Of a DNA stretch of 64,000 nucleotides, positions 1 through 64,000 are shown piece by piece (positions within the stretch are counted from its first letter, which is position 1; each line of letters starts with the position of its first letter). A program made the translations under genes and the position numbers. The notes under the pieces were generated by a model. The model was not told where the DNA came from, searched no databases, and saw only the letters and a program-made list of their open reading frames with translations. The stretch is from Glycomyces sambucus (lineage in GTDB: Bacteria; Actinomycetota; Actinomycetes; Mycobacteriales; Micromonosporaceae): positions 62,001-126,000 of the forward strand of contig NZ_FNGF01000004.1 in the NCBI RefSeq assembly GCF_900102815.1. Direction: 5' to 3'.

Positions 1-786
1 GTGGTCGACCCAGGGTCCGGTGGCGTTGAGGACGACGTGGGCGTCGACGCCGAACTCGGTGCCGTCGAGGCGGTCGCGCAGTTCGGCGCCGCTGACGCGG
101 CCCTTGACGCCCTGCCTGCCGGTGAAGCGCAGGCCGGTGACCTCGGCGTGGTTGAGGACGACGGCACCGGCGTCGGCGGCGGCGCGGACGGTCATGAGGG
201 CCATGCGGGCGTCGTTCATCTGGCTGTCGCCGTAGACGGCGACGGCCTTGAGGTCGTCGATGCGCAGTTCGGGCACGGCCATGCGGGCCTTGACCGGGTT
301 GAGGAGGTGGCCGACGCCGTCGCCGAAGCCGGAGAGCGCGGAGTAGGCGAAGACGCCGGCGCCCATCTTGGCGGCGCCGTGGGGCCCGTTCTTGTAGATG
401 GGCAGGTAGAAGGTGAGGGGCCGGGAGAGGTGCGGGGCCACTTGGCGGGTGAGGGCGCGGCGTTCGAAGTGGTTCTCGGCGACGAGTTTGACGGCGCCGG
501 TCTGGAGGTAGCGGAGTCCGCCGTGGAGGAGTTTGGAGGAGGCCGAGGAGGTGGCTCCGGCGAAGTCGCCGGAGTCGACCAGGGCCACCCGCAGTCCCGA
601 CTGGGCGGCGTGCCAGGCGGTGGAGATGCCCAGGATGCCGCCGCCGATGACGAGCAGGTCGAACGTGGTGTTCGACAGCGCGTCGCGCTGCTCGGCCCGG
701 TCCGCGCGCTCGGTCCAGTGCGCGTTCGCGATCCGCGCGACGGTCGGGTCCTCCCAGTTGGCGGGGAGGTGCTGCAAGGTGGTCAT
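1..786 (-). CDS. glpD: Glycerol-3-phosphate dehydrogenase, C-terminus cut by window edge
   Basis: FAD-dependent enzyme oxidising glycerol 3-phosphate to dihydroxyacetone phosphate at the inner face of the membrane. I translated it directly from the minus strand: it starts MTTLQHLPANWEDP at 786 and has the FAD dinucleotide-binding motif GGGILG at residues 48-53, followed by the family motif SSKLLHGGLRYL at about 83-94. About 262 residues are visible; the family is about 500-570 residues long, so roughly half the gene lies outside the window. It starts 36 bp after the glpK stop and is the last visible gene of the glpF-glpK-glpD operon, the same order as gylCAB of Streptomyces. The family assignment is secure; the missing part cannot be checked. 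Confidence 0.93.
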   Translation of the reverse strand, partial: MTTLQHLPANWEDPTVARIANAHWTERADRAEQRDALSNTTFDLLVIGGGILGISTAWHAAQSGLRVALVDSGDFAGATSSASSKLLHGGLRYLQTGAVKLVAENHFERRALTRQVAPHLSRPLTFYLPIYKNGPHGAAKMGAGVFAYSALSGFGDGVGHLLNPVKARMAVPELRIDDLKAVAVYGDSQMNDARMALMTVRAAADAGAVVLNHAEVTGLRFTGRQGVKGRVSGAELRDRLDGTEFGVDAHVVLNATGPWVDH

Positions 787-821
787 GGCCGACTCCTCAT
801 TCCACGGTGTTCATAGGGCGT

Positions 822-2351
822 CTAGTCCTCGAGCCAGCCCATGGTGCGCTCGACGGCCTTGAGCCAGTTCTTGTATTCGCGGTCCCGCAGGTCCGAGTCC
901 ATGTCGGGGGTCCATTCCGCGGCCCGGCGCCAGTTGGCGCGCAGGTCCTCGGTGGAGTTCCAGAAGCCGACGGCGAGCCCGGCCGCGTAGGCGGCGCCGA
1001 GGCAGGTGGTCTCGGCGACCATCGGGCGCACGACGGGGGCGTCGAGGACGTCGGCGAGGAACTGCATGAGGAGGTTGTTCGAGGTCATGCCGCCGTCGAC
1101 CTTGAGCGCGGAGAGTTCGACGCCGGAGTCCTTGGTCATGGCGTCGGTGATCTCGCGGGTCTGCCAGGCGGTGGCCTCCAGGACGGCGCGGGCGATGTGG
1201 GCCTTGGTGACGTACCTGGTGAGGCCGGCGATCACGCCGCGGGCGTCGGAGCGCCAGTAGGGCGCGAAGAGCCCGGAGAAGGCCGGCACGAAGTAGGCGC
1301 CGCCGTTGTCCTCGACGGAGAGCGCGAGGGTCTCGATCTCGGCGGCGGTGCTGATGAGGCCCATCTGGTCGCGCATCCACTGGACGAGCGAGCCGGTGAC
1401 GGCGATGGAGCCTTCGAGGGCGTAGACCGGGTCCTGCTCGCCGATGCGGTAGCCGATGGTGGTGAGCAGGCCGGATTCGGAGTGGATGAGCTTCTCGCCG
1501 GTGTTCATGAGCATGAACGTGCCGGTGCCGTACGTGGACTTGGCCTCGCCGGTGGAGAAGCAGGTCTGCCCGAAGAGGGCGGCCTGCTGGTCGCCGAGGG
1601 CGGAGGCGACGGGGACGCCGCCGAGGAGCTGGCCGAGGGTGCCGCCGGTGACCTCGCCGTAGATCTCGGAGGAGGAGCGGATCTCGGGGAGGACCTGGAG
1701 GGGGACGCCCATCTCGGCGGCGATGTCCTCGTTCCAGCTCAGGTCCTCGAGGTTCATGAGGAGGGTGCGGGAGGCGTTGGTGACGTCGGTGACGTGGACG
1801 CCGCCGTTGACGCCGCCGGTAAGGTTCCAGATGACCCAGGAGTCCATGGTGCCGAAGAGGAGGTCGCCGGCTTCGGCCTTGGCGCGCAGGCCGTCGACGT
1901 TGTCGAGGAGCCAGGCGATCTTGGGTCCGGCGAAGTAGGCGGCGAGGGGGAGGCCGGTCTCGCGGCGCCAGCGGTCCTGGCCGGCGTCGCCGCCGAGCTG
2001 CTTGCAGAGCTGGTCGGTGCGGGTGTCCTGCCAGACGATGGCGTTGTGGGCCGGCTGGCCGGTGTGCTTGTCCCACAGCATGGTCGTCTCGCGCTGGTTG
2101 GTGATGCCGATCGACAGGATGTCGTCGCGGCGGGCGCCGGCCTTGACCATGGCCCCGGCGACCACTTCCTGGACGTTGCGCCAGATCTCCGCGGCGTCGT
2201 GCTCGACCCAGCCGGGCTTGGGGAAGATCTGCTCGTGCTCCTTCTGGTCGACGGCGACGATGCGGCCGTCGCGGTCGAAGATGATGCACCGGCTGGACGT
2301 GGTGCCCTGGTCGATGGCCGCGATGAACGGGCCGCTGTGCGAGTCGGTCAT
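822..2351 (-). CDS. glpK: Glycerol kinase
   Basis: Phosphorylates glycerol with ATP in the cytoplasm. 509 residues, the usual length. The FGGY-kinase N-terminal phosphate motif DQGTTSSR is at residues 14-21, and the second ATPase lobe is recognisable by [17 protein letters not shown] and the [14 protein letters not shown] segment near the C-terminus. The reading frame extends 23 codons upstream to 2420, but that part overlaps the end of glpF; the chosen ATG at 2351 gives [16 protein letters not shown], where glycerol kinases normally begin. It lies 55 bp after glpF and 36 bp before glpD, so co-transcription is likely, under control of the IclR-type regulator at 3456-4220. Confidence 0.97.
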
Positions 2352-2406
2352 GGTGCGCTCCAAAACGTCGTTGTCGAGGCGGGATAAGTCGATTGTGTCG
2401 TCATGG

Positions 2407-3180
2407 CTAGGCGAAGGCAACGTTGTAGAGGAGGCCGGCGAGGACGGCGCCGACGACGGGCCCGACCACCGGGACCCAGGCGTAGCCCCAGTCCGAGCGG
2501 CCCTTGTGCTTGAGCGGCAGGAGGGCGTGGACGATGCGGGGGCCGAGGTCGCGGGCGGGGTTGATGGCGTAGCCGGTGGGCCCGCCGAGGGAGAGGCCGA
2601 TGCTGACGACGACGAGGGCGGTGATGAGGACGCCGAGGGTGCCGAGTCCTTCGCCGGAGCCGTTGAGGCCCTGGGTGAGGATGGCGATGAGGAGGACGAA
2701 GGTGCCGATGACCTCGGTCGCGAGGTTCATGGCGGCGTTGCGGACCTCGGGGCCGGTGGAGAAGATGCCGAGGACGGGGCCGGCCTTGGCGTCGTCGGGG
2801 CCTTCGGCGGGTTCGGGCTGGCCGGCGAGGTCGGCCATGTGGGCCTGGAACTGGCCGTAGTAGGCGACCCAGACGAGGAACGCGCCGATCATGGCGCCGA
2901 CCATCTGCGAGCCGATGTAGAGGGGGACCTGGTCCCAGTCGGTGCCGCCGGTGACGGCGAGGCCGATGGTGACGGCGGGGTTGAGGTGGGCGCCGGAGAC
3001 GCCGGCCGAGACGTAGGCGGCGGTGAGCACGGCGAAGCCCCACCCGAAGGTGATCGCGAGCCATCCGGCGTTCTGGGCCTTGGACTTCTTGAGGGTGACC
3101 GCGGCGCAGACGCCGCCGCCCAGCAGGATCAGCAGGGCCGTGCCGACGACCTCGCCGATGATGATGTCTGTGTTGGACAC
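2407..3180 (-). CDS. glpF: Glycerol uptake facilitator (aquaglyceroporin)
   Basis: MIP-family channel letting glycerol diffuse across the membrane. 257 residues with six predicted membrane helices and both half-helix NPA signatures: [12 protein letters not shown] in the first half and [11 protein letters not shown] in the second. The track of hydrophobic segments and the length match GlpF. I place the start at GTG 3180 because AAAGGAG lies 8 nt upstream; an ATG at 3228 is in frame but would put the ribosome-binding site inside the gene. First gene of the operon; kinase glpK follows after 55 bp. The roughly 110-bp leader upstream carries the palindrome at 3288-3300. Confidence 0.95.
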
Positions 3181-3278
3181 TTGCGACTCCTTTGTCCGTG
3201 CCCGAGTGGGGCCCCGGGGGTGCCGCACTCGTTGGAAGGGCTTTGTTCACGCCAGTGGCCAGAGTGACCGCTGAAGCC

Positions 3279-3300
3279 GTTTAGCGTTCGACAATGTCGA
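3279..3300. promoter_or_regulatory. Candidate IclR/GylR operator before glpF
   Basis: Positions 3288-3300 are a perfect odd palindrome, TCGACA-A-TGTCGA, directly preceded by GTTTAGCG (3279-3286). The 12-mer CGTTCGACAATG (3285-3296) recurs exactly at 4342-4353 before the regulator gene. Repeated motif and position between regulator and structural genes suggest the binding site of the IclR-type regulator; this is inference. Confidence 0.55.
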
Positions 3301-3455
3301 CCGGCGTACGCAAAGCGTCCTCCTATGTTACCTGCACGTCAATAGATATGTGACGACCACCACAATCCAATCCTCGAACCATGCGAAACGCCTGCAAGAC
3401 AGGCATAGCAGGACCACAGCCGGCCCGCAGCAAAGTGGAGGAAATGGGCAGAACG

Positions 3456-4220
3456 CTAGAAGGGCTTGGCCCCGAGGTCGCGCGAGACCGAGCGGGCGGT
3501 GTCGCGGACGGCCGCGACCAGCTCGGGACGCAGGTCGCCGTCCTTGCAGACGCGCTCGACGGCGCCGGTAATGCCGACCGCGCCGACGGGGAGGCGGTGC
3601 CGGTCGAAGATCGGCGCGGCCACCGAGGCCACGCCCTCCCAGGTCTCGTCGAGGTCGGTCGCGTAGCCCTGGGCGCGGGTGCGCTCCAGGACCCGCTCGA
3701 TCTCGGGCAGGCCGGTGAGCGTGCGAGCGGTGAACGCCTCGCGCTCGGCCTCCACCAGCTCCGCGTGCGCCACCGGGTCGAACGCGGTGAGCACCTTGCC
3801 CAGCGCGGTCGAGTGCATCGGCTGCATCGCGCCGACCTCCAGGACCTGGCGGCTGTCGTCGGGGCGGAAGACGTGGTGGACGATGAGGACGCCGTGCTGG
3901 TGGACCACCCCGAGGTAGACCGCCTCGCCGCCCGAGCGGGCCAGGTCGTCGGTCCACACCAGCGCGCGGGCGCGCAGCTCGTGCACGTCGAGGTAGGTGG
4001 TGCCCAGGCGCAGCAGCTCGGCGCCGAGCTGGTACCGGCCCGAGCCGGGGTCCTGCTCCACGAAGCCCTCGTGCTGGAGGGTGCGCAGGATGCCGTGGGC
4101 CGTGGCCTTGGCCAGGCCGAGCGCCGAGGCGATGTCCGACAGGCCGAGCCGCCGCTCGCCGCCCCCGAGCAGCCGCAGCATGGCCGCCGCGCGCTCCAGC
4201 GACTGGATGTGCTTCGCCAT
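3456..4220 (-). CDS. IclR-family transcriptional regulator of the glycerol operon
   Basis: 254-residue IclR-type regulator. The N-terminal winged helix-turn-helix covers about residues 6-65 (LGLSDIASALGLAKATAHGILRTLQ is the DNA-reading part), followed by the GAF-like effector domain with the family pattern HSTALGKVLTAF at about 140-150 and the C-terminal stretch VGAVGITGAVER. It precedes glpFKD on the same strand, 275 bp from glpF, exactly as gylR precedes gylCAB in Streptomyces, so it is probably the glycerol-responsive repressor; I leave the symbol blank because orthology is inferred from position. Shared operator-like sequences before it and before glpF suggest it also regulates itself. 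GGAGGCGGGCGG just before the ATG gives a plausible ribosome-binding site. Confidence 0.9.
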   Translation of the reverse strand: MAKHIQSLERAAAMLRLLGGGERRLGLSDIASALGLAKATAHGILRTLQHEGFVEQDPGSGRYQLGAELLRLGTTYLDVHELRARALVWTDDLARSGGEAVYLGVVHQHGVLIVHHVFRPDDSRQVLEVGAMQPMHSTALGKVLTAFDPVAHAELVEAEREAFTARTLTGLPEIERVLERTRAQGYATDLDETWEGVASVAAPIFDRHRLPVGAVGITGAVERVCKDGDLRPELVAAVRDTARSVSRDLGAKPF

Positions 4221-4268
4221 CCGCCCGCCTCCGTTCCGGTCCCGTCAAGGATGCGGCAGGACGTTCGG

Positions 4269-4325
4269 TCGAACTCCGCCGCGCTTCGGCCGCGATTCCT
4301 TCGAACTCTGCCGCGTTCGGCTGCG
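4269..4325. repeat. Imperfect tandem repeat in the regulator leader
   Basis: Two copies of a 25-26 nt unit, 4269-4294 and 4301-4325, both beginning TCGAACTC and ending with a TTCGG-YYGCG block. The TCGAAC core resembles the half-site of the candidate IclR operator, so the repeat could hold extra operator half-sites in the 5' leader of the regulator. Confidence 0.5.
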
Positions 4326-4342
4326 CTCAGGTGAACACCGCC

Positions 4343-4359
4343 GTTCGACAATGCTAAAC
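4343..4359. promoter_or_regulatory. Candidate IclR operator before its own gene
   Basis: GTTCGACAATGCTAAAC at 4343-4359 shares CGTTCGACAATG with the glpF leader, and its complement begins GTTTAGC, as does the glpF site. It lies 123 bp upstream of the regulator start, fitting autoregulation. Confidence 0.5.
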
Positions 4360-4426
4360 ACTATCGGCCCTTGCCGACCAGATCGGGACCGACACCGCAC
4401 TCGACCGGACGATGGGAACGCGAAGC

Positions 4427-4450
4427 GGCGGCGGGCCGGGGCCCGCCGCC
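4427..4450. terminator. GC hairpin after the metalloprotease gene
   Basis: A perfect 10-bp stem, GGCGGCGGGC (4427-4436) with its complement at 4441-4450 and a 4-nt loop, lies 24 bp beyond the stop of the minus-strand gene ending at 4475. No T-run follows, as is common in high-GC terminators. Confidence 0.55.
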
Positions 4451-4474
4451 GCCGGATCGTCGTGTCAAGGGGCG

Positions 4475-5719
4475 CTAATAGCCGTAGCGGCTCTTGAGGT
4501 GGCGCCACCAGTCGCGGAGCATCCACTGGTCGAACGCGGTGATCGTGCTGGAGGAGCCGGCCTTCATGATGAAGCAGCACTGGCCGGTCGGGGTCCAGTC
4601 GTAGAAGTCGTCCAGGCCGAACGTGTGCCCGAGCTCGTGCAGGTAGATGTGAATCTGCGCCGAGTCCAGGGCGTTCACGAAGTACTCCTGGCCCATGCGC
4701 TGGCCCCAGTCGCCGCCCGCGCCGCCGCCCATGCCCTGGGTGAGCCACAGGCTCTGGTCGTAGTGCCGCGCCGCGCCGCCCGGGCACTGGGAGTAGTTCC
4801 CGTCCTGGTGGAAGAAGCGGCCGCACTCCTCGGCGCACTGCGGGGCGTCCTCGCGGATGTCCCCGATGTAGACGTCGACCGAGTCGTCGCTCCACTGGAG
4901 GAGGTCGCGGTCGTAGGCGGCCCAGCCGACCACGTTGACCTCGATCCGGTCGAACGGCCACTCGTTCCAGCCGGCCATCTGGTCGAACCAGCGGTCGTAC
5001 TGGTCCTGGAGCTTCGCGGCGATCCGGTCGCGGGTCTGGGCCGTCACGGTGTTCTGCGAGTCCCAGCGGACGCAGTAGCTGATCGTCCCGCCGGTGGCCA
5101 TGACCTGGTCCCAGCCGAAGTTGCGGAAGTTCAGGTCGTAGGTGTCCTCGACGTGGTCCCACACCTCGCCCAGGGGCTGCACCAGGTTCGCGGGCGGGTT
5201 CCACTCGTCCTGGCCGGGGTTCCCCGTCGGGGTCGCGGTGGGGGTGGGCGAGGCGCTGGTGGGGGTCGGCTGGACGGCGCCGGTGCACTGGACCCCGTTG
5301 AGCTTGAACGAGGCCGGGGCCGCGTTCTGGCCGCCGGAGGTGGTGCCGGAGAAGCCGAAGCTCACGGTGGCGCCGGTGGCGAGGCGCCGGTTGTACTCGA
5401 CGCCGACGGCGGTCACGTGCGCCCCGGACTGGGTCGCGGTGGCGTTCCAGGCGTTCGTGACCTTCTGGCCGCCGGCGTAGTCCCATTCGAGGCGCCACGG
5501 GTCGACCGCGGCCGCACCGAGGTTGGTGACCTCCACATCGGCGTTGTAGCCGCCGGGCCACTGGGCCGTGAGCCGGTATTCGACGTCGCACCCGGCGGTC
5601 TGGGCCGAGGCGGGGTTCATGGCGAAGGAGGCGAGGCTCGCGGCGATGGCGACGGCGGCCATGCCCGCCAGCACCATGCCGAGTCTTCGTCCGCGGATCT
5701 TGGGGAGTGCCGGTCCCAT
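4475..5719 (-). CDS. Secreted cellulose-binding zinc metalloprotease
   Basis: Predicted exported 414-residue protein. Signal segment at 1-40 (RR, hydrophobic stretch, ASAQ); CBM2-type cellulose-binding domain at 44-146, bounded by two cysteines (C44, C145) with conserved tryptophans; a Thr/Pro/Ser linker at 151-170; then a catalytic region ending with the metalloprotease motif HELGHTFGLDD at 361-371 (two His and a third Asp/His-type ligand) and a downstream CCFIMKAG resembling a Met-turn. This domain pair would tether a peptidase to cellulose. The frame is open upstream to 5890 but residues before M58 look non-coding and overlap the divergent lactonase start; ATG 5719 puts the signal peptide at the N-terminus. 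Protease subfamily not identified. Confidence 0.8.
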   Translation of the reverse strand: MGPALPKIRGRRLGMVLAGMAAVAIAASLASFAMNPASAQTAGCDVEYRLTAQWPGGYNADVEVTNLGAAAVDPWRLEWDYAGGQKVTNAWNATATQSGAHVTAVGVEYNRRLATGATVSFGFSGTTSGGQNAAPASFKLNGVQCTGAVQPTPTSASPTPTATPTGNPGQDEWNPPANLVQPLGEVWDHVEDTYDLNFRNFGWDQVMATGGTISYCVRWDSQNTVTAQTRDRIAAKLQDQYDRWFDQMAGWNEWPFDRIEVNVVGWAAYDRDLLQWSDDSVDVYIGDIREDAPQCAEECGRFFHQDGNYSQCPGGAARHYDQSLWLTQGMGGGAGGDWGQRMGQEYFVNALDSAQIHIYLHELGHTFGLDDFYDWTPTGQCCFIMKAGSSSTITAFDQWMLRDWWRHLKSRYGY

Positions 5720-5882
5720 GTCGTTGTCCCGTCTGTTCAGACGCGGCCGGGCCTGTTCCCGGCTCAGCAGTCTCAGGGTAGAGCGGTAACACGGGCGACA
5801 CAACGAACCGCGCACAGAAAATCGAAAAGTTTCGATACCGTAGATTCGGCGGCGACACGACTGCGACTCCGGGAGGTCTCCG

Positions 5883-6773
5883 TTGATCAAGACGCCAGTG
5901 CGCTTCGAGGTGCACGACGGCCGCTTCGACGTCGGCGGCGACGACTACCTCGAACGCCTCTTCTTCGGCGGCCGCTGGACCGAGGGCCCCGTCTACGTGC
6001 CGCACGGGAAGTACCTGCTGTTCAGCGACATCCCGAACGACCGGATCATGCGGTGGGACGAGACCGACGACTCCGTCAGCGTCTTCCGCTCCCCCGCCGG
6101 CCACACGAACGGGCACACCCTCGACCGGCAGGGCCGCCTGGTCTCCTGCGAGCACGGCGGGCGGCGCGTGACGCGCACCGAGCTCGACGGGTCCGTGACC
6201 GTGCTCGCCGACCGGTGGGAGGGGAGGCGGTTCAACAGCCCCAACGACGTCGTCGTGGACTCGACCGGCGCGGTCTGGTTCACCGACCCGCCCTACGGCA
6301 TCCTCAGCGACTACGAGGGGCACGCGGCCGATCCGGAGATCGACGGCTGCCACGTCTACCGGATCGACCCCGCGAGCGGCGAGGTCGCGCGGGTCGCCGC
6401 CGACTTCGAGCGGCCCAACGGGCTCGCCTTCTCCCCCGACGAGCGGACCCTCTACATCGCCGACACCGCCCGCGGCCACCTCCGCGCGTTCGCCGTCGAC
6501 GGCGGGACGCTGCGCGGCGGCGACGTGTTCACCGAGTCGCCCGGCGGGAACTTCGACGGGCTCCGCACCGACACCGCCGGCCGCGTCTGGGCCGCCGCCG
6601 CGGACGTGTACTGCTTCGACCCCGACGGCACCCACCTGGCGACGCTCCCGATCCCCCAGCCCGCGGTGTCCAACCTGGTCTTCGGCGGCCCCAAGCGCAA
6701 CCGCCTGTTCGTGACCGCCACGGACTCGGTCTACTCGATCATGCTGAACACGGGCGGGGCCTGGCGGCTGTAG
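5883..6773 (+). CDS. SMP-30/gluconolactonase family protein
   Basis: 296-residue six-bladed beta-propeller hydrolase of the SMP-30/gluconolactonase/LRE family, probably opening a sugar lactone; substrate unknown and no signal peptide, so cytoplasmic. Family landmarks: the metal-ligand glutamate in WTEGPVYVP (about residue 40), RFNSPNDVVVDSTGAVWFTDP (about 118-140), FERPNGLAFSPDERTLYIADT (about 178-200) and GNFDGLRTDTAGRVWAA (about 226-242). Start is TTG at 5883 with GGGAGG 6 nt upstream; no better ATG or GTG exists at the N-terminus of the family. Divergent from the metalloprotease (163 bp between starts) and convergent with the exchanger gene, 4 bp away. Confidence 0.88.
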   Translation: MIKTPVRFEVHDGRFDVGGDDYLERLFFGGRWTEGPVYVPHGKYLLFSDIPNDRIMRWDETDDSVSVFRSPAGHTNGHTLDRQGRLVSCEHGGRRVTRTELDGSVTVLADRWEGRRFNSPNDVVVDSTGAVWFTDPPYGILSDYEGHAADPEIDGCHVYRIDPASGEVARVAADFERPNGLAFSPDERTLYIADTARGHLRAFAVDGGTLRGGDVFTESPGGNFDGLRTDTAGRVWAAAADVYCFDPDGTHLATLPIPQPAVSNLVFGGPKRNRLFVTATDSVYSIMLNTGGAWRL

Positions 6774-6777
6774 CCGC

Positions 6778-8463
6778 CTACTGGAGCGCGTGCGCCATCG
6801 CGACGACGATCGGGCCCAGCAGCGGCAGGACGACGTTCGAGAAGGCGTAGACGATCGTGTAGGCCATGAGCGGCGTCGCGTTGCCCGCCGCGGCCTGGAC
6901 CGCCGTGACGCCCGGCGTCGAGCACTGCTGGCCCGTGACCGAGCCGAGCGTGAGCGGCGCCGGGAGCTTCATGACCTTCCAGGCCACGAACAGCGAGACG
7001 AACGCCGGGATCGCGGTCATCGCGATGCCCGCGATCGGCAGGCCGATCCCGAACTCCTTGACCAGTTCGACCGCCTGCGGGCCGGACGAGAGCCCGACCG
7101 CGCAGATGAACGTGGCGAGGCCCAGCGTCTTGATGACGTCGGCGGCCCCTGAGTCGTACTGCCCGAACGTGGGCCGCTTCGAGCGGATCCACCCGAACAG
7201 CAGGCCCGCGAGCAGGCAGCCGCCGCCGGTGCCGAGCGTCAGCGGGATCGTCCCCACCGTCCACACCAGCATGCCGATGAGGAAGCCGAGCACCACGCCC
7301 ACGGCGATGAAGACCATGTCGAAGGTGACCTTCGGGTCGACCCGGAAGCCGATCTTCGGGATCGCGCGCTCCATGTCCCGCGCCGCGCCCGAGATCCGCA
7401 CGGTGTCGCCGCGCTGGATCAGCGTCTCCGGCTGCACCGGCAGCTCGTGGTCGCCGCGGGTGATCCGCTGGAGGAACACGCCGCGGCGCTCCTCCGCGAA
7501 GTCCCGCCGGATGTCGGCGAGCGTCGAGGACTTGTAGTCCTTGCGGGTCACCACCACGTCGGCGAGGTCGAGGTTCATCGCCATCGACTCGTCGAGGTCG
7601 ACCTCCGCGCCGATGCGCGGCGTCGACCCGGCCAGGGCCTCGCGGCGGCCGACCACGAGGATGCGGTCCCCCTCGGCCAGCCGCAGGTCCTGGGACAGCG
7701 GCAGCGCCGCCCCTTGGCGCGAGACCTCCTCCACGGAGACCTCGCCGAGGTCGCTCTGGAGCTCCCCGACGGTGCGCCCGGCGGCCGCGGTGACGCGGTA
7801 CTCGCGGCCCACGACGGCCGGCGCCGCGGGCGCGGCGGTGGCCTCGTCGGCGGCCCCGCCGAGCTTCTTCCACAGCTTCGCCGCCTCCTCGCGCAGGTCG
7901 ATCCGCATGATGAGCGGGAAGAACTGGCTGGAGAGCAGCACGATCGTGATGAGACCGCAGATGTAGGAGATCGAGTACGCGGTGCCGACGTTGGCCTGGA
8001 GCGTCGCGATCCGGTCGGCCGACAGGTCGAGGCGCCCGATCGCGTCGGTCGCGGTGCCGACCGCGGCCGACTCGGTGGCGCCGCCGGCCAGGAGCCCCGC
8101 GGCCGTGCCCTCGTCGAGGTTCATGACGAGGATCGCGACCGCGGTGATCGCCAGGACCGAGACGACCTCGATGCCGGTGAAGGTCGCGTACCGCAGGCTC
8201 TTGCGGTTGAGGCTGGCGAAGAACGTCGGCCCCGAGATGTAGCCGAGGGTGAAGATGAACAGCGCGAACGCGATCGTCTTCACCTGGTCGTTCAGCGTGA
8301 TGTCGGCGAACATGCCCAGGAAGATCGCCACGATGAGCGTCCCGGCGACGCCGCCGAGCGAGATCTTCCAGATCCGGACCTTCCCCACCGCGAAGCCCAG
8401 TGCCAGGCACACGAACAGCGCGATCTCGGGCGTGTCCGAGAGGGTCTGCTTGATCCAGTCCAT
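6778..8463 (-). CDS. aspT: AspT-type aspartate:alanine exchanger (copy 1)
   Basis: Membrane antiporter of the AAE family, 561 residues. Two blocks of hydrophobic helices (about 10-190 and 385-560) flank a central soluble region with two TrkA-C-like folds, the layout of AspT. Conserved features include GGATESAAVGTATDAIG in the first half, and GGGCLLAGLLFGWIRSKRPTFGQ with SVTGQQCSTPGV in the second. AspT exchanges external aspartate for alanine made by aspartate decarboxylation; that consumes a cytoplasmic proton and so generates proton-motive force. The gene follows aspD by 6 bp, last in the aspT2-aspD-aspT1 operon. Specificity is inferred from this context; other AAE members carry succinate or unknown substrates. 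Confidence 0.85.
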   Translation of the reverse strand: MDWIKQTLSDTPEIALFVCLALGFAVGKVRIWKISLGGVAGTLIVAIFLGMFADITLNDQVKTIAFALFIFTLGYISGPTFFASLNRKSLRYATFTGIEVVSVLAITAVAILVMNLDEGTAAGLLAGGATESAAVGTATDAIGRLDLSADRIATLQANVGTAYSISYICGLITIVLLSSQFFPLIMRIDLREEAAKLWKKLGGAADEATAAPAAPAVVGREYRVTAAAGRTVGELQSDLGEVSVEEVSRQGAALPLSQDLRLAEGDRILVVGRREALAGSTPRIGAEVDLDESMAMNLDLADVVVTRKDYKSSTLADIRRDFAEERRGVFLQRITRGDHELPVQPETLIQRGDTVRISGAARDMERAIPKIGFRVDPKVTFDMVFIAVGVVLGFLIGMLVWTVGTIPLTLGTGGGCLLAGLLFGWIRSKRPTFGQYDSGAADVIKTLGLATFICAVGLSSGPQAVELVKEFGIGLPIAGIAMTAIPAFVSLFVAWKVMKLPAPLTLGSVTGQQCSTPGVTAVQAAAGNATPLMAYTIVYAFSNVVLPLLGPIVVAMAHALQ

Positions 8464-8469
8464 GCCGCG

Positions 8470-10086
8470 CTACCTCCTGCTCGCCTGGAACGCCTCGTGG
8501 TACTCGTCCCCGATGCGGCGCAGCGCGGCGCCGATGCGCTTGTAGGCGTCCATGCGCAGGTTCGCCATGCTCACGCGCACCGACCACTCCGGACCGTCGA
8601 AGCCCCCGCCGTTGAGTAGGACCACCGACTCCTCCTGCGCCAGGCGGAAGACCGGGTCCACCGGCTCGTAGTTCGCCTGCATCCAGTCGGCGAACTCCGG
8701 GCCCCAGGTGCGCCGCGCCCAGTTGAGGAGGTCGAGCTCGACGTAGTAGTGCGCGGCCTCGGGGTCGTCGGGGTAGGGCACGTCCAGGCCCTCCACGAGC
8801 TGCTTGAGGCGGCGGGCGATGACGGCGCGGCAGTCGCGCTTGTACGCGCCCTCCGCGTCGGTGAGGCAGTGGAGCGAGAACAGGACCATCTGGACCTGCT
8901 GCGGGGTCGACAGGCCCGCGGTGTGGTTGAGCGCGACGTCGCGCGAGTCGGCCACGATGCGGTCGATGAACTTGAGCTTCTCGGGCTCCAGCGTGATCGA
9001 CGCGTACCGCTCGCGCAGGGCCGCGGTGCGGGTCTCCTCCAGAGCGGCGATGCGCTGGTCGAAGACGTTGTCCTTGGCGATGGCGATGACGCCCAGGCGC
9101 CACCCGGTGCAGCCGAAGTACTTCGAGAACGAGTACACGCCGATGGTGTTGGCCGCCTGGCTCGACATGAGCGAGGTGAAGCCCTCGGTGAACGTGCCGT
9201 ACACGTCGTCGGTGATGATCGTCAGGCCCGGGTTGTCGTTCGCGACGATCCCGCGGATGCGCTCCAGGGTGGCCTCGGCGAGCTTGACCGACGGCGGGTT
9301 CGACGGGTTGACCAGGAACAGCGCCTTGATCGACGGGTCCTTGAGCTTGTCGATCTCCTCGTCCGGGTACTGCCAGGTGTGGATGCCCTCGGCGGTGTCC
9401 TTGGACGCCTCCAGGGAGACGATGTCGAACGCGTAGCGGTCGAGCAGCGGGATCTCCAGGTAGGGCGTGAAGATCGGGACCATGAGCGCGATCCGGTCGC
9501 CGCGGTGGAGCAGGCCGTTGACCTGCGCGGAGTCGAACAGGTAGCACATGGCGGCGGTGCCGCCCTCGACCGCGTAGAGGTCCCAGCCGCCCTTCGGCGC
9601 GCCGCCCATCTCGGCGTCGAGGTAGGCGTGGACGACCTGCTCGGCGTGGACGAGCATCCGGTCGGGGACCGGGTAGTGGTCGCCGATGATCGCGTCGGCG
9701 AGCTCGCCGACCCAGGCGTCGGCCTCGAAGCCGAGGACGTCGGTGCCGTGGGCGACGTAGGCCGCCAGCGCGCTCGCGCCGGGCGCGTCGGCGTTGGACT
9801 TGAGGTAGTCGTCGAGGCGCTGGGCGATGCCGTCGCTCTGGGGCATGCCGCCGAAGCTCTCGAACTCGTCCCAGTCGCGGCGGGTCTCGGTGACCGCGAA
9901 CTGGCCGAGGAGGAAGAACGCGTCGCGCGGGGCGGTGGCGGTCCAGTTGGGGTTGCCGCGGCCGGCGTTGACCATGGCGAGGGCGTTGGCCTTCTCGTTC
10001 TCTCCGGCGAGCTCGATGAGCCGGTTCTTGAGTTCGAAGGGGCTGAGCCCTTCGAGGCGGCGTTCTTCGTCGCGGTCGACGGTCAT
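8470..10086 (-). CDS. aspD: Aspartate 4-decarboxylase / aminotransferase
   Basis: Cytoplasmic PLP enzyme, 538 residues, converting L-aspartate to L-alanine and CO2. It has the N-terminal NAGRGNPNWTATAPRDAFF segment (about 40-58) diagnostic of the AspD/bifunctional class, the fold-type I signature LVNPSNPPSVK (258-268), TDDVYGTF (292-299) and the PLP-lysine motif SFSKYFGCTGWR with K322. Length matches known AspD proteins (about 530). Sandwiched between two AspT-type exchangers on the same strand (28 bp and 6 bp gaps), which is the classical AspD-AspT partnership doubled. Start ATG 10086 has AAAGGGAA just upstream. Confidence 0.93.
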   Translation of the reverse strand: MTVDRDEERRLEGLSPFELKNRLIELAGENEKANALAMVNAGRGNPNWTATAPRDAFFLLGQFAVTETRRDWDEFESFGGMPQSDGIAQRLDDYLKSNADAPGASALAAYVAHGTDVLGFEADAWVGELADAIIGDHYPVPDRMLVHAEQVVHAYLDAEMGGAPKGGWDLYAVEGGTAAMCYLFDSAQVNGLLHRGDRIALMVPIFTPYLEIPLLDRYAFDIVSLEASKDTAEGIHTWQYPDEEIDKLKDPSIKALFLVNPSNPPSVKLAEATLERIRGIVANDNPGLTIITDDVYGTFTEGFTSLMSSQAANTIGVYSFSKYFGCTGWRLGVIAIAKDNVFDQRIAALEETRTAALRERYASITLEPEKLKFIDRIVADSRDVALNHTAGLSTPQQVQMVLFSLHCLTDAEGAYKRDCRAVIARRLKQLVEGLDVPYPDDPEAAHYYVELDLLNWARRTWGPEFADWMQANYEPVDPVFRLAQEESVVLLNGGGFDGPEWSVRVSMANLRMDAYKRIGAALRRIGDEYHEAFQASRR

Positions 10087-10114
10087 GGCGGTTCCCTTTC
10101 GGATGAGCGTGCGT

Positions 10115-11812
10115 TCAGGCGAGGACGGCCACGATGACCGCGCCCCAGATCGTCAGCAGGACGTTGCCGATGGCGTACGGGATCGTGTAGCCGAGGACGG
10201 GGATCTGGCTCTTGGCGGTGTCGGTGATGGCGCCGATGGACGCGGTGGTGGTGTTGGCGCCGGCGGTGATGCCGAGGTTGACCGGGACCGGGATCTTGAA
10301 GAGCCACTTGCCGAGGTACATGGTGAGGACCATCGGCAGGAGGGTGACGACGAGGCCGGCGAAGACGAGGCTGAGTCCTTCGGACTTGACGCCGGAGATG
10401 AAGTCGGGGCCGGCCATGATGCCGACGATGCCGACGAACATGCAGAGGCCGCCGGTGGAGAGCATCCAGTTGGCGGCGGGCGGGAACTGGCCGAAGGTGG
10501 GCGACTTGGCGCGGAGCCAGCCGAAGACGAGGCCCATGATGAGGGCGCCGCCGGAGGTGGTGAGGCCGATGTCGGCGCCGGCGACGGCGATGGTGGGGAC
10601 GCCGATGAGGGCGCCGACGACGATGCCGAAGCCGACGTAGCTCATGTCGGTGGCGTCCTTGGCGCGGTTCGGGTAGCCGAGGTCGCCGGAGACGGCCTCG
10701 ACTTCGTCCTTGCCGCCTTGGACGGTGATCTCGTCGCCGCCGTGGATGACGGTGGCGTCGCTCCAGGGGATCTCCTGGCCGCCGCGGACCACTTTGGTGA
10801 CGAACAGGCGCGGGGCGTGCTCGGCGAAGGCGGGTCCGATCTGCTGGCCGGCGAGCTTCTTGCTGGTGATGACGATGGGGAGGGTCTCGACGCGGTAGTC
10901 GAGGAGTTCTTCGTCGTCGACCTCCTCGCCCCACTGGTCGACGCTGAGGGCGACGAGGTCGGGGCGGCGGGCGGCGAGGGTGACGACGTCGCCGGTCTCG
11001 AGGACGGTGGCGGGTTTGACCTTCTGGACGGTGGTGCCGCGGCGGAGGTCGTGGAACATGATGCGGTGTCCGAGGTCGAGGGCGCGCTGTTCGAGGTCGC
11101 CGACGGTGCGGCCGACGACGGAGCCGCCGGTGACGCGGTAGGAGCGGCGGACGACGGAGTAGTAGGCGGGGCCGATGCCGGGTTCCTTGGCGACCCCGAG
11201 CCGCTGCTCCATGGCGTGGGCGTCGGCGGCGAGGCTCTTGGAGCCGAGCATGCGGGGGGCGATGGTGGAGAGGAAGAACGCGGCGGCGGCGGTGCCGAAG
11301 AGGTAGCAGACGGCGTAGCCGACGGCGACCTGCGACTCCATCTCCTTGATGTCGTCGGCGCTGAGGCCGGGGAGGGCGGCGATGGCGGAGTCGGCGACGC
11401 CGATGACGGCGGACTGGGTGAGGCCGCCGGCGAGGAGGCCGGCGCCCCAGCCGGGGCCGTAGCCCAGGGCCTTGGCGAGGGCGATGACGACGAGGAGGCC
11501 GAAGACGCAGTTGATGACGGCGAGGAGGACCTGCTTGAGGCCGTCGCCTTTGAGTCCGGCGAAGAACTGGGGGCCGACGTTGTAGCCGAGGGCGAAGAGG
11601 AAGGCGACGAAGGCGACGGTCTTGACGAGGTCGGGGATGTCGATGCCGGTGAAGACGATGCCGACGAGGACGCCGGCGAGGAGGGTGCCGGTGACGGGGC
11701 CGAGGGCGATGCCCTTGATCTTGAGCTTGCCGACGAGGAAGCCGAGGCCGAGCGCGAGGAAGATCGCGATCTCGGGGTGCGCGACGAGCGAGTCCTCAAG
11801 CCAGTTCCACAC
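10115..11812 (-). CDS. aspT: AspT-type aspartate:alanine exchanger (copy 2)
   Basis: 565-residue AAE-family antiporter, first gene of the aspT2-aspD-aspT1 operon. Same architecture as copy 1: membrane block at about 10-190 with AGLLAGGLTQSAVIGVADSAI, central TrkA-C-like soluble region at about 210-370, and second membrane block with GGALIMGLVFGWLRAKSPTFGQ and ITAGANTTTASIGAITDTAKS. The two copies differ throughout, so this is an old duplication or independent recruitment rather than a recent tandem copy. Either they act as a pair or one has another substrate; sequence alone does not decide. Divergent from the peptide transporter operon across 236 bp. Confidence 0.84.
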   Translation of the reverse strand: MWNWLEDSLVAHPEIAIFLALGLGFLVGKLKIKGIALGPVTGTLLAGVLVGIVFTGIDIPDLVKTVAFVAFLFALGYNVGPQFFAGLKGDGLKQVLLAVINCVFGLLVVIALAKALGYGPGWGAGLLAGGLTQSAVIGVADSAIAALPGLSADDIKEMESQVAVGYAVCYLFGTAAAAFFLSTIAPRMLGSKSLAADAHAMEQRLGVAKEPGIGPAYYSVVRRSYRVTGGSVVGRTVGDLEQRALDLGHRIMFHDLRRGTTVQKVKPATVLETGDVVTLAARRPDLVALSVDQWGEEVDDEELLDYRVETLPIVITSKKLAGQQIGPAFAEHAPRLFVTKVVRGGQEIPWSDATVIHGGDEITVQGGKDEVEAVSGDLGYPNRAKDATDMSYVGFGIVVGALIGVPTIAVAGADIGLTTSGGALIMGLVFGWLRAKSPTFGQFPPAANWMLSTGGLCMFVGIVGIMAGPDFISGVKSEGLSLVFAGLVVTLLPMVLTMYLGKWLFKIPVPVNLGITAGANTTTASIGAITDTAKSQIPVLGYTIPYAIGNVLLTIWGAVIVAVLA

Positions 11813-11832
11813 CGTGACCCCCGAATGACCGA

Positions 11833-11854
11833 CAGTAGTCAGGTGAATCTACTG
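11833..11854. promoter_or_regulatory. Inverted repeat before the aspT-aspD operon
   Basis: CAGTAG (11833-11838) and CTACTG (11849-11854) form a perfect 6-bp inverted repeat with a 10-nt spacer, 21 bp upstream of the aspT start. Position suits an operator; no regulator gene is adjacent, so the partner is unknown. Confidence 0.35.
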
Positions 11855-11932
11855 GAAAGGCGGGGCCTCCTCATCCGATTCGCGGCTTCACGGTCGCCCC
11901 ATGTTGCAGCATTGAAAACTTTCTTCACATCG

Positions 11933-11961
11933 TTGACAAGTCAAGAAGTGTTCCGTCATGC
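11933..11961 (+). promoter_or_regulatory. Possible promoter of the peptide-transport operon
   Basis: A consensus TTGACA -35 hexamer at 11933-11938 is followed after 17 nt by TCATGC, a poor -10. It lies about 90 bp upstream of the binding-protein gene in locally AT-rich DNA. Only the -35 is convincing. Confidence 0.35.
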
Positions 11962-12048
11962 TGTCCGGTACATTCCAGGACCCGCCGCGCCCCGGCGCCC
12001 GCGGGCGATCCTGGCGCCCGGAACCGAAAAGCGAGGACCTGCACCCCG

Positions 12049-13863
12049 ATGAATCCCCATGCCATGACGCGGCGGTTCCTCGCCGCCGCGGCCGCGCTCC
12101 TGATGTCGGCCGGAGCGCTGGCCGTCGCCGCGCCGAGCGCCGCGGCCCAAGAGGACGAGACCGACTCCCTGCTCATCGCCACGAGCCAGGAGGTCGACAC
12201 CTTCAACCCCTTCAAGCGGCGCTTCGTCATCACCTACAACACCAGCATCATGACGTACGAGACGCTCGTGCGCATGGGCACCGACTACGAGCCGGTGCCG
12301 GGTCTGGCGACCGAGTGGGAGGAGTCCGCGGACGGTCTCACCTGGACGTTCCAGATCCGCGAAGGCGCGAAGTGGTCGGACGGCGAGCCGCTGACGGCCC
12401 AGGACGTGGCCTACACGTACGGCCTGCTCATCGAGAACCAGGCCATCCGCGACTGGAACATCGACTTCGCCGGGAACCTGGTGAGCGCCGAGGCCCCCGA
12501 CGACACCACGTTCGTGCTCACGCTCGCCCAGCCGTCCCCGTGGGACGTGCTCACCCGCGAGGTGTTCATCGTCCCCGAGCACGTCTGGTCGGAGTTCCCC
12601 GACCCGTCGGCCGACGACGCGAACGAGCTGCCGCTGGTGGGCTCGGGCCCGTTCCAGGTGGCCGAGTACGCGACCGACGAGTTCATCCGGCTCGAGGCCA
12701 ACGAGGAGTACTGGGACGGCGCGCCCGGCTTCGACGAGGTGGTCTTCGACTACTACGCCGAGAACGACGCCGCCGTGGCCGCGCTCGAAGCGGGCGAGGT
12801 CGACATCGTCAGCGGCCTGAACCCGGCCCAGATCGGGGCGCTGGAGGGCCAGGACGGGATCACCGTCAACAACGCCCAGGGCCGCCGGTACGTCTCCCTC
12901 ACCATCAACTACAACTCGGTGACGCAGGACGGCACCGAGTTCGGGAACGGGCACCCCGCGCTCAAGGACCCGGTCGTCAGGCAGGCCATGCACATGGCGA
13001 TCGACAAGCAGGCCCTCGTGGACACCGTCCTCGACGGCAACGGCCAGCCCGCGACCTCGATCATCCCCACTATCTTCGAGCAGTACCACTGGGACGGCGG
13101 CGACCAGCTCCTCGGCTTCGACATCGCGGGCGCCAACGCCCTCCTCGACGAGGCCGGGTACGTGCGCGGCGACGACGGCATCCGGACCATGCCCGGCACC
13201 GGCGAGCGCCTGAGCTTCCGGTTCTACCAGCACGCCGACAACACCGACTACGCCACGATCGTGCAGTTCGTGTCCGAGTGGTGGGCCGAGCTGGGCCTGG
13301 AGATCAAGCCCGAGGCCATCGAGCAGGGGAGCCTGAACGACCTGGCGTACCTGGGCGAGTTCGACATCGCGTTCTCGGGCTGGGGCGTGGGCCCGAACCC
13401 GACCGAGCAGCTGGGCATGCACACGTGCGCGGTGCTCCCGACCCTCACCGACGGGTCGGAGCGGTCGAGCGAGAACAACTACTGCAACGCCGAGTTCGAC
13501 GCGCTCCACGAGCAGCAGAAGGTCGAGTCCGACCCCGACGCGCGCGCCGAGCTGGTGCGCCAGCAGCAGGCGCTCATGTACGCCGACACCCCCGTGATCT
13601 ACCTGTACTACCAGAACACGCTGGAGGCGTACAACAGCGACAAGATCTCCGGCATGGTGCTCCAGCCCAGCGAGGGCGGCATGATCACCGGCCAGCAGGG
13701 CTACGCGTGGGCGTACGTGACGGCGCAGCCGGCCGGCGGCGCCGAGGACGAGGGCACCCCGGTGTGGGTGTGGATCGCCGTGGCCGCCGCGGTCGTGGTG
13801 GTCGTCGCCGGCGGCGCCGTGTTCGCGCTGCGGCGCAGGAAGACGGCGGACGAGCGCGAATGA
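12049..13863 (+). CDS. Peptide ABC transporter substrate-binding protein with C-terminal membrane anchor
   Basis: Family 5 (DppA/OppA-like) extracellular binding protein, 604 residues, delivering peptides to the permeases encoded next. Signal peptide at 1-34 (RRFLAAAAALL...AAAQ); the SBP_bac_5 fold follows, with typical GLATEWEESADGLTWTFQIREGAKWSDGEPLTAQDVAYT at about 84-122 split across motifs and a C-terminal substrate-fold end near 555. No lipobox cysteine is seen. Instead residues about 572-592 form a hydrophobic helix followed by RRRK, predicting a C-terminal membrane anchor. First gene of a tightly overlapping operon (stop overlaps the next ATG). Ligand is inferred to be cell-wall-type peptides from the downstream peptidases, not seen directly. 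Confidence 0.88.
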   Translation: MNPHAMTRRFLAAAAALLMSAGALAVAAPSAAAQEDETDSLLIATSQEVDTFNPFKRRFVITYNTSIMTYETLVRMGTDYEPVPGLATEWEESADGLTWTFQIREGAKWSDGEPLTAQDVAYTYGLLIENQAIRDWNIDFAGNLVSAEAPDDTTFVLTLAQPSPWDVLTREVFIVPEHVWSEFPDPSADDANELPLVGSGPFQVAEYATDEFIRLEANEEYWDGAPGFDEVVFDYYAENDAAVAALEAGEVDIVSGLNPAQIGALEGQDGITVNNAQGRRYVSLTINYNSVTQDGTEFGNGHPALKDPVVRQAMHMAIDKQALVDTVLDGNGQPATSIIPTIFEQYHWDGGDQLLGFDIAGANALLDEAGYVRGDDGIRTMPGTGERLSFRFYQHADNTDYATIVQFVSEWWAELGLEIKPEAIEQGSLNDLAYLGEFDIAFSGWGVGPNPTEQLGMHTCAVLPTLTDGSERSSENNYCNAEFDALHEQQKVESDPDARAELVRQQQALMYADTPVIYLYYQNTLEAYNSDKISGMVLQPSEGGMITGQQGYAWAYVTAQPAGGAEDEGTPVWVWIAVAAAVVVVVAGGAVFALRRRKTADERE

Positions 13864-14921
13864 CGGCCGACGGTCCGACACCCGCGGGCGGGGCTCCGGC
13901 CCCGTCCGCGGGGCGCCGCCCGGGCAGCGCCGCCCGCGAGCGCGGCTCCAGCGGCTTCGGGCGCTACCTCTTCAAGCACGTCAGCGGCGCCGCGGTGTCG
14001 CTCCTGCTGGTGCTGTTCTCGTCGTTCTTCATCTTCCGGCTCATCGCCGGGGACCCGATCGACCAGCTCACCAAGGAGCGGCCCGTCTCGCCGGAGGAGC
14101 GCGCCGCGCTCCGGGCCGAACTCGGCCTCGACCGGCCCATGTGGCAGCAGTTCTGGGACTACATCACCGGCACGCTCACGATGGACCTCGGCGACTCGTT
14201 CCAGTACCGGCGCCCGATCTTCGACCTCATCGTCGAGCGGCTGCCGGCCACGATCCTGCTCTCGGGCACCGGCATGGTCCTGGCGGTCCTGCTCGGCTTC
14301 TGGATCGGGACCCGCTCGGGCTGGAAGCAGGGCAGCCGCTTCGACCGCGGGCACGTGGCGACCGGCCTGCTCCTGTACTCGGCGCCGACGTTCTGGCTCG
14401 GCATGATCGTCATCCTGGTCTTCGCCCGGTACCTGGGCCTCTTCCCCGTCAACGGGATGCGCTCGCCGAGCACGCCGCCGGAGTTCTGGCCGCAGGCGCT
14501 CGACATCGCGCACCACCTGGTGCTGCCGGTGCTCACGTACACGGCGGTCGTGTACGCCGGGTACCTCATGATCATGCGGTCGTCCATCCTGGACGAGATC
14601 GGGAACGACTACCTCACCACCGCGCGGGCCAAGGGCCTGCGCGACGACCAGGTGCGCGACCGGCACGCGGTGCCCAACGCGCTGCTGCCCACGGTGACCC
14701 TGGTGTTCCTCGCGATCGGCGGGGTCGTCAACGGCTCCATCGTGACCGAGACGGTCTTCTCCTGGCCGGGCCTGGGGAGCCTGTTCGTGCAGGCGATCTT
14801 CTACCCCGACCGGCCGGTCCTCCAGGCGCTGTTCGTGCTGTTCTCGGCCTCGACCATCCTCGCGGTGCTCGCCGCCGAGGTCCTCTACTGGTTCATCGAC
14901 CCACGGATTCGGAAGTCATGA
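13860..14921 (+). CDS. Peptide ABC transporter permease (DppB-like)
   Basis: 353-residue inner-membrane permease of the BPD_transp_1 family. After an unusual hydrophilic Pro/Gly/Arg-rich N-terminus of about 35 residues there are six predicted helices, starting with the DppB-type first helix followed by the RLIAGDPIDQLTKERPVS loop, and the EAA-type cytoplasmic loop with TARAKGLRDDQVRDRHAVPNALLPT at about 257-281 that contacts the ATPases. ATG overlaps the stop of the binding-protein gene by 4 bp (ATGA), as do the next two genes, indicating translational coupling. Confidence 0.92.
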   Translation: MTADGPTPAGGAPAPSAGRRPGSAARERGSSGFGRYLFKHVSGAAVSLLLVLFSSFFIFRLIAGDPIDQLTKERPVSPEERAALRAELGLDRPMWQQFWDYITGTLTMDLGDSFQYRRPIFDLIVERLPATILLSGTGMVLAVLLGFWIGTRSGWKQGSRFDRGHVATGLLLYSAPTFWLGMIVILVFARYLGLFPVNGMRSPSTPPEFWPQALDIAHHLVLPVLTYTAVVYAGYLMIMRSSILDEIGNDYLTTARAKGLRDDQVRDRHAVPNALLPTVTLVFLAIGGVVNGSIVTETVFSWPGLGSLFVQAIFYPDRPVLQALFVLFSASTILAVLAAEVLYWFIDPRIRKS

Positions 14922-15859
14922 CGGCATCCCCAACCCCGCCCCCGCCCCTGGCGGCCTCGCCGCGGCGCGCGCGGCGCCAGCTCGCCCGGTCGCGCCGGCG
15001 GCAGTCGTTCCTGCGGTCCTGGGCCGCCTACCGGGCCCAGCGGACCGGCATGATCGGGCTGGTCCTCCTGGGCGTCATCGTGGTCCTCGCGCTCGCGGCC
15101 CCGGTGCTGGTCGACGAGTCCGCGCTCTCGGTCACGCAGGCGACCGGCGGGCGCATGGAGCCGCCGAGCGCGGCGTTCCCGCTCGGCACCGACGAGGTCG
15201 GCCGCTCGATCCTGGCCCTGACGCTGTGGGGCTCGCGGCTCTCGCTCCTCATCGGGCTCACCGCCACGGTGGTCGCCATCGTCATCGGCACGACCGTGGG
15301 GGTCACCAGCGGCCACGTGGGCGGCTGGTACGGATGGTTCGCGCTGCGGATCTCCGACTGGTTCATGGTGCTGCCGAGCCTGGTCGTGGCCATCGCGCTC
15401 CTCGCGGTGCTCGGCCGGAGCATGGGCACGACCATCGCCGTCATCGCGCTCGTGTCGTGGTCGGGCACGACCCGGCTGGTGCGGGCGCAGACGCTCACCG
15501 TCCAGTCCCGGCCCTACCTGGAGCGCGCCAGAGCGCTGGGCGCCGGGCACTGGCACCAGATGACCAAGCACATCCTGCCGAACGTCCTCCCCCTCGTGCT
15601 CGCCAGCGCGACGCTGCTGGTGCCCTCGGCGATCCTCATGGAGTCCTCGCTCGCGTGGCTGGGCCTGGGCGACCCGAACGTGGTGTCGTGGGGGTCGATC
15701 CTCAACCGCGCCAGCGACAACGGCGCGGTGTCGGCGCACGCGTGGTGGTACCTGCTGCCGCCGGGCCTGGCGATCCTCATCGTGGTGCTCGCGTTCATGA
15801 TGTGCGGGCGGGCCCTGGAGGCCGTGTTCAACCCGAGGCTGCGAGGTGAGCCCTCATGA
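14918..15859 (+). CDS. Peptide ABC transporter permease (DppC-like)
   Basis: 313-residue second permease. N-terminal cytoplasmic stretch rich in Arg (residues 15-40), the OppC_N-type first helix at about 45-65, then FPLGTDEVGRSILALTLWGSR, the hallmark of DppC/OppC proteins, and the EAA loop with ERARALGAGHWHQMTKHILPN at about 202-222. Pairs with the preceding DppB-like protein to form the channel. Starts with ATGA overlap with the upstream gene and ends with ATGA overlap into the first ATPase gene. Confidence 0.92.
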   Translation: MTASPTPPPPLAASPRRARRQLARSRRRQSFLRSWAAYRAQRTGMIGLVLLGVIVVLALAAPVLVDESALSVTQATGGRMEPPSAAFPLGTDEVGRSILALTLWGSRLSLLIGLTATVVAIVIGTTVGVTSGHVGGWYGWFALRISDWFMVLPSLVVAIALLAVLGRSMGTTIAVIALVSWSGTTRLVRAQTLTVQSRPYLERARALGAGHWHQMTKHILPNVLPLVLASATLLVPSAILMESSLAWLGLGDPNVVSWGSILNRASDNGAVSAHAWWYLLPPGLAILIVVLAFMMCGRALEAVFNPRLRGEPS

Positions 15860-16839
15860 CGCTCCTGGAGTTCCGGGACGTGCACGTCACGTACACCGGG
15901 TCGCGGGGCCGCATCCCGGCCGTGCGCGGCGTGGACCTGAAGGTGGAGGCCGGGACGACCGTGGGCATCGCGGGCGAGTCGGGCTGCGGCAAGTCGACGC
16001 TGGCGATGGCGGTGCTGCGGCTGCTGCCGAAGTCCGCGGAGGTGCGCGGGGAGATCCTGCTCGACGGCGAGGACCTGCTCCGGATGGGGTGGGGCCGGCT
16101 GCGGGCGGTGCGGTGGACGGGCGCGTCGATCGTGTTCCAGGGGGCGATGCACTCGCTCAACGCGGTGCAGCGGATCGGGCGGCAGGTGGCCGAGCCGATG
16201 CTGGTGCACGACAAGGACTTGAGCCCCGCGGCGGCCGCGAAGCGGGCCGAGGGCCTGCTGGAGCGGGTGGGGCTGCCGCCCTCGCGGACGCGCAGCTACC
16301 CGCACGAGCTGTCGGGCGGGCAGCGCCAGCGCGTGATGATCGCGATGGCGCTCGCGTGCGACCCCGACCTCATCATCGCCGACGAGGCGACGACGGCCCT
16401 CGACGTGATGGTGCAGGCCCAAGTGCTGCAGCTGATCTCGGGCCTGGTGTCGGAGCGGGGCGTGGGCATGGTGATGATCAGCCACGACCTGTCGGTGCTG
16501 TCGGCGGTGTGCGACACCGCGGCGGTCATGTACGCGGGCCGGATCGTGGAGCAGGGGCCGGCGCACGAGGTGTTCGCGCAGGCGCGGCACCCGTACTCGG
16601 CGGCGCTGGGGGCCGCGTTCCCGGTCATCGGGGACCCGGCGGCGCGGCTGCGGCCGGGGGGCCTGGCGGGCGACCCGCCGGACCCGGCGCGGCTGCCGGA
16701 GGGCTGCTCGTTCCGGCCGCGGTGCGCGGTGTCGGTGGAGCGGTGCGGCGAGGAGTCGCCGGAGCTGCTGCGGATCGAGGGCGCGCGGTCGAGCGCGTGC
16801 TTCGTGGCCCAGGAAGGGGAGCCCGTTGTCATCGGTTGA
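15856..16839 (+). CDS. Peptide ABC transporter ATPase (DppD-like)
   Basis: 327-residue cytoplasmic ATPase. Walker A GESGCGKST at about residues 38-46, signature LSGGQRQR at about 153-160, Walker B LIIADEATTALD, and the C-terminal oligo_HPY domain with the cysteine pattern CSFRPRCAVSVERC typical of DppD/OppD (possible iron-sulfur or zinc site). Overlaps the upstream permease by 4 bp and the second ATPase by 14 bp. Confidence 0.93.
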   Translation: MTLLEFRDVHVTYTGSRGRIPAVRGVDLKVEAGTTVGIAGESGCGKSTLAMAVLRLLPKSAEVRGEILLDGEDLLRMGWGRLRAVRWTGASIVFQGAMHSLNAVQRIGRQVAEPMLVHDKDLSPAAAAKRAEGLLERVGLPPSRTRSYPHELSGGQRQRVMIAMALACDPDLIIADEATTALDVMVQAQVLQLISGLVSERGVGMVMISHDLSVLSAVCDTAAVMYAGRIVEQGPAHEVFAQARHPYSAALGAAFPVIGDPAARLRPGGLAGDPPDPARLPEGCSFRPRCAVSVERCGEESPELLRIEGARSSACFVAQEGEPVVIG

Positions 16840-17845
16840 GGCGCGAGTGGACGCGGTGGCGGACAAGGTCCTGACGGCCCGGGGCCTGCGGGTCGCGTTC
16901 GGGCTGCCGGGCGGGAGGACCGCGCGGGCCGTGGACGGGGTGGACCTGGACGTGGCGCCCGGCGAGATCGTCGCCCTGGCCGGGGAGTCCGGCTGCGGGA
17001 AGACGACGCTGGCGCGCACGCTGCTGGGCCTGGAGAAGGCCACGAGCGGGGAGGTCGCGTTCGGCGGGGTGCCGCTGGGGCGCTCGTCGAAGGCGCTCAA
17101 GGCGTACCGGCGGCAGGTGCAGCTGGTGCTCCAGGACCCGTCGGGGGCGCTGAACCCGCGGCACACCGTGTACGACGCGGTGGCCGAGGGGCTGCGCATC
17201 CACGGGATCGGCGACGACGAGCCGGGGCGGGTCGCGGACGCGCTCGCGCGGGCGGGGCTGCGGCCGCCGGAGCGGTTCTTCCTGGCGTACCCGCACGAGC
17301 TGTCGGGCGGGCAGCGCCAGCGCGTGGTCATCGCGGGGGCGCTGGTGCTGGAGCCGAGCATCCTCGTGGCGGACGAGCCGGTGGCGTCGCTGGACGCGTC
17401 GGTGCGCGGGGAGATCCTGTCGCTCCTGCTGCGGCTCAAGGAGGACGCGGGGCTCGGGGCGCTGGTCATCACGCACGACCTGGGTCTGGCGTGGAGCATC
17501 GCGGACCGGATCGCGATCATGTACCTGGGGCGGATCGTGGAGCAGGGGCCGGTGGAGCAGGTGCTCACCGACCCGCGGCACCCGTACACACGGGCGCTGG
17601 TGTCGGTGCTGCCAGGGTCGTTGGAGAGAGCGCAGTCTCCTGTCGCGGAGCCGATCGTGCTGGCGGGCGAGCTGCCGGACGCCTCGCGCATCCCGGGCGG
17701 GTGCCGGTTCCGGCCGCGCTGCCAGGAGGTGGCGTCGGGGAACGCGCTGGCGGTGCTGGGGCAGTGCGAGGGCGAGGACCCGGCGCTGGACGCGGAGGCG
17801 CACGCGGCCGCGTGCCACCTCGTGCATGCGAGGATGGCGGCGTGA
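16826..17845 (+). CDS. Peptide ABC transporter ATPase (DppF-like)
   Basis: 339-residue second ATPase. Walker A GESGCGKTT at about 53-61, signature LSGGQRQR at about 160-167, Walker B ILVADEPVASLD, and the C-terminal oligo_HPY cysteines (CRFRPRCQEV). TTG 16826 is the earliest start and has AGGAAGGGGA 5 nt upstream; GTG codons about 20 nt downstream are alternatives. It would pair with the DppD-like ATPase. Its stop overlaps the GTG of the D-aminopeptidase gene. Confidence 0.92.
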   Translation: MSSVEARVDAVADKVLTARGLRVAFGLPGGRTARAVDGVDLDVAPGEIVALAGESGCGKTTLARTLLGLEKATSGEVAFGGVPLGRSSKALKAYRRQVQLVLQDPSGALNPRHTVYDAVAEGLRIHGIGDDEPGRVADALARAGLRPPERFFLAYPHELSGGQRQRVVIAGALVLEPSILVADEPVASLDASVRGEILSLLLRLKEDAGLGALVITHDLGLAWSIADRIAIMYLGRIVEQGPVEQVLTDPRHPYTRALVSVLPGSLERAQSPVAEPIVLAGELPDASRIPGGCRFRPRCQEVASGNALAVLGQCEGEDPALDAEAHAAACHLVHARMAA

Positions 17846-18672
17846 AGATCCTCATCAGCGCCGACATGGAGGGCGCGACGGGTGTCACCTGCCCGGCGGA
17901 CGTGCTGCCGGGCGGGCCGGGCTGGGAGCGGATGCGGCCGGTGTTCACCGGTGACGTGAACGCGGCGGTCCAGGGCCTGTTCATGCAGGGCGCGGACGCG
18001 GTGGTGGTGAACGAGGCCCACTGGTCGATGCGCAACCTGCTGCTGGAGCGCCTGGACGCGCGGGCGGCGATGATCACCGGCCGCCACAAGGACCTGTCCA
18101 TGATGGAGGGCGTGCAGCACGGGGACGTCGACGGCGTGGTGTTCCTGGGGTACCACGCGGGGGCCGGGTCCGAAGGGGTGCTGGCGCACACGTACCTGGC
18201 GAACTCGGTCACGGGCGTGTGGCTCGACGGGGTGCGCGCGAGCGAGGGCCGCCTGAACGCGGCGGTGGCCGCCGAGTTCGGGGTCCCGGTCATCATGGTG
18301 ATCGGCGACGACAAGACGATCGAGGACGCGGAGGGCTATGCGCCCGAGGCGGTCGGCGTCCGGGTGAAGACGTGCGTGTCGCGGTACGCGGCGCTGTGCG
18401 ACCCGCCGGAGGTCACGGCCGAGGCGATCGCGGCGGGGGCCGCAGCGGCGGCGTCGCTCGCGGTCAGGCGTGAACCGGTCGTGACCGAGCACCGGGTGGA
18501 GGTCGAGTTCGACGCCGACCACCTGGCGCGCGCGGCGACGGTGGTCCCGGGCGTGGAGGTGTGCGGGGAGCGTCGCATCGGGTACGACTCCCCGACGATG
18601 TACGAGGCGATCCGCTGCTTCAAGGCGGTCACGACGCTGGCGAGCGCGGCGATGGAGGAGGAGTATGGCTGA
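17842..18672 (+). CDS. D-aminopeptidase, M55 family (DppA-like)
   Basis: Zinc D-aminopeptidase, 276 residues, releasing N-terminal D-amino acids from short peptides in the cytoplasm; Bacillus DppA (274 residues) is the model and prefers D-Ala peptides. Metal ligands are conserved: D8 and E10 in ISADMEG, H60 in VVNEAHWS, H105 in LGYHAG and E135 in RASEGRLN. GTG start at 17842 overlaps the ATPase stop. Placement directly behind a Dpp transporter repeats the Bacillus dpp operon and points to import of D-amino-acid-containing peptides, hence peptidoglycan stem peptides. Confidence 0.92.
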   Translation: MKILISADMEGATGVTCPADVLPGGPGWERMRPVFTGDVNAAVQGLFMQGADAVVVNEAHWSMRNLLLERLDARAAMITGRHKDLSMMEGVQHGDVDGVVFLGYHAGAGSEGVLAHTYLANSVTGVWLDGVRASEGRLNAAVAAEFGVPVIMVIGDDKTIEDAEGYAPEAVGVRVKTCVSRYAALCDPPEVTAEAIAAGAAAAASLAVRREPVVTEHRVEVEFDADHLARAATVVPGVEVCGERRIGYDSPTMYEAIRCFKAVTTLASAAMEEEYG

Positions 18673-19957
18673 CGGTCGGGCACTCGAGGAGGTCGTGGCG
18701 TTCACGCGGGACCTGATCCGGATCGACACGACCAACCGGGGCGGGGGCGAGGGGAACGAGCGCGGGGCCGCCGAGTACGCGGCCGCGAAGCTCGCCGAGG
18801 CAGGCTTGGAGCCGGTGGTCGTGGAGAAGGCCCCGAACCGGTCGAACGTGGTGGCGCGGCTGGAGGGCACCGACCCGTCGGCGCCGGCGCTGCTGGTCCA
18901 CGGGCACCTGGACGTGGTGCCGGCCGAGGCCGCCGACTGGACCGTGGACCCGTTCTCGGGTGAGATCGACGACGACGGGATGCTGTGGGGCCGCGGGGCG
19001 ATCGACATGAAGGGCATGGACGCGATGATGCTCGCGGCGGCCCGGTCGTGGGCGCGCGAGGGCGTGCGGCCGCGGCGGTCGATCGTGTTCGCGTTCGTCG
19101 CCGACGAGGAGGCCAGCGCCGAGTACGGGTCGCGGTTCCTCGCCGAGCAGCACGCGGACCTGTTCGCGGGCTGCACCGAGGGCGTCTCGGAGTCGGGCGG
19201 GTTCACGTTCCACAGCGGCGGCATGCGGATCTACCCGATCGCCGCGGGCGAGCGGGGCACGGCGTGGCTGGAGCTGACCGCGCGCGGCCGGGCCGGGCAC
19301 GGGTCGAAGAAGAGCCCGGACAACGCGGTGGTGAAGCTCGCGGCGGCGGTGGCGCGGATCGGCGCGCACGAGTGGCCGCTGCGGGTCACGCCCGTGGTGG
19401 AGGCGGCGGTGACGGAGCTGGCGGCGCTGCACGGCGTCGAGCCCGACTTCGCGGACCTGTCGGGCCTGGGCGAGGCGGCGCAGCTGGTCGAGGCGACCCT
19501 GCGCAACAGCGCGAACCCGACGGTCCTGGAGGCGGGCTACAAGGTGAACGTGGTGCCCGAGCACGCCCGCGCCGAGGTGGACGGCCGGGTGGTGCCCGGC
19601 GGCGACGCCGAGTTCGAGGCGACCATGGACGAGCTGTGCGGGCCGGACGTGGCGTGGCGGTACGCGCACCGGGACCGGCCGCTGACGGCGCCGGTGGACT
19701 CGCCGACGTTCGCGGCGATGCGCGCGGCGGTGAAGAAGTACGACCCGGAGGGGCACCCGGTGCCGTTCTGCATGTCGGGCGGGACCGACGCGAAGCAGTT
19801 CTCGCGCCTGGGGATCACCGGGTACGGGTTCTCGCCGCTGGCGCTGCCGCCCGAGTTCGGGTACGGGAAGCTCGCGCACGGCGTGGACGAGCGGGTCCCG
19901 GTCGAGGGGCTCCGGTTCGGCCTGCGGGTCCTGGACGACTTCCTGCTCAACGCTTAG
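18665..19957 (+). CDS. M20-family metallopeptidase
   Basis: 430-residue cytoplasmic di-zinc amidohydrolase/peptidase of the M20 (ArgE/DapE/CPG2) family. Catalytic motifs: LLVHGHLDVVPA with H81 and D83, GRGAIDMKG with D114 as bridging ligand, ADEEAS with general base E148 and ligand E149, and a C-terminal GGTDAKQFSRLGITGYGF. Likely cleaves dipeptides or N-acyl amino acids produced from imported peptides; exact substrate unknown. The ATG overlaps the D-aminopeptidase gene by 8 bp, so it belongs to the same operon. Confidence 0.92.
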   Translation: MADGRALEEVVAFTRDLIRIDTTNRGGGEGNERGAAEYAAAKLAEAGLEPVVVEKAPNRSNVVARLEGTDPSAPALLVHGHLDVVPAEAADWTVDPFSGEIDDDGMLWGRGAIDMKGMDAMMLAAARSWAREGVRPRRSIVFAFVADEEASAEYGSRFLAEQHADLFAGCTEGVSESGGFTFHSGGMRIYPIAAGERGTAWLELTARGRAGHGSKKSPDNAVVKLAAAVARIGAHEWPLRVTPVVEAAVTELAALHGVEPDFADLSGLGEAAQLVEATLRNSANPTVLEAGYKVNVVPEHARAEVDGRVVPGGDAEFEATMDELCGPDVAWRYAHRDRPLTAPVDSPTFAAMRAAVKKYDPEGHPVPFCMSGGTDAKQFSRLGITGYGFSPLALPPEFGYGKLAHGVDERVPVEGLRFGLRVLDDFLLNA

Positions 19958-19965
19958 GAGACGAC

Positions 19966-21945
19966 GTGAAGCGAACCCCGTACGGCGCCTGGGACTCCCC
20001 CATCGGCACGGACCTGGTCGCCGCCTCGGACGGCAGGCCGGGGTTCCTCGGCGCCGTCGGCGGCGAGCTGTGGTGGACCGAGCCGCGCCCGTCCGAGGGA
20101 GGGCGGCGGGCCCTGGTGCGGCGCAAGGAGGACGGCACCACCGAGACGGTGCTGGCGGCGCCGTGGAACGTGCGCAGCCGGGTCCACGAGTACGGCGGCC
20201 GCCCGTGGGCGGGCGCGATCTCCGACGATGGCGACCCGATCGTGGTCTTCGCGAACTACGCCGACCAGCGCCTGTACGTGCACCTGCCCGAGCGCTGGGA
20301 CGAGCCGCTGCCGGTGACGCCGGCGCCGGCGGTCCCGGGGGCGCTGCGGTGGTCGGAGCCCGTGATCGACCTGGAGCGGTTCGAGGCGTGGGCGGTCCTG
20401 GAGGAGCACACCGGGCCGAACCCGACCGACGTGCGGCGCGTGATCGCCGCGGTGGACCTGACCCGCTACGGGGACGACGCGAAGGTCCGCGAGCTCACCG
20501 ACGACGCGTACCGGTTCCTCGCCTGCCCCCGGATCAGCCCGAGCGGCGGCGGGATCGCGTGGATCGCCTGGAACCACCCGCACATGCCGTGGGACGAGAC
20601 CGAGCTGCGGGTCGCCGAGATCACCGCCGACGGGGAGCTGGCCGAGGCCCGCACCGTCACCGGGGGCGGCGGCGAGTCGATCGCGCAGGTCGAGTGGACC
20701 CGCGACGACACGCTCGTGTTCGCCGGGGACCGCACCGGCTGGTGGAACCTGCACTGGATCGACCCGCACACCGGCGAGCGCGGGGCGGTCCTGGAGGCCG
20801 AGGCCGAGTTCGCAGGTCCCCTGTGGACGCTCGGGTCGCAGTGGTTCCAGATCCTCGCCAGCGGCGACATCGCCGCCGTCCACGGCAAGGGCGAAGGGCG
20901 CCTGGGGATCTTCGACGCGTGGGAGCGGCGGATGAACCTCGTCGAGGGCCCGTGGACGGACTGGGCGCCGGGGCTCGCCGCGCTCGGCGACACCGTGTAC
21001 GGCCTGGCCGCGAGCCCGCACACCGGCTACGAGGTGGTCGAGGTCGACTCCCGCACCGGCGCCGCGAAGGTGGTGGCCGCCGAGCACGTGGACCGGGTCG
21101 ACCCCGCGTACCTGCCGGTGCCGCAGGACCGGGTGTTCACCGGTCCGGGCGGGCGCGAGATCCACGCCCACGTCTACCCGCCGCGCAACCCGCTCCACGA
21201 AGGGCCCGAGGGCGAGCGGCCCCCGTACGCCGTGTGGGTCCACGGCGGGCCCACCAGCGGCGTGCGGGCCGTGCTCGACATGGAGCTGGCGTACTTCACG
21301 TCCCGGGGCATCGGCGTCGTGGAGGTGAACTACGGCGGGTCGACCGGGTACGGGCGGGCCTACCGGGAGCGGCTGCGCGAGGCGTGGGGCGAGGTCGACG
21401 TCGAGGACTGCGCGGCGGTCGCCAGGGCGCTCGCGGCCTCGGGCGAGGCGGACGCGGGGCGGATCGCGATCCGCGGCGGCAGCGCCGGGGGCTGGACCTC
21501 CGCGGCGTCGCTCGCCTCCCCTGCGGCGCAGGGGGTGTACGCGTGCGCGGTGGTGAAGTACCCGATCCTGGACCTGTCGCTGTGGAGCGGCGACGACACG
21601 CACGACTTCGAGTCCCAGTACGTGTACTCGCTCGTGGGCGGGCCGGAGGTGCTGGAGGAGCGGTCGGTCGAGCGGTCCCCGGTGCACCACGCCGGGCGGA
21701 TCGAGGTCCCGTTCCTGCTCCTCCAGGGCCTGGAGGACGAGATCTGCCCGCCCGCGCAGGCCGAGCTGCTGCTGGAGCGCATCGCGGGCCGCGGGGTGCC
21801 GCACGCGTACCGGACCTACGAGGGCGAGCAGCACGGGTTCCGGCGGGCCGAGACCATCGCCGACGCCGTGCTCGCCGAGCACGCCCTGTACGCGGAGGTC
21901 TTCGGGTTCGAGGGGCCCGGCTTCGACCTGGGGCTGGCGCCGTGA
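19966..21945 (+). CDS. S9 prolyl-oligopeptidase-family serine peptidase
   Basis: 659-residue cytoplasmic peptidase or acylaminoacyl-peptidase. An N-terminal beta-propeller (about 1-390) gates the alpha/beta-hydrolase domain, which carries the catalytic triad S506 (GGSAGG), D591 (LEDEICPP) and H623 (GEQHGF), plus the oxyanion motif VWVHGGPTSG. Propellers restrict such enzymes to short peptides. GTG start at 19966 is supported by AGGAG 5 nt upstream; 8 bp after the M20 gene. Together with the D-aminopeptidase, M20 and LD-carboxypeptidase it forms a cytoplasmic peptide-degrading set behind the importer. Confidence 0.92.
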   Translation: MKRTPYGAWDSPIGTDLVAASDGRPGFLGAVGGELWWTEPRPSEGGRRALVRRKEDGTTETVLAAPWNVRSRVHEYGGRPWAGAISDDGDPIVVFANYADQRLYVHLPERWDEPLPVTPAPAVPGALRWSEPVIDLERFEAWAVLEEHTGPNPTDVRRVIAAVDLTRYGDDAKVRELTDDAYRFLACPRISPSGGGIAWIAWNHPHMPWDETELRVAEITADGELAEARTVTGGGGESIAQVEWTRDDTLVFAGDRTGWWNLHWIDPHTGERGAVLEAEAEFAGPLWTLGSQWFQILASGDIAAVHGKGEGRLGIFDAWERRMNLVEGPWTDWAPGLAALGDTVYGLAASPHTGYEVVEVDSRTGAAKVVAAEHVDRVDPAYLPVPQDRVFTGPGGREIHAHVYPPRNPLHEGPEGERPPYAVWVHGGPTSGVRAVLDMELAYFTSRGIGVVEVNYGGSTGYGRAYRERLREAWGEVDVEDCAAVARALAASGEADAGRIAIRGGSAGGWTSAASLASPAAQGVYACAVVKYPILDLSLWSGDDTHDFESQYVYSLVGGPEVLEERSVERSPVHHAGRIEVPFLLLQGLEDEICPPAQAELLLERIAGRGVPHAYRTYEGEQHGFRRAETIADAVLAEHALYAEVFGFEGPGFDLGLAP

Positions 21946-22859
21946 CCCCGCTGCACCGGCCGCGCCGGCTCGTCCCCGGCGACCGGGTCGCCGTCGTCTC
22001 CCCCGCCGGGCCGACCCCGCCCGCGAACCTCGAAGCGGGACTGGGGGTCCTGCGCTCGTGGGGTCTGGAGCCGGTCCTGGCGCCGCACGCGGCGGCGCAG
22101 GGCGCGTACCTGGCCGGGAGCGACGCCGAGCGGGCCGCGGACTTCGAGGCCGCGTGGGCCGACCCGTCGTTCGCGGCCGTGGTCTGCGCGAGGGGCGGCT
22201 ACGGGGCGCAGCGGATGCTCGACCGCGTCGACTGGGTCCGCCTGCGCGGGGCCGAGCCGAAGGCGTTCGTCGGCTTCAGCGACATCACCGCCGTGCACGA
22301 GGCGATCGCGCTCAACCTCGGCACCGCCACGGTCCACGGCCCCATGCCGGGCTGGTCGGCGTTCGTCGCCGACGCGGCGATGCGCGAGCACCTGCGGCTG
22401 ACGCTGTTCGAGCCCGAACGCGTGCAGACGCTCGCGCCGCCGGGCGCGAAGGCGATCGTCGGCGGGACGGCGGAAGGCGTGACCGTGGGCGGGACGCTGA
22501 CGCTGCTGGCCTCGGGGATCGGCACCGCCGAGCACCGGGAGAGCCTCTCGGGAGCCCTGCTGCTCCTGGAGGACGTCGGGGAGGCGCCGTACCGGCTCGA
22601 CCGGGCCCTGACGCAGCTGCTGCGGGCCGGATGGTTCGACGGGGTCGCCGGGGTGGTCCTCGGATCGTGGACCGACTGCGGGCCCGAGGCGGAGGTCCGG
22701 GCCCTGTTCGAGGACCTCCTCGGGGGCCTCGGCGTGCCGGTGGCGTGGGACTTCGGGTTCGGGCACTGCCCCGGTTCACTCTCGGTGCCGTTGGGGCTCA
22801 AAGGGGTCCTCGACGCCGACGCCGGGACGCTCCAGTTCGGAGCCCCCGCGCTGCGCTGA
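21942..22859 (+). CDS. LD-carboxypeptidase, S66 family
   Basis: 305-residue cytoplasmic serine peptidase of the LdcA/MccF family. LdcA removes the terminal D-Ala from murein tetrapeptides during recycling. Nucleophile S113 in VGFSDIT, catalytic Glu in LLLEDVGEAPYRLDR (E210 or E214 by alignment) and H275 in FGFGHCPG form the Ser-Glu-His triad; the N-terminal VAVVSPAGP motif is typical. GTG start overlaps the S9 peptidase stop by 4 bp. The related MccF hydrolases cleave microcin C-type compounds, so self-immunity is an alternative, but the operon favours cell-wall peptide recycling. Confidence 0.9.
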   Translation: MTPLHRPRRLVPGDRVAVVSPAGPTPPANLEAGLGVLRSWGLEPVLAPHAAAQGAYLAGSDAERAADFEAAWADPSFAAVVCARGGYGAQRMLDRVDWVRLRGAEPKAFVGFSDITAVHEAIALNLGTATVHGPMPGWSAFVADAAMREHLRLTLFEPERVQTLAPPGAKAIVGGTAEGVTVGGTLTLLASGIGTAEHRESLSGALLLLEDVGEAPYRLDRALTQLLRAGWFDGVAGVVLGSWTDCGPEAEVRALFEDLLGGLGVPVAWDFGFGHCPGSLSVPLGLKGVLDADAGTLQFGAPALR

Positions 22860-22987
22860 GGCCGGCCGCGCCAGTTCTGAAAATTCTCTCCGTAGTCTTG
22901 CCTTCACATGAAATCTTCTGCCAGGATGAGCGGATCGGGCAAACCCCATCGAATGAGCCCCGGATCCGCACAGACTGGAGTCGCCCC

Positions 22988-24772
22988 ATGGAGACGCATC
23001 CCCGCCGGACCGTGCTCGCGGCAGCCCTCGGCGCCGCCGCGGCGGCGGCCGCCGCAGGCACCGCGCAGGCGCACGGCGGCCACGGCGACCGCGACGAGCG
23101 CCGCTTCGTCAAGCGCCGCCTCAAGGCCATGAGCCTGGAGGAGAAGGTCGGCCAGCTCTTCACCACCTACGCCTACGGGCAGACCGCCGACACCGCGGTC
23201 GCCGCCGACGTCGCGAGCAACCAGGCCGCGCACGGGGTCGACAACGCCGCCGAACTCGTGCGGACCTACCACCTCGGCGGGATCATCTACTTCGCCTGGT
23301 CGAACAACGTCGCGAACCCCGACCAGATCACGGCCCTCTCCAACGGCCTCCAGGACGCGGCCCTCGACGGCTGCGGCACGCCCCTGTTCATCGCCACCGA
23401 CCAGGAGCACGGCCTCGTCACCCGCATCGGCCCGCCCGCGACCCAACTCCCCGGGGCGATGGCCCTCGGCGCCACCCACGACCCCGAGGCCGCCCGCGCC
23501 GCGGCCGTCGTCGCCGGGACCGAGCTGCGCGCGATGGGCCTGAACCAGAACTTCGCGCCCGACGCCGACGTCAACGTCAACCCCGCCAACCCCGTGATCG
23601 GCGTGCGCTCCTTCGGGTCCGACGGCGAGCACGTCGCGGCCTTCGTTGCCGCCCAGGTCGAGGGCTACCAGGCGCGCGGCGACCTCGCCGCCACCGTCAA
23701 GCACTTCCCCGGGCACGGCGACACCGAGGACGACAGCCACAGCGAGCTGCCGCGGATCGACCACACCTACGAGGAGTGGCGCGAGATCGACGCCCCGCCG
23801 TTCCGCGCCGCCATCGAGTCCGGCGTCGACCTCGTGATGACCGCGCACATCCAGTTCCCCGCCCTCGACGCCTCCCTGCGGCCCGCGACGCTGTCGGAGG
23901 AGATCCTCACCGGGCTGCTGCGCGACGAGCTCGGCTACGACGGGGTCGTCATCACCGACTCCCTGCGCATGGAGGGCGTGCGCAACGGCTACGGCGACGA
24001 CCGCATCCCCGTCCTCGCGCTCCTCGCCGGCGCCGACATCCTGCTCATGCCCGAGCACATCGACATCGCCTACAGCGCGGTGCTCGCGGCCGTCCGCGGC
24101 GGCGAGCTCTCCCGCCGGCGCATCGACGAGTCGGTCACCCGCATCCTCGGCCTGAAGTACCGGCTCGGCCTGTTCGGCGACCCGTACGCCGACCCCGCAC
24201 TCGTCGACGACGTCGTGGGCGTCCCGGCGAGCCTCGAAGCGGCCCAGGCGCTCTCGGACCGGACCACGACCCTCGTCACCAACGACGGCACCCTCCCGGT
24301 GCCCACCGACGGCGGCTCGGTGCTCGTCACCGGATGGGGCGCGACCACCGTCCCGCGGATCGCCGCCGAGTTCACCAACCGCGGCTGGAGCCCCGCGAGC
24401 CTGGTCACCGGCGCCGCGCCCACCCAGGCGCAGATCGACGCGGCCGTGGCCGCCGCCGCGGGCAAGGGCCTGGTCGTGGTCTCCACCAACAACACCAAGC
24501 TCAACCCCGGCCAGGTGTCCCTCGTGGCGGCGCTCGCGGCCACCGGCGTCCCGGTCGTCGCCCTCGGCGTCCAGAACCCCTACGACATCGCGTACCTCGG
24601 CGACCACCCCAACGCCTACCTCGCGACCTACTCGTACTCCCTCGACGGCCTCGAATCGGCCGTCCACGCGATCCTCGGCTCGGTCAACCCCGCCGGACGC
24701 CTGCCGGTCGACATCCCCACCGCCGACGGCACCGGGATCCTGTTCCCGTTCGGCCACGGCCTGAGCTACTAG
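22988..24772 (+). CDS. nagZ: Exported beta-N-acetylglucosaminidase NagZ (GH3)
   Basis: 594-residue GH3 enzyme removing non-reducing-end GlcNAc from muropeptides. N-terminus has a Tat-like signal (RRTVL plus an Ala-rich core, cleavage near AQA-HG at 28). The NagZ catalytic loop KHFPGHGDTEDDSH at 238-251 supplies the Asp-His acid/base pair and D324 in VVITDSLRMEG is the nucleophile. A second domain of about 200 residues follows, as in the two-domain Bacillus enzyme, ending with FPFGHGLSY. The frame is open far upstream but ATG 22988, with GGAG 8 nt before, begins the signal peptide. Only 10 bp precede the NamZ gene, matching the nagZ-namZ adjacency of Bacillus. Confidence 0.92.
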   Translation: METHPRRTVLAAALGAAAAAAAAGTAQAHGGHGDRDERRFVKRRLKAMSLEEKVGQLFTTYAYGQTADTAVAADVASNQAAHGVDNAAELVRTYHLGGIIYFAWSNNVANPDQITALSNGLQDAALDGCGTPLFIATDQEHGLVTRIGPPATQLPGAMALGATHDPEAARAAAVVAGTELRAMGLNQNFAPDADVNVNPANPVIGVRSFGSDGEHVAAFVAAQVEGYQARGDLAATVKHFPGHGDTEDDSHSELPRIDHTYEEWREIDAPPFRAAIESGVDLVMTAHIQFPALDASLRPATLSEEILTGLLRDELGYDGVVITDSLRMEGVRNGYGDDRIPVLALLAGADILLMPEHIDIAYSAVLAAVRGGELSRRRIDESVTRILGLKYRLGLFGDPYADPALVDDVVGVPASLEAAQALSDRTTTLVTNDGTLPVPTDGGSVLVTGWGATTVPRIAAEFTNRGWSPASLVTGAAPTQAQIDAAVAAAAGKGLVVVSTNNTKLNPGQVSLVAALAATGVPVVALGVQNPYDIAYLGDHPNAYLATYSYSLDGLESAVHAILGSVNPAGRLPVDIPTADGTGILFPFGHGLSY

Positions 24773-24782
24773 GAGGCGCGCA

Positions 24783-26033
24783 GTGAAACGCAGGACGGTC
24801 ATCGGCGGCGCCGCCGCAGGCGCCGCGCTCGCACTCGGCACCGGCGCCTCGGCCGCCGCCCACGGCGGACGGCGGGTCCGCACCGGCGTGGAGGTCCTCG
24901 CCCGCAAGGACTTCCGCGAACTCTCCGGCCAGAGGGTCGGCGTCATCTCCAACCCGACCGGCGTGCTCCCGGACCTGAGCCACGAAGTGGACCTCATGCA
25001 CGCCAGCGGCAAGGTCGACATCGCGGCGGTCTTCGGGCCCGAGCACGGCTTCCGCGGCGTCTCCCAGGCCGGCGAGGGCGAGGACTTCTTCCTCGACGCC
25101 AAGACCGGCCTGCCGGTGTACAACGCCTACAACGACATGGACCGCATGGCCGAGGTCTTCGCCGAGACCGGGATCGAGACCGTGGTCTTCGACATCCAGG
25201 ACGTCGGCGCCCGCTTCTACACCTACATCTGGACCATGTACCTCGCCATGGAGGCCGCCGGGCAGCTCGGCCTGCGGTTCGTGGTCCTCGACCGGCCCAA
25301 CCCCGGGTCCGCGCTCGCCGCCAGCGGGCCGGTCCTCCACCCCGAGCACGCCACGTTCGTGGGCCTCAAGCCCATCGCCCAGCGCCACGGCATGACCGTG
25401 GGCGAGCTCGCGAAGCTGTTCAACGGCGAGTTCCTGGCGGCCCCCGTCGACCTGACGGTGGTGAAGATGGAGGGCTGGCGCCGCGGCATGTACTTCGAGG
25501 ACACCGGGCTGCCGTGGGTGGCCCCGTCCCCGAACATGCCCACCGTGAACACGGCCGTCGCCTACCCGGGCACGTGCCTGTTCGAGGCCACCGCGCTCTC
25601 GGAGGGGCGCGGCACCACCAAGCCCTTCGAGTTCCTCGGCGCGCCCGAGATCGACCACGCGTGGTCGGAGTCGCTGGAGGGGCTCCCGGGCGCTTACTTC
25701 CGTGAAGCGTATTTCACCCCCACATTCTCGAAATGGTCCGGAAAGGTCTGCGGCGGGGTCGAAGTGCAAGTCACCCGCAGGGATGAATTCGATCCGATCA
25801 GGACGGCGCTGGCGATGATCGTCGCCCAGCGCCGGGCCTTCCCGCAGTACGGCTGGCGGTCGCAGGACGTGACGTCGTTCTGGCTGGACAAGCTGTCGGG
25901 GAACCAGGCCGTGCGCCTCGCGATCGAGGCCGGCGCCGACGTCGACGAGGTGGCGTCGGTCTGGACCGACGAATTGGATGCGTTTTCCGAGCAAAGAGAG
26001 TCGTACTTGCTCTATCGCGGCACCGCTCAGTGA
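24783..26033 (+). CDS. namZ: Exported exo-beta-N-acetylmuramidase NamZ (DUF1343, GH171)
   Basis: 416-residue protein of the DUF1343 family; its Bacillus member YbbC/NamZ cleaves MurNAc from the non-reducing end of peptidoglycan after NagZ has removed GlcNAc. Tat signal KRRTVIGG with Ala-rich core (1-27). Family motifs: GVISNPTGV, FGPEHGFRG, FDIQDVGARFYTY, VVLDRPNP and VAPSPNMPT. GTG start 10 bp after nagZ with AGGAGG upstream. Codon use relaxes locally: codons at about 25700-25800 and the last 20 codons use GAA, TAT, AAA, TTG, AGA and TTT, unlike the rest of the gene. Confidence 0.9.
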   Translation: MKRRTVIGGAAAGAALALGTGASAAAHGGRRVRTGVEVLARKDFRELSGQRVGVISNPTGVLPDLSHEVDLMHASGKVDIAAVFGPEHGFRGVSQAGEGEDFFLDAKTGLPVYNAYNDMDRMAEVFAETGIETVVFDIQDVGARFYTYIWTMYLAMEAAGQLGLRFVVLDRPNPGSALAASGPVLHPEHATFVGLKPIAQRHGMTVGELAKLFNGEFLAAPVDLTVVKMEGWRRGMYFEDTGLPWVAPSPNMPTVNTAVAYPGTCLFEATALSEGRGTTKPFEFLGAPEIDHAWSESLEGLPGAYFREAYFTPTFSKWSGKVCGGVEVQVTRRDEFDPIRTALAMIVAQRRAFPQYGWRSQDVTSFWLDKLSGNQAVRLAIEAGADVDEVASVWTDELDAFSEQRESYLLYRGTAQ

Positions 26034-26056
26034 TGGCACGATAACCAGGAGACACG

Positions 26057-27805
26057 ATGCAGCGTCGAACCATGCTCGGGGGCGCGGCGGGGGCGCTGTG
26101 GTCGGCGTTCGCGCTCGGCTCCCGCGCCAACGCCGAGGAGCGCCCCTCCATGCCCGACCTGACCGGCCCCCCGAGTGCCGGACCGTACGACGTGACCTTC
26201 CCCGAACATCCGCGCGAACTGCGGTACGGGCCCTGTTCGGAAGCGCGCCTGACCGCCGCCCACGTCGACCTCATCACCCCCCGACTCAAGTCCTATATGG
26301 AAGGATCGGCCCCCTCCTTCCCCGGTTTCACCGTGCTGGCCGCGCGCCGCGGCGTGGTCGTCGCGCACGAGGCCGGCGGGCACCGCCTGCGCTACTCCGG
26401 GTGGGACGACGAGACCGAGACCGCGGCCGAGCTGCCCGAGTCCGAGTGGCTGCCGGCCGAGACCGGCACGGTCTACGACCTCGCCTCGATCTCGAAGCTG
26501 TTCACCGCCACCGTCACCGGCCGCCTCATCGACGACCACGTGGTGGACCTGAAGCTCCCGGTGGTGGACTACCTGCCCGAGTTCGACTCCGCCGACCCGG
26601 CGAAGTCCCCGATCACGCTGGAGCAGCTGCTCTCCCACACCTCGGGGATGATCTCGTTCATCAACCTGTACGACAAGCCCGACGACGCGGCGCGGATGGC
26701 GGCGATCTACGCGCAGCCGCTGCGCCGGGTGCCCGGCAGCGGCTACGAGTACTCCGACCTCAACCTCATCGTCCTGGGCAAGGTCCTGGAGCGGGTGACC
26801 GGCCAGCGCCTCGACGAGCTGGTGGCCGAGTACGTGTGCGAACCGCTGGGCCTCAGGGACACCGGGTACAACCCGGTGGACCGGGCGCGGACGGCGGCGA
26901 CCGAGTTCCAGCCGTGGACGGGCCGGGGCACGGTGCACGGGGAGGTCCACGACGAGAACGCGTGGGCGTTCGGCGGCGTCGCCGGGCACGCGGGCGTGTT
27001 CGCGACCGCGTGGGACCTGGCGGTGTTCGGGCAGATGATCCTCAACGGCGGCCGGTACGGCGACGCGGAGATCGTCAGCGAGGCCACGGCGCGCTCGGTG
27101 TTCACCGACATGAACGCCGGGATGGGCGAGGCCGCGGCCCGCGGGCTCGGCTGGCAGCTGGGCCAGCGCTGGTACATGGACGCGATGAGCTCGCCGGTCA
27201 CGGTGGGGCACACGGGGTACACGGGCACGTCGATCGTGCTCGACCCGCTCGCGGGCACGCTGCTGGTGCTGCTGACGAACCGGGTGCACCCGACGCGGAA
27301 CCGCGGGACGGCCAGCGCGTACCGGCGGGCGGCCTCGCGGCCGCTGGGCCGGGCGGTGCCGGTGCGGCCCGAGCGGGGCCGGGACGCGTGGTTCGCGGGC
27401 CAGGTCGACGCCTCGACCGCGACCTTGACGGCGTCGCTGCCGCGCGCGACCGACTGCGCGACGGCGGCGTTCGCGCTCTGGTACGACACCGAGGCGACCG
27501 ACGTTGGCGTGCTGGAGGCGAGCCCGGACGGGACGGCGTGGACGCCGGTGCCGCTGGACCTGCGGACCGAGGACCACTGCTGGCGGACCGAGGGGGCGTT
27601 CTCGGGCTACTCGGGGCGCCAGTGGATCAGGGCGTCGGCGGCGCTGCCGGACGGCAGCCGGAAGGTGCGCTGGCGGTACACGTCGGACCCGGTGTACCAG
27701 GGCCGGGGCGTGTACGTGGACGCGATGGAGGTCCGCGAGGGCCGCGCCGTCCTCTGGGAGGACGGCGACGGCGCCGACGCGGTGGGCTGGGAGAAGGCCC
27801 GGGAG
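26057..27805 (+). CDS. Exported AmiE-like S12 serine hydrolase, stop codon missing
   Basis: Beta-lactamase-fold (PF00144) serine hydrolase behind nagZ and namZ. In Bacillus the same cluster carries AmiE (YbbE), a member of this fold that splits MurNAc from the stem peptide, so that role is inferred. Tat signal QRRTMLGG (1-26); catalytic SISK at 144-147, YSDLN as the YxN-type motif, and GHTGYTGT as the third motif; an added C-terminal beta-rich domain of about 130 residues (from about 455). The frame has no stop where the protein should end: it stays open to 29014 across the opposite-strand epimerase gene. The end given (GAG codon 27803-27805) is the last plausible codon; a TAA one base out of frame lies at 27807-27809. 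Confidence 0.8.
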
Positions 27806-28810
27806 TTAATCCATCGGGTGCGGGGCGTAGCGGTCGGCGAGCCAGTCCATGACTTTGTCGCGCTGCGCCTCGACCACCTGCTGCTCGGGGTGGGCGTCGT
27901 ACCAGGCGACCACCTCGCGCGCGCCCAGCCGGTAGGGCGTGGTGCGGAGGCCGAACTCCGGTACGAGTGCCTTGATCTTGGTGTTGTCGAAGACCATCGA
28001 GTGGGCCTTGTCGCCCAGGAGGCCGGGGCCCCAGCCGGGGTCGGCGGCGGCGATCGCGTCCGAGGGGACGTGCACGAGCTTCGGGTCTGCGACCCCGGCG
28101 GCCTCGGCGACGTGGAGGAAGATCTGGTTCCAGGTCGGCGCCTCGTCGCCGGTGATGTGGAACGCCTCGCCGATGGCGGCCTCCTTGCCGAGGAGCCCGG
28201 TGAAGCCGACCGCGAAGTCGCGAGCGTGGGTGATGGTCCACAGGGAGGTGCCGTCGCCGTGGACGACGACGGGCTTGCCGGCGCGCATGCGCTCGACGAC
28301 GGTCCAGCCGCCGTCGAAGGGCAGCAGGGTCTCGTCGTAGGTGTGGGAGGGCCGCACGATGGTGGCGGGGAAGCCGTCCTCGCGGTAGGCGGCGGTGAGG
28401 AGGTCCTCGCACTCGATCTTGTCGCGCGAGTACTGCCAGAACGGGTTGCGCAGGGGCGTGGACTCGGTGACGGGCAGGTGCGTGGGCGGGGTCTGGTAGG
28501 CCGAGGCGGAGGAGATGAACAGGTACTGCCCGGTGCGGCCGGCGAACAGCTCGATGTCGCGGCGGACCTGCTCGGGGGTGAAGACGACCCAGTTGACGAC
28601 GGCGTCGAAGGTCCGGTCGCCGAGGACCTCGCGCACGGCGGCGGGGTCGGAGGCGTCGGCGGTGAGGACTTCGGCGCCTTCGGGGACGGTGCGCTCGCTG
28701 GTGCGGCCGCGGTTGAGGACGGTGACGTCGAGGCCCTGGGCGACGGCCTCGCGCACGCAGGAGGTGGAGATCCGGCCGGTTCCGCCGATGAACAGCACGC
28801 TGACGCTCAC
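27806..28810 (-). CDS. NAD-dependent epimerase/reductase (extended SDR)
   Basis: 334-residue Rossmann-fold protein. FIGGTGRIS near the N-terminus is the NAD(P)-binding glycine motif; SSASAYQ and a YSRDK motif (YxxxK) around 120-145 give the SDR catalytic Tyr/Lys. Closest in style to sugar-nucleotide epimerase-like or isoflavone-reductase-like SDRs found singly in actinomycetes; substrate unknown. GTG start at 28810 is preceded by AAAGGGG, 7 nt away; the longer frame to 29095 is low-complexity and has no support. Its TAA stop (27806-27808) shares the TTAA with the broken end of the convergent serine-hydrolase gene. Confidence 0.85.
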   Translation of the reverse strand: MSVSVLFIGGTGRISTSCVREAVAQGLDVTVLNRGRTSERTVPEGAEVLTADASDPAAVREVLGDRTFDAVVNWVVFTPEQVRRDIELFAGRTGQYLFISSASAYQTPPTHLPVTESTPLRNPFWQYSRDKIECEDLLTAAYREDGFPATIVRPSHTYDETLLPFDGGWTVVERMRAGKPVVVHGDGTSLWTITHARDFAVGFTGLLGKEAAIGEAFHITGDEAPTWNQIFLHVAEAAGVADPKLVHVPSDAIAAADPGWGPGLLGDKAHSMVFDNTKIKALVPEFGLRTTPYRLGAREVVAWYDAHPEQQVVEAQRDKVMDWLADRYAPHPMD

Positions 28811-29182
28811 GTGAAACCCCTTTCTTGTTTGACGACGGTCCCACCCTACTCGCGCGGCGGTGTCGGACCCGGGGGTTACGGTGACGGGCATGGTCGAGGT
28901 GCCGGTCCGCGGGGCCGGCGATGCGGTCCGGTGGGGCGCCGCCAGGCGATGCCGATGGTGGTGCCGCTGGTGAGGCACGGCCGCCCGGCTCGTCGCGGTG
29001 GAGCCGGACGGTGAGTGCCCGGCGGTCGCGGAGGCGGCCCGCGCGGGGCGTCTCGGCCGTGGCCGCCGGTCCCGGGCTGGAGCCGGACGCCTCACGGCTC
29101 CAGTCGGTCCGGGACCCCGGTCGCACCGCGTTCGGCGGTGCGGGCCGGGGCCTGCGGGTCGTGTGTCCGGGCGGGAGTCGGG
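28811..29182. other. Gap without a convincing gene
   Basis: 372 bp between the epimerase start and the small DUF2273 gene. Several frames are open because of base composition, but none has family motifs, a clear ribosome-binding site or balanced amino acid composition. It must contain the epimerase promoter. A decayed gene is possible; I cannot identify one. Confidence 0.4.
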
Positions 29183-29362
29183 TCAGCGGCGCACGCGGCG
29201 GTTGAAGCGGCGGAACGAGCGGGTCTCGCCGCCGACGAGCATGCCGATGACGAATCCGACCGCGCCGAGGAGGATCGCGAGCACGAGGCCGTTGACGCCG
29301 CCCGCGATGAACGCGACGGCGATGAGGAGGCCGGCCACGAGGCCGGTGGTGGAGGCTTGCAT
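29183..29362 (-). CDS. Small DUF2273-like membrane protein
   Basis: 59-residue protein read directly from the minus strand: MQASTTGLVAGLLIAVAF, a second hydrophobic helix, then a basic tail rich in Arg (RSFRRFNRRVRR). ATG 29362 has AAGGGAG 7 nt upstream. It is a clear paralogue of the 59-residue protein at 33216-33395 (same start, same two-helix layout and the GLVAGLL / VLGAIGF pattern). DUF2273 proteins accompany Asp23 proteins in cell-envelope operons; this copy stands alone. Confidence 0.8.
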   Translation of the reverse strand: MQASTTGLVAGLLIAVAFIAGGVNGLVLAILLGAVGFVIGMLVGGETRSFRRFNRRVRR

Positions 29363-29447
29363 CTGGGGCTCCCTTCGAACGTTCCACTGTGGTTACCCAT
29401 GCGGCGGCCGGCCAACCGTGTCGGAGGGTCCGGGCACAATCGGATGC

Positions 29448-30113
29448 GTGAGCAACCCTGATGCCGCCCCAGACAGCGCCGCCCTTGATAGCGCGGTCCC
29501 GTGGGGCCGACCCGCGGTCGACTCGATCCCCCTGCCGCCGTTCGCGACCCCCGAGGAGCATCGGCGGTTCACGCGGGCGCTCCAGCTCCACGTGGCGCTC
29601 GCCGACGAGGGCGCGCCCTCGCTCGCGGCGAAGGTCCTCGCCGAAGCGCTCGCGCAGCAGGGGCAGGGGCCGGACCTGGGGCCCGTGGAGCTGACCGCGG
29701 CGCTGGCGACGTTCTTCCCGGCGCCGTGGACGCCCGCCGCGCTCGCGGCGGTGCTCGGCGCCCGTGACCGGTTCGGGCCGCGCGAGCTCGCCGGCGGGGC
29801 CTGGAACTGGCAGTACGACCCCGACTTCACCGCGGTCCCGCGCGCGGGCGGCGGCTGGGAGGTCGAGCGGCACGAGCGGGGCTCGCGGCGGCCGTTCGCG
29901 ACCCTGGAGCGCGAGGGCGACCTGGTGCTCATGTGGATGGACCACTACCACTCGCGGTTCGCGTACCCGTACGCGTGGCGGGTGGAGGACGGCACCGCGG
30001 AGGCGCTGGCCGGGCCGGCGCGGGCGGTCCGGGCCGCGCACGCGGCCGACACCGCGAAGCCGTACCTGGCGAACTGGCGGGCCGAGCGCGAGCGGTTCCT
30101 CGCGGAGGACTAG
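29448..30113 (+). CDS. Hypothetical protein
   Basis: 221-residue protein I do not recognise. Acidic, soluble, no signal peptide. An N-terminal Ala/Asp/Pro stretch (1-30) leads to FATPEEHRRFTRALQLHVALADEG and a middle segment ending GAWNWQYDPDFTAVPRAGGG; the centre (about 130-170) alternates charged and aromatic residues (LMWMDHYHSRFAYPYAWRV). GTG 29448 is chosen because the frame upstream is low-complexity; CACAAT lies 8 nt before it, which would suit a leaderless transcript. Its TAG stop overlaps the AraC gene stop on the other strand. Confidence 0.7.
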   Translation: MSNPDAAPDSAALDSAVPWGRPAVDSIPLPPFATPEEHRRFTRALQLHVALADEGAPSLAAKVLAEALAQQGQGPDLGPVELTAALATFFPAPWTPAALAAVLGARDRFGPRELAGGAWNWQYDPDFTAVPRAGGGWEVERHERGSRRPFATLEREGDLVLMWMDHYHSRFAYPYAWRVEDGTAEALAGPARAVRAAHAADTAKPYLANWRAERERFLAED

Positions 30114-31039
30114 ACCGGCTGGGCCGCGAGGGCGAGCCGGGCCCCGCGGAAGGCCCGTGGGCTCATGCCCTGCACGCGCTTGAACGCGGTGCTGAACGCG
30201 AACGGGTCGGCGTACCCGACGCGGCGGGCGACGGTCGCCACCGGGACTTCAGGGTCGGCCAGCAGATCCTCGGCGAGGGACATGCGCCATTCGGCGAGGT
30301 AGGCGAGCGGCGGGCGGCCCATGACCTCGGTGAAGCGCTTGGCGAAGTGGGCGCGTGAGACCCCGGACTCGGCGGCGAGGGCCGCCACGGACCAGCGGCC
30401 GGCCGGGTCGCGGTGCATCGCCTCGATCGCGGGCCCGGTGACCGGGTCGAGGACGCCGAGGTACCAGGCGGGGGCGTCGGCGCCCTGGAGGTCGAACCAG
30501 CAGCTCAGCGTGCAGACCAGGCCCCAGTCGAGGACGCGGTCCACGAGCGAGCCGCCGCCGGGCCTGCGGCTGCGGGCCAGCGCGTCGTCGAGGGCCTTGA
30601 GCCACAGCACGTCCTCGGTCTCCTCGTCCAGGACGAGGGCCTTCGGGAGGGTCCGCAGCAGGCGCTCGTGGCGGGGCCCGAGGTCGCGGTAGGCGCCGAC
30701 CACGATCGCGGTCGGGCCGTGCGGGTCGCGCTTGGGCTCGCAGTCGGCGTCGGGGTCGAAGCAGGAGACCTGGTAGGCGGGGCCGGTCGCGCCGGGCGCG
30801 GCGTCGCGGTCGAGGAGGTGGAACGGCTCGGTGTCGCGCACGAGCGCGGTGGAGCCTGGCCCCAGGGGGTGCTCGGTGCCGTCGGCGAGGACGAGGCGGG
30901 CGCCGCCGTGGACGACGGTGATGAGCGTCAGGGGCGCCTTGTCGGGGAAGCCGATGCGCCAGGCCGGTTCGAGTGCCGCGCGGGTGACGGCGGCGCGCTC
31001 GGCGCGGATGCCGCGGAGCATGTCGCTCAGAGGGTCCAT
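30110..31039 (-). CDS. AraC-family transcriptional regulator
   Basis: 309-residue regulator. The N-terminal half (about 1-200) is a cupin-type ligand-binding domain of the AraC_binding/cupin_6 sort (TVVHGGARLVLADGTEHPLGPGS, then DTEPFHLLD). The C-terminal 95 residues contain the two AraC helix-turn-helix units: VAALAAESGVSRAHFAKRF and VATVARRVGYADPFAFSTAFKR. Divergently arranged with the oxidoreductase gene at 31120 (80 bp between starts), a layout in which the regulator usually controls its neighbour. Confidence 0.92.
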   Translation of the reverse strand: MDPLSDMLRGIRAERAAVTRAALEPAWRIGFPDKAPLTLITVVHGGARLVLADGTEHPLGPGSTALVRDTEPFHLLDRDAAPGATGPAYQVSCFDPDADCEPKRDPHGPTAIVVGAYRDLGPRHERLLRTLPKALVLDEETEDVLWLKALDDALARSRRPGGGSLVDRVLDWGLVCTLSCWFDLQGADAPAWYLGVLDPVTGPAIEAMHRDPAGRWSVAALAAESGVSRAHFAKRFTEVMGRPPLAYLAEWRMSLAEDLLADPEVPVATVARRVGYADPFAFSTAFKRVQGMSPRAFRGARLALAAQPV

Positions 31040-31119
31040 AGGGCAATGGTAGACGCTCGCGAAGGTATCCCCCGGTTTCGGCCATGGCCCGTCCGCGGGA
31101 ATGCGAGTGTACTTGCCTC

Positions 31120-31728
31120 ATGAGCGAAACCGAACCCACCGCCCTCGTCGTGATCGGCCACCACCGGTCCGACTCCCTGACCGCGGCCGTCGCCGAGCGG
31201 GCCGCCAAGCGCCTCGCCGCGGGCGGCTACCGCGTCGACGTGCTGCACCTCGAAGAGGAGGCGTTCGATCCGCGCGGGAACACCGCCGACGAGCCCGACT
31301 ACGGGAACCGCGACAAGCGCTACAGCGAGGAGGTCCACCGCCACTTCGCGCGCGTGCGCGCCGCCGACGTGATCGTGCCGGTGTTCCCGGTGTGGTGGTA
31401 CGGGCTCCCGGCGCTGCTCAAGGGCTGGATCGACCGGGTGTGGAACTACGGGCTGACCTACGGGCGGAGCAGGTCGCCGATGGCGGGCAAGCGGATGCTG
31501 TGGATCGCGCTCGCGGGGCTGGCCGAGGACGACCCGAACTCGCGGCTGACGCGGGACTTCCTCGACGGGCCGCTGCGGGTGGGGATCTCCGAGTACTGCG
31601 GCATCCCGGACGCGGCGACGGTCGCGCTGTACGACTCGGAGGGCCAGGGCCTGACCGGGTCCGAGCGGGACCGGCACTACCGGGAGCTGTTCGCGCGGGC
31701 CGACGCCGCGGTGGACGGGCTGCTCTAG
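31120..31728 (+). CDS. NAD(P)H-quinone oxidoreductase, flavodoxin fold
   Basis: 202-residue cytoplasmic flavoprotein of the NAD(P)H dehydrogenase (quinone)/KefF/MdaB type (Flavodoxin_2). Nucleotide-binding start ALVVIGHHRSDSLTAAVAE, the core strand VPVFPVWWYGLPALLKGWIDRVW that wraps the flavin (about 87-110), and a downstream GLTYG loop. A role in quinone or electrophile detoxification is inferred. An ATG at 31084 is in frame but M31120 gives the family N-terminus. Divergent from the AraC gene, its likely regulator. Confidence 0.9.
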   Translation: MSETEPTALVVIGHHRSDSLTAAVAERAAKRLAAGGYRVDVLHLEEEAFDPRGNTADEPDYGNRDKRYSEEVHRHFARVRAADVIVPVFPVWWYGLPALLKGWIDRVWNYGLTYGRSRSPMAGKRMLWIALAGLAEDDPNSRLTRDFLDGPLRVGISEYCGIPDAATVALYDSEGQGLTGSERDRHYRELFARADAAVDGLL

Positions 31729-31779
31729 CCGCGGCGAGGGCGGTGCCGCGATCGGTGCGGTGCCGCCCTGGAACGGGCC

Positions 31780-32343
31780 CTAGTGGACGCGGGGCGTCTT
31801 GCGGGCGCGTTCGCGCCGCGGGCCCTCCACGAGGACGCGCACGGCGACCTCCCCGCCGGGGAACGCGGCCTTGACCGCCTCGTCGAGGCCCGTGGCGGCC
31901 TTGACGAGGGACTCGCCGTCGGCGCGCGGGTCGACGTGGGCGCGGAGCACCACGAGCTGGCCGCCGTGCACGTCGAAGCGGCGGCTGGTGACCCGGTCGA
32001 CCGGGGCGGCGCGTTCGAGGTCGGCGCGCAGGCGCGGGGCGACCGAGCGGGCGTCGAGGTCGATGCGGTCGGTCGAGGCCGAGGCGAGGGCCACGCGGCC
32101 CTCGGCCGGGCGCGGCATCCGCGCGAAGAGCCACCACAGGGCCAGGACCACCAGGACGACGGCGGCCGCGAGCGCGGCCCACGCGAACCACTCGGCGTCG
32201 ACGACCTCGTGCACGGGTCCGGTGTCGAGGCGGGTCCAGGCGCCCGCGAGGTCGAAGCGCCAGTCGATCACGGCGGCGCCCGCCGCGAGCAGCAGCAGGC
32301 CGATGAGGACGGCCAGGGGCCGGTCGAGTGCGGGTCGCCTCAT
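31780..32343 (-). CDS. Asp23-operon membrane protein (DUF6286-like)
   Basis: 187 residues with two hydrophobic helices (about 9-29 and 54-76) and a soluble C-terminal half carrying ASTDRIDLDARSVAPRLRADLERA and a VRVLVEGPRRERARK end. It resembles the alkaline-shock-associated membrane anchor (Amaf/DUF6286) proteins of actinomycete Asp23 operons. The TGA of the preceding gene overlaps its ATG (ATGA). Last gene of the operon 31780-34396. Function: probably anchors the Asp23 proteins at the membrane (inference). Confidence 0.72.
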   Translation of the reverse strand: MRRPALDRPLAVLIGLLLLAAGAAVIDWRFDLAGAWTRLDTGPVHEVVDAEWFAWAALAAAVVLVVLALWWLFARMPRPAEGRVALASASTDRIDLDARSVAPRLRADLERAAPVDRVTSRRFDVHGGQLVVLRAHVDPRADGESLVKAATGLDEAVKAAFPGGEVAVRVLVEGPRRERARKTPRVH

Positions 32344-32861
32344 CGTCCGCCCTCCTTGGCCTGCACGGCGACCTCGAGTTCGGCGATGCCGGCGAGCCGG
32401 TCCCCCACCGATTCGAGGATGTCGGCGATCGCGGCCTCGTGGCCCGGCGCGAGCAGGGCCTTGACCTTGAGGCGGCGGCGCCGCAGTTCGGAGGCGGCGT
32501 GGAGCACGCCCGGGGCGCGTTCGGCGGCGTCGGAGGCGATGGCCTCGACCGCGCGCGGGGAGACCCACAGGTCGCCGTCGCCGTCGGCGGGCAGGTGGCT
32601 GCGGCGGGCGGGCAGGCACGCGCCGATGAGGAACCACAGTCCGAGCACGGCGGCGGCGATGCCGCCGGCGAGGACCCAGACGGAGGGCTGGCGGTCGTCA
32701 AGGGCCGCGAGCGCTTCGCGCAGCCAGGAGTCGGCGTCGATCCAGCCGCGCTCGGCGGCGGCGTGCTCGGCGAGGAGCGCGGCGAGCGCGAGGAGCAGGA
32801 TCGCGCCGAGGACGGCGAGGCCGGAGGCGGCGGGCCGGCGGCGCGGGTCGCGGACCTTCAT
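32340..32861 (-). CDS. Asp23-operon membrane protein, two helices
   Basis: 173-residue protein of the same operon. Helix 1 at about 13-34, helix 2 at about 60-83 (VWVLAGGIAAAVLGLWFLIG), then a soluble domain with WVSPRAVEAIASDAAERAPGV and RRRRLKVKALLAP, similar in plan to its downstream neighbour and to Amaf-type alkaline-shock membrane proteins. The longer frame to 33008 would overlap the Asp23 gene and is Arg-rich shadow; ATG 32861 overlaps that gene's stop by 4 bp. Not identified more precisely. Confidence 0.7.
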   Translation of the reverse strand: MKVRDPRRRPAASGLAVLGAILLLALAALLAEHAAAERGWIDADSWLREALAALDDRQPSVWVLAGGIAAAVLGLWFLIGACLPARRSHLPADGDGDLWVSPRAVEAIASDAAERAPGVLHAASELRRRRLKVKALLAPGHEAAIADILESVGDRLAGIAELEVAVQAKEGGR

Positions 32862-33226
32862 CGGACCCTCCGTTCGGCCTGGACGGGGGCGTCCACGAGG
32901 TGCACGGCGACGTCGACCGCGACCACGTCGTAGCCGGTGATCCGGGCGGTCTCGGCGCGCACGCGGCGGGCGAGTTCGCGGGCGGTGCCGGAGACGGGGC
33001 CGGGCCACTCGACGCCGACGTCGAGGCTGGCCCAGATGCGGCCGCGGCTCACGGTGGCCTTGGCGCGCGGGCGCTTTGACGCGGCGGTGCCCTCGCAGGT
33101 GCGCGCGGCGCCTTCGAGGATGTGCGCGACGGCGGTGTCCGAGAGGCGCAGGCTGCCGCGCTCCTCGGGCGGCCGGTCGGCGCCGGAGCCGGGGAGGTCG
33201 GCGAGGGCGAAGGCGTCATCGGTCAC
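32858..33226 (-). CDS. Asp23/Gls24 family envelope protein
   Basis: 122-residue small alkaline-shock protein. The core pattern LRLSDTAVAHILEGAAR, followed by the beta strands VSRGRIWASLDVGVEWPGPV and an amphipathic ELARRVRAETARITGYDVVAVDVAVHLVD, is the Asp23 signature. GTG start at 33226, inside the end of the DUF2273 gene (11-bp overlap). Such proteins assemble at the cytoplasmic membrane under envelope stress in Firmicutes; the actinomycete role is not settled. Confidence 0.85.
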   Translation of the reverse strand: MTDDAFALADLPGSGADRPPEERGSLRLSDTAVAHILEGAARTCEGTAASKRPRAKATVSRGRIWASLDVGVEWPGPVSGTARELARRVRAETARITGYDVVAVDVAVHLVDAPVQAERRVR

Positions 33227-33395
33227 GGCGGCCTCGGAAGCGCTCGAAGAGGTCGACCTCGCCGCTGAGCTTGCCCGCGACGGCGAATCCGATCGCGCCG
33301 AGGACCACGGCGAGGAGGAACCCGGTGAAGCCGCCCGTGATGACGGCCAGCGCCAGCAGCAGCCCGGCCACCAGGCCGGCGAAGGATGCCTTCAT
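33216..33395 (-). CDS. Small DUF2273 membrane protein
   Basis: 59 residues: MKASFAGLVAGLLLALAV, loop, second helix LLAVVLGAIGFAV, then a short charged tail (FERFRGRRDR). Two-helix DUF2273 proteins serve as membrane anchors next to Asp23. Paralogue of the orphan gene at 29183-29362. Overlaps the Asp23 gene by 11 bp and begins 3 bp after the repeat-containing gene upstream. Confidence 0.85.
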   Translation of the reverse strand: MKASFAGLVAGLLLALAVITGGFTGFLLAVVLGAIGFAVAGKLSGEVDLFERFRGRRDR

Positions 33396-33397
33396 GG

Positions 33398-33889
33398 TCA
33401 GTCCCCTTTGCTCGTTCGGTCCGCGGACGGCGCGGCACCGGTTGGGCGCTCGGCGGTGCGTTTCACGGTGGCGCGCCGAGCGGCGGTGGGCACAGTGTCC
33501 GAGGCTTGGGCGGTCTCGCCCGGACTCTTGGAGTCGGTGCCCTCGCCCGTCCCGTTGACGTCGATGTCCTCGACTGTCCCCCTGACGTCGATGTCCTCGC
33601 CCGTCCCGCCGAAGTCGATGTCCTCCACGGTGACGACCACCGGCCGTCCGCCGACGAGGGGGGCGACCGCTACGCGGACCGCGGCGGCGGTCAGCGGGAT
33701 GTCGGCGCCCCAGTCGACGGCCACGTGGACCTCGCACTCGGTGTCGCCGAGCCGCAGGCCCGGGATGCGGCGACCCGGGAGAAGGACGGCGATCTCGCCG
33801 AGCTGCCCGCCGTGGAGGCCGCTGACGCCGGGCACGGCGCGCACGGCGTCGGCGATGGCGTCGACCCCGGCGGCGAAGTCCTCGGTCAT
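33398..33889 (-). CDS. Hypothetical Asp23-operon protein with 9-residue repeats
   Basis: 163 residues. The first 85 residues look like a small alpha/beta domain (DAIADAVRAVPGVSGLHGG, then RLGDTECEVHVAVDW) related in style to Asp23-operon cytoplasmic proteins. Residues 89-115 are three tandem 9-residue units of the form EDID-x-x-GT-x, and the tail (116-163) is Thr/Ala/Arg-rich and probably disordered. No transmembrane helix. Conserved position in the operon suggests a partner of Asp23; function unknown. Confidence 0.75.
   Translation of the reverse strand: MTEDFAAGVDAIADAVRAVPGVSGLHGGQLGEIAVLLPGRRIPGLRLGDTECEVHVAVDWGADIPLTAAAVRVAVAPLVGGRPVVVTVEDIDFGGTGEDIDVRGTVEDIDVNGTGEGTDSKSPGETAQASDTVPTAARRATVKRTAERPTGAAPSADRTSKGD
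33545..33625. repeat. Three tandem 27-nt coding repeats
   Basis: GTCGATGTCCTC recurs at exact 27-nt intervals (33560, 33587, 33614), encoding three EDID-type 9-residue units on the minus strand. In-frame repeat length means copy-number change would preserve the reading frame. Confidence 0.85.
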
Positions 33890-33952
33890 GTCCGCTCCCC
33901 CGCTACCCGACCGTGTTCCCGATCCCAGTTCTCGATGCGCTGTCCGACCGCG

Positions 33953-34396
33953 CTACTCGACCCTCGGTTCGCTGTCGGCGCCGTCGTCCGAGTCGTCGGG
34001 CAGGTGCACGTCGTGGACGACCAGGTTGACCTCGGTGACTTCGAGGCCGGTCATGCGCTCGACGGAGGTGACGACGTTGCGGCGCACCCCGGCGGCGAGG
34101 TCGGCGATGGCGACGCCGTACTCGGCGACCACGTCGAGGTCGATCGCGGCCTGGCGCTCGCCCACCTCGACGGAGACGCCCTGGCCGTGGTTGGTGCGGG
34201 AGCCGGGGATGCGCTCGCGGAGGGCGCCGACGGCGCGGCTGCCGGCCCCGCCGAGCTGGTGCACGCCCTCGACCTCGCGCGCGGCGATCCCGGCGATCTT
34301 GGCGACCACCTGGTCGGCGATCACGGTCCTGCCCTGGTCGCTCGCGAGCGGGCCGCCGTCGTCCTTCGACACGGCCGCCGTCGTCTTGTCCGCCAT
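33953..34396 (-). CDS. Asp23/Gls24 family envelope protein (operon first gene)
   Basis: 147-residue Asp23 protein. Core: GRTVIADQVVAKIAGIAAREVEGVHQLGG, VSVEVGERQAAIDLDVVAEYGV, IADLAAGVRRNVVTSVERMTGLEVTEVNLVVHDVHL, a textbook Gls24/Asp23 arrangement, ending in an acidic tail (DDSDDGADSEP). ATG 34396 is preceded by GGGGAGG 6 nt away; the frame extends to 34441 but without support. It heads the minus-strand operon of six genes reaching 31780. Confidence 0.9.
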   Translation of the reverse strand: MADKTTAAVSKDDGGPLASDQGRTVIADQVVAKIAGIAAREVEGVHQLGGAGSRAVGALRERIPGSRTNHGQGVSVEVGERQAAIDLDVVAEYGVAIADLAAGVRRNVVTSVERMTGLEVTEVNLVVHDVHLPDDSDDGADSEPRVE

Positions 34397-34535
34397 CTCT
34401 GACCTCCCCTGTCGCGATCCGTCCCCCACCGTCGCACACAACGGCGGGGGACGTCACGGAAAGTGACGAACCGAGGCGGACTACTTATTCTCATGCTTTA
34501 TCGAAGGAGTTGACTTTATCCATGCCCTCTGTAAT

Positions 34536-34553
34536 CATCGAAGAATCTCGATG
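34536..34553. promoter_or_regulatory. Inverted repeat before the GH30 gene
   Basis: CATCGA (34536-34541) and TCGATG (34548-34553) form a 6-bp inverted repeat with a 6-nt spacer in the AT-rich leader, 16 bp before the ATG. Possible operator or attenuating hairpin just before the ribosome-binding site. Confidence 0.35.
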
Positions 34554-34568
34554 TATTGGAGGGCCGCC

Positions 34569-36026
34569 ATGCGCCGTCGCACACTCTTCACCGCCGCCGG
34601 GACCGGGGCGCTGGCAGCGGGCGCGGTGCCCGCCGCCGCCCGGGCCGACTACACGACCGCCGTCGACCCCGCGACCACGTGGGGCACCTGGGAGGGGTGG
34701 GGCACGTCCCTGTGCTGGTGGGGCCGGGCCTTCGGGAACCGGAACGACCTGGCGGACCTCATGTTCACCCGCAACAACGTGAGCTACAACGGGACCTCCC
34801 TGCCGGGCCTGGGCATGAACATCGTCCGGTACAACGCGGGCGCGTGCTCGTGGAACTCGATCAACGGCGAGTCCATGGTGGTCTCGCCGAACATGATGCG
34901 CTCGCGGCAGATGGACGGGTACTGGACCGACTGGAACTCCAGCGACCCGGCCTCGGCGAGCTGGAACTGGAACGTCGACGCGAACCAGCGCAACCTCATG
35001 TGGAAGGCCCGCGACCGCGGCGCGAACCTGTTCGAGCTGTTCTCGAACTCGCCGATGTGGTGGATGTGCGTCAACCACAACCCCGCGGGCGGCCCCAGCG
35101 GCAGCGTCGACAACCTCCAGTCGTGGAACCGGCAGCAGCACGCGGTCTACATGGCGACGATTGCGAAGTACGCGCACGACAACTGGGGCGTGGACTTCGA
35201 CTACGTGGACCCGTTCAACGAGCCGATCGCCACCTGGTGGACGGCGACCGGGACCCAGGAGGGCTGTCACTTCAACGTCGCGACCCAGTCGGTCGTCATC
35301 GACCACCTGCGGTCCGAACTGGACGCGCGGGGGCTCTCGTGGATGCCGATCACCGCCTCCGACGAGTCGCTGTACGACCAGGCCGTGAGCACCTGGAACG
35401 GGCTGACGGCCTCGGCGAAGGGCAAGGTGGCCAAGGTGAACGTGCACGGCTACCAGTACGAGGGCGGGCGCCGCGACTCCGTGTACAGCGCGGTGCGCGC
35501 GGCCGGGAAGCGCCTGTGGAACTCCGAGTACGGCGAGAACGACGGCACGGGGATGCGCCTGGCCCGCAACCTCAACCTCGACTTCCGGTGGCTGCACCCG
35601 ACCGGCTGGTGCTACTGGCAGGTCCTCGACGGCGGCGGCTGGGGCCTGATCCAGGCCGACAACGAGACCGGGACGCTCGGTGCGGTCAACGCCAAGTACT
35701 TCGTGTACGCCCAGTACGCGCGGCACATCCGGCCCGGCATGACGATCATCGACGGCGGCGAGGGCAACACCATCGCCGCCCACGACAGCGCCTCGGGGAA
35801 GCTCGTCATCGTGACCACCAACTACGGGACGGCCCAGACGATCACGTACGACCTCTCGGCGTTCGGCACCGTCCCCGACGGCACGGCGGTCCGCTGGTCC
35901 ACCCAGACCGGCGGCTCCGAGCGCTACGCCCGCCACACCGACACCGCGGTCACCGGGAAGCGCTTCTCGCGGGCCTTCCCGGCGAACACGGTCATGACCT
36001 TCGAGATCGAGGGCGTGCGGCGGTAG
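34569..36026 (+). CDS. Exported GH30 endo-beta-1,6-galactanase-like enzyme
   Basis: 485-residue glycosidase. Tat-type signal RRRTLF plus Ala-rich core, cleavage near ARA-DY (26). The catalytic (beta/alpha)8 barrel has the acid/base E218 in DPFNEP and the nucleophile E320 in LWNSEYGE, with GWGTSLCWWG at 43-52 at the start of the barrel, matching GH30 endo-beta-1,6-galactanases; a C-terminal beta-sandwich follows. It would attack the galactan side chains of arabinogalactan proteins, which fits the GH43 enzyme at 52454. GGAGGG before ATG 34569 decides the start over the ATG at 34551. Confidence 0.85.
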   Translation: MRRRTLFTAAGTGALAAGAVPAAARADYTTAVDPATTWGTWEGWGTSLCWWGRAFGNRNDLADLMFTRNNVSYNGTSLPGLGMNIVRYNAGACSWNSINGESMVVSPNMMRSRQMDGYWTDWNSSDPASASWNWNVDANQRNLMWKARDRGANLFELFSNSPMWWMCVNHNPAGGPSGSVDNLQSWNRQQHAVYMATIAKYAHDNWGVDFDYVDPFNEPIATWWTATGTQEGCHFNVATQSVVIDHLRSELDARGLSWMPITASDESLYDQAVSTWNGLTASAKGKVAKVNVHGYQYEGGRRDSVYSAVRAAGKRLWNSEYGENDGTGMRLARNLNLDFRWLHPTGWCYWQVLDGGGWGLIQADNETGTLGAVNAKYFVYAQYARHIRPGMTIIDGGEGNTIAAHDSASGKLVIVTTNYGTAQTITYDLSAFGTVPDGTAVRWSTQTGGSERYARHTDTAVTGKRFSRAFPANTVMTFEIEGVRR

Positions 36027-36030
36027 GACG

Positions 36031-36072
36031 CGTGAACGGCGCCCCGGTCCTGGGACCGGGGCGCCGTTCACG
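36031..36072. terminator. Strong bidirectional hairpin between convergent genes
   Basis: Arms 36031-36050 and 36053-36072 are perfectly complementary over 20 bp (CGTGAACGGCGCCCCGGTCC and its complement), lying 4 bp after the GH30 stop and 10 bp before the esterase stop. Placement between convergent genes marks a shared terminator. Confidence 0.85.
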
Positions 36073-36081
36073 CTGGGGTGC

Positions 36082-37164
36082 TCATGCGGCGTCGAGGATC
36101 GGGTCGAGGGCCGCGAACCAGTTGGCGGCGAGTTTGACGTAGCCGTCCTCGTCGGGGTGGACCCCGTCGTAGGTGTCGACGGAGGGGACCCAGCCGGTGT
36201 ACTGGTCGACCACGACGATCGGCGACTGCGCGGTGGAGTTGGCGGCGGCCCAGGCCGGGATCTGGGAGTTGAAGTTGATCGTGCGCTGCGGGCAGTCGGC
36301 GCAGTCGGTCGGCGCCAGCGGGATGAGCTGCGCGGCCAGGATCACGGCGTCGGGGTTGAGTTCGCGCAGGTCCTGCACGATGGTCGTGTAGGCGGCGAGG
36401 ATCGTGGCCGGCGGGATCGAGGACCAGACGTCGTTGGTGGCGAAGTGGAGCAGCAGGACGTCGGGCGTGTTCTGCTCCAGCCAGCCCCGGACGCTGCCGT
36501 TGTTCACCGACTGGGTGACGAGGAACCCGCCGTGCCCCTCGTGGTCGGGGTCGGAGCCGGACGGGTTGCACGCCTGGGAGAGCGAGCCGACGAAGTCGAC
36601 GTCGTGGCCGGCCTGGTCGAGGAGCTGCCACAGGTTGCCGCGCCAGCAGCCGGGGCTGCCGGTGATGGAGTCGCCCAGGGGCATGATCTTGACCGGGCCG
36701 CCGCCGGGCGGGTCGGTCGGGTCCTCGGTGGTGGGCGGGTCGGTGGGGTCGACCTCGCCGTCGCAGAGGTCGCCGTTGATGGAGATCCCGGTCGGGTCGG
36801 CGGTGCTGCCGGAGCCGATGAAGCCGAAGACCTGGCGGGTCTGGCCCGAGGCGACGGTGCCGTTCCAGCCGACGTCCGAGCCGGTGAAGCGGGTGCCGCT
36901 CTGGCTCCAGGAGACGTTCCAGGCGCTGGAGACGGTGGTGCCGGAGGGGAAGGTCCAGGCGAGGTCCCAGCCGTCGATGGCCTCCCCGGCGGTGATGGCG
37001 ACGTTGGCCTGGAAGCCGGAGCCCCAGCTGCTGACGACCGTGTACTCGACCTCGCATCCGTCCTCGGCGAATGCCAGGTCCGCCGGGCCGAGCGCGAGTG
37101 CGCCGGCGCCTAGTGCCGTCGCGGCGGCCGCCGCGAAGGCGGTGAGCTTGCGGTTTCTGCGCAT
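36082..37164 (-). CDS. Secreted CBM2 SGNH/GDSL esterase
   Basis: 360-residue exported esterase. Signal peptide 1-33 (MRRNRK, hydrophobic core, AFA-ED); CBM2 cellulose-binding domain at 37-134 bounded by C37 and C134; Pro/Thr/Glu linker at 139-157; SGNH hydrolase domain with nucleophile S166 in PLGDSITG, block II/III Gly and Asn in EGHGG and FATND, and the Asp/His pair in DGVHPDEDGY. Similar to CE3-type acetyl-xylan esterases; deacetylation of plant polysaccharide is inferred. AAAGGAG 7 nt before ATG 37164 decides the start. Controlled by the promoter at 37224-37253 with a CebR-type box downstream of it. Confidence 0.87.
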   Translation of the reverse strand: MRRNRKLTAFAAAAATALGAGALALGPADLAFAEDGCEVEYTVVSSWGSGFQANVAITAGEAIDGWDLAWTFPSGTTVSSAWNVSWSQSGTRFTGSDVGWNGTVASGQTRQVFGFIGSGSTADPTGISINGDLCDGEVDPTDPPTTEDPTDPPGGGPVKIMPLGDSITGSPGCWRGNLWQLLDQAGHDVDFVGSLSQACNPSGSDPDHEGHGGFLVTQSVNNGSVRGWLEQNTPDVLLLHFATNDVWSSIPPATILAAYTTIVQDLRELNPDAVILAAQLIPLAPTDCADCPQRTINFNSQIPAWAAANSTAQSPIVVVDQYTGWVPSVDTYDGVHPDEDGYVKLAANWFAALDPILDAA

Positions 37165-37196
37165 GCCATGCTCCTTTGCCATGGTGCCGAGAGCTG

Positions 37197-37210
37197 AGGG
37201 AGCGCTCCCA
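37197..37210. promoter_or_regulatory. CebR-type operator
   Basis: AGGGAGCGCTCCCA matches 13 of 14 bases of the CebR/CelR operator TGGGAGCGCTCCCA, including a perfect 12-bp palindrome at 37198-37209. It sits immediately downstream of the expected transcription start of the cellulose-binding esterase gene, where repressor binding would block transcription until cello-oligosaccharide is present. Confidence 0.8.
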
Positions 37211-37223
37211 GTGCAATGTGGAG

Positions 37224-37253
37224 ATCATAGCAACTCGGGATTTGTATAGTCAA
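37224..37253 (-). promoter_or_regulatory. Promoter of the CBM2 esterase
   Basis: Minus-strand -35 TTGACT (37248-37253) and -10 TATGAT (37224-37229), 18-nt spacer. A close match to the vegetative consensus, about 60 nt upstream of the start codon and overlapping transcriptionally with the CebR box. Confidence 0.7.
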
Positions 37254-37359
37254 GTGTGTCAATATTCGCGGACGCTTGCGCCGCAAGCGGTCATTCCGTC
37301 GCGCCGTCGGAGTCGTGCTCCACGGGAAGCGGGGCCGCGCCGGCATCGCTCATGATGAG

Positions 37360-37387
37360 GGCGGCGGGCCCTTCCGGGCCCGCCGCC
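37360..37387. terminator. Terminator after the acetyltransferase gene
   Basis: A 12-bp perfect stem (37360-37371 with 37376-37387, loop TTCC) lies 6 bp beyond the minus-strand acetyltransferase stop. Confidence 0.75.
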
Positions 37388-37392
37388 GCCGT

Positions 37393-37965
37393 TCACGCCG
37401 TCTGCGGCTCGCGCCACATCGGATAGAGCCACGGGCCGCCGTCGACCAGGCCGTACCGGTCGCCGAGGGGCCGGTAGCCGAGGGTCGCGTACAGCTTCGC
37501 GGTCTGCGGCGAGACCGCCTCCAGGTAGGCGGGGATACCGTCGCGGTCGAGGGCCCGGTGGTGGCGCCGGAGCATCGCCGTGGCGATCCCCTTGCCGCGC
37601 CGCTTCCTGCGCACCCCGACCAGCGCCACGTAGTGGTGCGGGGCCTGGGGGTGGTGCTCCTCCATGACCCGGTCGAGGTGCCGGAACCGCTCGGTGTGGG
37701 CCCCGCAGGCGGCCAGGAGCCGGTCGTCGTAGTCGGGGATCACCGGCGCGGCGACGGTGTGGTCGAACCACACCACCGCACCGTCGAGGTCGCCCGAGGT
37801 GACCACGCCGCCGTGCCCGAGCGCGTGCTCGACCAGCAGTTCGAACTGGCCGCGGACCGCCTTGAGCCGCTCGTCGGGGTCCGCCACGAGCCACTTGGCG
37901 GTCGGCAGGTCGTTGAACTCGTCGGCGAGCATCGCCGCGACGGCTCCGTACGCGCTAACGGTCAC
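37393..37965 (-). CDS. GNAT-family N-acetyltransferase
   Basis: 190-residue acetyl-CoA-dependent acetyltransferase. The acetyl-CoA-binding motif is VGVRRKRRGKGIATAML (Q/RxxGxG/A form) around residue 115, followed by PAYLEAVSPQTAKLYATLGY, typical of motif B. Substrate unknown. GTG 37965 is preferred because GGAG lies 6 nt before it; a TTG at 37977 is possible. Overlaps the end of the APC permease gene by 11 bp, so the two are likely co-transcribed. Confidence 0.85.
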   Translation of the reverse strand: MTVSAYGAVAAMLADEFNDLPTAKWLVADPDERLKAVRGQFELLVEHALGHGGVVTSGDLDGAVVWFDHTVAAPVIPDYDDRLLAACGAHTERFRHLDRVMEEHHPQAPHHYVALVGVRRKRRGKGIATAMLRRHHRALDRDGIPAYLEAVSPQTAKLYATLGYRPLGDRYGLVDGGPWLYPMWREPQTA

Positions 37966-39454
37966 CGGCGGCTCCAACCGGGACCGCGGCCCGCTCGGCC
38001 GCCTGGACCAGGGGCGCCTTGGCGCCGTGCCCGATCCCGGCGTAGACGTCCGGGCGGGCCCGCTTCAGGAACAGGGCCCACAGGGCGCCCAGGAGCGCGA
38101 GCACCGCGAAGACGATCGGGACGAGCTTCGGCAGGAGCGAGCCCTTCTCGACGCCCAGCAGGGTGTGGAAGTGGATGACCGACAGGTACAGGACCCCGCC
38201 CATCGCCAGGATCGCCAGGACCGGCGCGATCCGGCTGGCCCACAGGGACTCTTCACGCCGATCCCGCGCGAAGTAGACCAGGACCGCGATGGCGCAGGTG
38301 AGGATGAGCGCGATCAGGCCGATGCCCGACGCGGTGCCGAGGTAGTAGAACAGGTGCACCACCGGGTCGAGGCCGAGCACGGCCCACAGGACGATCACCA
38401 GGCCGCCCGCGACGGTCTGCGTGACCGAGGCGGCGACGGGGGCGCAGGTGCGGACCGAGGTGCGGCCCAGCCAGGAGAAGACGACCTGCTCGCGGCCCAG
38501 CGCGAAGAGGTAGCGGGCGGTCGTGTTGTGGAAGCTCAGCGCCGCGGCGGTGACCGAGGTGAGCAGCAGGATGCGGCCGATCGTCTCCCACGTGGACCCG
38601 AGCTGGTCCCCGGCGAGGCTGAACATCAGGTCGAAGTCGGCGGTGGCGGCGGCGACCACGTTGTCGTCGCCCGCGGCCGTGATGATCGACCATGACGAGA
38701 CGATGTAGATGAACGCGAGGATGAGGACCGTGGCGATGGTGGCGCGGGCGACGGTGCGCTTGCGGTCGCGGGCCTCCTCGCCGTAGACGGTGGGCGACTC
38801 GAAGCCGATGAAGCCGATGACGGCCAGCGCGAGCACGGCCCCGGCGGCCTCGCCGCTCAGCGCGGTCGGCGAGAACGCGCCGAACGAGACGCCGTCAGCG
38901 GCGTTGGCGAAGTTGGAGGCGCTGAACACCAGGACGACCGCGACCTCGACGGTGAGGAGCACCGCCAGGACCTTGGCGTTGATGTCGACCGCGCGGGTGC
39001 CGAGCAGGCCGACCAGCAGCCAGGCGACGAGCGCGAAGGCCCACCACGGCAGGTCGAGCCCGATGGAGGCGAACAGGCTCTGGGCGACGTAGCCGAGGTA
39101 GCCGTAGAGGCTCACCTGGAGGGCGCAGTACGAGGTGGCGGCGACCCACGCGGCGGCGACGCCGGGGACCCGGCCCAGGCCCCGGGCGACGAACGCGTAC
39201 ATCGCGCCGGCGTTGGCGATGTGGCGGGCCATCGCGGTGTAGCCGACGCTGAACAGCAGCAGGGAGGCCGCGATGATGACGTACCCGATCGGGATGCCGA
39301 TCTGGCCGGCCACGGCGAACATGACGACGACGCCGCCGGCGATCACGGTGAGCGGGGTGGCGGCGGTGAGGGAGAAGTGGAGGAGGCTGAGCGTGCCGAG
39401 TTTGTCGCGGGCCAGCGCGGATTGGACCGCGCTGGCGGGTGAGGGAGCTGACAT
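37955..39454 (-). CDS. APC-superfamily amino acid permease
   Basis: 499-residue transporter with about 12 hydrophobic helices. The APC landmarks are the unwound helix 1 region TPLTVIAGGVVVMFAVAG, the GYTAMARHIANAGAMYAFVARGLGR segment (helix 2-3 link) and the IGFIGFESPTVYGEEARDRKRTVARA segment of helix 6-7. Substrate cannot be read; amino acid or polyamine uptake is likely. AGGAG precedes the ATG. Downstream GNAT overlaps its stop, and the GPP34 gene lies 27 bp upstream on the same strand, so the three may form one transcript. Confidence 0.9.
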   Translation of the reverse strand: MSAPSPASAVQSALARDKLGTLSLLHFSLTAATPLTVIAGGVVVMFAVAGQIGIPIGYVIIAASLLLFSVGYTAMARHIANAGAMYAFVARGLGRVPGVAAAWVAATSYCALQVSLYGYLGYVAQSLFASIGLDLPWWAFALVAWLLVGLLGTRAVDINAKVLAVLLTVEVAVVLVFSASNFANAADGVSFGAFSPTALSGEAAGAVLALAVIGFIGFESPTVYGEEARDRKRTVARATIATVLILAFIYIVSSWSIITAAGDDNVVAAATADFDLMFSLAGDQLGSTWETIGRILLLTSVTAAALSFHNTTARYLFALGREQVVFSWLGRTSVRTCAPVAASVTQTVAGGLVIVLWAVLGLDPVVHLFYYLGTASGIGLIALILTCAIAVLVYFARDRREESLWASRIAPVLAILAMGGVLYLSVIHFHTLLGVEKGSLLPKLVPIVFAVLALLGALWALFLKRARPDVYAGIGHGAKAPLVQAAERAAVPVGAAGDR

Positions 39455-39481
39455 GGGGCGTGACTCCTAATCTGGGCTTGC

Positions 39482-40153
39482 TTAGAGGTTGCCGGTGATG
39501 GCGGTGTCCGCCACCGCGGCGGTGAGGTGCCCGCGGATCGCCTGGAGCGGTGCGGGCAGCACCCGCAGGTGGCCTTCGGCGTATTCGCGCGCGCCGGCGG
39601 GCATCTGGGAGTACAGGGATTTCGACAGGCCGACGGATTCGGTGAGCGCGAGCAGGAATGCGTCGAGCAAGGGCATTCGTCGGTCCATCGAGGACAGATA
39701 GCGGCGCAGCCGGGCGAGCGGCGCCTGGGCGATGAGGGCGTCGGCGGCGTCGTAGGTGACCTGCACCTTGCCGAGCCAGCGGCTGCGCTGCTCGCCGCGC
39801 ACCATCAGCCCGGCCACGACCATGTGGTCGGCGGTCTTGGTCTGGGTGTCGGCGATCGCGAGGTATTCGAGCCACTCGGGGACGGCGAGGTGCTCGGGCT
39901 CGCTCTGGACGAGCTCGGTCAGCCACAGCCCCAGGGAGTCTCGCGGCGGGCCGCCGCGCGACTCCGCGATGACCAGGTCCCGTCCCGCGTGGCTGCGCAC
40001 CGCGAGTTGGCCCGAGAACACCAGCTCCGCCAGCAGCGCCGCGCCGAGACCCAGGCCGATCACGCGAGGCGCGACCGCGGGTTTGTAGAAGTCGTGGTAG
40101 GCGGTGATGAGAAAGGCGTCGTACACCAGCCGGGGGGTGGGTGCGTCGGGCAC
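39482..40153 (-). CDS. GPP34 (GOLPH3-like) family protein
   Basis: 223-residue soluble protein of the GPP34 family, related to the phosphoinositide-binding Golgi protein GOLPH3 and common, in many copies, in actinomycetes. Pattern: LGAALLAELVFSGQLAV near the N-terminus, VVAGLMVRGEQRSRWLGK centrally, and a C-terminal helix bundle with LLDAFLLALTESVGLSKSLY. The phospholipid-binding role in bacteria is unproved. It is followed by the permease gene 27 bp away; its own promoter (CATAAT near 40191 on the minus strand) is plausible. Confidence 0.85.
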   Translation of the reverse strand: MPDAPTPRLVYDAFLITAYHDFYKPAVAPRVIGLGLGAALLAELVFSGQLAVRSHAGRDLVIAESRGGPPRDSLGLWLTELVQSEPEHLAVPEWLEYLAIADTQTKTADHMVVAGLMVRGEQRSRWLGKVQVTYDAADALIAQAPLARLRRYLSSMDRRMPLLDAFLLALTESVGLSKSLYSQMPAGAREYAEGHLRVLPAPLQAIRGHLTAAVADTAITGNL

Positions 40154-40416
40154 CGGGAGTGATCCTTCCAGTACAGGAGCGTTCGATCGGATTATGATAC
40201 GGTCACGCGTTTTCGAAGTTGAATTCGGTATTCCGACTATTTCGAACCAGCTAGAAGGCTTGTTGTCAATTCGCGCGCTCTACCCTGCGCGCGATGCGAA
40301 CGCGCAGAAGCTCCGCACGAATTGGACAGTGCGGAGCTTCGGTGCGCGTGGTGCTATTGCGTTGTTTCGTGATTCTTGTGGAGTGCGGGGGCCGTGGTGT
40401 TCGGCCCCGGGCGGTG
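40154..40416. other. Intergenic region with promoter and terminator
   Basis: AT-richer than its surroundings. The left part holds the likely minus-strand promoter of the GPP34 gene, the right part the terminator hairpin of the lipoprotein gene. No frame looks coding. Confidence 0.5.
40307..40340. terminator. Terminator after the lipoprotein gene
   Basis: GAAGCTCCGCAC (40307-40318) and GTGCGGAGCTTC (40329-40340) form a perfect 12-bp stem with a 10-nt loop, downstream of the minus-strand lipoprotein stop at 40417. Confidence 0.65.
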
Positions 40417-40791
40417 TCAGCCGATGACGTCGCAGTACGGCTGGACCGTCTCGACGATCGTCGGGCCCTCGGCCTCCTCGACGCCGAAGAGGGAGGCGGC
40501 GTCGCGGGCGAGCTGCTCCTCGTCGGCGCCGTCGGCGGCGGACTGGCAGAGCTCCTGCGCGCCGGAGACGATCTCGGCGGCCGAGAGGTCGGGGGCGAGC
40601 TCCTGGAGGTCGGACGCGACGTCCGCGGGGAAGTCGGGGGCGAGGCTGCTGAGCGAGTCCTCGAGGTCGGGCAGGCTGGGCGTGTCGATGGGCAGTTCCC
40701 CTTCGCCGCAGGCGGAGAGCGCCAGTGCGGTGCCGAGGGCGAGTGCGAGCGCGGCGGCGGTCCGCCGTGCCGTCGTGAGTGCGCGTGCCAT
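40417..40791 (-). CDS. Small secreted lipoprotein
   Basis: 124-residue lipoprotein with a basic N-terminus, hydrophobic core and lipobox LSAC (C28), so anchored on the outer face of the membrane. The mature part is acidic (pI low), with two further cysteines (CQSAADG and PYCDVIG) that may form a disulfide, and Leu/Asp-rich repeats of SLPDLEDSLSSLAPD style. Not assigned to a family. AAAGGAG lies 8 nt before ATG 40791. Transcribed alone, with its own terminator. Confidence 0.85.
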   Translation of the reverse strand: MARALTTARRTAAALALALGTALALSACGEGELPIDTPSLPDLEDSLSSLAPDFPADVASDLQELAPDLSAAEIVSGAQELCQSAADGADEEQLARDAASLFGVEEAEGPTIVETVQPYCDVIG

Positions 40792-40929
40792 GTGAACAGC
40801 TCCTTTGCGAGACGTGGCGCCAACCTATCAACCGGGGTGCGGCCCGACGAGGCGATTCGTGATGCGTTCGGTCACAAGCCCGGTCACGGGGCGGCCGCGC
40901 CCGCCGGACCGCGCTTCGCCCCCGCGGTG

Positions 40930-41085
40930 CGCGGCGGCGACGCCGAAGAGCTGGCCGGGTTCTGGAAGGGCCTGGCGGAGGACGGCGCGGTGGTGGCGCC
41001 GTTCGGGCCCTCGGCGTGGGCGACCGCGTACGGCATGGTGCGGGACCGGTTCGGGATCACGTGGGTCCTGGACGTGCCGAACTAG
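40930..41085 (+). pseudogene. C-terminal remnant of a PhnB-like VOC protein
   Basis: The last 50 codons read RGGDAEELAGFWKGLAEDG, then PFGPSAWATAYGMVRDRFG and end ITWVLDVPN. This is the C-terminal half of a glyoxalase/bleomycin-resistance (VOC, PhnB-type) protein, with the usual metal-site region GxGMxxDxFGxxW, but no N-terminal half precedes it: upstream sequence runs into the lipoprotein promoter. No start codon with a ribosome-binding site is seen. Read as a degraded, non-functional remnant. Its TAG overlaps the histidine-kinase stop. Confidence 0.65.
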
Positions 41086-42239
41086 GAGGCGTGCCCGCTT
41101 GAGAAGGCGACGGTGACGCGCAGGCCGCCGTCCGGGTTCGGGACGGCGGTCAGCGCGGCGTCGTGGACGCGGGCGACCGACTCCACGATGGAGAGTCCGA
41201 GGCCGACGCCGCGCACGGACTCGATCCGGTCGCGGCCCTCGCCGCGCCGGAACGGCTGGAACAGGGCGTCGACTTCGTAGGCGGCGACGGCGGGGCCGGT
41301 GTTGGTCACGGTGAGGCGGGCGCGGCCGTCGACGGCGGCGGTGCGCACGGTGAGGGCGCCGCCGGGGTGGTTGTGGCGGATGCCGTTGGCGATGAGGTTG
41401 GCGACCAGGCGCTCCAGGAGCGCGGCGTCGCCGACGGCGACCGCCTCCTCGCAGGAGACGTCCACGGACACTTGCGCTTCGGCGGCCTCGGGGGCGAACT
41501 GGGCCGCGAGGTGGGCGACGATGTCGGCCAGGTCGACGGGCACGGGGTCGGCGGGGTCGCGGTCGGCGCCGGCGAGGGTGAGGAGGCCGTCGATGAGGCG
41601 TTCGTGGCGCTCGTTGACGGCGAGGAGGTTCGCGGCGAGGTCGCGCACGCGGTGGCCCGCGTCGGGTTCGGCGGCGGCGACTTCGAGGAGGGTGCGGTTG
41701 ATCGCCAAGGGGGTCTTGAGTTCGTGGGAGGCGTTGGCGACGAAGCGGCGCTGGCCCTCGAAGGCGCGGTCGAGGCGGGCGAGCATCCCGTCGAAGGTGT
41801 CGGCGAGGCGCTTGAGCTCGTCGCCGGGCCCGTCGAGGTTGATGCGCTCGTGGAGGGAGCGGTCGGCGACGCGCTGCGCGGTGGCGGTGATGGCGTCGAT
41901 GGGGCGCAGGACCCGCCCGGCCATGAGGAAGCCGAAGACGACCGCGAGGAGGCCGACGACGCCGAGCGCGATCCCCGAGCCGAGCAGGACGGCCTGGAGG
42001 GTGGCGTCGTTGGCGGCCTGCTGGCGTTCGATGACGGTGTCGATGAGGTACGCGATCTGCGCGTCGGTCATGCCGAACTGGGAGCCGGAGGTGAACAGGG
42101 CCTCCAGGGACTCGCCGGGCTCGGGCATGTTCGCGGTGATGCGGCTGCGGACGACGAGGTAGACGACGGCGGTGAGGACGGCCCCGGCGGCGAAGAACGC
42201 GCCGCCGTACCAGAGGGTCAGTCGCGTGCGGAGCCTCAT
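41082..42239 (-). CDS. OmpR-type sensor histidine kinase
   Basis: 385-residue membrane kinase. Two transmembrane helices (about 8-30 and 82-106) flank a short extracytoplasmic loop of about 50 residues; HAMP domain at about 107-160; HisKA motif ASHELKTPLA with phospho-acceptor H172; HATPase motifs N (LIANGIRHN), G1 and GVGLGLSIV at about 350. Overlaps the response-regulator gene by 4 bp. Paired with the regulator and divergent from the efflux operon at 43076, it probably senses what that operon exports. Confidence 0.92.
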   Translation of the reverse strand: MRLRTRLTLWYGGAFFAAGAVLTAVVYLVVRSRITANMPEPGESLEALFTSGSQFGMTDAQIAYLIDTVIERQQAANDATLQAVLLGSGIALGVVGLLAVVFGFLMAGRVLRPIDAITATAQRVADRSLHERINLDGPGDELKRLADTFDGMLARLDRAFEGQRRFVANASHELKTPLAINRTLLEVAAAEPDAGHRVRDLAANLLAVNERHERLIDGLLTLAGADRDPADPVPVDLADIVAHLAAQFAPEAAEAQVSVDVSCEEAVAVGDAALLERLVANLIANGIRHNHPGGALTVRTAAVDGRARLTVTNTGPAVAAYEVDALFQPFRRGEGRDRIESVRGVGLGLSIVESVARVHDAALTAVPNPDGGLRVTVAFSSGHAS

Positions 42240-42940
42240 CGGCGGTCCTCTCCCGTGGGTGCGGATTCCAGGACGGCCGGCGCCTCGCGGACGACGTAGC
42301 CGGAGCCGGGGACGGTCTCGATGACGGGCGGGTCGCCGAGCTTGCGGCGCAGCGTCATCATCGTCACCCGCACCACGTTCGTGGCGGGGTCGATGTGCTC
42401 GTCCCAGACCTTCTCCAGCAGGCGCTCGGAGGAGACGACGGCGGCGCCCGGGCGCAGGAGTTCGGCCAGGACCCCGAACTCCTTCTTGGACAGCGGCAGG
42501 TACCGGCCGCCGCGGAAGACCTGCCGGCCCGCGGTGTCGAGGGTGATCCCGGCCCGTTCGAGGACCGGCGGCGCGGCCGGGGCGGCGCGGCGGGCCAGGG
42601 CGCGGACCCGGGCGACGAGCTCGGCGAACGCGAAGGGCTTGGCGAGGTAGTCGTCGGCGCCGAGCGCGAGCCCGTTGACGCGGTCGTCGACGCCGGAGGA
42701 CACGGTGAGCATGAGGACCCGGGTCGAGTGCGGCCCGGCCACCACCTTCCTGGTGAGGTCGTCGCCGCCGACGCGCGGCAGGTCGCGGTCGAGGACCGCC
42801 ACGTCGTAGTCGTAGGCGGCCAAGCGCATCCGCGCGGCGTCGCCGTCGTAGCAGACGTCGACGGCCATGCCCTCGCCGCGCAGGCCCTTCGCGATCGCGT
42901 CGGCGAGCATCCGCTCGTCCTCGACCACCAGTACGCGCAT
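42236..42940 (-). CDS. OmpR/PhoB-type response regulator
   Basis: 234-residue regulator. Receiver domain with acidic pair VVEDE, phospho-acceptor D51 in VAVLDRDLP and the conserved K of YLAKPF; C-terminal winged helix with SKKEFGVLAELLRPGAAVVS and RVTMMTLRRKLGDPPVIETVPGSGYVV. ATG 42940 has AAGGAG 6 nt upstream, which decides it over the longer frame to 42997. Divergent from the efflux operon, 135 bp away, its likely target. Confidence 0.93.
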   Translation of the reverse strand: MRVLVVEDERMLADAIAKGLRGEGMAVDVCYDGDAARMRLAAYDYDVAVLDRDLPRVGGDDLTRKVVAGPHSTRVLMLTVSSGVDDRVNGLALGADDYLAKPFAFAELVARVRALARRAAPAAPPVLERAGITLDTAGRQVFRGGRYLPLSKKEFGVLAELLRPGAAVVSSERLLEKVWDEHIDPATNVVRVTMMTLRRKLGDPPVIETVPGSGYVVREAPAVLESAPTGEDRR

Positions 42941-43075
42941 CCCCCGGCTCCTTCCCTCTCGGTGTCGATGCTGCCAGGCCCGGTGTAAGGACCGCATAAG
43001 CGCCCGCGCTCACGGAGACCACATGCCCGCGGCGCTTCACTTGCGGCGTCCGTCAACGAGTGAAGGAGACGCACG

Positions 43076-43579
43076 ATGAGACGAGTACTGATCGCCGCGG
43101 CCGCGCTGTCGGCGCTGTCGCTGCTGGCCGCCTGCGGCGACGACCCGGACGACGGGGTCGCGAGCGCCGGGGGCACCGCCTCCGCGGAGGCCGGCGAGGA
43201 GGGCGCGAGCCTGGAGCAGAGCCTCCAGGACTTCGCCGAGTGCATGCGCGAGCAGGGGGTCGACTTCCCCGACCCCGACCCGGACGGCGGCTTCGAAGGG
43301 GCCGAGGAGCTGCGGGAGGCCATGGAGAACGAGCCGGAGGCGGTCGAGGCGTGCGAGGAGCACCTGGCGTCCGGGGAGATGAGCCTCGACGACCCCGAGA
43401 TCCAGGCCGCGCTGCTGGACTTCGCGCAGTGCATGCGCGACAACGGGGTCGAGGACATGCCCGACCCGGGCACCGACGGGTTCGGGCCCGACCTCATGGA
43501 CCAGGAGTCGGCCGACCCGGACTGGGACGCCGCGATCGAGGCGTGCCAGGACCTCCTCGGAGAGGTGCGCGACCAGTGA
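43076..43579 (+). CDS. Acidic lipoprotein with duplicated cysteine module
   Basis: 167-residue lipoprotein: lipobox LLAAC with C20, an Asp/Glu-rich linker, then two related units. Unit 1 has [20 protein letters not shown] (53-72) and EACEEHL (91-97); unit 2 has [20 protein letters not shown] (116-135) and EACQDLL (155-161). Each unit has two cysteines (56/93 and 119/157), suggesting a disulfide per unit. First gene of the adaptor/ABC operon; probably a periplasmic accessory or sensor. AAGGAGA lies 9 nt upstream of the ATG. Confidence 0.87.
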
Positions 43580-44616
43580 GGCGGCGGACGGCGGTGATCG
43601 CGGCCGGCTCGGTCGCGGCGGCGGCGCTGGCGGCGGGCGGGGCGCTGTACTGGACCGGCGGCGACGACCCGGCGGCCACGGCGCAGACCGCGGCGGCCAC
43701 GGCCGCCGTGGAGCGGCGGGACCTCGCGCGGTCGGAGGAGGTCGTGGGGACGCTCTCGTACGGGGAGGCGCGGACGCTGACCGGCGCGAAGCCGGGGGTC
43801 GTGACGTGGCTGCCCGCGCCCGGGACCGTGGTCGGGCCGGGCGACGCGGTGTACGAGGTCGACAACGCGCCCGTGGTCGCCATGGCCGGGGACCTGCCGC
43901 TGTGGCGGGACCTCGCGCCCGGCGTCGAGGGACCCGATGCGGCGCAACTCGAGTCGAACCTCGCCGAGCTCGGCTACGACGGGTTCACCGCGGACGACGA
44001 GTACACGTCGGCGACCGCCGACGCGGTCGAGGCGTGGCAGGAGGACCTGGGGGCGGCGGAGACGGGGACCGTGGCCGTGGGCGACGTCCTGTTCTCCCCC
44101 AACGAGGTCCGCATCGCCGACCAGCTCGCGGCCGTGGGCGACCCGGCGGGCGGGCAGCTGCTGACCTACACCTCCGGGGAGCGGCGGGTGAGCGTGCAGC
44201 TGGAGATCGCCGACCAGGACCTGGTGGCCGTGGACCAGGCGGTCGCGGTGACGCTCCCGGACGGGACCGAGGCCGCGGGCGTGGTCAGCGAGGTCGGGCA
44301 GACCGTGACCGCGGCCGAACCGGGCTCCGACGAGCCCGAGACGATCGAGGTCACGGTCGCGATCGCGGACCAGGCGGCGCTCGGCGCGCTCGTGTCGGCC
44401 CCGGTCGAGGTCGTGCTGGTCGCCGAGACCCGCGAGGACGTGCTCGCCGTCCCCGTCGAGGCGCTGCTGGCGCTGCGCGAGGGCGGGTACGGCGTCGAGG
44501 TCGTCGACGGCGGCGAGAGCGTGCTCGTGCCGGTCGAGACCGGCGTGTTCGCGGACGGGTTCGTCGAGGTCGCGGGCGACCTGGAGGCGGGCATGGCCGT
44601 GGCGGTGCCCTCGTGA
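43576..44616 (+). CDS. Efflux adaptor with peptidoglycan-binding domain
   Basis: 346-residue membrane-fusion-like adaptor. N-terminal membrane anchor ([21 protein letters not shown], residues 2-22). A peptidoglycan_binding_1 module with [14 protein letters not shown] and [13 protein letters not shown] lies at about 128-160, inserted in the hairpin position. C-terminal beta domains with [26 protein letters not shown] and [21 protein letters not shown] match HlyD-type adaptors. GTG start overlaps the lipoprotein stop by 4 bp and its stop overlaps the ATPase start. Typical adaptor of actinomycete MacB-like exporters. Confidence 0.88.
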
Positions 44617-45281
44617 GCGTCGTGGTCCTGGAGGGGGTCTCCAAGACGTACCCGGGGGTCACCGCGCTCGACGGGGTGTCGCTGGAGATCGGCGACGGCG
44701 AGCTGGTCGCGATCGTCGGCCCCTCGGGGTCGGGCAAGTCGACGCTCCTCAACCTCGCCGGGACCCTCGACCGGCCCACCGCGGGGACGGTGCGGGTCGC
44801 GGGCGAGGACGTCGCGGCCCTGTCGGACCGGCGGCTCTCGCGCCTGCGCGCCGCCGAACTCGGCTTCGTGTTCCAGCAGTTCCATCTCGCGCAAGGGGTC
44901 CCGGTGCTCGACAACGTCGCCGACGGGCTCCTCTACCGGGGCGAGCCGCGCGCGCGGCGCCGCGAGGCCGCCGCCCAGGCCCTCGCCAGGGTGGGGCTCG
45001 GGCACCGGACCGGGCACCGCCCGCACGAGCTGTCCGGCGGCGAGCGCCAGCGCGTCGCCATCGCGCGGGCCATCGTCGGCGGGCCGCGGCTGCTCCTCGC
45101 CGACGAGCCGACCGGGAACCTCGACTCGGCCTCGGGCGCGGTGGTGATGGGCCTGCTGCGGGGCCTGCACGAGGCCGGGACCACGGTCGTGGTCATCACG
45201 CACGACCGGGACATCGCCGCGGGCCTGCCGCGGCGCGTGGAGATGCGCGACGGGAGGGTGGTGCGCGATGCGCTGGACTGA
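44613..45281 (+). CDS. MacB-type ABC transporter ATPase
   Basis: 222-residue ATPase of the LolD/MacB class. Walker [10 protein letters not shown] at about 37-45, Q-loop FVFQQFHL, signature LSGGERQR at about 139-146, Walker [13 protein letters not shown], and H-loop VVITHD. GTG start overlaps the adaptor stop. Overlaps the permease gene by 14 bp. Forms one exporter with genes 43576 and 45268; substrate unknown, probably a lipophilic or peptide antimicrobial, judged by the linked two-component system. Confidence 0.93.
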
Positions 45282-46437
45282 CCTGCTGCGCGTGGGCGTG
45301 CACGGCCTGCGGTCGCGGCCGCTGCGGGTGACGTTGTCGGCCGTGGGGATCGCGATCGGCATCGCGGCGATGGTCGCGGTCGTGGGGATCTCGGCGTCGA
45401 GTTCGGCCGAGCTCGACCGAAAACTCGACGAGCTGGGCACGAACCTCCTCACCGTCGCGCCGGGGCAGTCGATGTTCGGCGAGGCGTCGGAGCTGCCGCT
45501 GGAGGCGGTGGCGATGATCGAGCGGATCGGCCCGGTGGAGTCGGCCGCCGCGACCGGGACGGTGGACGCGAAGGTGTACCGGACCGACCGGATCCCGGCC
45601 AACGAGTCGGGCGGGATCGCGGTCAAGGCCGCCGAGGCGGACCTGCTCGACGTCGTCGGCGCCGCGCTCGCGGAGGGCCGGTGGCTCGACGGCGCGGCCG
45701 GGGACTTCCCGGCGGCGGTGCTCGGCGCCGGGACCGCGGCGGCGCTGGGCGTGGGCGCGGGCCCGGACGTGCAGATCTGGCTGGGCGGGCAGTGGTTCGC
45801 GGTGGTCGGGGTGCTCGAACCGGTCGCGCTGGCGCCCGAGCTGGACACCGCGGCGCTGGTCGGGTGGGACGCCGCGGCGGCGTACCTGGGCTTCGACCTG
45901 CACGCCACGGAGGTCTACGCGCGGGCCGCGGAGTCGGCGGTGACCGAGGTGCAGGCGGTGCTGGGGGCGACGGCGAACCCCGAGCACCCCGAGGAGGTCG
46001 ACGTGTCGCGGCCCTCGGACGCGCTGTTCGCGGCCGAGGCGGCGGAGGCGTCGTTCACGGGGCTGCTCTTGGGGATCGGCGCGGTGGCGCTGCTGGTGGG
46101 CGGGGTCGGGGTGGCGAACACGATGGTCGTGTCGGTCCTGGAGCGGCGCGGGGAGATCGGCCTGCGGCGGTCGCTGGGGGCGACCCGGGCGGACGTGCGC
46201 GGGCAGTTCCTCGCCGAGTCGCTGCTGCTGTCGCTGCTGGGCGGCGCGGGCGGGGTGGCCCTGGGGTCGCTCATCACCGCGTCGTACGCGGCGTGGCAGG
46301 GGTGGCCGCCGACGGTGCCGGCGTGGGCGCTGGGCGGCGGGGTCGCGGCGACGGCCGCGATCGGCGCGGTGGCGGGGCTCTATCCGGCGGTGAAGGCCGC
46401 CCGGTTGTCCCCCACCGAGGCCCTGACCTCGCCTTAG
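45268..46437 (+). CDS. MacB-type ABC transporter permease
   Basis: 389-residue permease: one N-terminal helix (about 21-43), a large extracytoplasmic MacB_PCD domain (about 45-250) and three C-terminal helices starting at about 265, the FtsX fold. FtsX motif [56 protein letters not shown] is spread over about 260-315. Last gene of the operon, followed by two hairpins (46455-46488, 46505-46533). Confidence 0.93.
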
Positions 46438-46454
46438 GGCGGGTGCGGAGGAAA

Positions 46455-46488
46455 GGGCGGCCCCCGGTGCGAACCGGTCGGGCCGCCC
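46455..46488. terminator. Hairpin after the efflux operon
   Basis: GGGCGGCCC (46455-46463) and GGGCCGCCC (46480-46488) pair over 9 bp with a 16-nt loop, 17 bp after the permease stop. Confidence 0.55.
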
Positions 46489-46504
46489 TGGTAACTTATA
46501 AGGG

Positions 46505-46533
46505 GAAGGCGCCGACGGGCCCTTCTTTTTTTT
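46505..46533 (+). terminator. Intrinsic terminator with an 8-T run
   Basis: GAAGGC (46505-46510) pairs with GCCCTTC (46519-46525), immediately followed by eight T residues (46526-46533). Such a clean U-tract terminator is unusual in DNA this GC-rich; it ends the efflux operon. Confidence 0.75.
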
Positions 46534-46574
46534 GCGTTCGGGGCCGGTTCGGCCCGGAGGCTCCAGAGGTTTCG

Positions 46575-46608
46575 ACGGGCGGGCCCTCCTGCGGGAGGGC
46601 CCGCCCGT
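46575..46608. terminator. Terminator after the DUF4132 gene
   Basis: ACGGGCGGGCCCTCC (46575-46589) and its exact complement at 46594-46608 form a 15-bp stem with a 4-nt loop, 3 bp beyond the minus-strand stop at 46612. Confidence 0.75.
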
Positions 46609-46611
46609 GCG

Positions 46612-49600
46612 TCATCTGCCGGTGCCTGCCGCGACGACCTTCGCGAGCGCGGTGAGCGCTTCGGAGGCCGCGACCGGGTCGCCCGCGGGCAGGCCGGGGG
46701 CGGCCTGGGCGCGGGACCAGCCGTCCATGCCGCTGCGGGAGAGCACGACCTGGGAGAGGCCCTGGATCCACTGGTCGTTGACGTCCCCGGCGAAGATGCC
46801 CGGGTCGAGGTCGAGCACGAGGTAGCCGGTGCCCGGGAGCGGGCACCACATGCCGTGCTCGATGCCGGCGTCGAGCGCGCCCGCGCGGATCCAGCCCTTC
46901 TTGACCAGGCCGAGGAGGCCGCCGACGGTGACCTGGGTGTTCTCGAAGCGGGTGAGGCGGCCGGTGGCGAGCTCGTCGTCGGTGAAGGCCATGACCTCGC
47001 GGCCGAGCTGCGGGAAGGGCTGCACGATCTCGTAGTCGGCGAAGATCTCCGACCACGCGGCGACGTCCTCGCCGAGGTGGACGGGGTGCGCGATGCGGAT
47101 GGCGGCGGTGTCGGCCACCGCGAGTTCGTTCTCGTCGAGGTCGGTGCGGGTGCGGTCCTCGGCGAGGCGGAACGCGACGGGGCCGGCGCCCTCCTCGGCG
47201 GTCCACACCAGGCGCCGGGCGAGGTGCCACACGAGGGGGTGCTCGGCGAAGTGCTCCTGGAACTCGGCCGGAGTCCAGGTGCGGCCCGCGACCATGGCGC
47301 GTTCGAGGCGCTTGACCTGGTCGGCGGCGACGGTGCGGAGTTCCTTGCGGAGGTTGGCGAAGCGCTTGTAGGCGGCGTCGGCGAGGTCGGCGTCGTCCTT
47401 CGCGGCGGGTTTGGGCAGGGACTTGCGGGGCTTGCCGTCGGCGTCGGTGACGAAGGGCTTGAGCTGCTCGTCGAAGCCGACCCGGAACCGCCGGGGCCCG
47501 TAGTCGAGGACGAGGGCGTCGTCGTCGCGGAGCCCGAAGTCGGGGACGAGCCGGTCGGCGAGCTGGTCGGCGGACAGGCCGAGGTGCGCGGCGATGGCGG
47601 TGATCTGGTCGCGGGCCTCCTGTTTGATGGCGGCGAACTTGGCCTTCTCGCCGATGCCCTGGATGGCGCGCAGGGCGGTCTCGGAGCCGATCGCGCCGAG
47701 GACCTTGAGGCCCTTGACGGCGCGGTGGTGCTGGTTCTCCCCCGGCCAGCGGCCGATGAGCGGGGTGAGTGCGCGGACGGTGTCGTCGTCGCCGAAGTGC
47801 ATGAGCTGCATGAGGGCCCACGACTCGTCCGAGGGGGCGCCGGCGGTGAGCCACTGCTCGAACAGGGCGCGGGAGAAGCGGGTGAGCGAGGCCCGGTCGC
47901 AGGCGTCGGCGAGGACGGCGACGCCGGGGTAGTCGTAGTCGGGGGAGCCGAGGGCGAGCACGGCGGCGGCGTTGCGCACGGCCGCGTCAGGGAGGGCCCG
48001 GTCGCCTCCCTTGAGGAGGATCTGCGGGAGCGCGGGCGGGGAGACCCAGGGGCCGAGGGCCGGGACCCGGACGGCGGGGGTGAGCGGGTCGACGTCCACG
48101 AGGGTGCCGATCGCGGCGGCCGCCTCCGGGCCGTAGTGGGCGGCGGCCTCGCGGACGGTGTCGGCGCGGCCGGAGGCGGCGAGGTAGCGCAGCGCGGCCT
48201 CGGCGGCGGCGCGGGGCTTCTTGGTCCTGCCGAGCGCGTCGGGGACGAGCAGGGCCGCGGCGTCGGCGGCGTGGCGGTCGAGCCACCCGAAGGCCATGGG
48301 GCGCATGGTCTTCAGCCGCACGAGGGCGTCGACGGCGAGGCGGGCGGCCTCCAGGTTCGCGATGGGGGTGATGAGGTCGCGGAGCGAGGCGTCCCAGCCG
48401 GCGGCGGTCACCACGTGCCCGGCCGCGGCGGCGCCGTGGGCGGCGAGCAGGCGGCGGAGGAGCTCCGGGGAGAGGTAGCCGGGCGCGGGCTTCCAGTCGG
48501 GCAGCAGGTGCGCGGTGAGCTCACTCGGGGCGAGCGCCAGCACCCGGACCTGGTAGTGGGTGGCGAGGTTGTCGAACCGGGCGGCGTCGGCGGCCCAGTC
48601 GCGGTCCGGGCCGCCGACGCGGGCTTCGGCCCACCGCTCGCGCTCGCCGTCGGCCCAGACGACCCGCTCGATCGCGGGCGGGGTGAGGGCGAGGACGACG
48701 GGCGCGGCCGCGGGCGCGGTGCGCTCCCACGGCGGGGAGGTGAGCAGGGGCGGGACCTCGTCGGCGGGGGCGGCGGGGAGGCGGCCGGAGGTGGTGGTGA
48801 CGCCCGCGACGATCTCGCGGACGGCGTCGGTCTGGAGGTCCAGGGCCGGGCCGAGGACGACCGGGTCGCCGTAGAGGATCGCGGTGAGCCGCTTGAGCGC
48901 GGCGGGTTCGGCGCCGGGGATGCGGGCGGCGACGGCGCGGAGGGCGCGCTGGGGGAAGCGCGCGGCGGCCTCCATCGCGTAGCCCATGGCGACCGGGTCG
49001 TCGAGGCGGTCGAGGATCAGGTCGAGGGCGGCGTCGGTGGGGATCGCGGCCAGTGCCCGGTAGAGGACCTTGCGGTCGCTCGTGTCGAGCCACCTGGTGA
49101 ACATCTGCTCCAGGACGGGCGCGGCGTCGGCGCCGAGCCGGTGGAGCAGGTCGGCGATGCCGGCGGTCTGGAACCAGTAGAGGAAGACGCCGCCGCAGTC
49201 GAGGCCCTGGAGCTGGTCGGCGCTGGTGATGACGCCGAGGAGCAGGTTGGGGACGGCGCTGTCGGGTTGCCGGGCGCGGATTTCGGCGCACACCTCGTCG
49301 AGCCAGGCGGTCTCGCCGGGGACGAGGAGGCTCGCACCGAGGCGGCGCATCGGGTCGGTGCGGCGGGCGGCGAGGGCGTCGGTGACGGCGGCGTACTCGT
49401 CGTCCGGGAGGGCGGTGAGGTGGCCGCGGACGGCGGTGAGCTCGCTGGAGTGGAGGCGGCTCCAGCGGTGGCTCTGGAGGGTCTGCGCGATGAGGCCGAT
49501 GGCGCCCTCGCGGTCGGCGGCGGTGATGTCGAGGGTGAAGAACTCGGTGAGCGCGGCGGCGGCGAACGGCGTCCCGTGCTCGGCGGCGGCGAGGTCGAAG

Positions 49601-50067
49601 AGGGGCCGCTGGAGGTAGGGGTTCGCGGTGGCGGTGGTGCGGGCGAGGGCCCAGACCGCGGCGGCGCCGGCGATGTCGGGCTCCCCGGCGAGGAAGGCGA
49701 GCCCGGCGTCGCGGTGGTCGGCGTTGGCCTCGTGGTCGAGGCGTTCGCGCACGCGGATCTCGTACTCGGCGAGGAGCTTCCGGCCGGCCTCGGGGTCGAG
49801 CCGCGTCCGCTTCGGCTTGCCCTGGCCGCGCCGGGGCCGCACGAACCGGTTCCAGGATTCGGGGAAGGTCACCGGCTCCGCGTCGAAGTCCGCCTCCGAG
49901 CGGCTCCACAGCGACAGGTGGACGCGCCCGGGGGTCTCCGGCAGGAGGTCGAACGAGATGTAGCCGGGGGTCTCGAAGACCGGCTTCATGTCGAACAGGT
50001 CCCCGTAGAAGCGGGCCGAGGCCGGGGCGTCGGCGACGAAGACGATGAACAGGTTCGGTGCGGGCAT
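46612..50067 (-). CDS. Giant DUF4132 protein with a half-glyoxalase N-terminus
   Basis: 1151-residue cytoplasmic protein. Residues 1 to about 66 read MPAPNLFIVFVADAPASARFYGDLF and further to RVHLSLWSRSEADFD, the first half of a VOC/glyoxalase domain; the second half is missing. From FPESWNRFVRPRRGQ (about 70) onward the sequence is a DUF4132-type alpha-helical repeat protein (HEAT-like units) with the family end region GTGYLVLDLDPGIF and a C-terminal stretch at about 1080-1150. DUF4132 function is unknown (some members carry WGR domains). ATG 50067 has AAGGAGG 5 nt upstream. Looks like an in-frame fusion by deletion; divergent from the WYL regulator that normally neighbours such VOC genes. 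Confidence 0.82.
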   Translation of the reverse strand: MPAPNLFIVFVADAPASARFYGDLFDMKPVFETPGYISFDLLPETPGRVHLSLWSRSEADFDAEPVTFPESWNRFVRPRRGQGKPKRTRLDPEAGRKLLAEYEIRVRERLDHEANADHRDAGLAFLAGEPDIAGAAAVWALARTTATANPYLQRPLFDLAAAEHGTPFAAAALTEFFTLDITAADREGAIGLIAQTLQSHRWSRLHSSELTAVRGHLTALPDDEYAAVTDALAARRTDPMRRLGASLLVPGETAWLDEVCAEIRARQPDSAVPNLLLGVITSADQLQGLDCGGVFLYWFQTAGIADLLHRLGADAAPVLEQMFTRWLDTSDRKVLYRALAAIPTDAALDLILDRLDDPVAMGYAMEAAARFPQRALRAVAARIPGAEPAALKRLTAILYGDPVVLGPALDLQTDAVREIVAGVTTTSGRLPAAPADEVPPLLTSPPWERTAPAAAPVVLALTPPAIERVVWADGERERWAEARVGGPDRDWAADAARFDNLATHYQVRVLALAPSELTAHLLPDWKPAPGYLSPELLRRLLAAHGAAAAGHVVTAAGWDASLRDLITPIANLEAARLAVDALVRLKTMRPMAFGWLDRHAADAAALLVPDALGRTKKPRAAAEAALRYLAASGRADTVREAAAHYGPEAAAAIGTLVDVDPLTPAVRVPALGPWVSPPALPQILLKGGDRALPDAAVRNAAAVLALGSPDYDYPGVAVLADACDRASLTRFSRALFEQWLTAGAPSDESWALMQLMHFGDDDTVRALTPLIGRWPGENQHHRAVKGLKVLGAIGSETALRAIQGIGEKAKFAAIKQEARDQITAIAAHLGLSADQLADRLVPDFGLRDDDALVLDYGPRRFRVGFDEQLKPFVTDADGKPRKSLPKPAAKDDADLADAAYKRFANLRKELRTVAADQVKRLERAMVAGRTWTPAEFQEHFAEHPLVWHLARRLVWTAEEGAGPVAFRLAEDRTRTDLDENELAVADTAAIRIAHPVHLGEDVAAWSEIFADYEIVQPFPQLGREVMAFTDDELATGRLTRFENTQVTVGGLLGLVKKGWIRAGALDAGIEHGMWCPLPGTGYLVLDLDPGIFAGDVNDQWIQGLSQVVLSRSGMDGWSRAQAAPGLPAGDPVAASEALTALAKVVAAGTGR

Positions 50068-50107
50068 GGTGCCCTCCTTTCCGTCGGGAACGCCACCGTA
50101 GGCGCGG

Positions 50108-50130
50108 AACCTGACGGATCCTGTCAGGTT
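50108..50130. promoter_or_regulatory. Palindromic operator between VOC-DUF4132 and WYL genes
   Basis: AACCTGAC (50108-50115) and GTCAGGTT (50123-50130) form a perfect 8-bp inverted repeat with a 7-nt spacer, centred in the 81-bp divergent promoter region and 18 bp before the WYL regulator start. A fitting binding site for the dimeric WYL regulator. Confidence 0.65.
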
Positions 50131-50148
50131 CTCGGAGAGAATCGGGCC

Positions 50149-51087
50149 ATGACTCCCGACAGGTTCTTCTCGCTCATGCTCGCGCTGCGCACCCGCCCGG
50201 AGACGACCGTGGCCGCGCTCGCGGCCGAGGCCGGCGTCTCGGACCGCACCGTGATGCGGGACCTGCGCTGGCTCCAGGACGCGGGCTTCCCGGTCCTGGT
50301 GCGCCGCGGCCGGTACGGCGGCGTCTCGATGCTCCCCGGCGGCGGGCTCGACACCGGGCGCCTGACGCCGCCCGAGCGGGAGCACCTGGCGCTCACGGGC
50401 CTCGACGGGGACCAGCGCCGGCGCCTCGGGGTCGAGCAGGTGAGCGGCCGGGCCCTGCGCAAGGTGACCGGGGCGCGCCCGCCCGACGACCTGCTGCCCG
50501 TCGGCGACCTGGTCGTCAGCGACAACCGGCCGTGGTTCGGGCCCGAACCCGAAGGGGTCTCCCCCGCCGCGCTCATCGGCGACCTGCGCCGCGGCGTGCG
50601 GCTCAAGATCCGGTACGAGCGGTCGAGCGAGGACGCCCGGTGGCGGACCGTGGACCCGTACGGGCTCTTGGCGAAGGGCGGCCGGTGGTACCTCGTGGCC
50701 GACGAGGAGGGGCGCCCGCGCCTGTTCAACCTCCTCAAGATCGCGCGCTGGGAGCCGCTGCGCACCGCGCGGCGGCTGCGCCCAGGCGCGGGCCTGGCCG
50801 CGGTCGCCGGGGAGCTGACGGCCGGATGGGAGTCGGGCGGGGACCTGGAGGTGCGCCTGCGGATCAAGGAGTACCAGGTGGAGCGAGCGCGGCGGATCTT
50901 CGGCTCGCGCCTGTCGATCGGCGGGGCGCAGGCGGACGGGTGGCGCGAGGCGGTACTGCGGTGCCGGGTCCTCGACGAGATCCGGCAGGTCCTGGCGTTC
51001 GTCGACACGGCCGAGGTCACCGGCCCGCCGGAGGCGGTCGCGCGCATGAGGGAGCTGGCGCGGATGGTGTTCGACCACTACGCGTGA
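50149..51087 (+). CDS. WYL-domain (YafY-type) transcriptional regulator
   Basis: 312-residue regulator. N-terminal HTH_11 winged helix (about 7-55, AALAAEAGVSDRTVMRDLRWLQDAGFPV); WYL domain at about 140-260, with RRGVRLKIRYERS and TVDPYGLLAKGGRWYLVADEEGRPRLFNLLKI (the W-Y-L triad in GRWYLV); a WCX domain at the C-terminus. In actinomycetes such genes commonly stand divergent from a VOC-family gene, as here, where the VOC gene is fused to DUF4132. Probably represses both genes through the palindrome at 50108-50130. Confidence 0.9.
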   Translation: MTPDRFFSLMLALRTRPETTVAALAAEAGVSDRTVMRDLRWLQDAGFPVLVRRGRYGGVSMLPGGGLDTGRLTPPEREHLALTGLDGDQRRRLGVEQVSGRALRKVTGARPPDDLLPVGDLVVSDNRPWFGPEPEGVSPAALIGDLRRGVRLKIRYERSSEDARWRTVDPYGLLAKGGRWYLVADEEGRPRLFNLLKIARWEPLRTARRLRPGAGLAAVAGELTAGWESGGDLEVRLRIKEYQVERARRIFGSRLSIGGAQADGWREAVLRCRVLDEIRQVLAFVDTAEVTGPPEAVARMRELARMVFDHYA

Positions 51088-51276
51088 GCCCGGGAAAACC
51101 GCTGGACACGTGCGGTAAGGGGCGGTAGCGTCGCTGGGTTCCGATGGCAGGGTCCTTCCCGTCCCGAGTAGAGAAGCAGGTGCGTTCCATGGTCGTCCAG
51201 GTGTCCGCGGCCGGTGCCGTCCGGCCGCGATCCTCAGCAGCCCGCACCGCTTCACAGAGAAGGACGACCGATCACA

Positions 51277-52023
51277 GTGGATCTCCCACGTAGCTTCACC
51301 ATCCGCGAGAGCAGCCACCGCCTGCTCAACCCCTTCACGCCCGAGAAGCTCGCCGCGCTCGGCCGCGCGGTCGGCCCCGCGCCGGGCACGACGATGCTCG
51401 ACCTCGCCTGCGGCAAGGGCGAGATGCTGTCCACCTGGGCGCGCGACCACGGCACGACCGGCACCGGCGTCGACATCAGCACCGCGTTCATCGCGGCCGC
51501 CCGCGAGCGCGCCGCCGAACTCGGCGTGGCCGAGCGGGTCGCGTTCGTGCACGGCGACGCCGCCGGCCACGTGGCCGCCGAACCGGTCGGCATCGCGTCC
51601 TGCGTCGGCGCCACCTGGATCGGCGGCGGCCCCGAGGGCACCGTCGAACTGCTGCGCCGCAGCCTCGCCCCCGGCGGCGTGATGCTGGTCGGCGAGCCGT
51701 ACTGGCGCCTCGACCCGCCCGACCAGGCCACCGTCGCCGGCTGCCACATGTCGGCGAAGGACGACCTGTTCTCGCTCCCCGGCCTGCTGGAGCACTTCGG
51801 CGGCCTCGGCTGCGACGTGGTCGAGATGGTCCTGGCCGACCAGGACAGCTGGGACCGATACGCGGCCGCGCAGTGGCTCAATGTCAGGCGCTGGCTCGAT
51901 GCCAACCCCGGCGACGAGCTGTACGGCGAGATGCGCGCCGAGCTCGACACCGCGCCCGTGAACCACGCCAGGTACCAGCGCGAATATCTCGGCTGGGGCG
52001 TGTTCGCCCTGATGGACCGCTAA
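51277..52023 (+). CDS. Class I SAM-dependent methyltransferase
   Basis: 248-residue methyltransferase. Motif I is MLDLACGKGEML (about residues 35-46), with the acidic end of strand 2 at GVDISTAFIAAARERA and motif IV-type GATWIGGGPEGTVELL. Substrate unknown; the family includes small-molecule and protein methyltransferases. GTG 51277 starts the family-like N-terminus (VDLPRSFTIRESSHRLLNPFTPEKL); an ATG-started frame to 51214 is longer but unlikely. Only a weak AGAAGGA lies 15 nt upstream. Confidence 0.85.
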   Translation: MDLPRSFTIRESSHRLLNPFTPEKLAALGRAVGPAPGTTMLDLACGKGEMLSTWARDHGTTGTGVDISTAFIAAARERAAELGVAERVAFVHGDAAGHVAAEPVGIASCVGATWIGGGPEGTVELLRRSLAPGGVMLVGEPYWRLDPPDQATVAGCHMSAKDDLFSLPGLLEHFGGLGCDVVEMVLADQDSWDRYAAAQWLNVRRWLDANPGDELYGEMRAELDTAPVNHARYQREYLGWGVFALMDR

Positions 52024-52044
52024 GGCGGTCGGAGGCGTAAAGGA

Positions 52045-52072
52045 GGGGCACCGCCGGTTCCGGCGGTGCCCC
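52045..52072. terminator. Bidirectional hairpin
   Basis: GGGGCACCGCCGG (52045-52057) and its complement (52060-52072) form a 13-bp stem between the methyltransferase stop (52023) and the convergent zinc-ribbon gene stop (52084). Confidence 0.8.
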
Positions 52073-52083
52073 TTCGCGTTCGG

Positions 52084-52320
52084 TCAGGCCGCGCGGGCCG
52101 AGACGAGGTCCGACTGGCGCACAGCCGCGGCGCAGCCCGCGCACTCGTGCTCGCCGTCGAGGCCCGGGGCGGTCGCCCAGCCCTCGGCCTCGGCGGCCGC
52201 GCACAGGACCGGCCAGGAGTAGTACGAGTCGTCACCGCACACGAAGACCTCGCCGCAGCGGTCGCATCGCAGCTCGTACTCGATGACGCCGTTGCTCAAC
52301 TCGTAGGTCCGTCCGCTCAT
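52084..52320 (-). CDS. Small two-CxxC zinc-ribbon protein
   Basis: 78 residues. Two cysteine pairs, LRCDRCGEVFVCGD (N-terminal) and EHECAGCAAA (C-terminal), spaced about 40 residues apart, predict a zinc ribbon. Between them: DDSYYSWPVLCAAAEAEGW. Function unknown; such proteins may bind nucleic acids or act as adaptors. ATG 52320 is preferred over an in-frame ATG further upstream because the cysteine-free extension is Arg-rich shadow. Confidence 0.75.
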   Translation of the reverse strand: MSGRTYELSNGVIEYELRCDRCGEVFVCGDDSYYSWPVLCAAAEAEGWATAPGLDGEHECAGCAAAVRQSDLVSARAA

Positions 52321-52453
52321 GGTCCGTGCTCCAATCCAGGGGCGGCCGGGGGTGGCCCGGCCGGCGCGCTTCCGGGCCACAAGTGCCCCGGTCCCCCGCG
52401 GACCAAACCCACCGGATCGGACGGCCGCGGCCCTGGGACCGCGGCAGGACGGA

Positions 52454-53908
52454 CTATTCGAGGCGGAACGTCGCGGCCGAGCGCTCGGCGTCCGTGGTGG
52501 CCGTGAGCAGGTTCACCAGGCCGCTCGCGTTGCGCAGGTAGCGGCCCGCGAAGTTCACCGCCTCGAACGAGACCGCGCCGGCGTCGGCGAGCCCCGCGCG
52601 GCGGTGGAAGCTCGCGTCCTGGCGGAACTGCGCCGAGCCGTCACCCGCCTCCACCCACAGCTCGTAGTTCCGGTGCCGCAGGAACCGGCCCGGGAAGTTC
52701 GCCGACTCCAGCGAGACCGTGCCCGAACCCGACAGGCCCGTGACGATCCGGAACTGCGAGTCGGCCAGCAGCGCCGGGGTCGCGTTGGCGCGCAACCGGA
52801 AGTCGTAGTGGTTGAGGAACACCGTGGTCGAGCCGTGCGCGGCGAGCCGGTACGGGGTGGCGCCGTCGGCCACGGGGATCCCGAAGTCCGGCGTGCCGTC
52901 CGCCTTCCAGTAGAACTTCTGGACCCTGGTGTGGCGGTTCGGGTCGTAGAGCGGGTCGCCGCTGATGTTCTTGTAGGGCCGCGCGTGGTAGACGAGGAGG
53001 TCGCTCTGGCCGTCCTCGGAGACGGTGAACGAGTTGTGGCCGGGGCCGAACTGGCCGGTGGCGTCGCTGCTGCGCAGCACCGGCTGGGCGCTCTTGGACC
53101 AGGAGGAGGCGCTGAGCAGGTTCGCGCCCTCGGAGGCGGTGAGCAGGCCCATGGCGTAGTTCGCGTCGGTGGCGCTGGCGGAGAAGGTCATGAAGATCCG
53201 GCCGTTGCGCTTGACGACGGCGGCGCCCTCGTTCACGTTGTGGCCGATGGTCTCCCACGAGTTGGTGGGCTTGCTGATGCGGACCGGCGTGCCGGTGATC
53301 GCCCACGGGCTCGCCATGGCGGCGAGGTAGAGGCTGGTGCCGCTGCCGAGCTCGGGGTCGCTCTGGGCCCAGCAGAGGTAGCGGGTGGAGCCGTTGGTGA
53401 ACGTGGTGGCGTCCAGGGAGAACGAGTCGCGCGGGGTGGTGATCTGGCCGCGCTCGGTCCAGGTCCCGCTCAGGGGGTTGGCACTGGCGTTCTCCAGGGC
53501 GTACATGCGGATGGCCCAGACGTCGTCGGCGCGCCCGGCGGCGAAGTAGAGGTACCACCTGCCGCTGATGTAGTGCAGTTCGGGCGCCCAGATGTGGGCG
53601 CTCATGGGGCCGCTGGCGTGCTTGTGCCAGACGGTGACCTCCTGCGCGGTGGCGAGGCCCTGGACGGTGGTGGCGCGGCGCATGACGATGCGGTCGTAGG
53701 CGGGGACGCTCGCGGTGAAGTAGTAGTAGCCGTCGGTGTGGCGCACCACGAACGGATCGGCGCGCTGCTGGATGAGCGCGTTGGAGTAGAGGACGCCGGG
53801 GCTCGCCGACGCCGGGGCGGCGGCCCCGAAGGGCGAGGCGGCCGCGGCGACGGCGGCCGCGCCCGCGGCTTGGAGCAGGAGCCTGCGGTTGAGGGGTGTG
53901 CTGCGCAT
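52454..53908 (-). CDS. Exported GH43 arabinofuranosidase-like enzyme with AbfB domain
   Basis: 484-residue secreted glycosidase. Tat-type signal NRRLLLQAAG and Ala-rich core, cleavage near ASA-SP (36). GH43 five-bladed propeller with catalytic base D51 (QQRADPFV), pKa modulator D166 (SLDATTF) and acid E227 (NVNEGAAV). A C-terminal AbfB (CBM42-type) beta-trefoil begins around residue 350, with SANFPGRFLRHRNYEL and a repeated FAGRYLRN, binding arabinofuranose side chains. The GH30 galactanase at 34569 suggests arabinogalactan as target. GGAGGTCCC precedes the ATG. Confidence 0.88.
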   Translation of the reverse strand: MRSTPLNRRLLLQAAGAAAVAAAASPFGAAAPASASPGVLYSNALIQQRADPFVVRHTDGYYYFTASVPAYDRIVMRRATTVQGLATAQEVTVWHKHASGPMSAHIWAPELHYISGRWYLYFAAGRADDVWAIRMYALENASANPLSGTWTERGQITTPRDSFSLDATTFTNGSTRYLCWAQSDPELGSGTSLYLAAMASPWAITGTPVRISKPTNSWETIGHNVNEGAAVVKRNGRIFMTFSASATDANYAMGLLTASEGANLLSASSWSKSAQPVLRSSDATGQFGPGHNSFTVSEDGQSDLLVYHARPYKNISGDPLYDPNRHTRVQKFYWKADGTPDFGIPVADGATPYRLAAHGSTTVFLNHYDFRLRANATPALLADSQFRIVTGLSGSGTVSLESANFPGRFLRHRNYELWVEAGDGSAQFRQDASFHRRAGLADAGAVSFEAVNFAGRYLRNASGLVNLLTATTDAERSAATFRLE

Positions 53909-53967
53909 GGGACCTCCGATGAAAGGGCAGGGTCGAGACGGGACATGGCGGCCACCAGGTGATGTTC

Positions 53968-53996
53968 ACGGTAACTAAGCGCGGATTCCGAGTCAA
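53968..53996 (-). promoter_or_regulatory. Possible promoter of the GH43 gene
   Basis: On the minus strand TTGACT (53991-53996), 17-nt spacer, TACCGT (53968-53973). Four of six match at the -35, fewer at the -10; about 60 nt upstream of the start codon. Confidence 0.4.
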
Positions 53997-54157
53997 TACA
54001 TCCATCAGCATGAATGTCGTGGGCGCGGTCTCCCCCAAAGGTCGCAAGCGTGGTTCCGCCTTGCGCCAGAAGTCGGGAAGGTCCTGTTCGGGACACGATG
54101 GTGGCGTTCACCGAATTCCCCGGCCCGCAGCGGGCCGGCGCACCCACTGGAGACGAC

Positions 54158-56131
54158 ATGGACGCCCGTCGAATCGGCCGCACCGCGGCCGCACTCGCCG
54201 CCGTCGCGGTCCTCGCGACCGCCTGCGGCGCACAGGAACCGGACCCGCCCGAACCCGAAGACCCCGCCGCACCCGAGGCGTTCACCACCGCGAACGTCGA
54301 CGCCTGGCTCGACGCGACCCTCCCCGGCATGCTCGAGGACTCCGGTGTCGCCGGGGCCGCGGTCGCCGTCGTCGGCGACGGGCAGGTCCTCACCACCCGC
54401 GGCTTCGGGTACGCCGACACCGCATCCGGGGCAATGGTCGACCCCGCCGACACCCTGTTCCGGCCCGGATCGGTCTCGAAGGTCTTCACCGCCACCGCCG
54501 TCATGCAGCTCGTCGAGTCCGGCGACCTGGACCTCGACGAGGACGTGAGCGCCTACCTCGACTTCGAGATAGATCGCAACTACCCCGAGGACGTGACCCT
54601 GCGGCACCTCCTCACCCACACCGCCGGATTCGAGGAGCGCATCGCCGGGCTCATCGGCGTCGAGGGCACCGAGGTCGACCTCCGCGACTCCCTCGCGACC
54701 GACCCGCCCGAGCAGGTCTTCCGGCCCGGCACCACGCCCTCGTACTCCAACTACGGGAACTCCCTCGCCGGGTACATCGTGGAGCGGGTCAGCGGCGTCC
54801 CCTTCGACGACTACATCGCCGAGCATCTGCTCCGACCGCTCGGCATGGACTCCTCCTCGTTCGAACAGCCGCTCCCGTCCGACCTCGCCGACCGCATGTC
54901 GAGCGGGTACGCCGACAGCGGCGGGGAGGCGCAGCCGTTCGAGTACGTCGGCACCCCGCCCGCCGGGGCGCTCTCGGCGACCGCCGACGACATGGCGCAG
55001 TTCATGCTCGCCCAGCTCGGCACCCGAAGCGACGGCGTGGAACTGCTGAGCGCGGCGACCCGCGAGGAGATGTTCACGCCCGCACTGGAGTCGGACAGCC
55101 TCGCCGAGTTCGCCGGGGCGCAGCGGATGACCCTCGGCTGGTTCCAGGAGGACCAGAACGGGCACCGGATCGTCGGCCACGGCGGCGACACCAACTGGTT
55201 CCACTCCCACCTCAACCTCTACCCCGACGACGGGGCCGGGATCTTCGTGTCCTTCAACAGCTCCGGCACCGAGGGATACGAGACGCTCGGCCTGCGCGCC
55301 GACCTCATGAGCGGGTTCGCCGACCGGTACTTCCCCGGTGAGACCGCCGCGGAGGCGGGCGGGGTCGGAGCAGACGGGGCTGAAGGAAGCGGGGTTCAGG
55401 GAGGCGAGGCCGAGGCGGAGGACGTCGCGGGCGTCTACCACGCCTCGCGCGGCTCCCAGAGCACATTCCTGTCCGCACTCGACGTCCTCAACACCACCGA
55501 GGTCACCGCCCTCGACGACGGCCGCCTGTACTTTCCGGCCGACCCCGGCACGATGGAGCCGAGCGTGTTCGAACCGGTCGGCGGCGGGGTCTGGAAGGAA
55601 GTGGGCGGCGACCGCACCATCGCCGTCCGCACCGAGGACGGCGAGGTCACCGGCATCGTCCACGACGCGGCGTTCACCCTGCTGCCCTTGGAGACCGAGC
55701 GGCGGATCGCACTGCCGCTCCTCATCGCCTCGGTCGCGGTGCTCCTGCTCGCGCTCCTGGCCTGGCCCACCGCGGCCCTCTGGCGCCGCCTGCGCCGCCG
55801 CCCCGCGCCCGGCCCCGAAGGACGGCGCTGGAGGGCGCTCGTGCGCATCGGCGCCGCGTGCTCGGTGCTCGCCATCGCCGGATGGGTCGCGATCGTCCTC
55901 ATGGCGATGTCGCTCCAGGAGCCCTCGGCCGCGCTCATCCGCGGCGTCCAGCTCCTCCAGCTCGTCGGCGCTCTCGGGCTGATCCCGGCGGTGGTCAAGG
56001 GCGTCGGCGAGATCCGCCGCAAGGCCGGCTGGAGGGCCGTCACCGGTACGGTGGTCGTGTTCCTGGCCCTCTCGGTGGTCGCGGACTTCGCGATCGAGTT
56101 CCACATGCTCTCGCCGAACATCACCTACTGA
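54158..56131 (+). CDS. S12 serine hydrolase lipoprotein with C-terminal membrane helices
   Basis: 657 residues. Lipobox VLATACG (C23-type position) at the N-terminus; S12 beta-lactamase-fold catalytic domain with SVSK (SxxK, about 105), SYSNYG (YxN) and VGHGGDT (third motif); then a soluble insert rich in Ala/Gly/Glu (about 390-425) and a predicted four- to five-helix membrane block near 510-650. Class C/EstB-type hydrolase on the cell surface; substrate unknown. GGAG 6 nt before ATG 54158 decides the start over a frame reaching 54014. Followed after 31 bp by a two-component system. Confidence 0.85.
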   Translation: MDARRIGRTAAALAAVAVLATACGAQEPDPPEPEDPAAPEAFTTANVDAWLDATLPGMLEDSGVAGAAVAVVGDGQVLTTRGFGYADTASGAMVDPADTLFRPGSVSKVFTATAVMQLVESGDLDLDEDVSAYLDFEIDRNYPEDVTLRHLLTHTAGFEERIAGLIGVEGTEVDLRDSLATDPPEQVFRPGTTPSYSNYGNSLAGYIVERVSGVPFDDYIAEHLLRPLGMDSSSFEQPLPSDLADRMSSGYADSGGEAQPFEYVGTPPAGALSATADDMAQFMLAQLGTRSDGVELLSAATREEMFTPALESDSLAEFAGAQRMTLGWFQEDQNGHRIVGHGGDTNWFHSHLNLYPDDGAGIFVSFNSSGTEGYETLGLRADLMSGFADRYFPGETAAEAGGVGADGAEGSGVQGGEAEAEDVAGVYHASRGSQSTFLSALDVLNTTEVTALDDGRLYFPADPGTMEPSVFEPVGGGVWKEVGGDRTIAVRTEDGEVTGIVHDAAFTLLPLETERRIALPLLIASVAVLLLALLAWPTAALWRRLRRRPAPGPEGRRWRALVRIGAACSVLAIAGWVAIVLMAMSLQEPSAALIRGVQLLQLVGALGLIPAVVKGVGEIRRKAGWRAVTGTVVVFLALSVVADFAIEFHMLSPNITY

Positions 56132-56162
56132 CCGCTCCGGCGGCCGACGAAGGAGGGCCCGC

Positions 56163-57476
56163 ATGACCGCACCCGTCAAGGGCCGCCGCGCCACCCCGGG
56201 ACAGCGCCTCGACCGCGCGCTGTCCCGGATGGGGGCCGCCGGGCCGTTCGCGAGGGACGCCGTGCTCGCGGTGGCCATCGCAGCGGTCACGCTGGGGCTG
56301 TACACGATCCTGGTGCGGCTCGCCCCGGCCGAGCCGTCGTTGCAGGTCACCGCCGCCGACGTGTGGACCATGGGCGCACTCGCCTCGGCGCAGGGCCTGC
56401 TCCTGTGCCTGCGGCGGGTGCGGCCCGGACTGTGCATGGCCGCGATCGTCCTCCTCCAGCTGGGGATCATCGCGGTCGCGCCGCAGATCATGGCGCAGGG
56501 CCTGGGCCCGGCCATCGCGGCCTACACGGTCGGCGGCCTCGCGGTGCCGCGCTTCGCGGCGGCCGCGGCGGCCACCGCCGCGGTCCTGGAGACCGGCATG
56601 TCGGCGGTCGCGACCTGGGGCGAGCCGGGGGCGGCGGTCACGGTCCTGAACCAGCTCGGATCGAGCGCGCTGCTGTATGCGGCGGCCTCGTTCATCGGCG
56701 CCTATGTGGCAACGCGCCGCCGCAACATGGTGATGGCGCGGGAGCGGTCGGAGCAGGTGCTGCGGGCCGCGCGCGAGCGGGAGGAGTCCGCGATCCGCGC
56801 CGAGCGGACCCGGATCGCCCGCGAGCTCCACGACGTGGCCGCGCACCACCTGTCGGGCATGGTCGTCCAGGCGGCGGCGGTCGAGCGCCTCATCGAGCGC
56901 GACCCGGCCGCGGCCCGGGAGGGCGCGGAGTCGATCCGCATGCAGGGCAAGGAGACCCTGGCGAACCTGCGTCAGGTCGTGGGCCTGCTGCGCGAACGCG
57001 GCGGCGGGGACGGGACCGCACCGGTCCCGGGGCTGTCCGCGCTCGACGCGCTGGTGGAGGAGGCGCGGCGCCTCGGCGACGACGTGTCCTACACGTGCGA
57101 GGGCGAGCCGCTGGTCCTGCCGCCGATCGCCGACATCTCGCTGTACCGGATCGCGCAGCAGGCGTTGACGAACGCGCGCCAGCACGCGCCCGGCGCGGCG
57201 GTGGCGCTGCGGTTGGCGTACAAGCCGCACGCCGTGGAGCTGACGGCGGTCAACGGCCGGGCGCGGCGCGAGCCGGCGGACCTGGAGCACGGCGGCACCG
57301 GCCTGGTGGGGATGCGCGAGCGCGCCGACCTCGTCGGGGCCGAGTTCACGGCCGGACCGGTGGTCGACGGCGGCTGGAGCGTGCGGCTGCGGCTGCCGGT
57401 CCGGGAGGCCGACCGGGAGCGGCGCGGCGTCGAGCGCACGAGTGGTGAATTCGCGAGCGGGACAGGGGAACGATGA
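56163..57476 (+). CDS. NarL-type sensor histidine kinase
   Basis: 437-residue membrane kinase with about six N-terminal transmembrane helices (about 30-180) and almost no extracytoplasmic domain, then a coiled-coil linker (185-215), HisKA_3 motif [14 protein letters not shown] with H223, and a HATPase domain ending in [15 protein letters not shown]. Such intramembrane-sensing kinases often respond to cell-envelope signals. Ribosome-binding GGAGGG precedes the ATG. ATGA overlap with the response-regulator gene. Likely senses the state of the envelope or the S12 hydrolase's products. Confidence 0.9.
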
Positions 57477-58120
57477 TCAAGGTGCTGCTGGTCGACGACC
57501 AGGCGGTGGTCCGCGCGGGCTTCCGCGTGCTGCTGGAGGAGTCCGGGGACATCGAGGTGGTGGCCGAGGCGTCGAACGGTCCGTCCGCGGTGGTCGCCGC
57601 GGCGCAGTTCGCGCCCGATGTGATCTGCATGGACGTGCGGATGCCCGGCGGCGACGGCATCGAGGCCACGCGACGGATCGCGGCCGACCGCGAGGGCGAG
57701 TCGCCCGCGATCCTCATCGTGACCACGTTCGGCCTGGACGAGTACGTGTTCGGCGCGCTCGAAGCCGGGGCGAGCGGGTTCCTCATGAAGGACTGCGAAC
57801 CGGAGGAGCTGGTCGACGCGGTCCGCCGCCTCGCCGACGGCCAGGGCCTGGTGGACCAGGCGGTGACGAGGAGCGTCATCACCGAGTTCGCCCGCCGCCG
57901 CAAGGCGGCGGCCGACCCGGCCGCGGCGCGGCTGCTCACGGCCCGCGAGACCGAGATCGTGCTGCTCCTGGCGCGCGGCATGTCGAACGCGGAGATCGCG
58001 AAGGAGCTGTTCGTGGAGCCGAGCACCGTGAAGTCGCACCTGAGCCGCGCCATGGCGAAGATCGGCGCCAGGGACCGGGTCCAGACCGTGGTGTGGGCCT
58101 ACCAGAACGGGGTCGTCTGA
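57473..58120 (+). CDS. NarL/LuxR-type response regulator
   Basis: 215-residue regulator. Receiver with acidic DD pair (VDDQAV), phospho-acceptor D54 in [13 protein letters not shown] and the K in LMKD; C-terminal LuxR helix-turn-helix ([42 protein letters not shown], about 150-205). Overlaps its kinase by 4 bp. Probably regulates the upstream S12 hydrolase gene and itself. Confidence 0.94.
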
Positions 58121-58181
58121 GCGGCTGAACGCGGACCGGTGCGGGAGTCGGTGCCGGCTCGGCGCGTGTTCGGGGGCCGGA

Positions 58182-59108
58182 TCAGGCCGACTCGTCCGAG
58201 AGGACCCACCGGACCTCGTCGGCGATGAGGTCGATGCCGTTCCCGACCGGTTCGTAGCCGAGGGCGCGGGCGGCGGTCGTGTCGAGCACCATCGGGGTCT
58301 GCCACGGGTGGCGCCACGGTTCGGCCCCGGCGGGAGCGGCGTCGATCGTTCCCTGCCAGGACAGCTCGGCGGCGACGGCGCGCACGATCTGCTCGGCGGT
58401 CGGGGTGTCGGGGTCGGCGGCGTTCAAGATGCGCCGGCCCGGGCGCTCGGCGACGGCCGCGATGAGGGCGGCGGCGTTCGCGGCGGCGGTGAGGTGGTCG
58501 ACGGTATCCGCTCGCGTGAGCGCGATGTGCTGGTCCCCCTCGCGCATCCGCTCGATGACGGCTCTGGTACGCGCGTTCCGGGCCCAGCGCCCGTGGACCT
58601 TCGAAGGCCTGAGCACGGTGACCGGGAGTCCTGAGTCGAGGGCCGTCAGCTCGGCCGCGGCCTTGCAGGGTCCGTAGCCTTCGCGGGTGAACGGGTCCGT
58701 GCCCTCGGGGGCGGGCGGCAGCGTCGGGGCCGTCTCGGTGAGCGGGCCGCCGAACCTCGGCGGCTCGTCGCCGTTGAGGTGCCTGCCGGCGTCGTCGGTG
58801 TACACGGCCCGGCTCGACACGAGCACGGGGCAGCGCACCGCCGACATGGCCGGCAGCATCGCCCGCACGTCCTCGGCGCTGTAGGCGATGAGGTCGACCA
58901 GCAGGTCGGCGCCATCGCCGACCAGGCGCTCGACGCCGCGGACATCACCGCGTTCAAGGGCGTGGAACCGGACCCCCGCCTGAGACAGCTCCTGCGGCAT
59001 CCGGGACCGGTCGCGACCGGTCGCCTCCACCTGCCACCCGGCTGCGGCTAGAAGCAGTGCGGTCGCGCCGCCGATGGCGCCGGTCCCGCCGAGCACGATG
59101 GCGCGCAT
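58182..59108 (-). CDS. NAD-dependent epimerase/dehydratase-like protein
   Basis: 308-residue extended SDR. IVLGGTGAIGGAT at the N-terminus is the NAD(P)-binding motif; VSSRAVY and YGPCKAAAE (YxxxK form) give the catalytic Tyr and Lys. Similar in layout to the 27806-28810 protein but not a close copy. Substrate unknown. ATG 59108 has GGAGG 5 nt upstream. Divergently placed from nothing; it is convergent with the NarL regulator (61 bp). Confidence 0.85.
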   Translation of the reverse strand: MRAIVLGGTGAIGGATALLLAAAGWQVEATGRDRSRMPQELSQAGVRFHALERGDVRGVERLVGDGADLLVDLIAYSAEDVRAMLPAMSAVRCPVLVSSRAVYTDDAGRHLNGDEPPRFGGPLTETAPTLPPAPEGTDPFTREGYGPCKAAAELTALDSGLPVTVLRPSKVHGRWARNARTRAVIERMREGDQHIALTRADTVDHLTAAANAAALIAAVAERPGRRILNAADPDTPTAEQIVRAVAAELSWQGTIDAAPAGAEPWRHPWQTPMVLDTTAARALGYEPVGNGIDLIADEVRWVLSDESA

Positions 59109-59180
59109 GCCGTCCTCCGAACCTCGAGATGATCTGGGACTGTACAAGATCGGCCGTGCGACGGCGGGCGCCGCCCGGGG

Positions 59181-60113
59181 TCAGGGGGACCGGAGCGACT
59201 GGGCGGCGAGTTTCGCGGCGCCGAGTTCGGCCGGGCCGGCCTCGGTGACCGGCGCGTCGGGCCACGCGGCGGCGAGGCGGGCGCGCACGCCCTCGCGCAC
59301 GGGGGCGCTGCCGCGGAGCACGCTGCCGGACAGGACGATCGGCGTGGCCTCGGCCGGATCGCGGACCGCGGCGACGGCCGTGGCGAGGTGCGCGGCGGCC
59401 TCGTCGAGGATCGCGGCGGCGCCGGCGTCCCCTGCCAGCGCGGCCTCGGTGACGAGCGGCGCCAGCCGGTCGAGGCTGCGCGGCGGGCGCCGGTGCACGG
59501 CGATGACGAACGCGTCGGATGTGTCCGGGCCGTCAGTGCGGTCGGCTGCGAGGATCGCCCGCACCACGAGTCCGGTAAGCGGTGTCGGCGGCAGGCCCGC
59601 CTGGAGTCTGAGGGCGGTGTCGGCCGCCGCCTTGCGGCCGATCCAGAACCCGGAGCCCCGGTCGCCGAGGAGCCAGCCGAGGCCGTCGCCGACGCGGGTG
59701 ATGCGGTCGCCGTCGATGCGGGCGGCGGCCGAGCCGGTGCCGGCGATGAGGACCGTGCCGAGGGGTTCGTCGGTGCCGGAGGCGAAGGCCACCTGGGCGT
59801 CGCCGACGGCGCGGACCGGGCAGCGGAGGCCGGCGGCGTCCCAGGCGCGCTGGAACGCCGCCGCGGTGTCGGGCTGGTCGAAGCCGCTGACCCCGGCGAG
59901 GCCGAGGACCGCGGCGGCGACGCGGGTCGGGTCGGTACCGGCCAGGGCGCCGTGCAGGGCGCGGGCGACCTCGGCGGCGGCGAGGTCCGGCGGGACGGCC
60001 AGCGGGTTGCCCCCGCCGGCGTCGCCCCGGCCGACGGTCTCGCCGTCGAGGGTGATCACGATCGCGCGGGAGGAGGTCCCCCCGACGTCCAGGCCGAGTA
60101 CCAGCTTGCTCAT
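59181..60113 (-). CDS. N-acetylglucosamine kinase-like BadF/BadG family ATPase
   Basis: 310-residue sugar kinase. Phosphate-binding GLDVGGTSSRAIV (about 7-19), ADENOSINE-type LIAGTGSAAARIDG with GDGLGWLLGDRGSGFWIG, the BadF/BadG GlcNAc-kinase pattern (metal and sugar contacts). It would phosphorylate GlcNAc, the product of NagZ and chitinase action, in the cytoplasm. Last gene of the NgcE-like transporter operon; 4 bp after the GH16 stop. Confidence 0.87.
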   Translation of the reverse strand: MSKLVLGLDVGGTSSRAIVITLDGETVGRGDAGGGNPLAVPPDLAAAEVARALHGALAGTDPTRVAAAVLGLAGVSGFDQPDTAAAFQRAWDAAGLRCPVRAVGDAQVAFASGTDEPLGTVLIAGTGSAAARIDGDRITRVGDGLGWLLGDRGSGFWIGRKAAADTALRLQAGLPPTPLTGLVVRAILAADRTDGPDTSDAFVIAVHRRPPRSLDRLAPLVTEAALAGDAGAAAILDEAAAHLATAVAAVRDPAEATPIVLSGSVLRGSAPVREGVRARLAAAWPDAPVTEAGPAELGAAKLAAQSLRSP

Positions 60114-60117
60114 GAGG

Positions 60118-61314
60118 TCAGCATGCCCCCAGGTCGGTCCATTGCGGCGTCCAGCCCGGCTCGGAGCCCTGGGTCCACCAGTTGGCGCGCCACAGGTGCT
60201 CGCCGTCGCCGGACTTCGGGCCGCTCGGGTCGCCGTTGGCGCTGCGTTCGTGCACGACGGTGTTCCCGGCGGTGTAGACCGATCCGAAGGCCCAGTCCGG
60301 GGCGGTGGCGCAGTCGGCGCCGCCGGTCGGCGGGTCGGTCGGGTCGGTGGGCTCCTCGGTGGTGGGCGGTTCGGTGGGGCATTCGCCGCCGCCGGTGCCC
60401 ACGGTGTCGGTGTGGTCGACCCCGTCGGCGCGGTAGCCGGAGACGCGGGCGTTCACCTGGGCGGGGCTGAGGACCTCGCCGGCGGTGTGCATGACGTAGT
60501 CGACCTGCTGGTGGTAGACGCTGGTGCCGCCCGCGTGGGCGGCGGTGTCGATGAACCAGAGGTTGAAGTTGACGGACATGGGGGTCTCCGGGTAGTACTT
60601 CCCGGAGTGGTCGGCGACGAGCGCGCCGTCCACGTAGTACTTGACGTGGCCGCCGGAGACGGTGAACACGAGGTCGTGCCAGCCGTTGAAGCTCTGGCGC
60701 TGGGCGGTGTGGGTGTTGTCGGCGATCCAGGGTTCGGCTTGGTAGGTCTCCCAGGTGGTCTGGTAGAAGATCGGCCCGGTCTCGCCCCAGCCGCCGTTGG
60801 GGAGGTACTCGAAGTCGATCTCGCCGTAGTCGGGGTCCATCGGGGCGTCGAGCGGCGTGATGGTGAAGAAGGTCTCGACGAGGTGGTCGCCGTCGGTGCC
60901 GCTGACGGGGGTGTCGGCGAACTTGACGCGGGCGGCGTAGGTGCCTTCGAAGAACTTCTGCTGGTGGAACAGTTCGGCGTGGCTGGTGCCGCCGCCGGTG
61001 CCGTCGGTGGCGGCGCGCAGTTGCAGGGACTTGGCGCCGTCCACGGTGGGGAACGAGACGTTGCTCGCGGGCCAGGCGGCGCCGGGGACGCCGGGTCCGC
61101 CGGCGTTGGTGCGGACGGTCCAGCCGCGGGCGGCGATGTCGGGGTCGGACGGCGAGTCGTAGGCGAAGTCGTCGAAGAGGACCCCGTCGCAGGCGGCGGG
61201 TTCGGCGGCGTCGGCGGTGCGGTCGGCCGCGGTGGTGACCGCGGCGGCCGCCGCGACCGCGAGGACCGCGGCGGCGACGCCGGCGGTGCGGCGGGTGGTG
61301 CGGGTGGTTGCCAT
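60118..61314 (-). CDS. Secreted GH16 glycosidase with chitin-binding domain
   Basis: 398-residue exported enzyme. Signal peptide about 1-37 (RRTAG, Ala-rich core). GH16 jelly roll with catalytic motif GEIDFEYLP: nucleophile E165, D167 and acid/base E169. A Thr/Pro linker at about 312-332 leads to a CBM5/12 chitin-binding module (APDWAFGSVYTAGNTVVHE then HLWRANWWTQGSEPG), ending WTDLGAC. GH16 members usually split beta-1,3-glucans; the chitin-binding tail and the linked GlcNAc transporter suggest action near chitin- or GlcNAc-rich material, such as fungal walls. Confidence 0.87.
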   Translation of the reverse strand: MATTRTTRRTAGVAAAVLAVAAAAAVTTAADRTADAAEPAACDGVLFDDFAYDSPSDPDIAARGWTVRTNAGGPGVPGAAWPASNVSFPTVDGAKSLQLRAATDGTGGGTSHAELFHQQKFFEGTYAARVKFADTPVSGTDGDHLVETFFTITPLDAPMDPDYGEIDFEYLPNGGWGETGPIFYQTTWETYQAEPWIADNTHTAQRQSFNGWHDLVFTVSGGHVKYYVDGALVADHSGKYYPETPMSVNFNLWFIDTAAHAGGTSVYHQQVDYVMHTAGEVLSPAQVNARVSGYRADGVDHTDTVGTGGGECPTEPPTTEEPTDPTDPPTGGADCATAPDWAFGSVYTAGNTVVHERSANGDPSGPKSGDGEHLWRANWWTQGSEPGWTPQWTDLGAC

Positions 61315-61362
61315 GGTGAGCTCCCTTTCCGGTTGAACTCGGCTCGGACGGACGGGGATCGG

Positions 61363-62205
61363 TCAGCGGACCGCGCCGGCGGTGAGGCCGGAGCGGATCT
61401 GCCGTTGGAACAGGAGGTAGGCCAGCAGGACGGGGAGGATCGCAATGATGAGTCCGGCGAAGAGGCCGGAGAAGTCGCTGCGGTAGCCCTGGCTGACGGC
61501 GAGGGCGGCGAGGCCCTGCGCGAGGACGTAGCGGTCGGGGTCGGGGTTGAGGACGAGGGGCAGCAGGTACTGGTTCCACAGCCCGAGGAAGTTGAAGATG
61601 CCGACGCTGACCATGCCGGGGCGGGCCATGGGGAGCATGACGCGGAAGAACACGCCGGTGTGGGAGCAGCCGTCGATGAACGCGGCCTCGGCGGTGGCCG
61701 CGGGGAGGCTGCGGAAGAACGCGTGGAGGAAGAACACGGTGAACGGCAGGGCGTAGGCGGCGTACACGAGGATGAGCCCGTGGTAGGTGCCGAGGAGGCC
61801 GAGCTGGTCGACCACGAAGAACAGCGGGACGAGGGCGAGGAAGACGGGGAAGAGCATCCCGGCGACGAGCAGGTAGTAGACGAGGCGGTTGCCGGGGAAG
61901 TCGTAGCGGGCGAGGCAGTAGGCGGTGAGGGCGCCCAGGAGCATGACGAGGGCGAGTGCGCCGCCGACGACGATGAGGGTGTTGAGCAGGTACTTGCCGA
62001 TGTTCGCCTCCTGCCAGGCGCGGGCCCAGTTGTCCCACTGGGGCGAGGCGGGCAGGGACCAGGGGCTGGCGAAGATCTCGGCGTCGGTCTTGAGGGAGGA
62101 GAGGACGGCCCACGCGAGCGGGAGGGTGACGAGGACGGCCCAGACGGCGAGGACGAGGTGCAGGGCGCCGTCGGTCAGGCGCGGTTTCAGGAGGCGCGGT
62201 TTCAC
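61363..62205 (-). CDS. Carbohydrate ABC permease (NgcG/MalG-like)
   Basis: 280-residue permease with six helices and the EAA loop EAAFIDGCSHTGVFFRVMLPMARPG (about 178-202). Typical MalG-type C-terminal permease. GTG 62205 overlaps the other permease stop by 4 bp. Belongs with the binding protein and the second permease to one transporter; the longer frame above 62205 is shadow. Confidence 0.9.
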   Translation of the reverse strand: MKPRLLKPRLTDGALHLVLAVWAVLVTLPLAWAVLSSLKTDAEIFASPWSLPASPQWDNWARAWQEANIGKYLLNTLIVVGGALALVMLLGALTAYCLARYDFPGNRLVYYLLVAGMLFPVFLALVPLFFVVDQLGLLGTYHGLILVYAAYALPFTVFFLHAFFRSLPAATAEAAFIDGCSHTGVFFRVMLPMARPGMVSVGIFNFLGLWNQYLLPLVLNPDPDRYVLAQGLAALAVSQGYRSDFSGLFAGLIIAILPVLLAYLLFQRQIRSGLTAGAVR

Positions 62206-63116
62206 GCGAGTTCCACCCGCTCTCTCTTGGTGGCGCGCATGGCGAGCGCAGTGAGGGTCAGGGTGATGAAGAAGAGCGTGACGCCCATGGCGGAGGCGTA
62301 TCCGAACTCGCCGTAGGTGAACGCGGCGCGGTAGAGGGTGAGGCCGATGACCTCGGTGGCGTTGTCGGGCCCGCCGGGGCCGACGGACATGATCTGGACC
62401 AGCGCGAACCCGTCGAGGGCGAGGATGCCGAGGTAGACGTAGGCGACCTGGACGCTGTCCCACACCAGCGGGAGGGTGATGCGGCGGAACACGGTGAACC
62501 TGCCGGCGCCGTCGAGGGTGGCGGCCTCGACGACGTCGGTGGGCACGGACTCCATCGCGGCGGTGAAGAGGACGACGTAGAAGCCGACGGCGGACCAGAC
62601 CATGACGGCGGTGACGGCGGGGAGCGCGGTGGCGGGGTCGGCGAGCCAGGACCGCTGGAGCCCGTCGAGGCCGACCGCGCCGAGGAGGCCGTTGAGGAGC
62701 CCGTTCCCGGGCGTGTAGACGAACTGGAAGAGGACGCCGAGGATGGCCACGGACAGGAGCTGCGGGAAGAAGTAGACGATGCGGTAGAGGCCGGAGCCGT
62801 GGACGCCGCGCCCGCGCCGCCGCATGCCGCCGCCGAGGGTGAGGCAGGCGGCGAAGAAGAGGGCGAGGGCGATCGTGGCGGTCGGGACGACCACGAGCAT
62901 GAGGCCGTTGTTGCGCAGGGCCGCGAGGAACAGGGGGTCGCTCCACAGGTCGGCGAAGTTCTGGAGGCCGACCAGGCCGGCCTCGGCGGAGAGGCCGTCC
63001 CAGTCGGTCAGGGCGAGGTAGAACGCCTGGGCGTAGGGCGAGACGACGAAGACGCCGTAGAGGAGCAGGGGCGGCGCGAGCGCCCCGATCAGGAACCGGT
63101 ACTTGCCGTGTCGCAT
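62202..63116 (-). CDS. Carbohydrate ABC permease (NgcF/MalF-like)
   Basis: 304-residue permease; six helices; EAA loop EAATLDGAGRFTVFRRITLPLVWDS (about 204-228). MalF-type N-terminal permease partner of the gene downstream. ATG 63116 lies 22 bp after the binding-protein stop. Confidence 0.9.
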   Translation of the reverse strand: MRHGKYRFLIGALAPPLLLYGVFVVSPYAQAFYLALTDWDGLSAEAGLVGLQNFADLWSDPLFLAALRNNGLMLVVVPTATIALALFFAACLTLGGGMRRRGRGVHGSGLYRIVYFFPQLLSVAILGVLFQFVYTPGNGLLNGLLGAVGLDGLQRSWLADPATALPAVTAVMVWSAVGFYVVLFTAAMESVPTDVVEAATLDGAGRFTVFRRITLPLVWDSVQVAYVYLGILALDGFALVQIMSVGPGGPDNATEVIGLTLYRAAFTYGEFGYASAMGVTLFFITLTLTALAMRATKRERVELA

Positions 63117-63138
63117 GGCTCGGGCCTCCCCTGCGTGC

Positions 63139-64000
63139 TCAGCGCTCGTACTTGGCGATGGAGTCGTCGGCCGCGACGGCGTCGGCGGCGGCCTGGATGC
63201 GGTCGGCCCACTGCTCGGGGTCGGCGCGTCCGGCGAGGAGTTCGCCGGTGGCGGTGTCGACCTCGACGGCGAGCTCGGGGTACCAGGTGCGGTACTTGTA
63301 GCCGAAGACGTTGTCCCCGGCGGTCTCCAGTGCGGCGGCGACGGAGGCGAGGCCGCTGGTGAGGTCGAGGCCGTCGGTGGCGCCCTTGACGACCGGCATG
63401 GCCTTGGCGGACTCGGCGAAGCCGCGGGCGACCTCGCCGGAGAACAGGCAGCGGAGGTAGTCGAGGCCGCCGCGGGGGTTGAGGGCCTGGGCGGGGACGA
63501 GGAACGACTCGCTGCTGGCGCCCTGGACGGCGCCGTCGGGGAGGGCGTCGGCGGCGGTGAGGGCGGGGACGGCGGCCATGGCCATGTCGAAGCCCTCGGG
63601 GGTGACGCCCTGCTGCTCGCCCTCGATCCAGGAGCCGCACGGGATGAACGCGGCCTGCCCGCTGCACCAGGCGTTCTGGGCCTCGGTGTGCGAGAGCCCT
63701 TCGGAGCCTTCGAGGATGTGGCCGCCGGCGACGAGCCGGTGGATCGCGTCGGCGGCGGCGAGCACGCCCTCCTGCCTCCACGCGTCGGGGGCGAGGTTGT
63801 CGATCGCGTACACGAGGTCGAGGCCGCCGGCCTTGGCGGCGAGGGACTGGAGCGGGTCCATCATGTACTCGGGGTACTTGCCCTGCCAGGTCCACGGCGC
63901 GATGCCGGCGCCCTTGATCTCCTCGCACAGGGCGAGCATGTCGTCCCAGGTGGCGGGAAGGGTCCATCCGTGCTGGTCGAAGAGGCTCCGGGAGTACCAG
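63139..64000 (-). CDS. NgcE-like GlcNAc/diacetylchitobiose-binding protein, 5' cut by window end
   Basis: C-terminal 287 residues of a family 1 extracellular sugar-binding protein; the frame runs open to the window edge (WYSRSLFDQHGWTLPATWDD at the top). Patterns GGLDLVYAIDNLAPDAWRQEGVLAAADAIHRLV, HTEAQNAWCSGQAAFIPCGSWIEGEQ and GVTPEGFDMAMAAVP match NgcE, the GlcNAc/chitobiose binding protein of Streptomyces, by my recollection of the family; signal peptide and lipobox cannot be checked. First gene of the operon with permeases, GH16 and the BadF-type kinase. No transporter ATPase is in the operon; MsiK-type shared ATPases do this elsewhere. Confidence 0.85.
   Translation of the reverse strand, partial: WYSRSLFDQHGWTLPATWDDMLALCEEIKGAGIAPWTWQGKYPEYMMDPLQSLAAKAGGLDLVYAIDNLAPDAWRQEGVLAAADAIHRLVAGGHILEGSEGLSHTEAQNAWCSGQAAFIPCGSWIEGEQQGVTPEGFDMAMAAVPALTAADALPDGAVQGASSESFLVPAQALNPRGGLDYLRCLFSGEVARGFAESAKAMPVVKGATDGLDLTSGLASVAAALETAGDNVFGYKYRTWYPELAVEVDTATGELLAGRADPEQWADRIQAAADAVAADDSIAKYER

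Follow-up and report, generated by a model that had tools for sequence, protein, structure and literature searches.

A putative MurR regulon linking wall digestion, stem-peptide import and MurNAc catabolism in Glycomyces

To our knowledge, work on peptidoglycan recycling in Gram-positives has dealt chiefly with the sugars, and it is an open question how their recovery is co-ordinated with that of the peptides. In Bacillus subtilis the M55 protein DppA is encoded within the dpp operon, and the product of ybbC is presumably NamZ. As far as the accessible parts of the published accounts go, the B. subtilis genes are clustered as murQ-murR-murP-amiE-nagZ-ybbC and Escherichia coli MurR acts as a repressor when MurNAc-6-phosphate is absent (PMC5061867), while B. 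subtilis ykfA-D adjoins dppB-E, placing a Dpp importer with an LD-carboxypeptidase (PMC2954226). Literature searches covering titles and abstract openings (with subscription journals mostly outside) returned no actinobacterial MurR regulon, and no cluster of the kind described here, among the matches listed.

We analysed a window of 64 kb (i.e., the whole stretch of Glycomyces sambucus DNA, 64,000 nucleotides long), in which twelve same-strand genes at positions 12049-27805 follow the order SBP-DppBCDF-M55-M20-S9-S66 (where SBP is a solute-binding protein; henceforth module A) and, after a short gap, GH3/NagZ-NamZ-S12 (henceforth the trio). Pfam confirmed all the families named in the initial annotation, and the joining of the two halves stands as well; its count of nine genes does not, as nine plus three make twelve. 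Specifically, module A matched SBP_bac_5, BPD_transp_1 (twice), ABC_tran with oligo_HPY (twice), Peptidase_M55, M20, S9 and both S66 domains (N and C), and the trio matched GH3 N and C, NamZ_N and NamZ_C, and S12/Beta-lactamase. Internal starts were set for DppB (13860), DppC (14918), M55 (17842), S9 (19966), S66 (21942) and GH3 (22988), giving the following genes:

12049..13863, forward strand: peptide-type SBP (SBP_bac_5, 311 bits), with a C-terminal membrane anchor read by eye
13860..14921, forward strand: DppB-like permease (Pfam)
14918..15859, forward strand: DppC-like permease (Pfam)
15856..16839, forward strand: DppD-like ATPase (Pfam)
16826..17845, forward strand: DppF-like ATPase (Pfam)
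17842..18672, forward strand: M55 D-aminopeptidase, DppA-like (Pfam, 290 bits; 1HI9, 124 bits)
18665..19957, forward strand: M20 peptidase (Pfam; NCBIfam subfamily PRK07906 above cut-off)
19966..21945, forward strand: S9 peptidase (Pfam)
21942..22859, forward strand: S66 LD-carboxypeptidase-like protein (Pfam; NCBIfam)
22988..24772, forward strand: GH3 beta-N-acetylglucosaminidase, NagZ-like, with an export-type N-terminus (Pfam; 3bmx)
24783..26033, forward strand: NamZ-like exo-N-acetylmuramidase with an export-type N-terminus (Pfam; PDB chains)
26057..27805, forward strand: S12 (beta-lactamase-fold) hydrolase, AmiE/PBP4B-like, with an export-type N-terminus (frame open to 29014)

The Tat-type signals that the initial annotation had read on the trio are legible by eye as twin-arginine-like N-termini, one per protein (PRRTVL, KRRTVI and QRRTML). 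Both domains of the NamZ-like protein scored above the Pfam cut-offs (NamZ_N 253 bits, NamZ_C 168 bits), its nearest solved chains were 4k05 and 4jja, and NCBIfam held no matching family; by its domains it would belong to the exo-beta-N-acetylmuramidase family, and release of MurNAc is predicted. The GH3 protein (GH3 N 287 bits, GH3 C 52 bits) matched B. subtilis YbbD/NagZ (3bmx) with 282 bits and NCBIfam PRK05337 with 171.6 bits, under the cut-off of 207, and shows a legible KHFPGHG...DSH, which we take to be the NagZ-type GH3 motif. In the S12 protein (Beta-lactamase, 210 bits) a SISK (SxxK) motif is legible; its best NCBIfam model, PBP4B, reached 158.7 of 385 bits, below cut-off, and its best PDB match was IS11 (62 bits). 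The S12 reading frame has no stop at 27805 and continues across a convergent epimerase gene (27806-29095); among the 13 relatives with joined modules in which the end is visible, nine stop 0-4 codons past the corresponding point and four (L007, L009, L016 and L040) extend 56-84 codons further. Within module A, residues D8, E10, H60, H105 and H116 of the M55 protein, presumably the functional residues of DppA, align with 1HI9, and the protein falls short of the cut-off of the NCBIfam equivalog model of B. subtilis-type DppA (NF058634, 173.7 of 430 bits); it is a relative and is not filed as the same enzyme. Pfam found neither a YkfB epimerase nor a YkfC NlpC/P60 gene among the nine module-A genes.

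We propose, with a probability of about 0.78, that module A and the trio are two adjacent units of one regulon, controlled by the RpiR-family regulator MurR and serving to digest the wall, import stem peptides and break down MurNAc. The exported NagZ, NamZ and S12 amidase would cut wall fragments into GlcNAc, MurNAc and stem peptides, joined in wall cutting by two enzymes encoded elsewhere, a GH25 lysozyme and an M23 endopeptidase, the latter in some species. Stem peptides would be taken up by the Dpp-type importer and degraded inside the cell by the S66, M55, M20 and S9 enzymes; MurNAc would enter through a candidate sugar ABC system encoded near murQ, be phosphorylated by a candidate BadF-type kinase and be converted by MurQ. 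MurR would bind two TGAA-N7-TTCA-like copies 31 bp apart (about three helical turns), the first immediately 5' of the -35 element, the second within the -35/-10 spacer, and would repress until MurNAc-6-phosphate accumulates, such that the sugar signal would also turn on peptide uptake. Gene content and the shared operator, with its position between murQ and murR and its conservation, are directly seen; MurR as the binder, its repression and inducer, the enzyme substrates and the flow of material are inferred.

Between the S66 stop (22859) and the GH3 start (22988) lie 128 nt, and because they include a separate promoter-like site, module A and the trio are probably two transcription units with separate promoters. 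A single long operon expressed by read-through alone is unlikely, as the promoter in the gap is conserved. The two putative promoter/operators, with provisional element names, are:

11914..11958, forward strand: putative promoter/operator A upstream of SBP, with dyad TGAAAACTTTCTTCA (11913-11927), -35 TTGACA (11933-11938), second copy GAAGTGTTCC from 11945 and -10-like CATGCT (11957-11962)
22879..22923, forward strand: putative promoter/operator B upstream of GH3, with first copy GAAAATTCTCTCC, -35 TTGCCT (22898-22903), second copy GAAATCTTC from 22910 and -10-like CAGGAT (22922-22927)

The 45-nt double-operator pattern occurs twice in the 64-kb window (0 expected from 100 shuffles) and, at up to 3 mismatches, twice in the whole host genome, upstream of the SBP and GH3 modules. 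Across 22 genus genomes it yielded 41 sites (reversed control: 0), of which 37 lie upstream of SBP or GH3 as judged by flanking genes, genomes with unlinked modules included; since these two kinds of promoter were the source of the pattern, matches there are not independent. A generic promoter/terminator scan detected neither promoter A nor promoter B.

The initial annotation saw no MurQ or MurNAc kinase, which is correct for the window but not for the genome: a MurQ gene lies outside the window at G000:C13:104841-105710 (340 bits; cut-off 302), with candidate genes for a BadF-type kinase and a sugar ABC importer nearby. The regulator gene beside murQ is of the RpiR type (HTH_6 64 bits, SIS 77 bits) and scores below the cut-off of the NCBIfam MurR models. 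Between the divergent murQ and murR genes we found a palindrome with a second copy at 31 nt in 21 genus genomes; the remaining one, G167, has it at 2 mismatches. In the 4 sister-genus loci read, the same pair stands immediately before murR. The bare palindrome is unspecific, with 14 places in the host genome versus 9 for the reversed control. A matrix trained solely on the murQ-murR sites gave promoter A the top two ranks in the 64-kb window (16.7 and 13.0, compared with best scores of -0.2 to 12.9 from 20 permuted matrices) and placed the trio promoter first in all 4 scanned unjoined trio loci; in G164 (L109) the top match lay away from the operator. The GH3 promoter of the window is without the right dyad half (TCTCC for TTTCA) and scored 4.0 (rank 6, within the permuted range), and the palindrome plus 31-nt second-copy pattern gave no match at the GH3 promoter of the window or of other joined genomes. 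The murQ-murR operator is shared by both promoters of the window, strongly for SBP and, in the murQ-trained matrix, weakly for GH3, whose promoter is the weakest match.

The operator also precedes other wall genes. In 7/7 loci read, it stands before a GH25 lysozyme gene, with the 19- and 31-nt spacing unchanged. The palindrome plus 31-nt pattern, which was not built from off-module sites, marked 12 off-module places in the genus genomes: 5 upstream of M23 peptidase genes (all in genomes other than the host's), 1 upstream of GH25, 1 before the gene of an exported protein whose PG_binding_1 match is borderline, and 5 without a wall gene, about as many as the control predicts (6 rows). We consider it fairly likely that one MurNAc-responsive RpiR repressor controls the whole scavenging chain from lysozyme and endopeptidase to MurQ, with sugar inducing peptide salvage, and that this regulon was kept genus-wide while its genes were reshuffled and became joined in part of the genus. 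A MurR-dpp link may exist outside the genus: a weak GTGG-TA-CTT-C-like element is common to the SBP, GH3 and murR promoters in another family, but it overlaps the -10 box and may reflect plain promoter similarity.

Could the two modules be chance neighbours, i.e., a general importer for peptides along with housekeeping peptidases beside a muropeptide-degrading trio? The wider distribution gives this some weight: among the 26 genomes of the order that have M55 as well as NamZ, the two are close together in 3, all Glycomyces, and are not close on one contig in the other 23 (some being fragmented drafts); M20 follows M55 in 71/72 non-Glycomyces loci, and the trio is present in 0/72. In G162, moreover, 2.8 kb of other DNA separates S66 from GH3. 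Against it, the same promoter is found on both modules even when they are unlinked, the order is kept on one contig in 14 of 22 Glycomyces genomes at 63-95% protein identity, and S66 beside a Dpp importer recalls ykfA-D beside dppB-E in the accessible part of the B. subtilis account (PMC2954226); we regard chance as very unlikely. The 14 joined genomes also rule out a strain-specific accident, answering the gene-order comparison that the initial annotation had called for. Joining is nevertheless local, being confined to some members of a single genus. These genomes fall on one side of a branch in the MurR+MurQ tree (support 91/66) and group with G155 in the NamZ tree (80/70), where the state of G155 is hidden by contig ends; with support this weak, a single origin is possible at best.

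Alternatively, the shared promoter may belong to another regulator or a special sigma factor (e.g., for starvation or envelope stress) that acts also at murR, with MurR not the binder. All sites upstream of SBP, GH3 and GH25 do lie at a constant distance from a -35-like TTGAC/TTGCC, two further RpiR genes exist in the host genome, and MurR binding is a prediction. The dyad symmetry of the operator speaks against this reading, as does its presence between murQ and murR in 22/22 genomes and immediately before murR in the sister genus, where the sites do not have a fixed distance to the -35 element in common. Of the further RpiR genes, the second (L099:6339-7271) was rejected as the regulator, its own divergent region having a different conserved motif (7 loci read). 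On the other side, the kinase and sugar importer genes near murQ come, with a second RpiR gene, after a different conserved motif, which counts against the MurR reading. On balance, we consider another owner of the promoter unlikely, and MurR the probable binder of the shared operator.

The suggestion of the initial annotation that sugar release and stem-peptide breakdown form one pathway gains support, mainly because the shared promoter/operator persists where the halves are unlinked, but in modified form, with probably separate promoters and with MurQ elsewhere behind the same operator type. A compact operator would link sugar and peptide recovery, making the two halves of salvage in these soil bacteria look like one co-ordinated programme, and could predict which of the exported hydrolases are used for feeding on wall material. 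Its occurrence in genus members both with and without gene joining provides an evolutionary series.

Among known arrangements, the GH3-NamZ-S12-murR-murQ clusters of the same order contain the same trio, with murR near NamZ in 19/29 order-level loci and M55 and SBP in 0/29; in Glycomyces, by contrast, the trio and murR-murQ are apart. The E. coli murR-murQ divergon (with murP and yfeW, i.e., PBP4B, the best though sub-threshold NCBIfam match of the S12 protein) likewise has its operator between divergent murR and murQ, but is a single divergon, whereas Glycomyces has at least 4 promoters, 2 of them in the window. To the extent that the available portions of the accounts describe them, B. subtilis dppB-E/ykfA-D and DppA resemble the window in combining a Dpp importer, an LD-carboxypeptidase and an M55 protein (1HI9); the window has M20 and S9 where B. 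subtilis has the YkfB epimerase and YkfC endopeptidase, and its operator is common with murQ-murR. The B. subtilis mur cluster, with the same restriction, resembles Glycomyces in holding NagZ, a NamZ-type protein, S12, MurR and MurQ in one control group. In Glycomyces, however, there is no murP in the loci read, the trio lies apart from murR-murQ and adjoins the Dpp-peptidase operon, and stem-peptide import and wall hydrolases seem to be additions to the regulon.

The initial annotation's coordinates and family names for 12049-27805 are correct, and the gene content is confirmed. Twelve genes lie there on one strand: a peptide-type SBP gene, two permeases, two ATPases, M55, M20, S9, S66, GH3, NamZ and S12. 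The nine from SBP to S66 (module A) overlap or almost touch, and GH3-NamZ-S12 (the trio) begins 128 nt past the S66 stop. The cluster is flanked or overlapped by the following features of the window:

6778-11812, minus strand: an aminotransferase-fold gene flanked by two Asp-Al_Ex exchanger genes, upstream of SBP and divergent
26057-29014, plus strand: S12 open frame, opposite the convergent epimerase gene
27806-29095, minus strand: epimerase-family gene, downstream of S12 and convergent

The S12 frame lacks the stop found in 9 of 13 relatives in which both modules adjoin on one contig (joined genomes), and extends 400 codons further. The SBP promoter shares its intergenic region with the divergent exchanger set, parts of which adjoin SBP in seven other genus loci (L007, L009, L010, L012, L015, L019, L022). 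Alanine from stem peptides might be handled by this set, whose aminotransferase-fold gene we take to be perhaps an aspartate 4-decarboxylase.

The host genome (G000) comprises 5.6 Mb in 16 contigs, with the window at C12:62001-126000. Among 150 order-level genomes, NamZ occurred in 36, M55 in 37 and both in 26 (overlap of the two tables); in 3 of these 26, all of the host genus, the two share a contig and are no more than about 8 kb apart, although draft fragmentation could mask proximity in some of the others. Another family of the order has SBP-DppBCDF-M55 followed by an S12-like gene of 38% identity (G040, L243:432-7858). Within the genus, NamZ was found in 20 and M55 in 19 of 22 genomes, and tblastn placed the joined order on a single contig in 14 (window, L006, L007, L009-L019). 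G155 is consistent with joining, but contig ends interrupt its cluster (L040, L041). The order is unjoined in seven (G119, G154, G160, G163, G164, G165, G167): in G165, for instance, module A terminates at S66, followed by an epimerase gene (L021), with the trio at a separate locus (L020), and in G154 an S12-like gene follows S66 while GH3 and NamZ are absent there. Two otherwise intact clusters carry extra DNA: some 1.4 kb separating M55 from M20 (L014:8023-9479, G150) and 2.8 kb separating S66 from GH3 (L018:3546-6361, G162).

Among the named records listed by a scan with the M55 alignment, the closest were Glycomyces, the M55 of G. terrestris being 91% identical. From the matches listed in the named genome collection we read 80 M55 loci with up to 10 kb on each side, several shortened by contig ends. 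Seven were Glycomyces (five joined, one with S12 only, one with none of the trio) and one was a 5-kb MAG contig resembling G163. In the 72 non-Glycomyces loci listed, nearly all Streptomyces, M20 adjoined M55 in 71 and the trio stood beside M55 in none within those 10 kb.

Read side by side, the SBP and GH3 upstream regions have a common architecture: a TGAA-N7-TTCA-like dyad, a TTGAC/TTGCC -35-like element 19 nt from the dyad's GAA, a second copy 31 nt from the first, and a -10-like element. A 45-nt pattern derived from these promoters matched two sites in the window and none in 100 shuffles; with up to 3 mismatches it found no others in the entire host genome, and 41 in the 22 genus genomes (reversed control, 0). 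Because the pattern was drawn from them, matches at SBP and GH3 are not independent; independent support comes from the scarcity of other matches and from the sites that precede modules where they are unlinked. Judged by their neighbours, 37 of the 41 precede SBP or GH3 (34, plus L108, L211 and L212), two near contig ends are known by sequence only (G155:C124, G160:C197), one precedes an M23 gene (G162:C45), and one lies at a locus without the Dpp, M55 and M20 genes:

L109:5579-8912 (G164): operator retained ahead of S9-S66

Since both modules carry the operator in joined and unjoined members alike, joining is not a condition for their shared control.

The bare 15-nt palindrome lacks specificity (14 host-genome places, against 9 for the reversed control), and one of these places, G000:C13:105778-105792, lies between murQ and an rpiR gene (murR). 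With a second copy required at 31 nt and at most 1 mismatch allowed, the control yielded 6 rows and the 22 genomes 56: 21 between divergent murQ and murR, each confirmed by tblastn, 15 before SBP, 5 before GH3 (G155:C124 and G160:C197 by sequence only) and 15 elsewhere, at 12 places. G167, unmatched at 1 mismatch, has murR and a site with 2 mismatches. In the sister genus the palindrome lies immediately upstream of murR in four loci read (L104, L105, L215, L220).

When trained on the 21 murQ-murR sites alone, a matrix gave its two highest window scores (16.7, 13.0) at the SBP promoter, exceeding the best window scores of all 20 column-permuted matrices (from -0.2 up to 12.9, a value reached by two of them). 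It ranked the trio promoter first in all four unjoined trio loci scanned. The window's own trio promoter scored only 4.0 (rank sixth), and the best match in G164 (L109) was not at the operator. In joined genomes the first operator copy of the trio promoter lacks its right half, and the double-copy pattern matched that promoter in none of them; it is the weakest link of the shared-operator case.

The murQ locus of the host holds further candidate pathway genes:

L099 (G000:C13:96001-114000): sugar-type binding protein, two permeases, second rpiR, BadF-family kinase, murQ, murR, GH25, second GH3

The GH25 lysozyme and second GH3 genes are adjacent, downstream of murR (L099:11560-14275). In this locus the matrix placed the GH25 promoter second, and in that promoter both spacings (19 and 31 nt) are intact in all 7 loci read. 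Among NCBIfam models the kinase matches NagK_SO3507 best, below cut-off; judged by place and family, the importer would carry MurNAc and the kinase would convert it to MurNAc-6P. Between the divergent second rpiR and kinase genes, L099:7271-7413 carries a motif that is conserved in seven loci read and unlike the MurR operator, so a second regulator may govern the uptake and phosphorylation of MurNAc.

The 12 off-module places had no part in drawing the pattern. One (G070) precedes a GH25 gene adjoining murR, and four (in G119, G151, G155 and G162) precede genes that oddly pair Inhibitor_I36 (peptidase-inhibitor) and Peptidase_M23 domains:

L209:6726, L210:6455, L110:6271 and L208:6041: operator-like sites before I36-M23 genes

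Two more precede a Peptidase_M23 gene (G161:C7) and a gene with a PG_binding_1 match of 22.9 bits, just below the 23 cut-off (G161:C5). By eye, the N-termini of these wall proteins suggest export. No wall gene was found alongside the other five (three in G152, one in G158, and G161:C10, where no ORF was examined), about the number predicted by the control.

According to PMC5061867, E. coli MurR represses when MurNAc-6P is absent. Given the placing of the two operator copies, one upstream of the -35 element and the other within the spacer, the natural reading would be that paired MurR dimers repress here. Exported enzymes would release sugars and stem peptides, the Dpp importer would take up the peptides, S66 would trim D-Ala, and M55, M20 and S9 would complete the breakdown. 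The nine module-A genes include no counterpart of YkfB or YkfC, the enzymes that handle the tripeptide in B. subtilis (PMC2954226). The initial annotation had proposed that sugar release outside and stem-peptide breakdown inside could be one pathway. This is partly supported, in the recast form of one probable regulon, with the operator on both modules even where they are unlinked, two units here and more elsewhere. In the MurR+MurQ tree a single branch (support 91/66) separates the 14 joined genomes from the rest; in the NamZ tree they cluster weakly together with G155 (80/70).

Elsewhere in the order, murR lies near NamZ in 19 of 29 NamZ loci examined (12-20 kb, a few shorter), mostly with murQ, and neither M55 nor SBP was found in any of the 29. 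Upstream of NamZ in three sister-genus loci (L025, L029, L030) we saw, by eye, two GTAG-N-(A)AC/AGTTTC-like elements that flank TTGAC at a spacing of about 32 nt, perhaps the same double-operator design. The partnership of the trio with MurR and MurQ known from Bacillus is common in this order, whereas in Glycomyces the trio is separate from murR-murQ. The region is apparently the known MurR-MurQ-NagZ-NamZ-AmiE salvage system, widened in Glycomyces to stem-peptide import and wall hydrolases.
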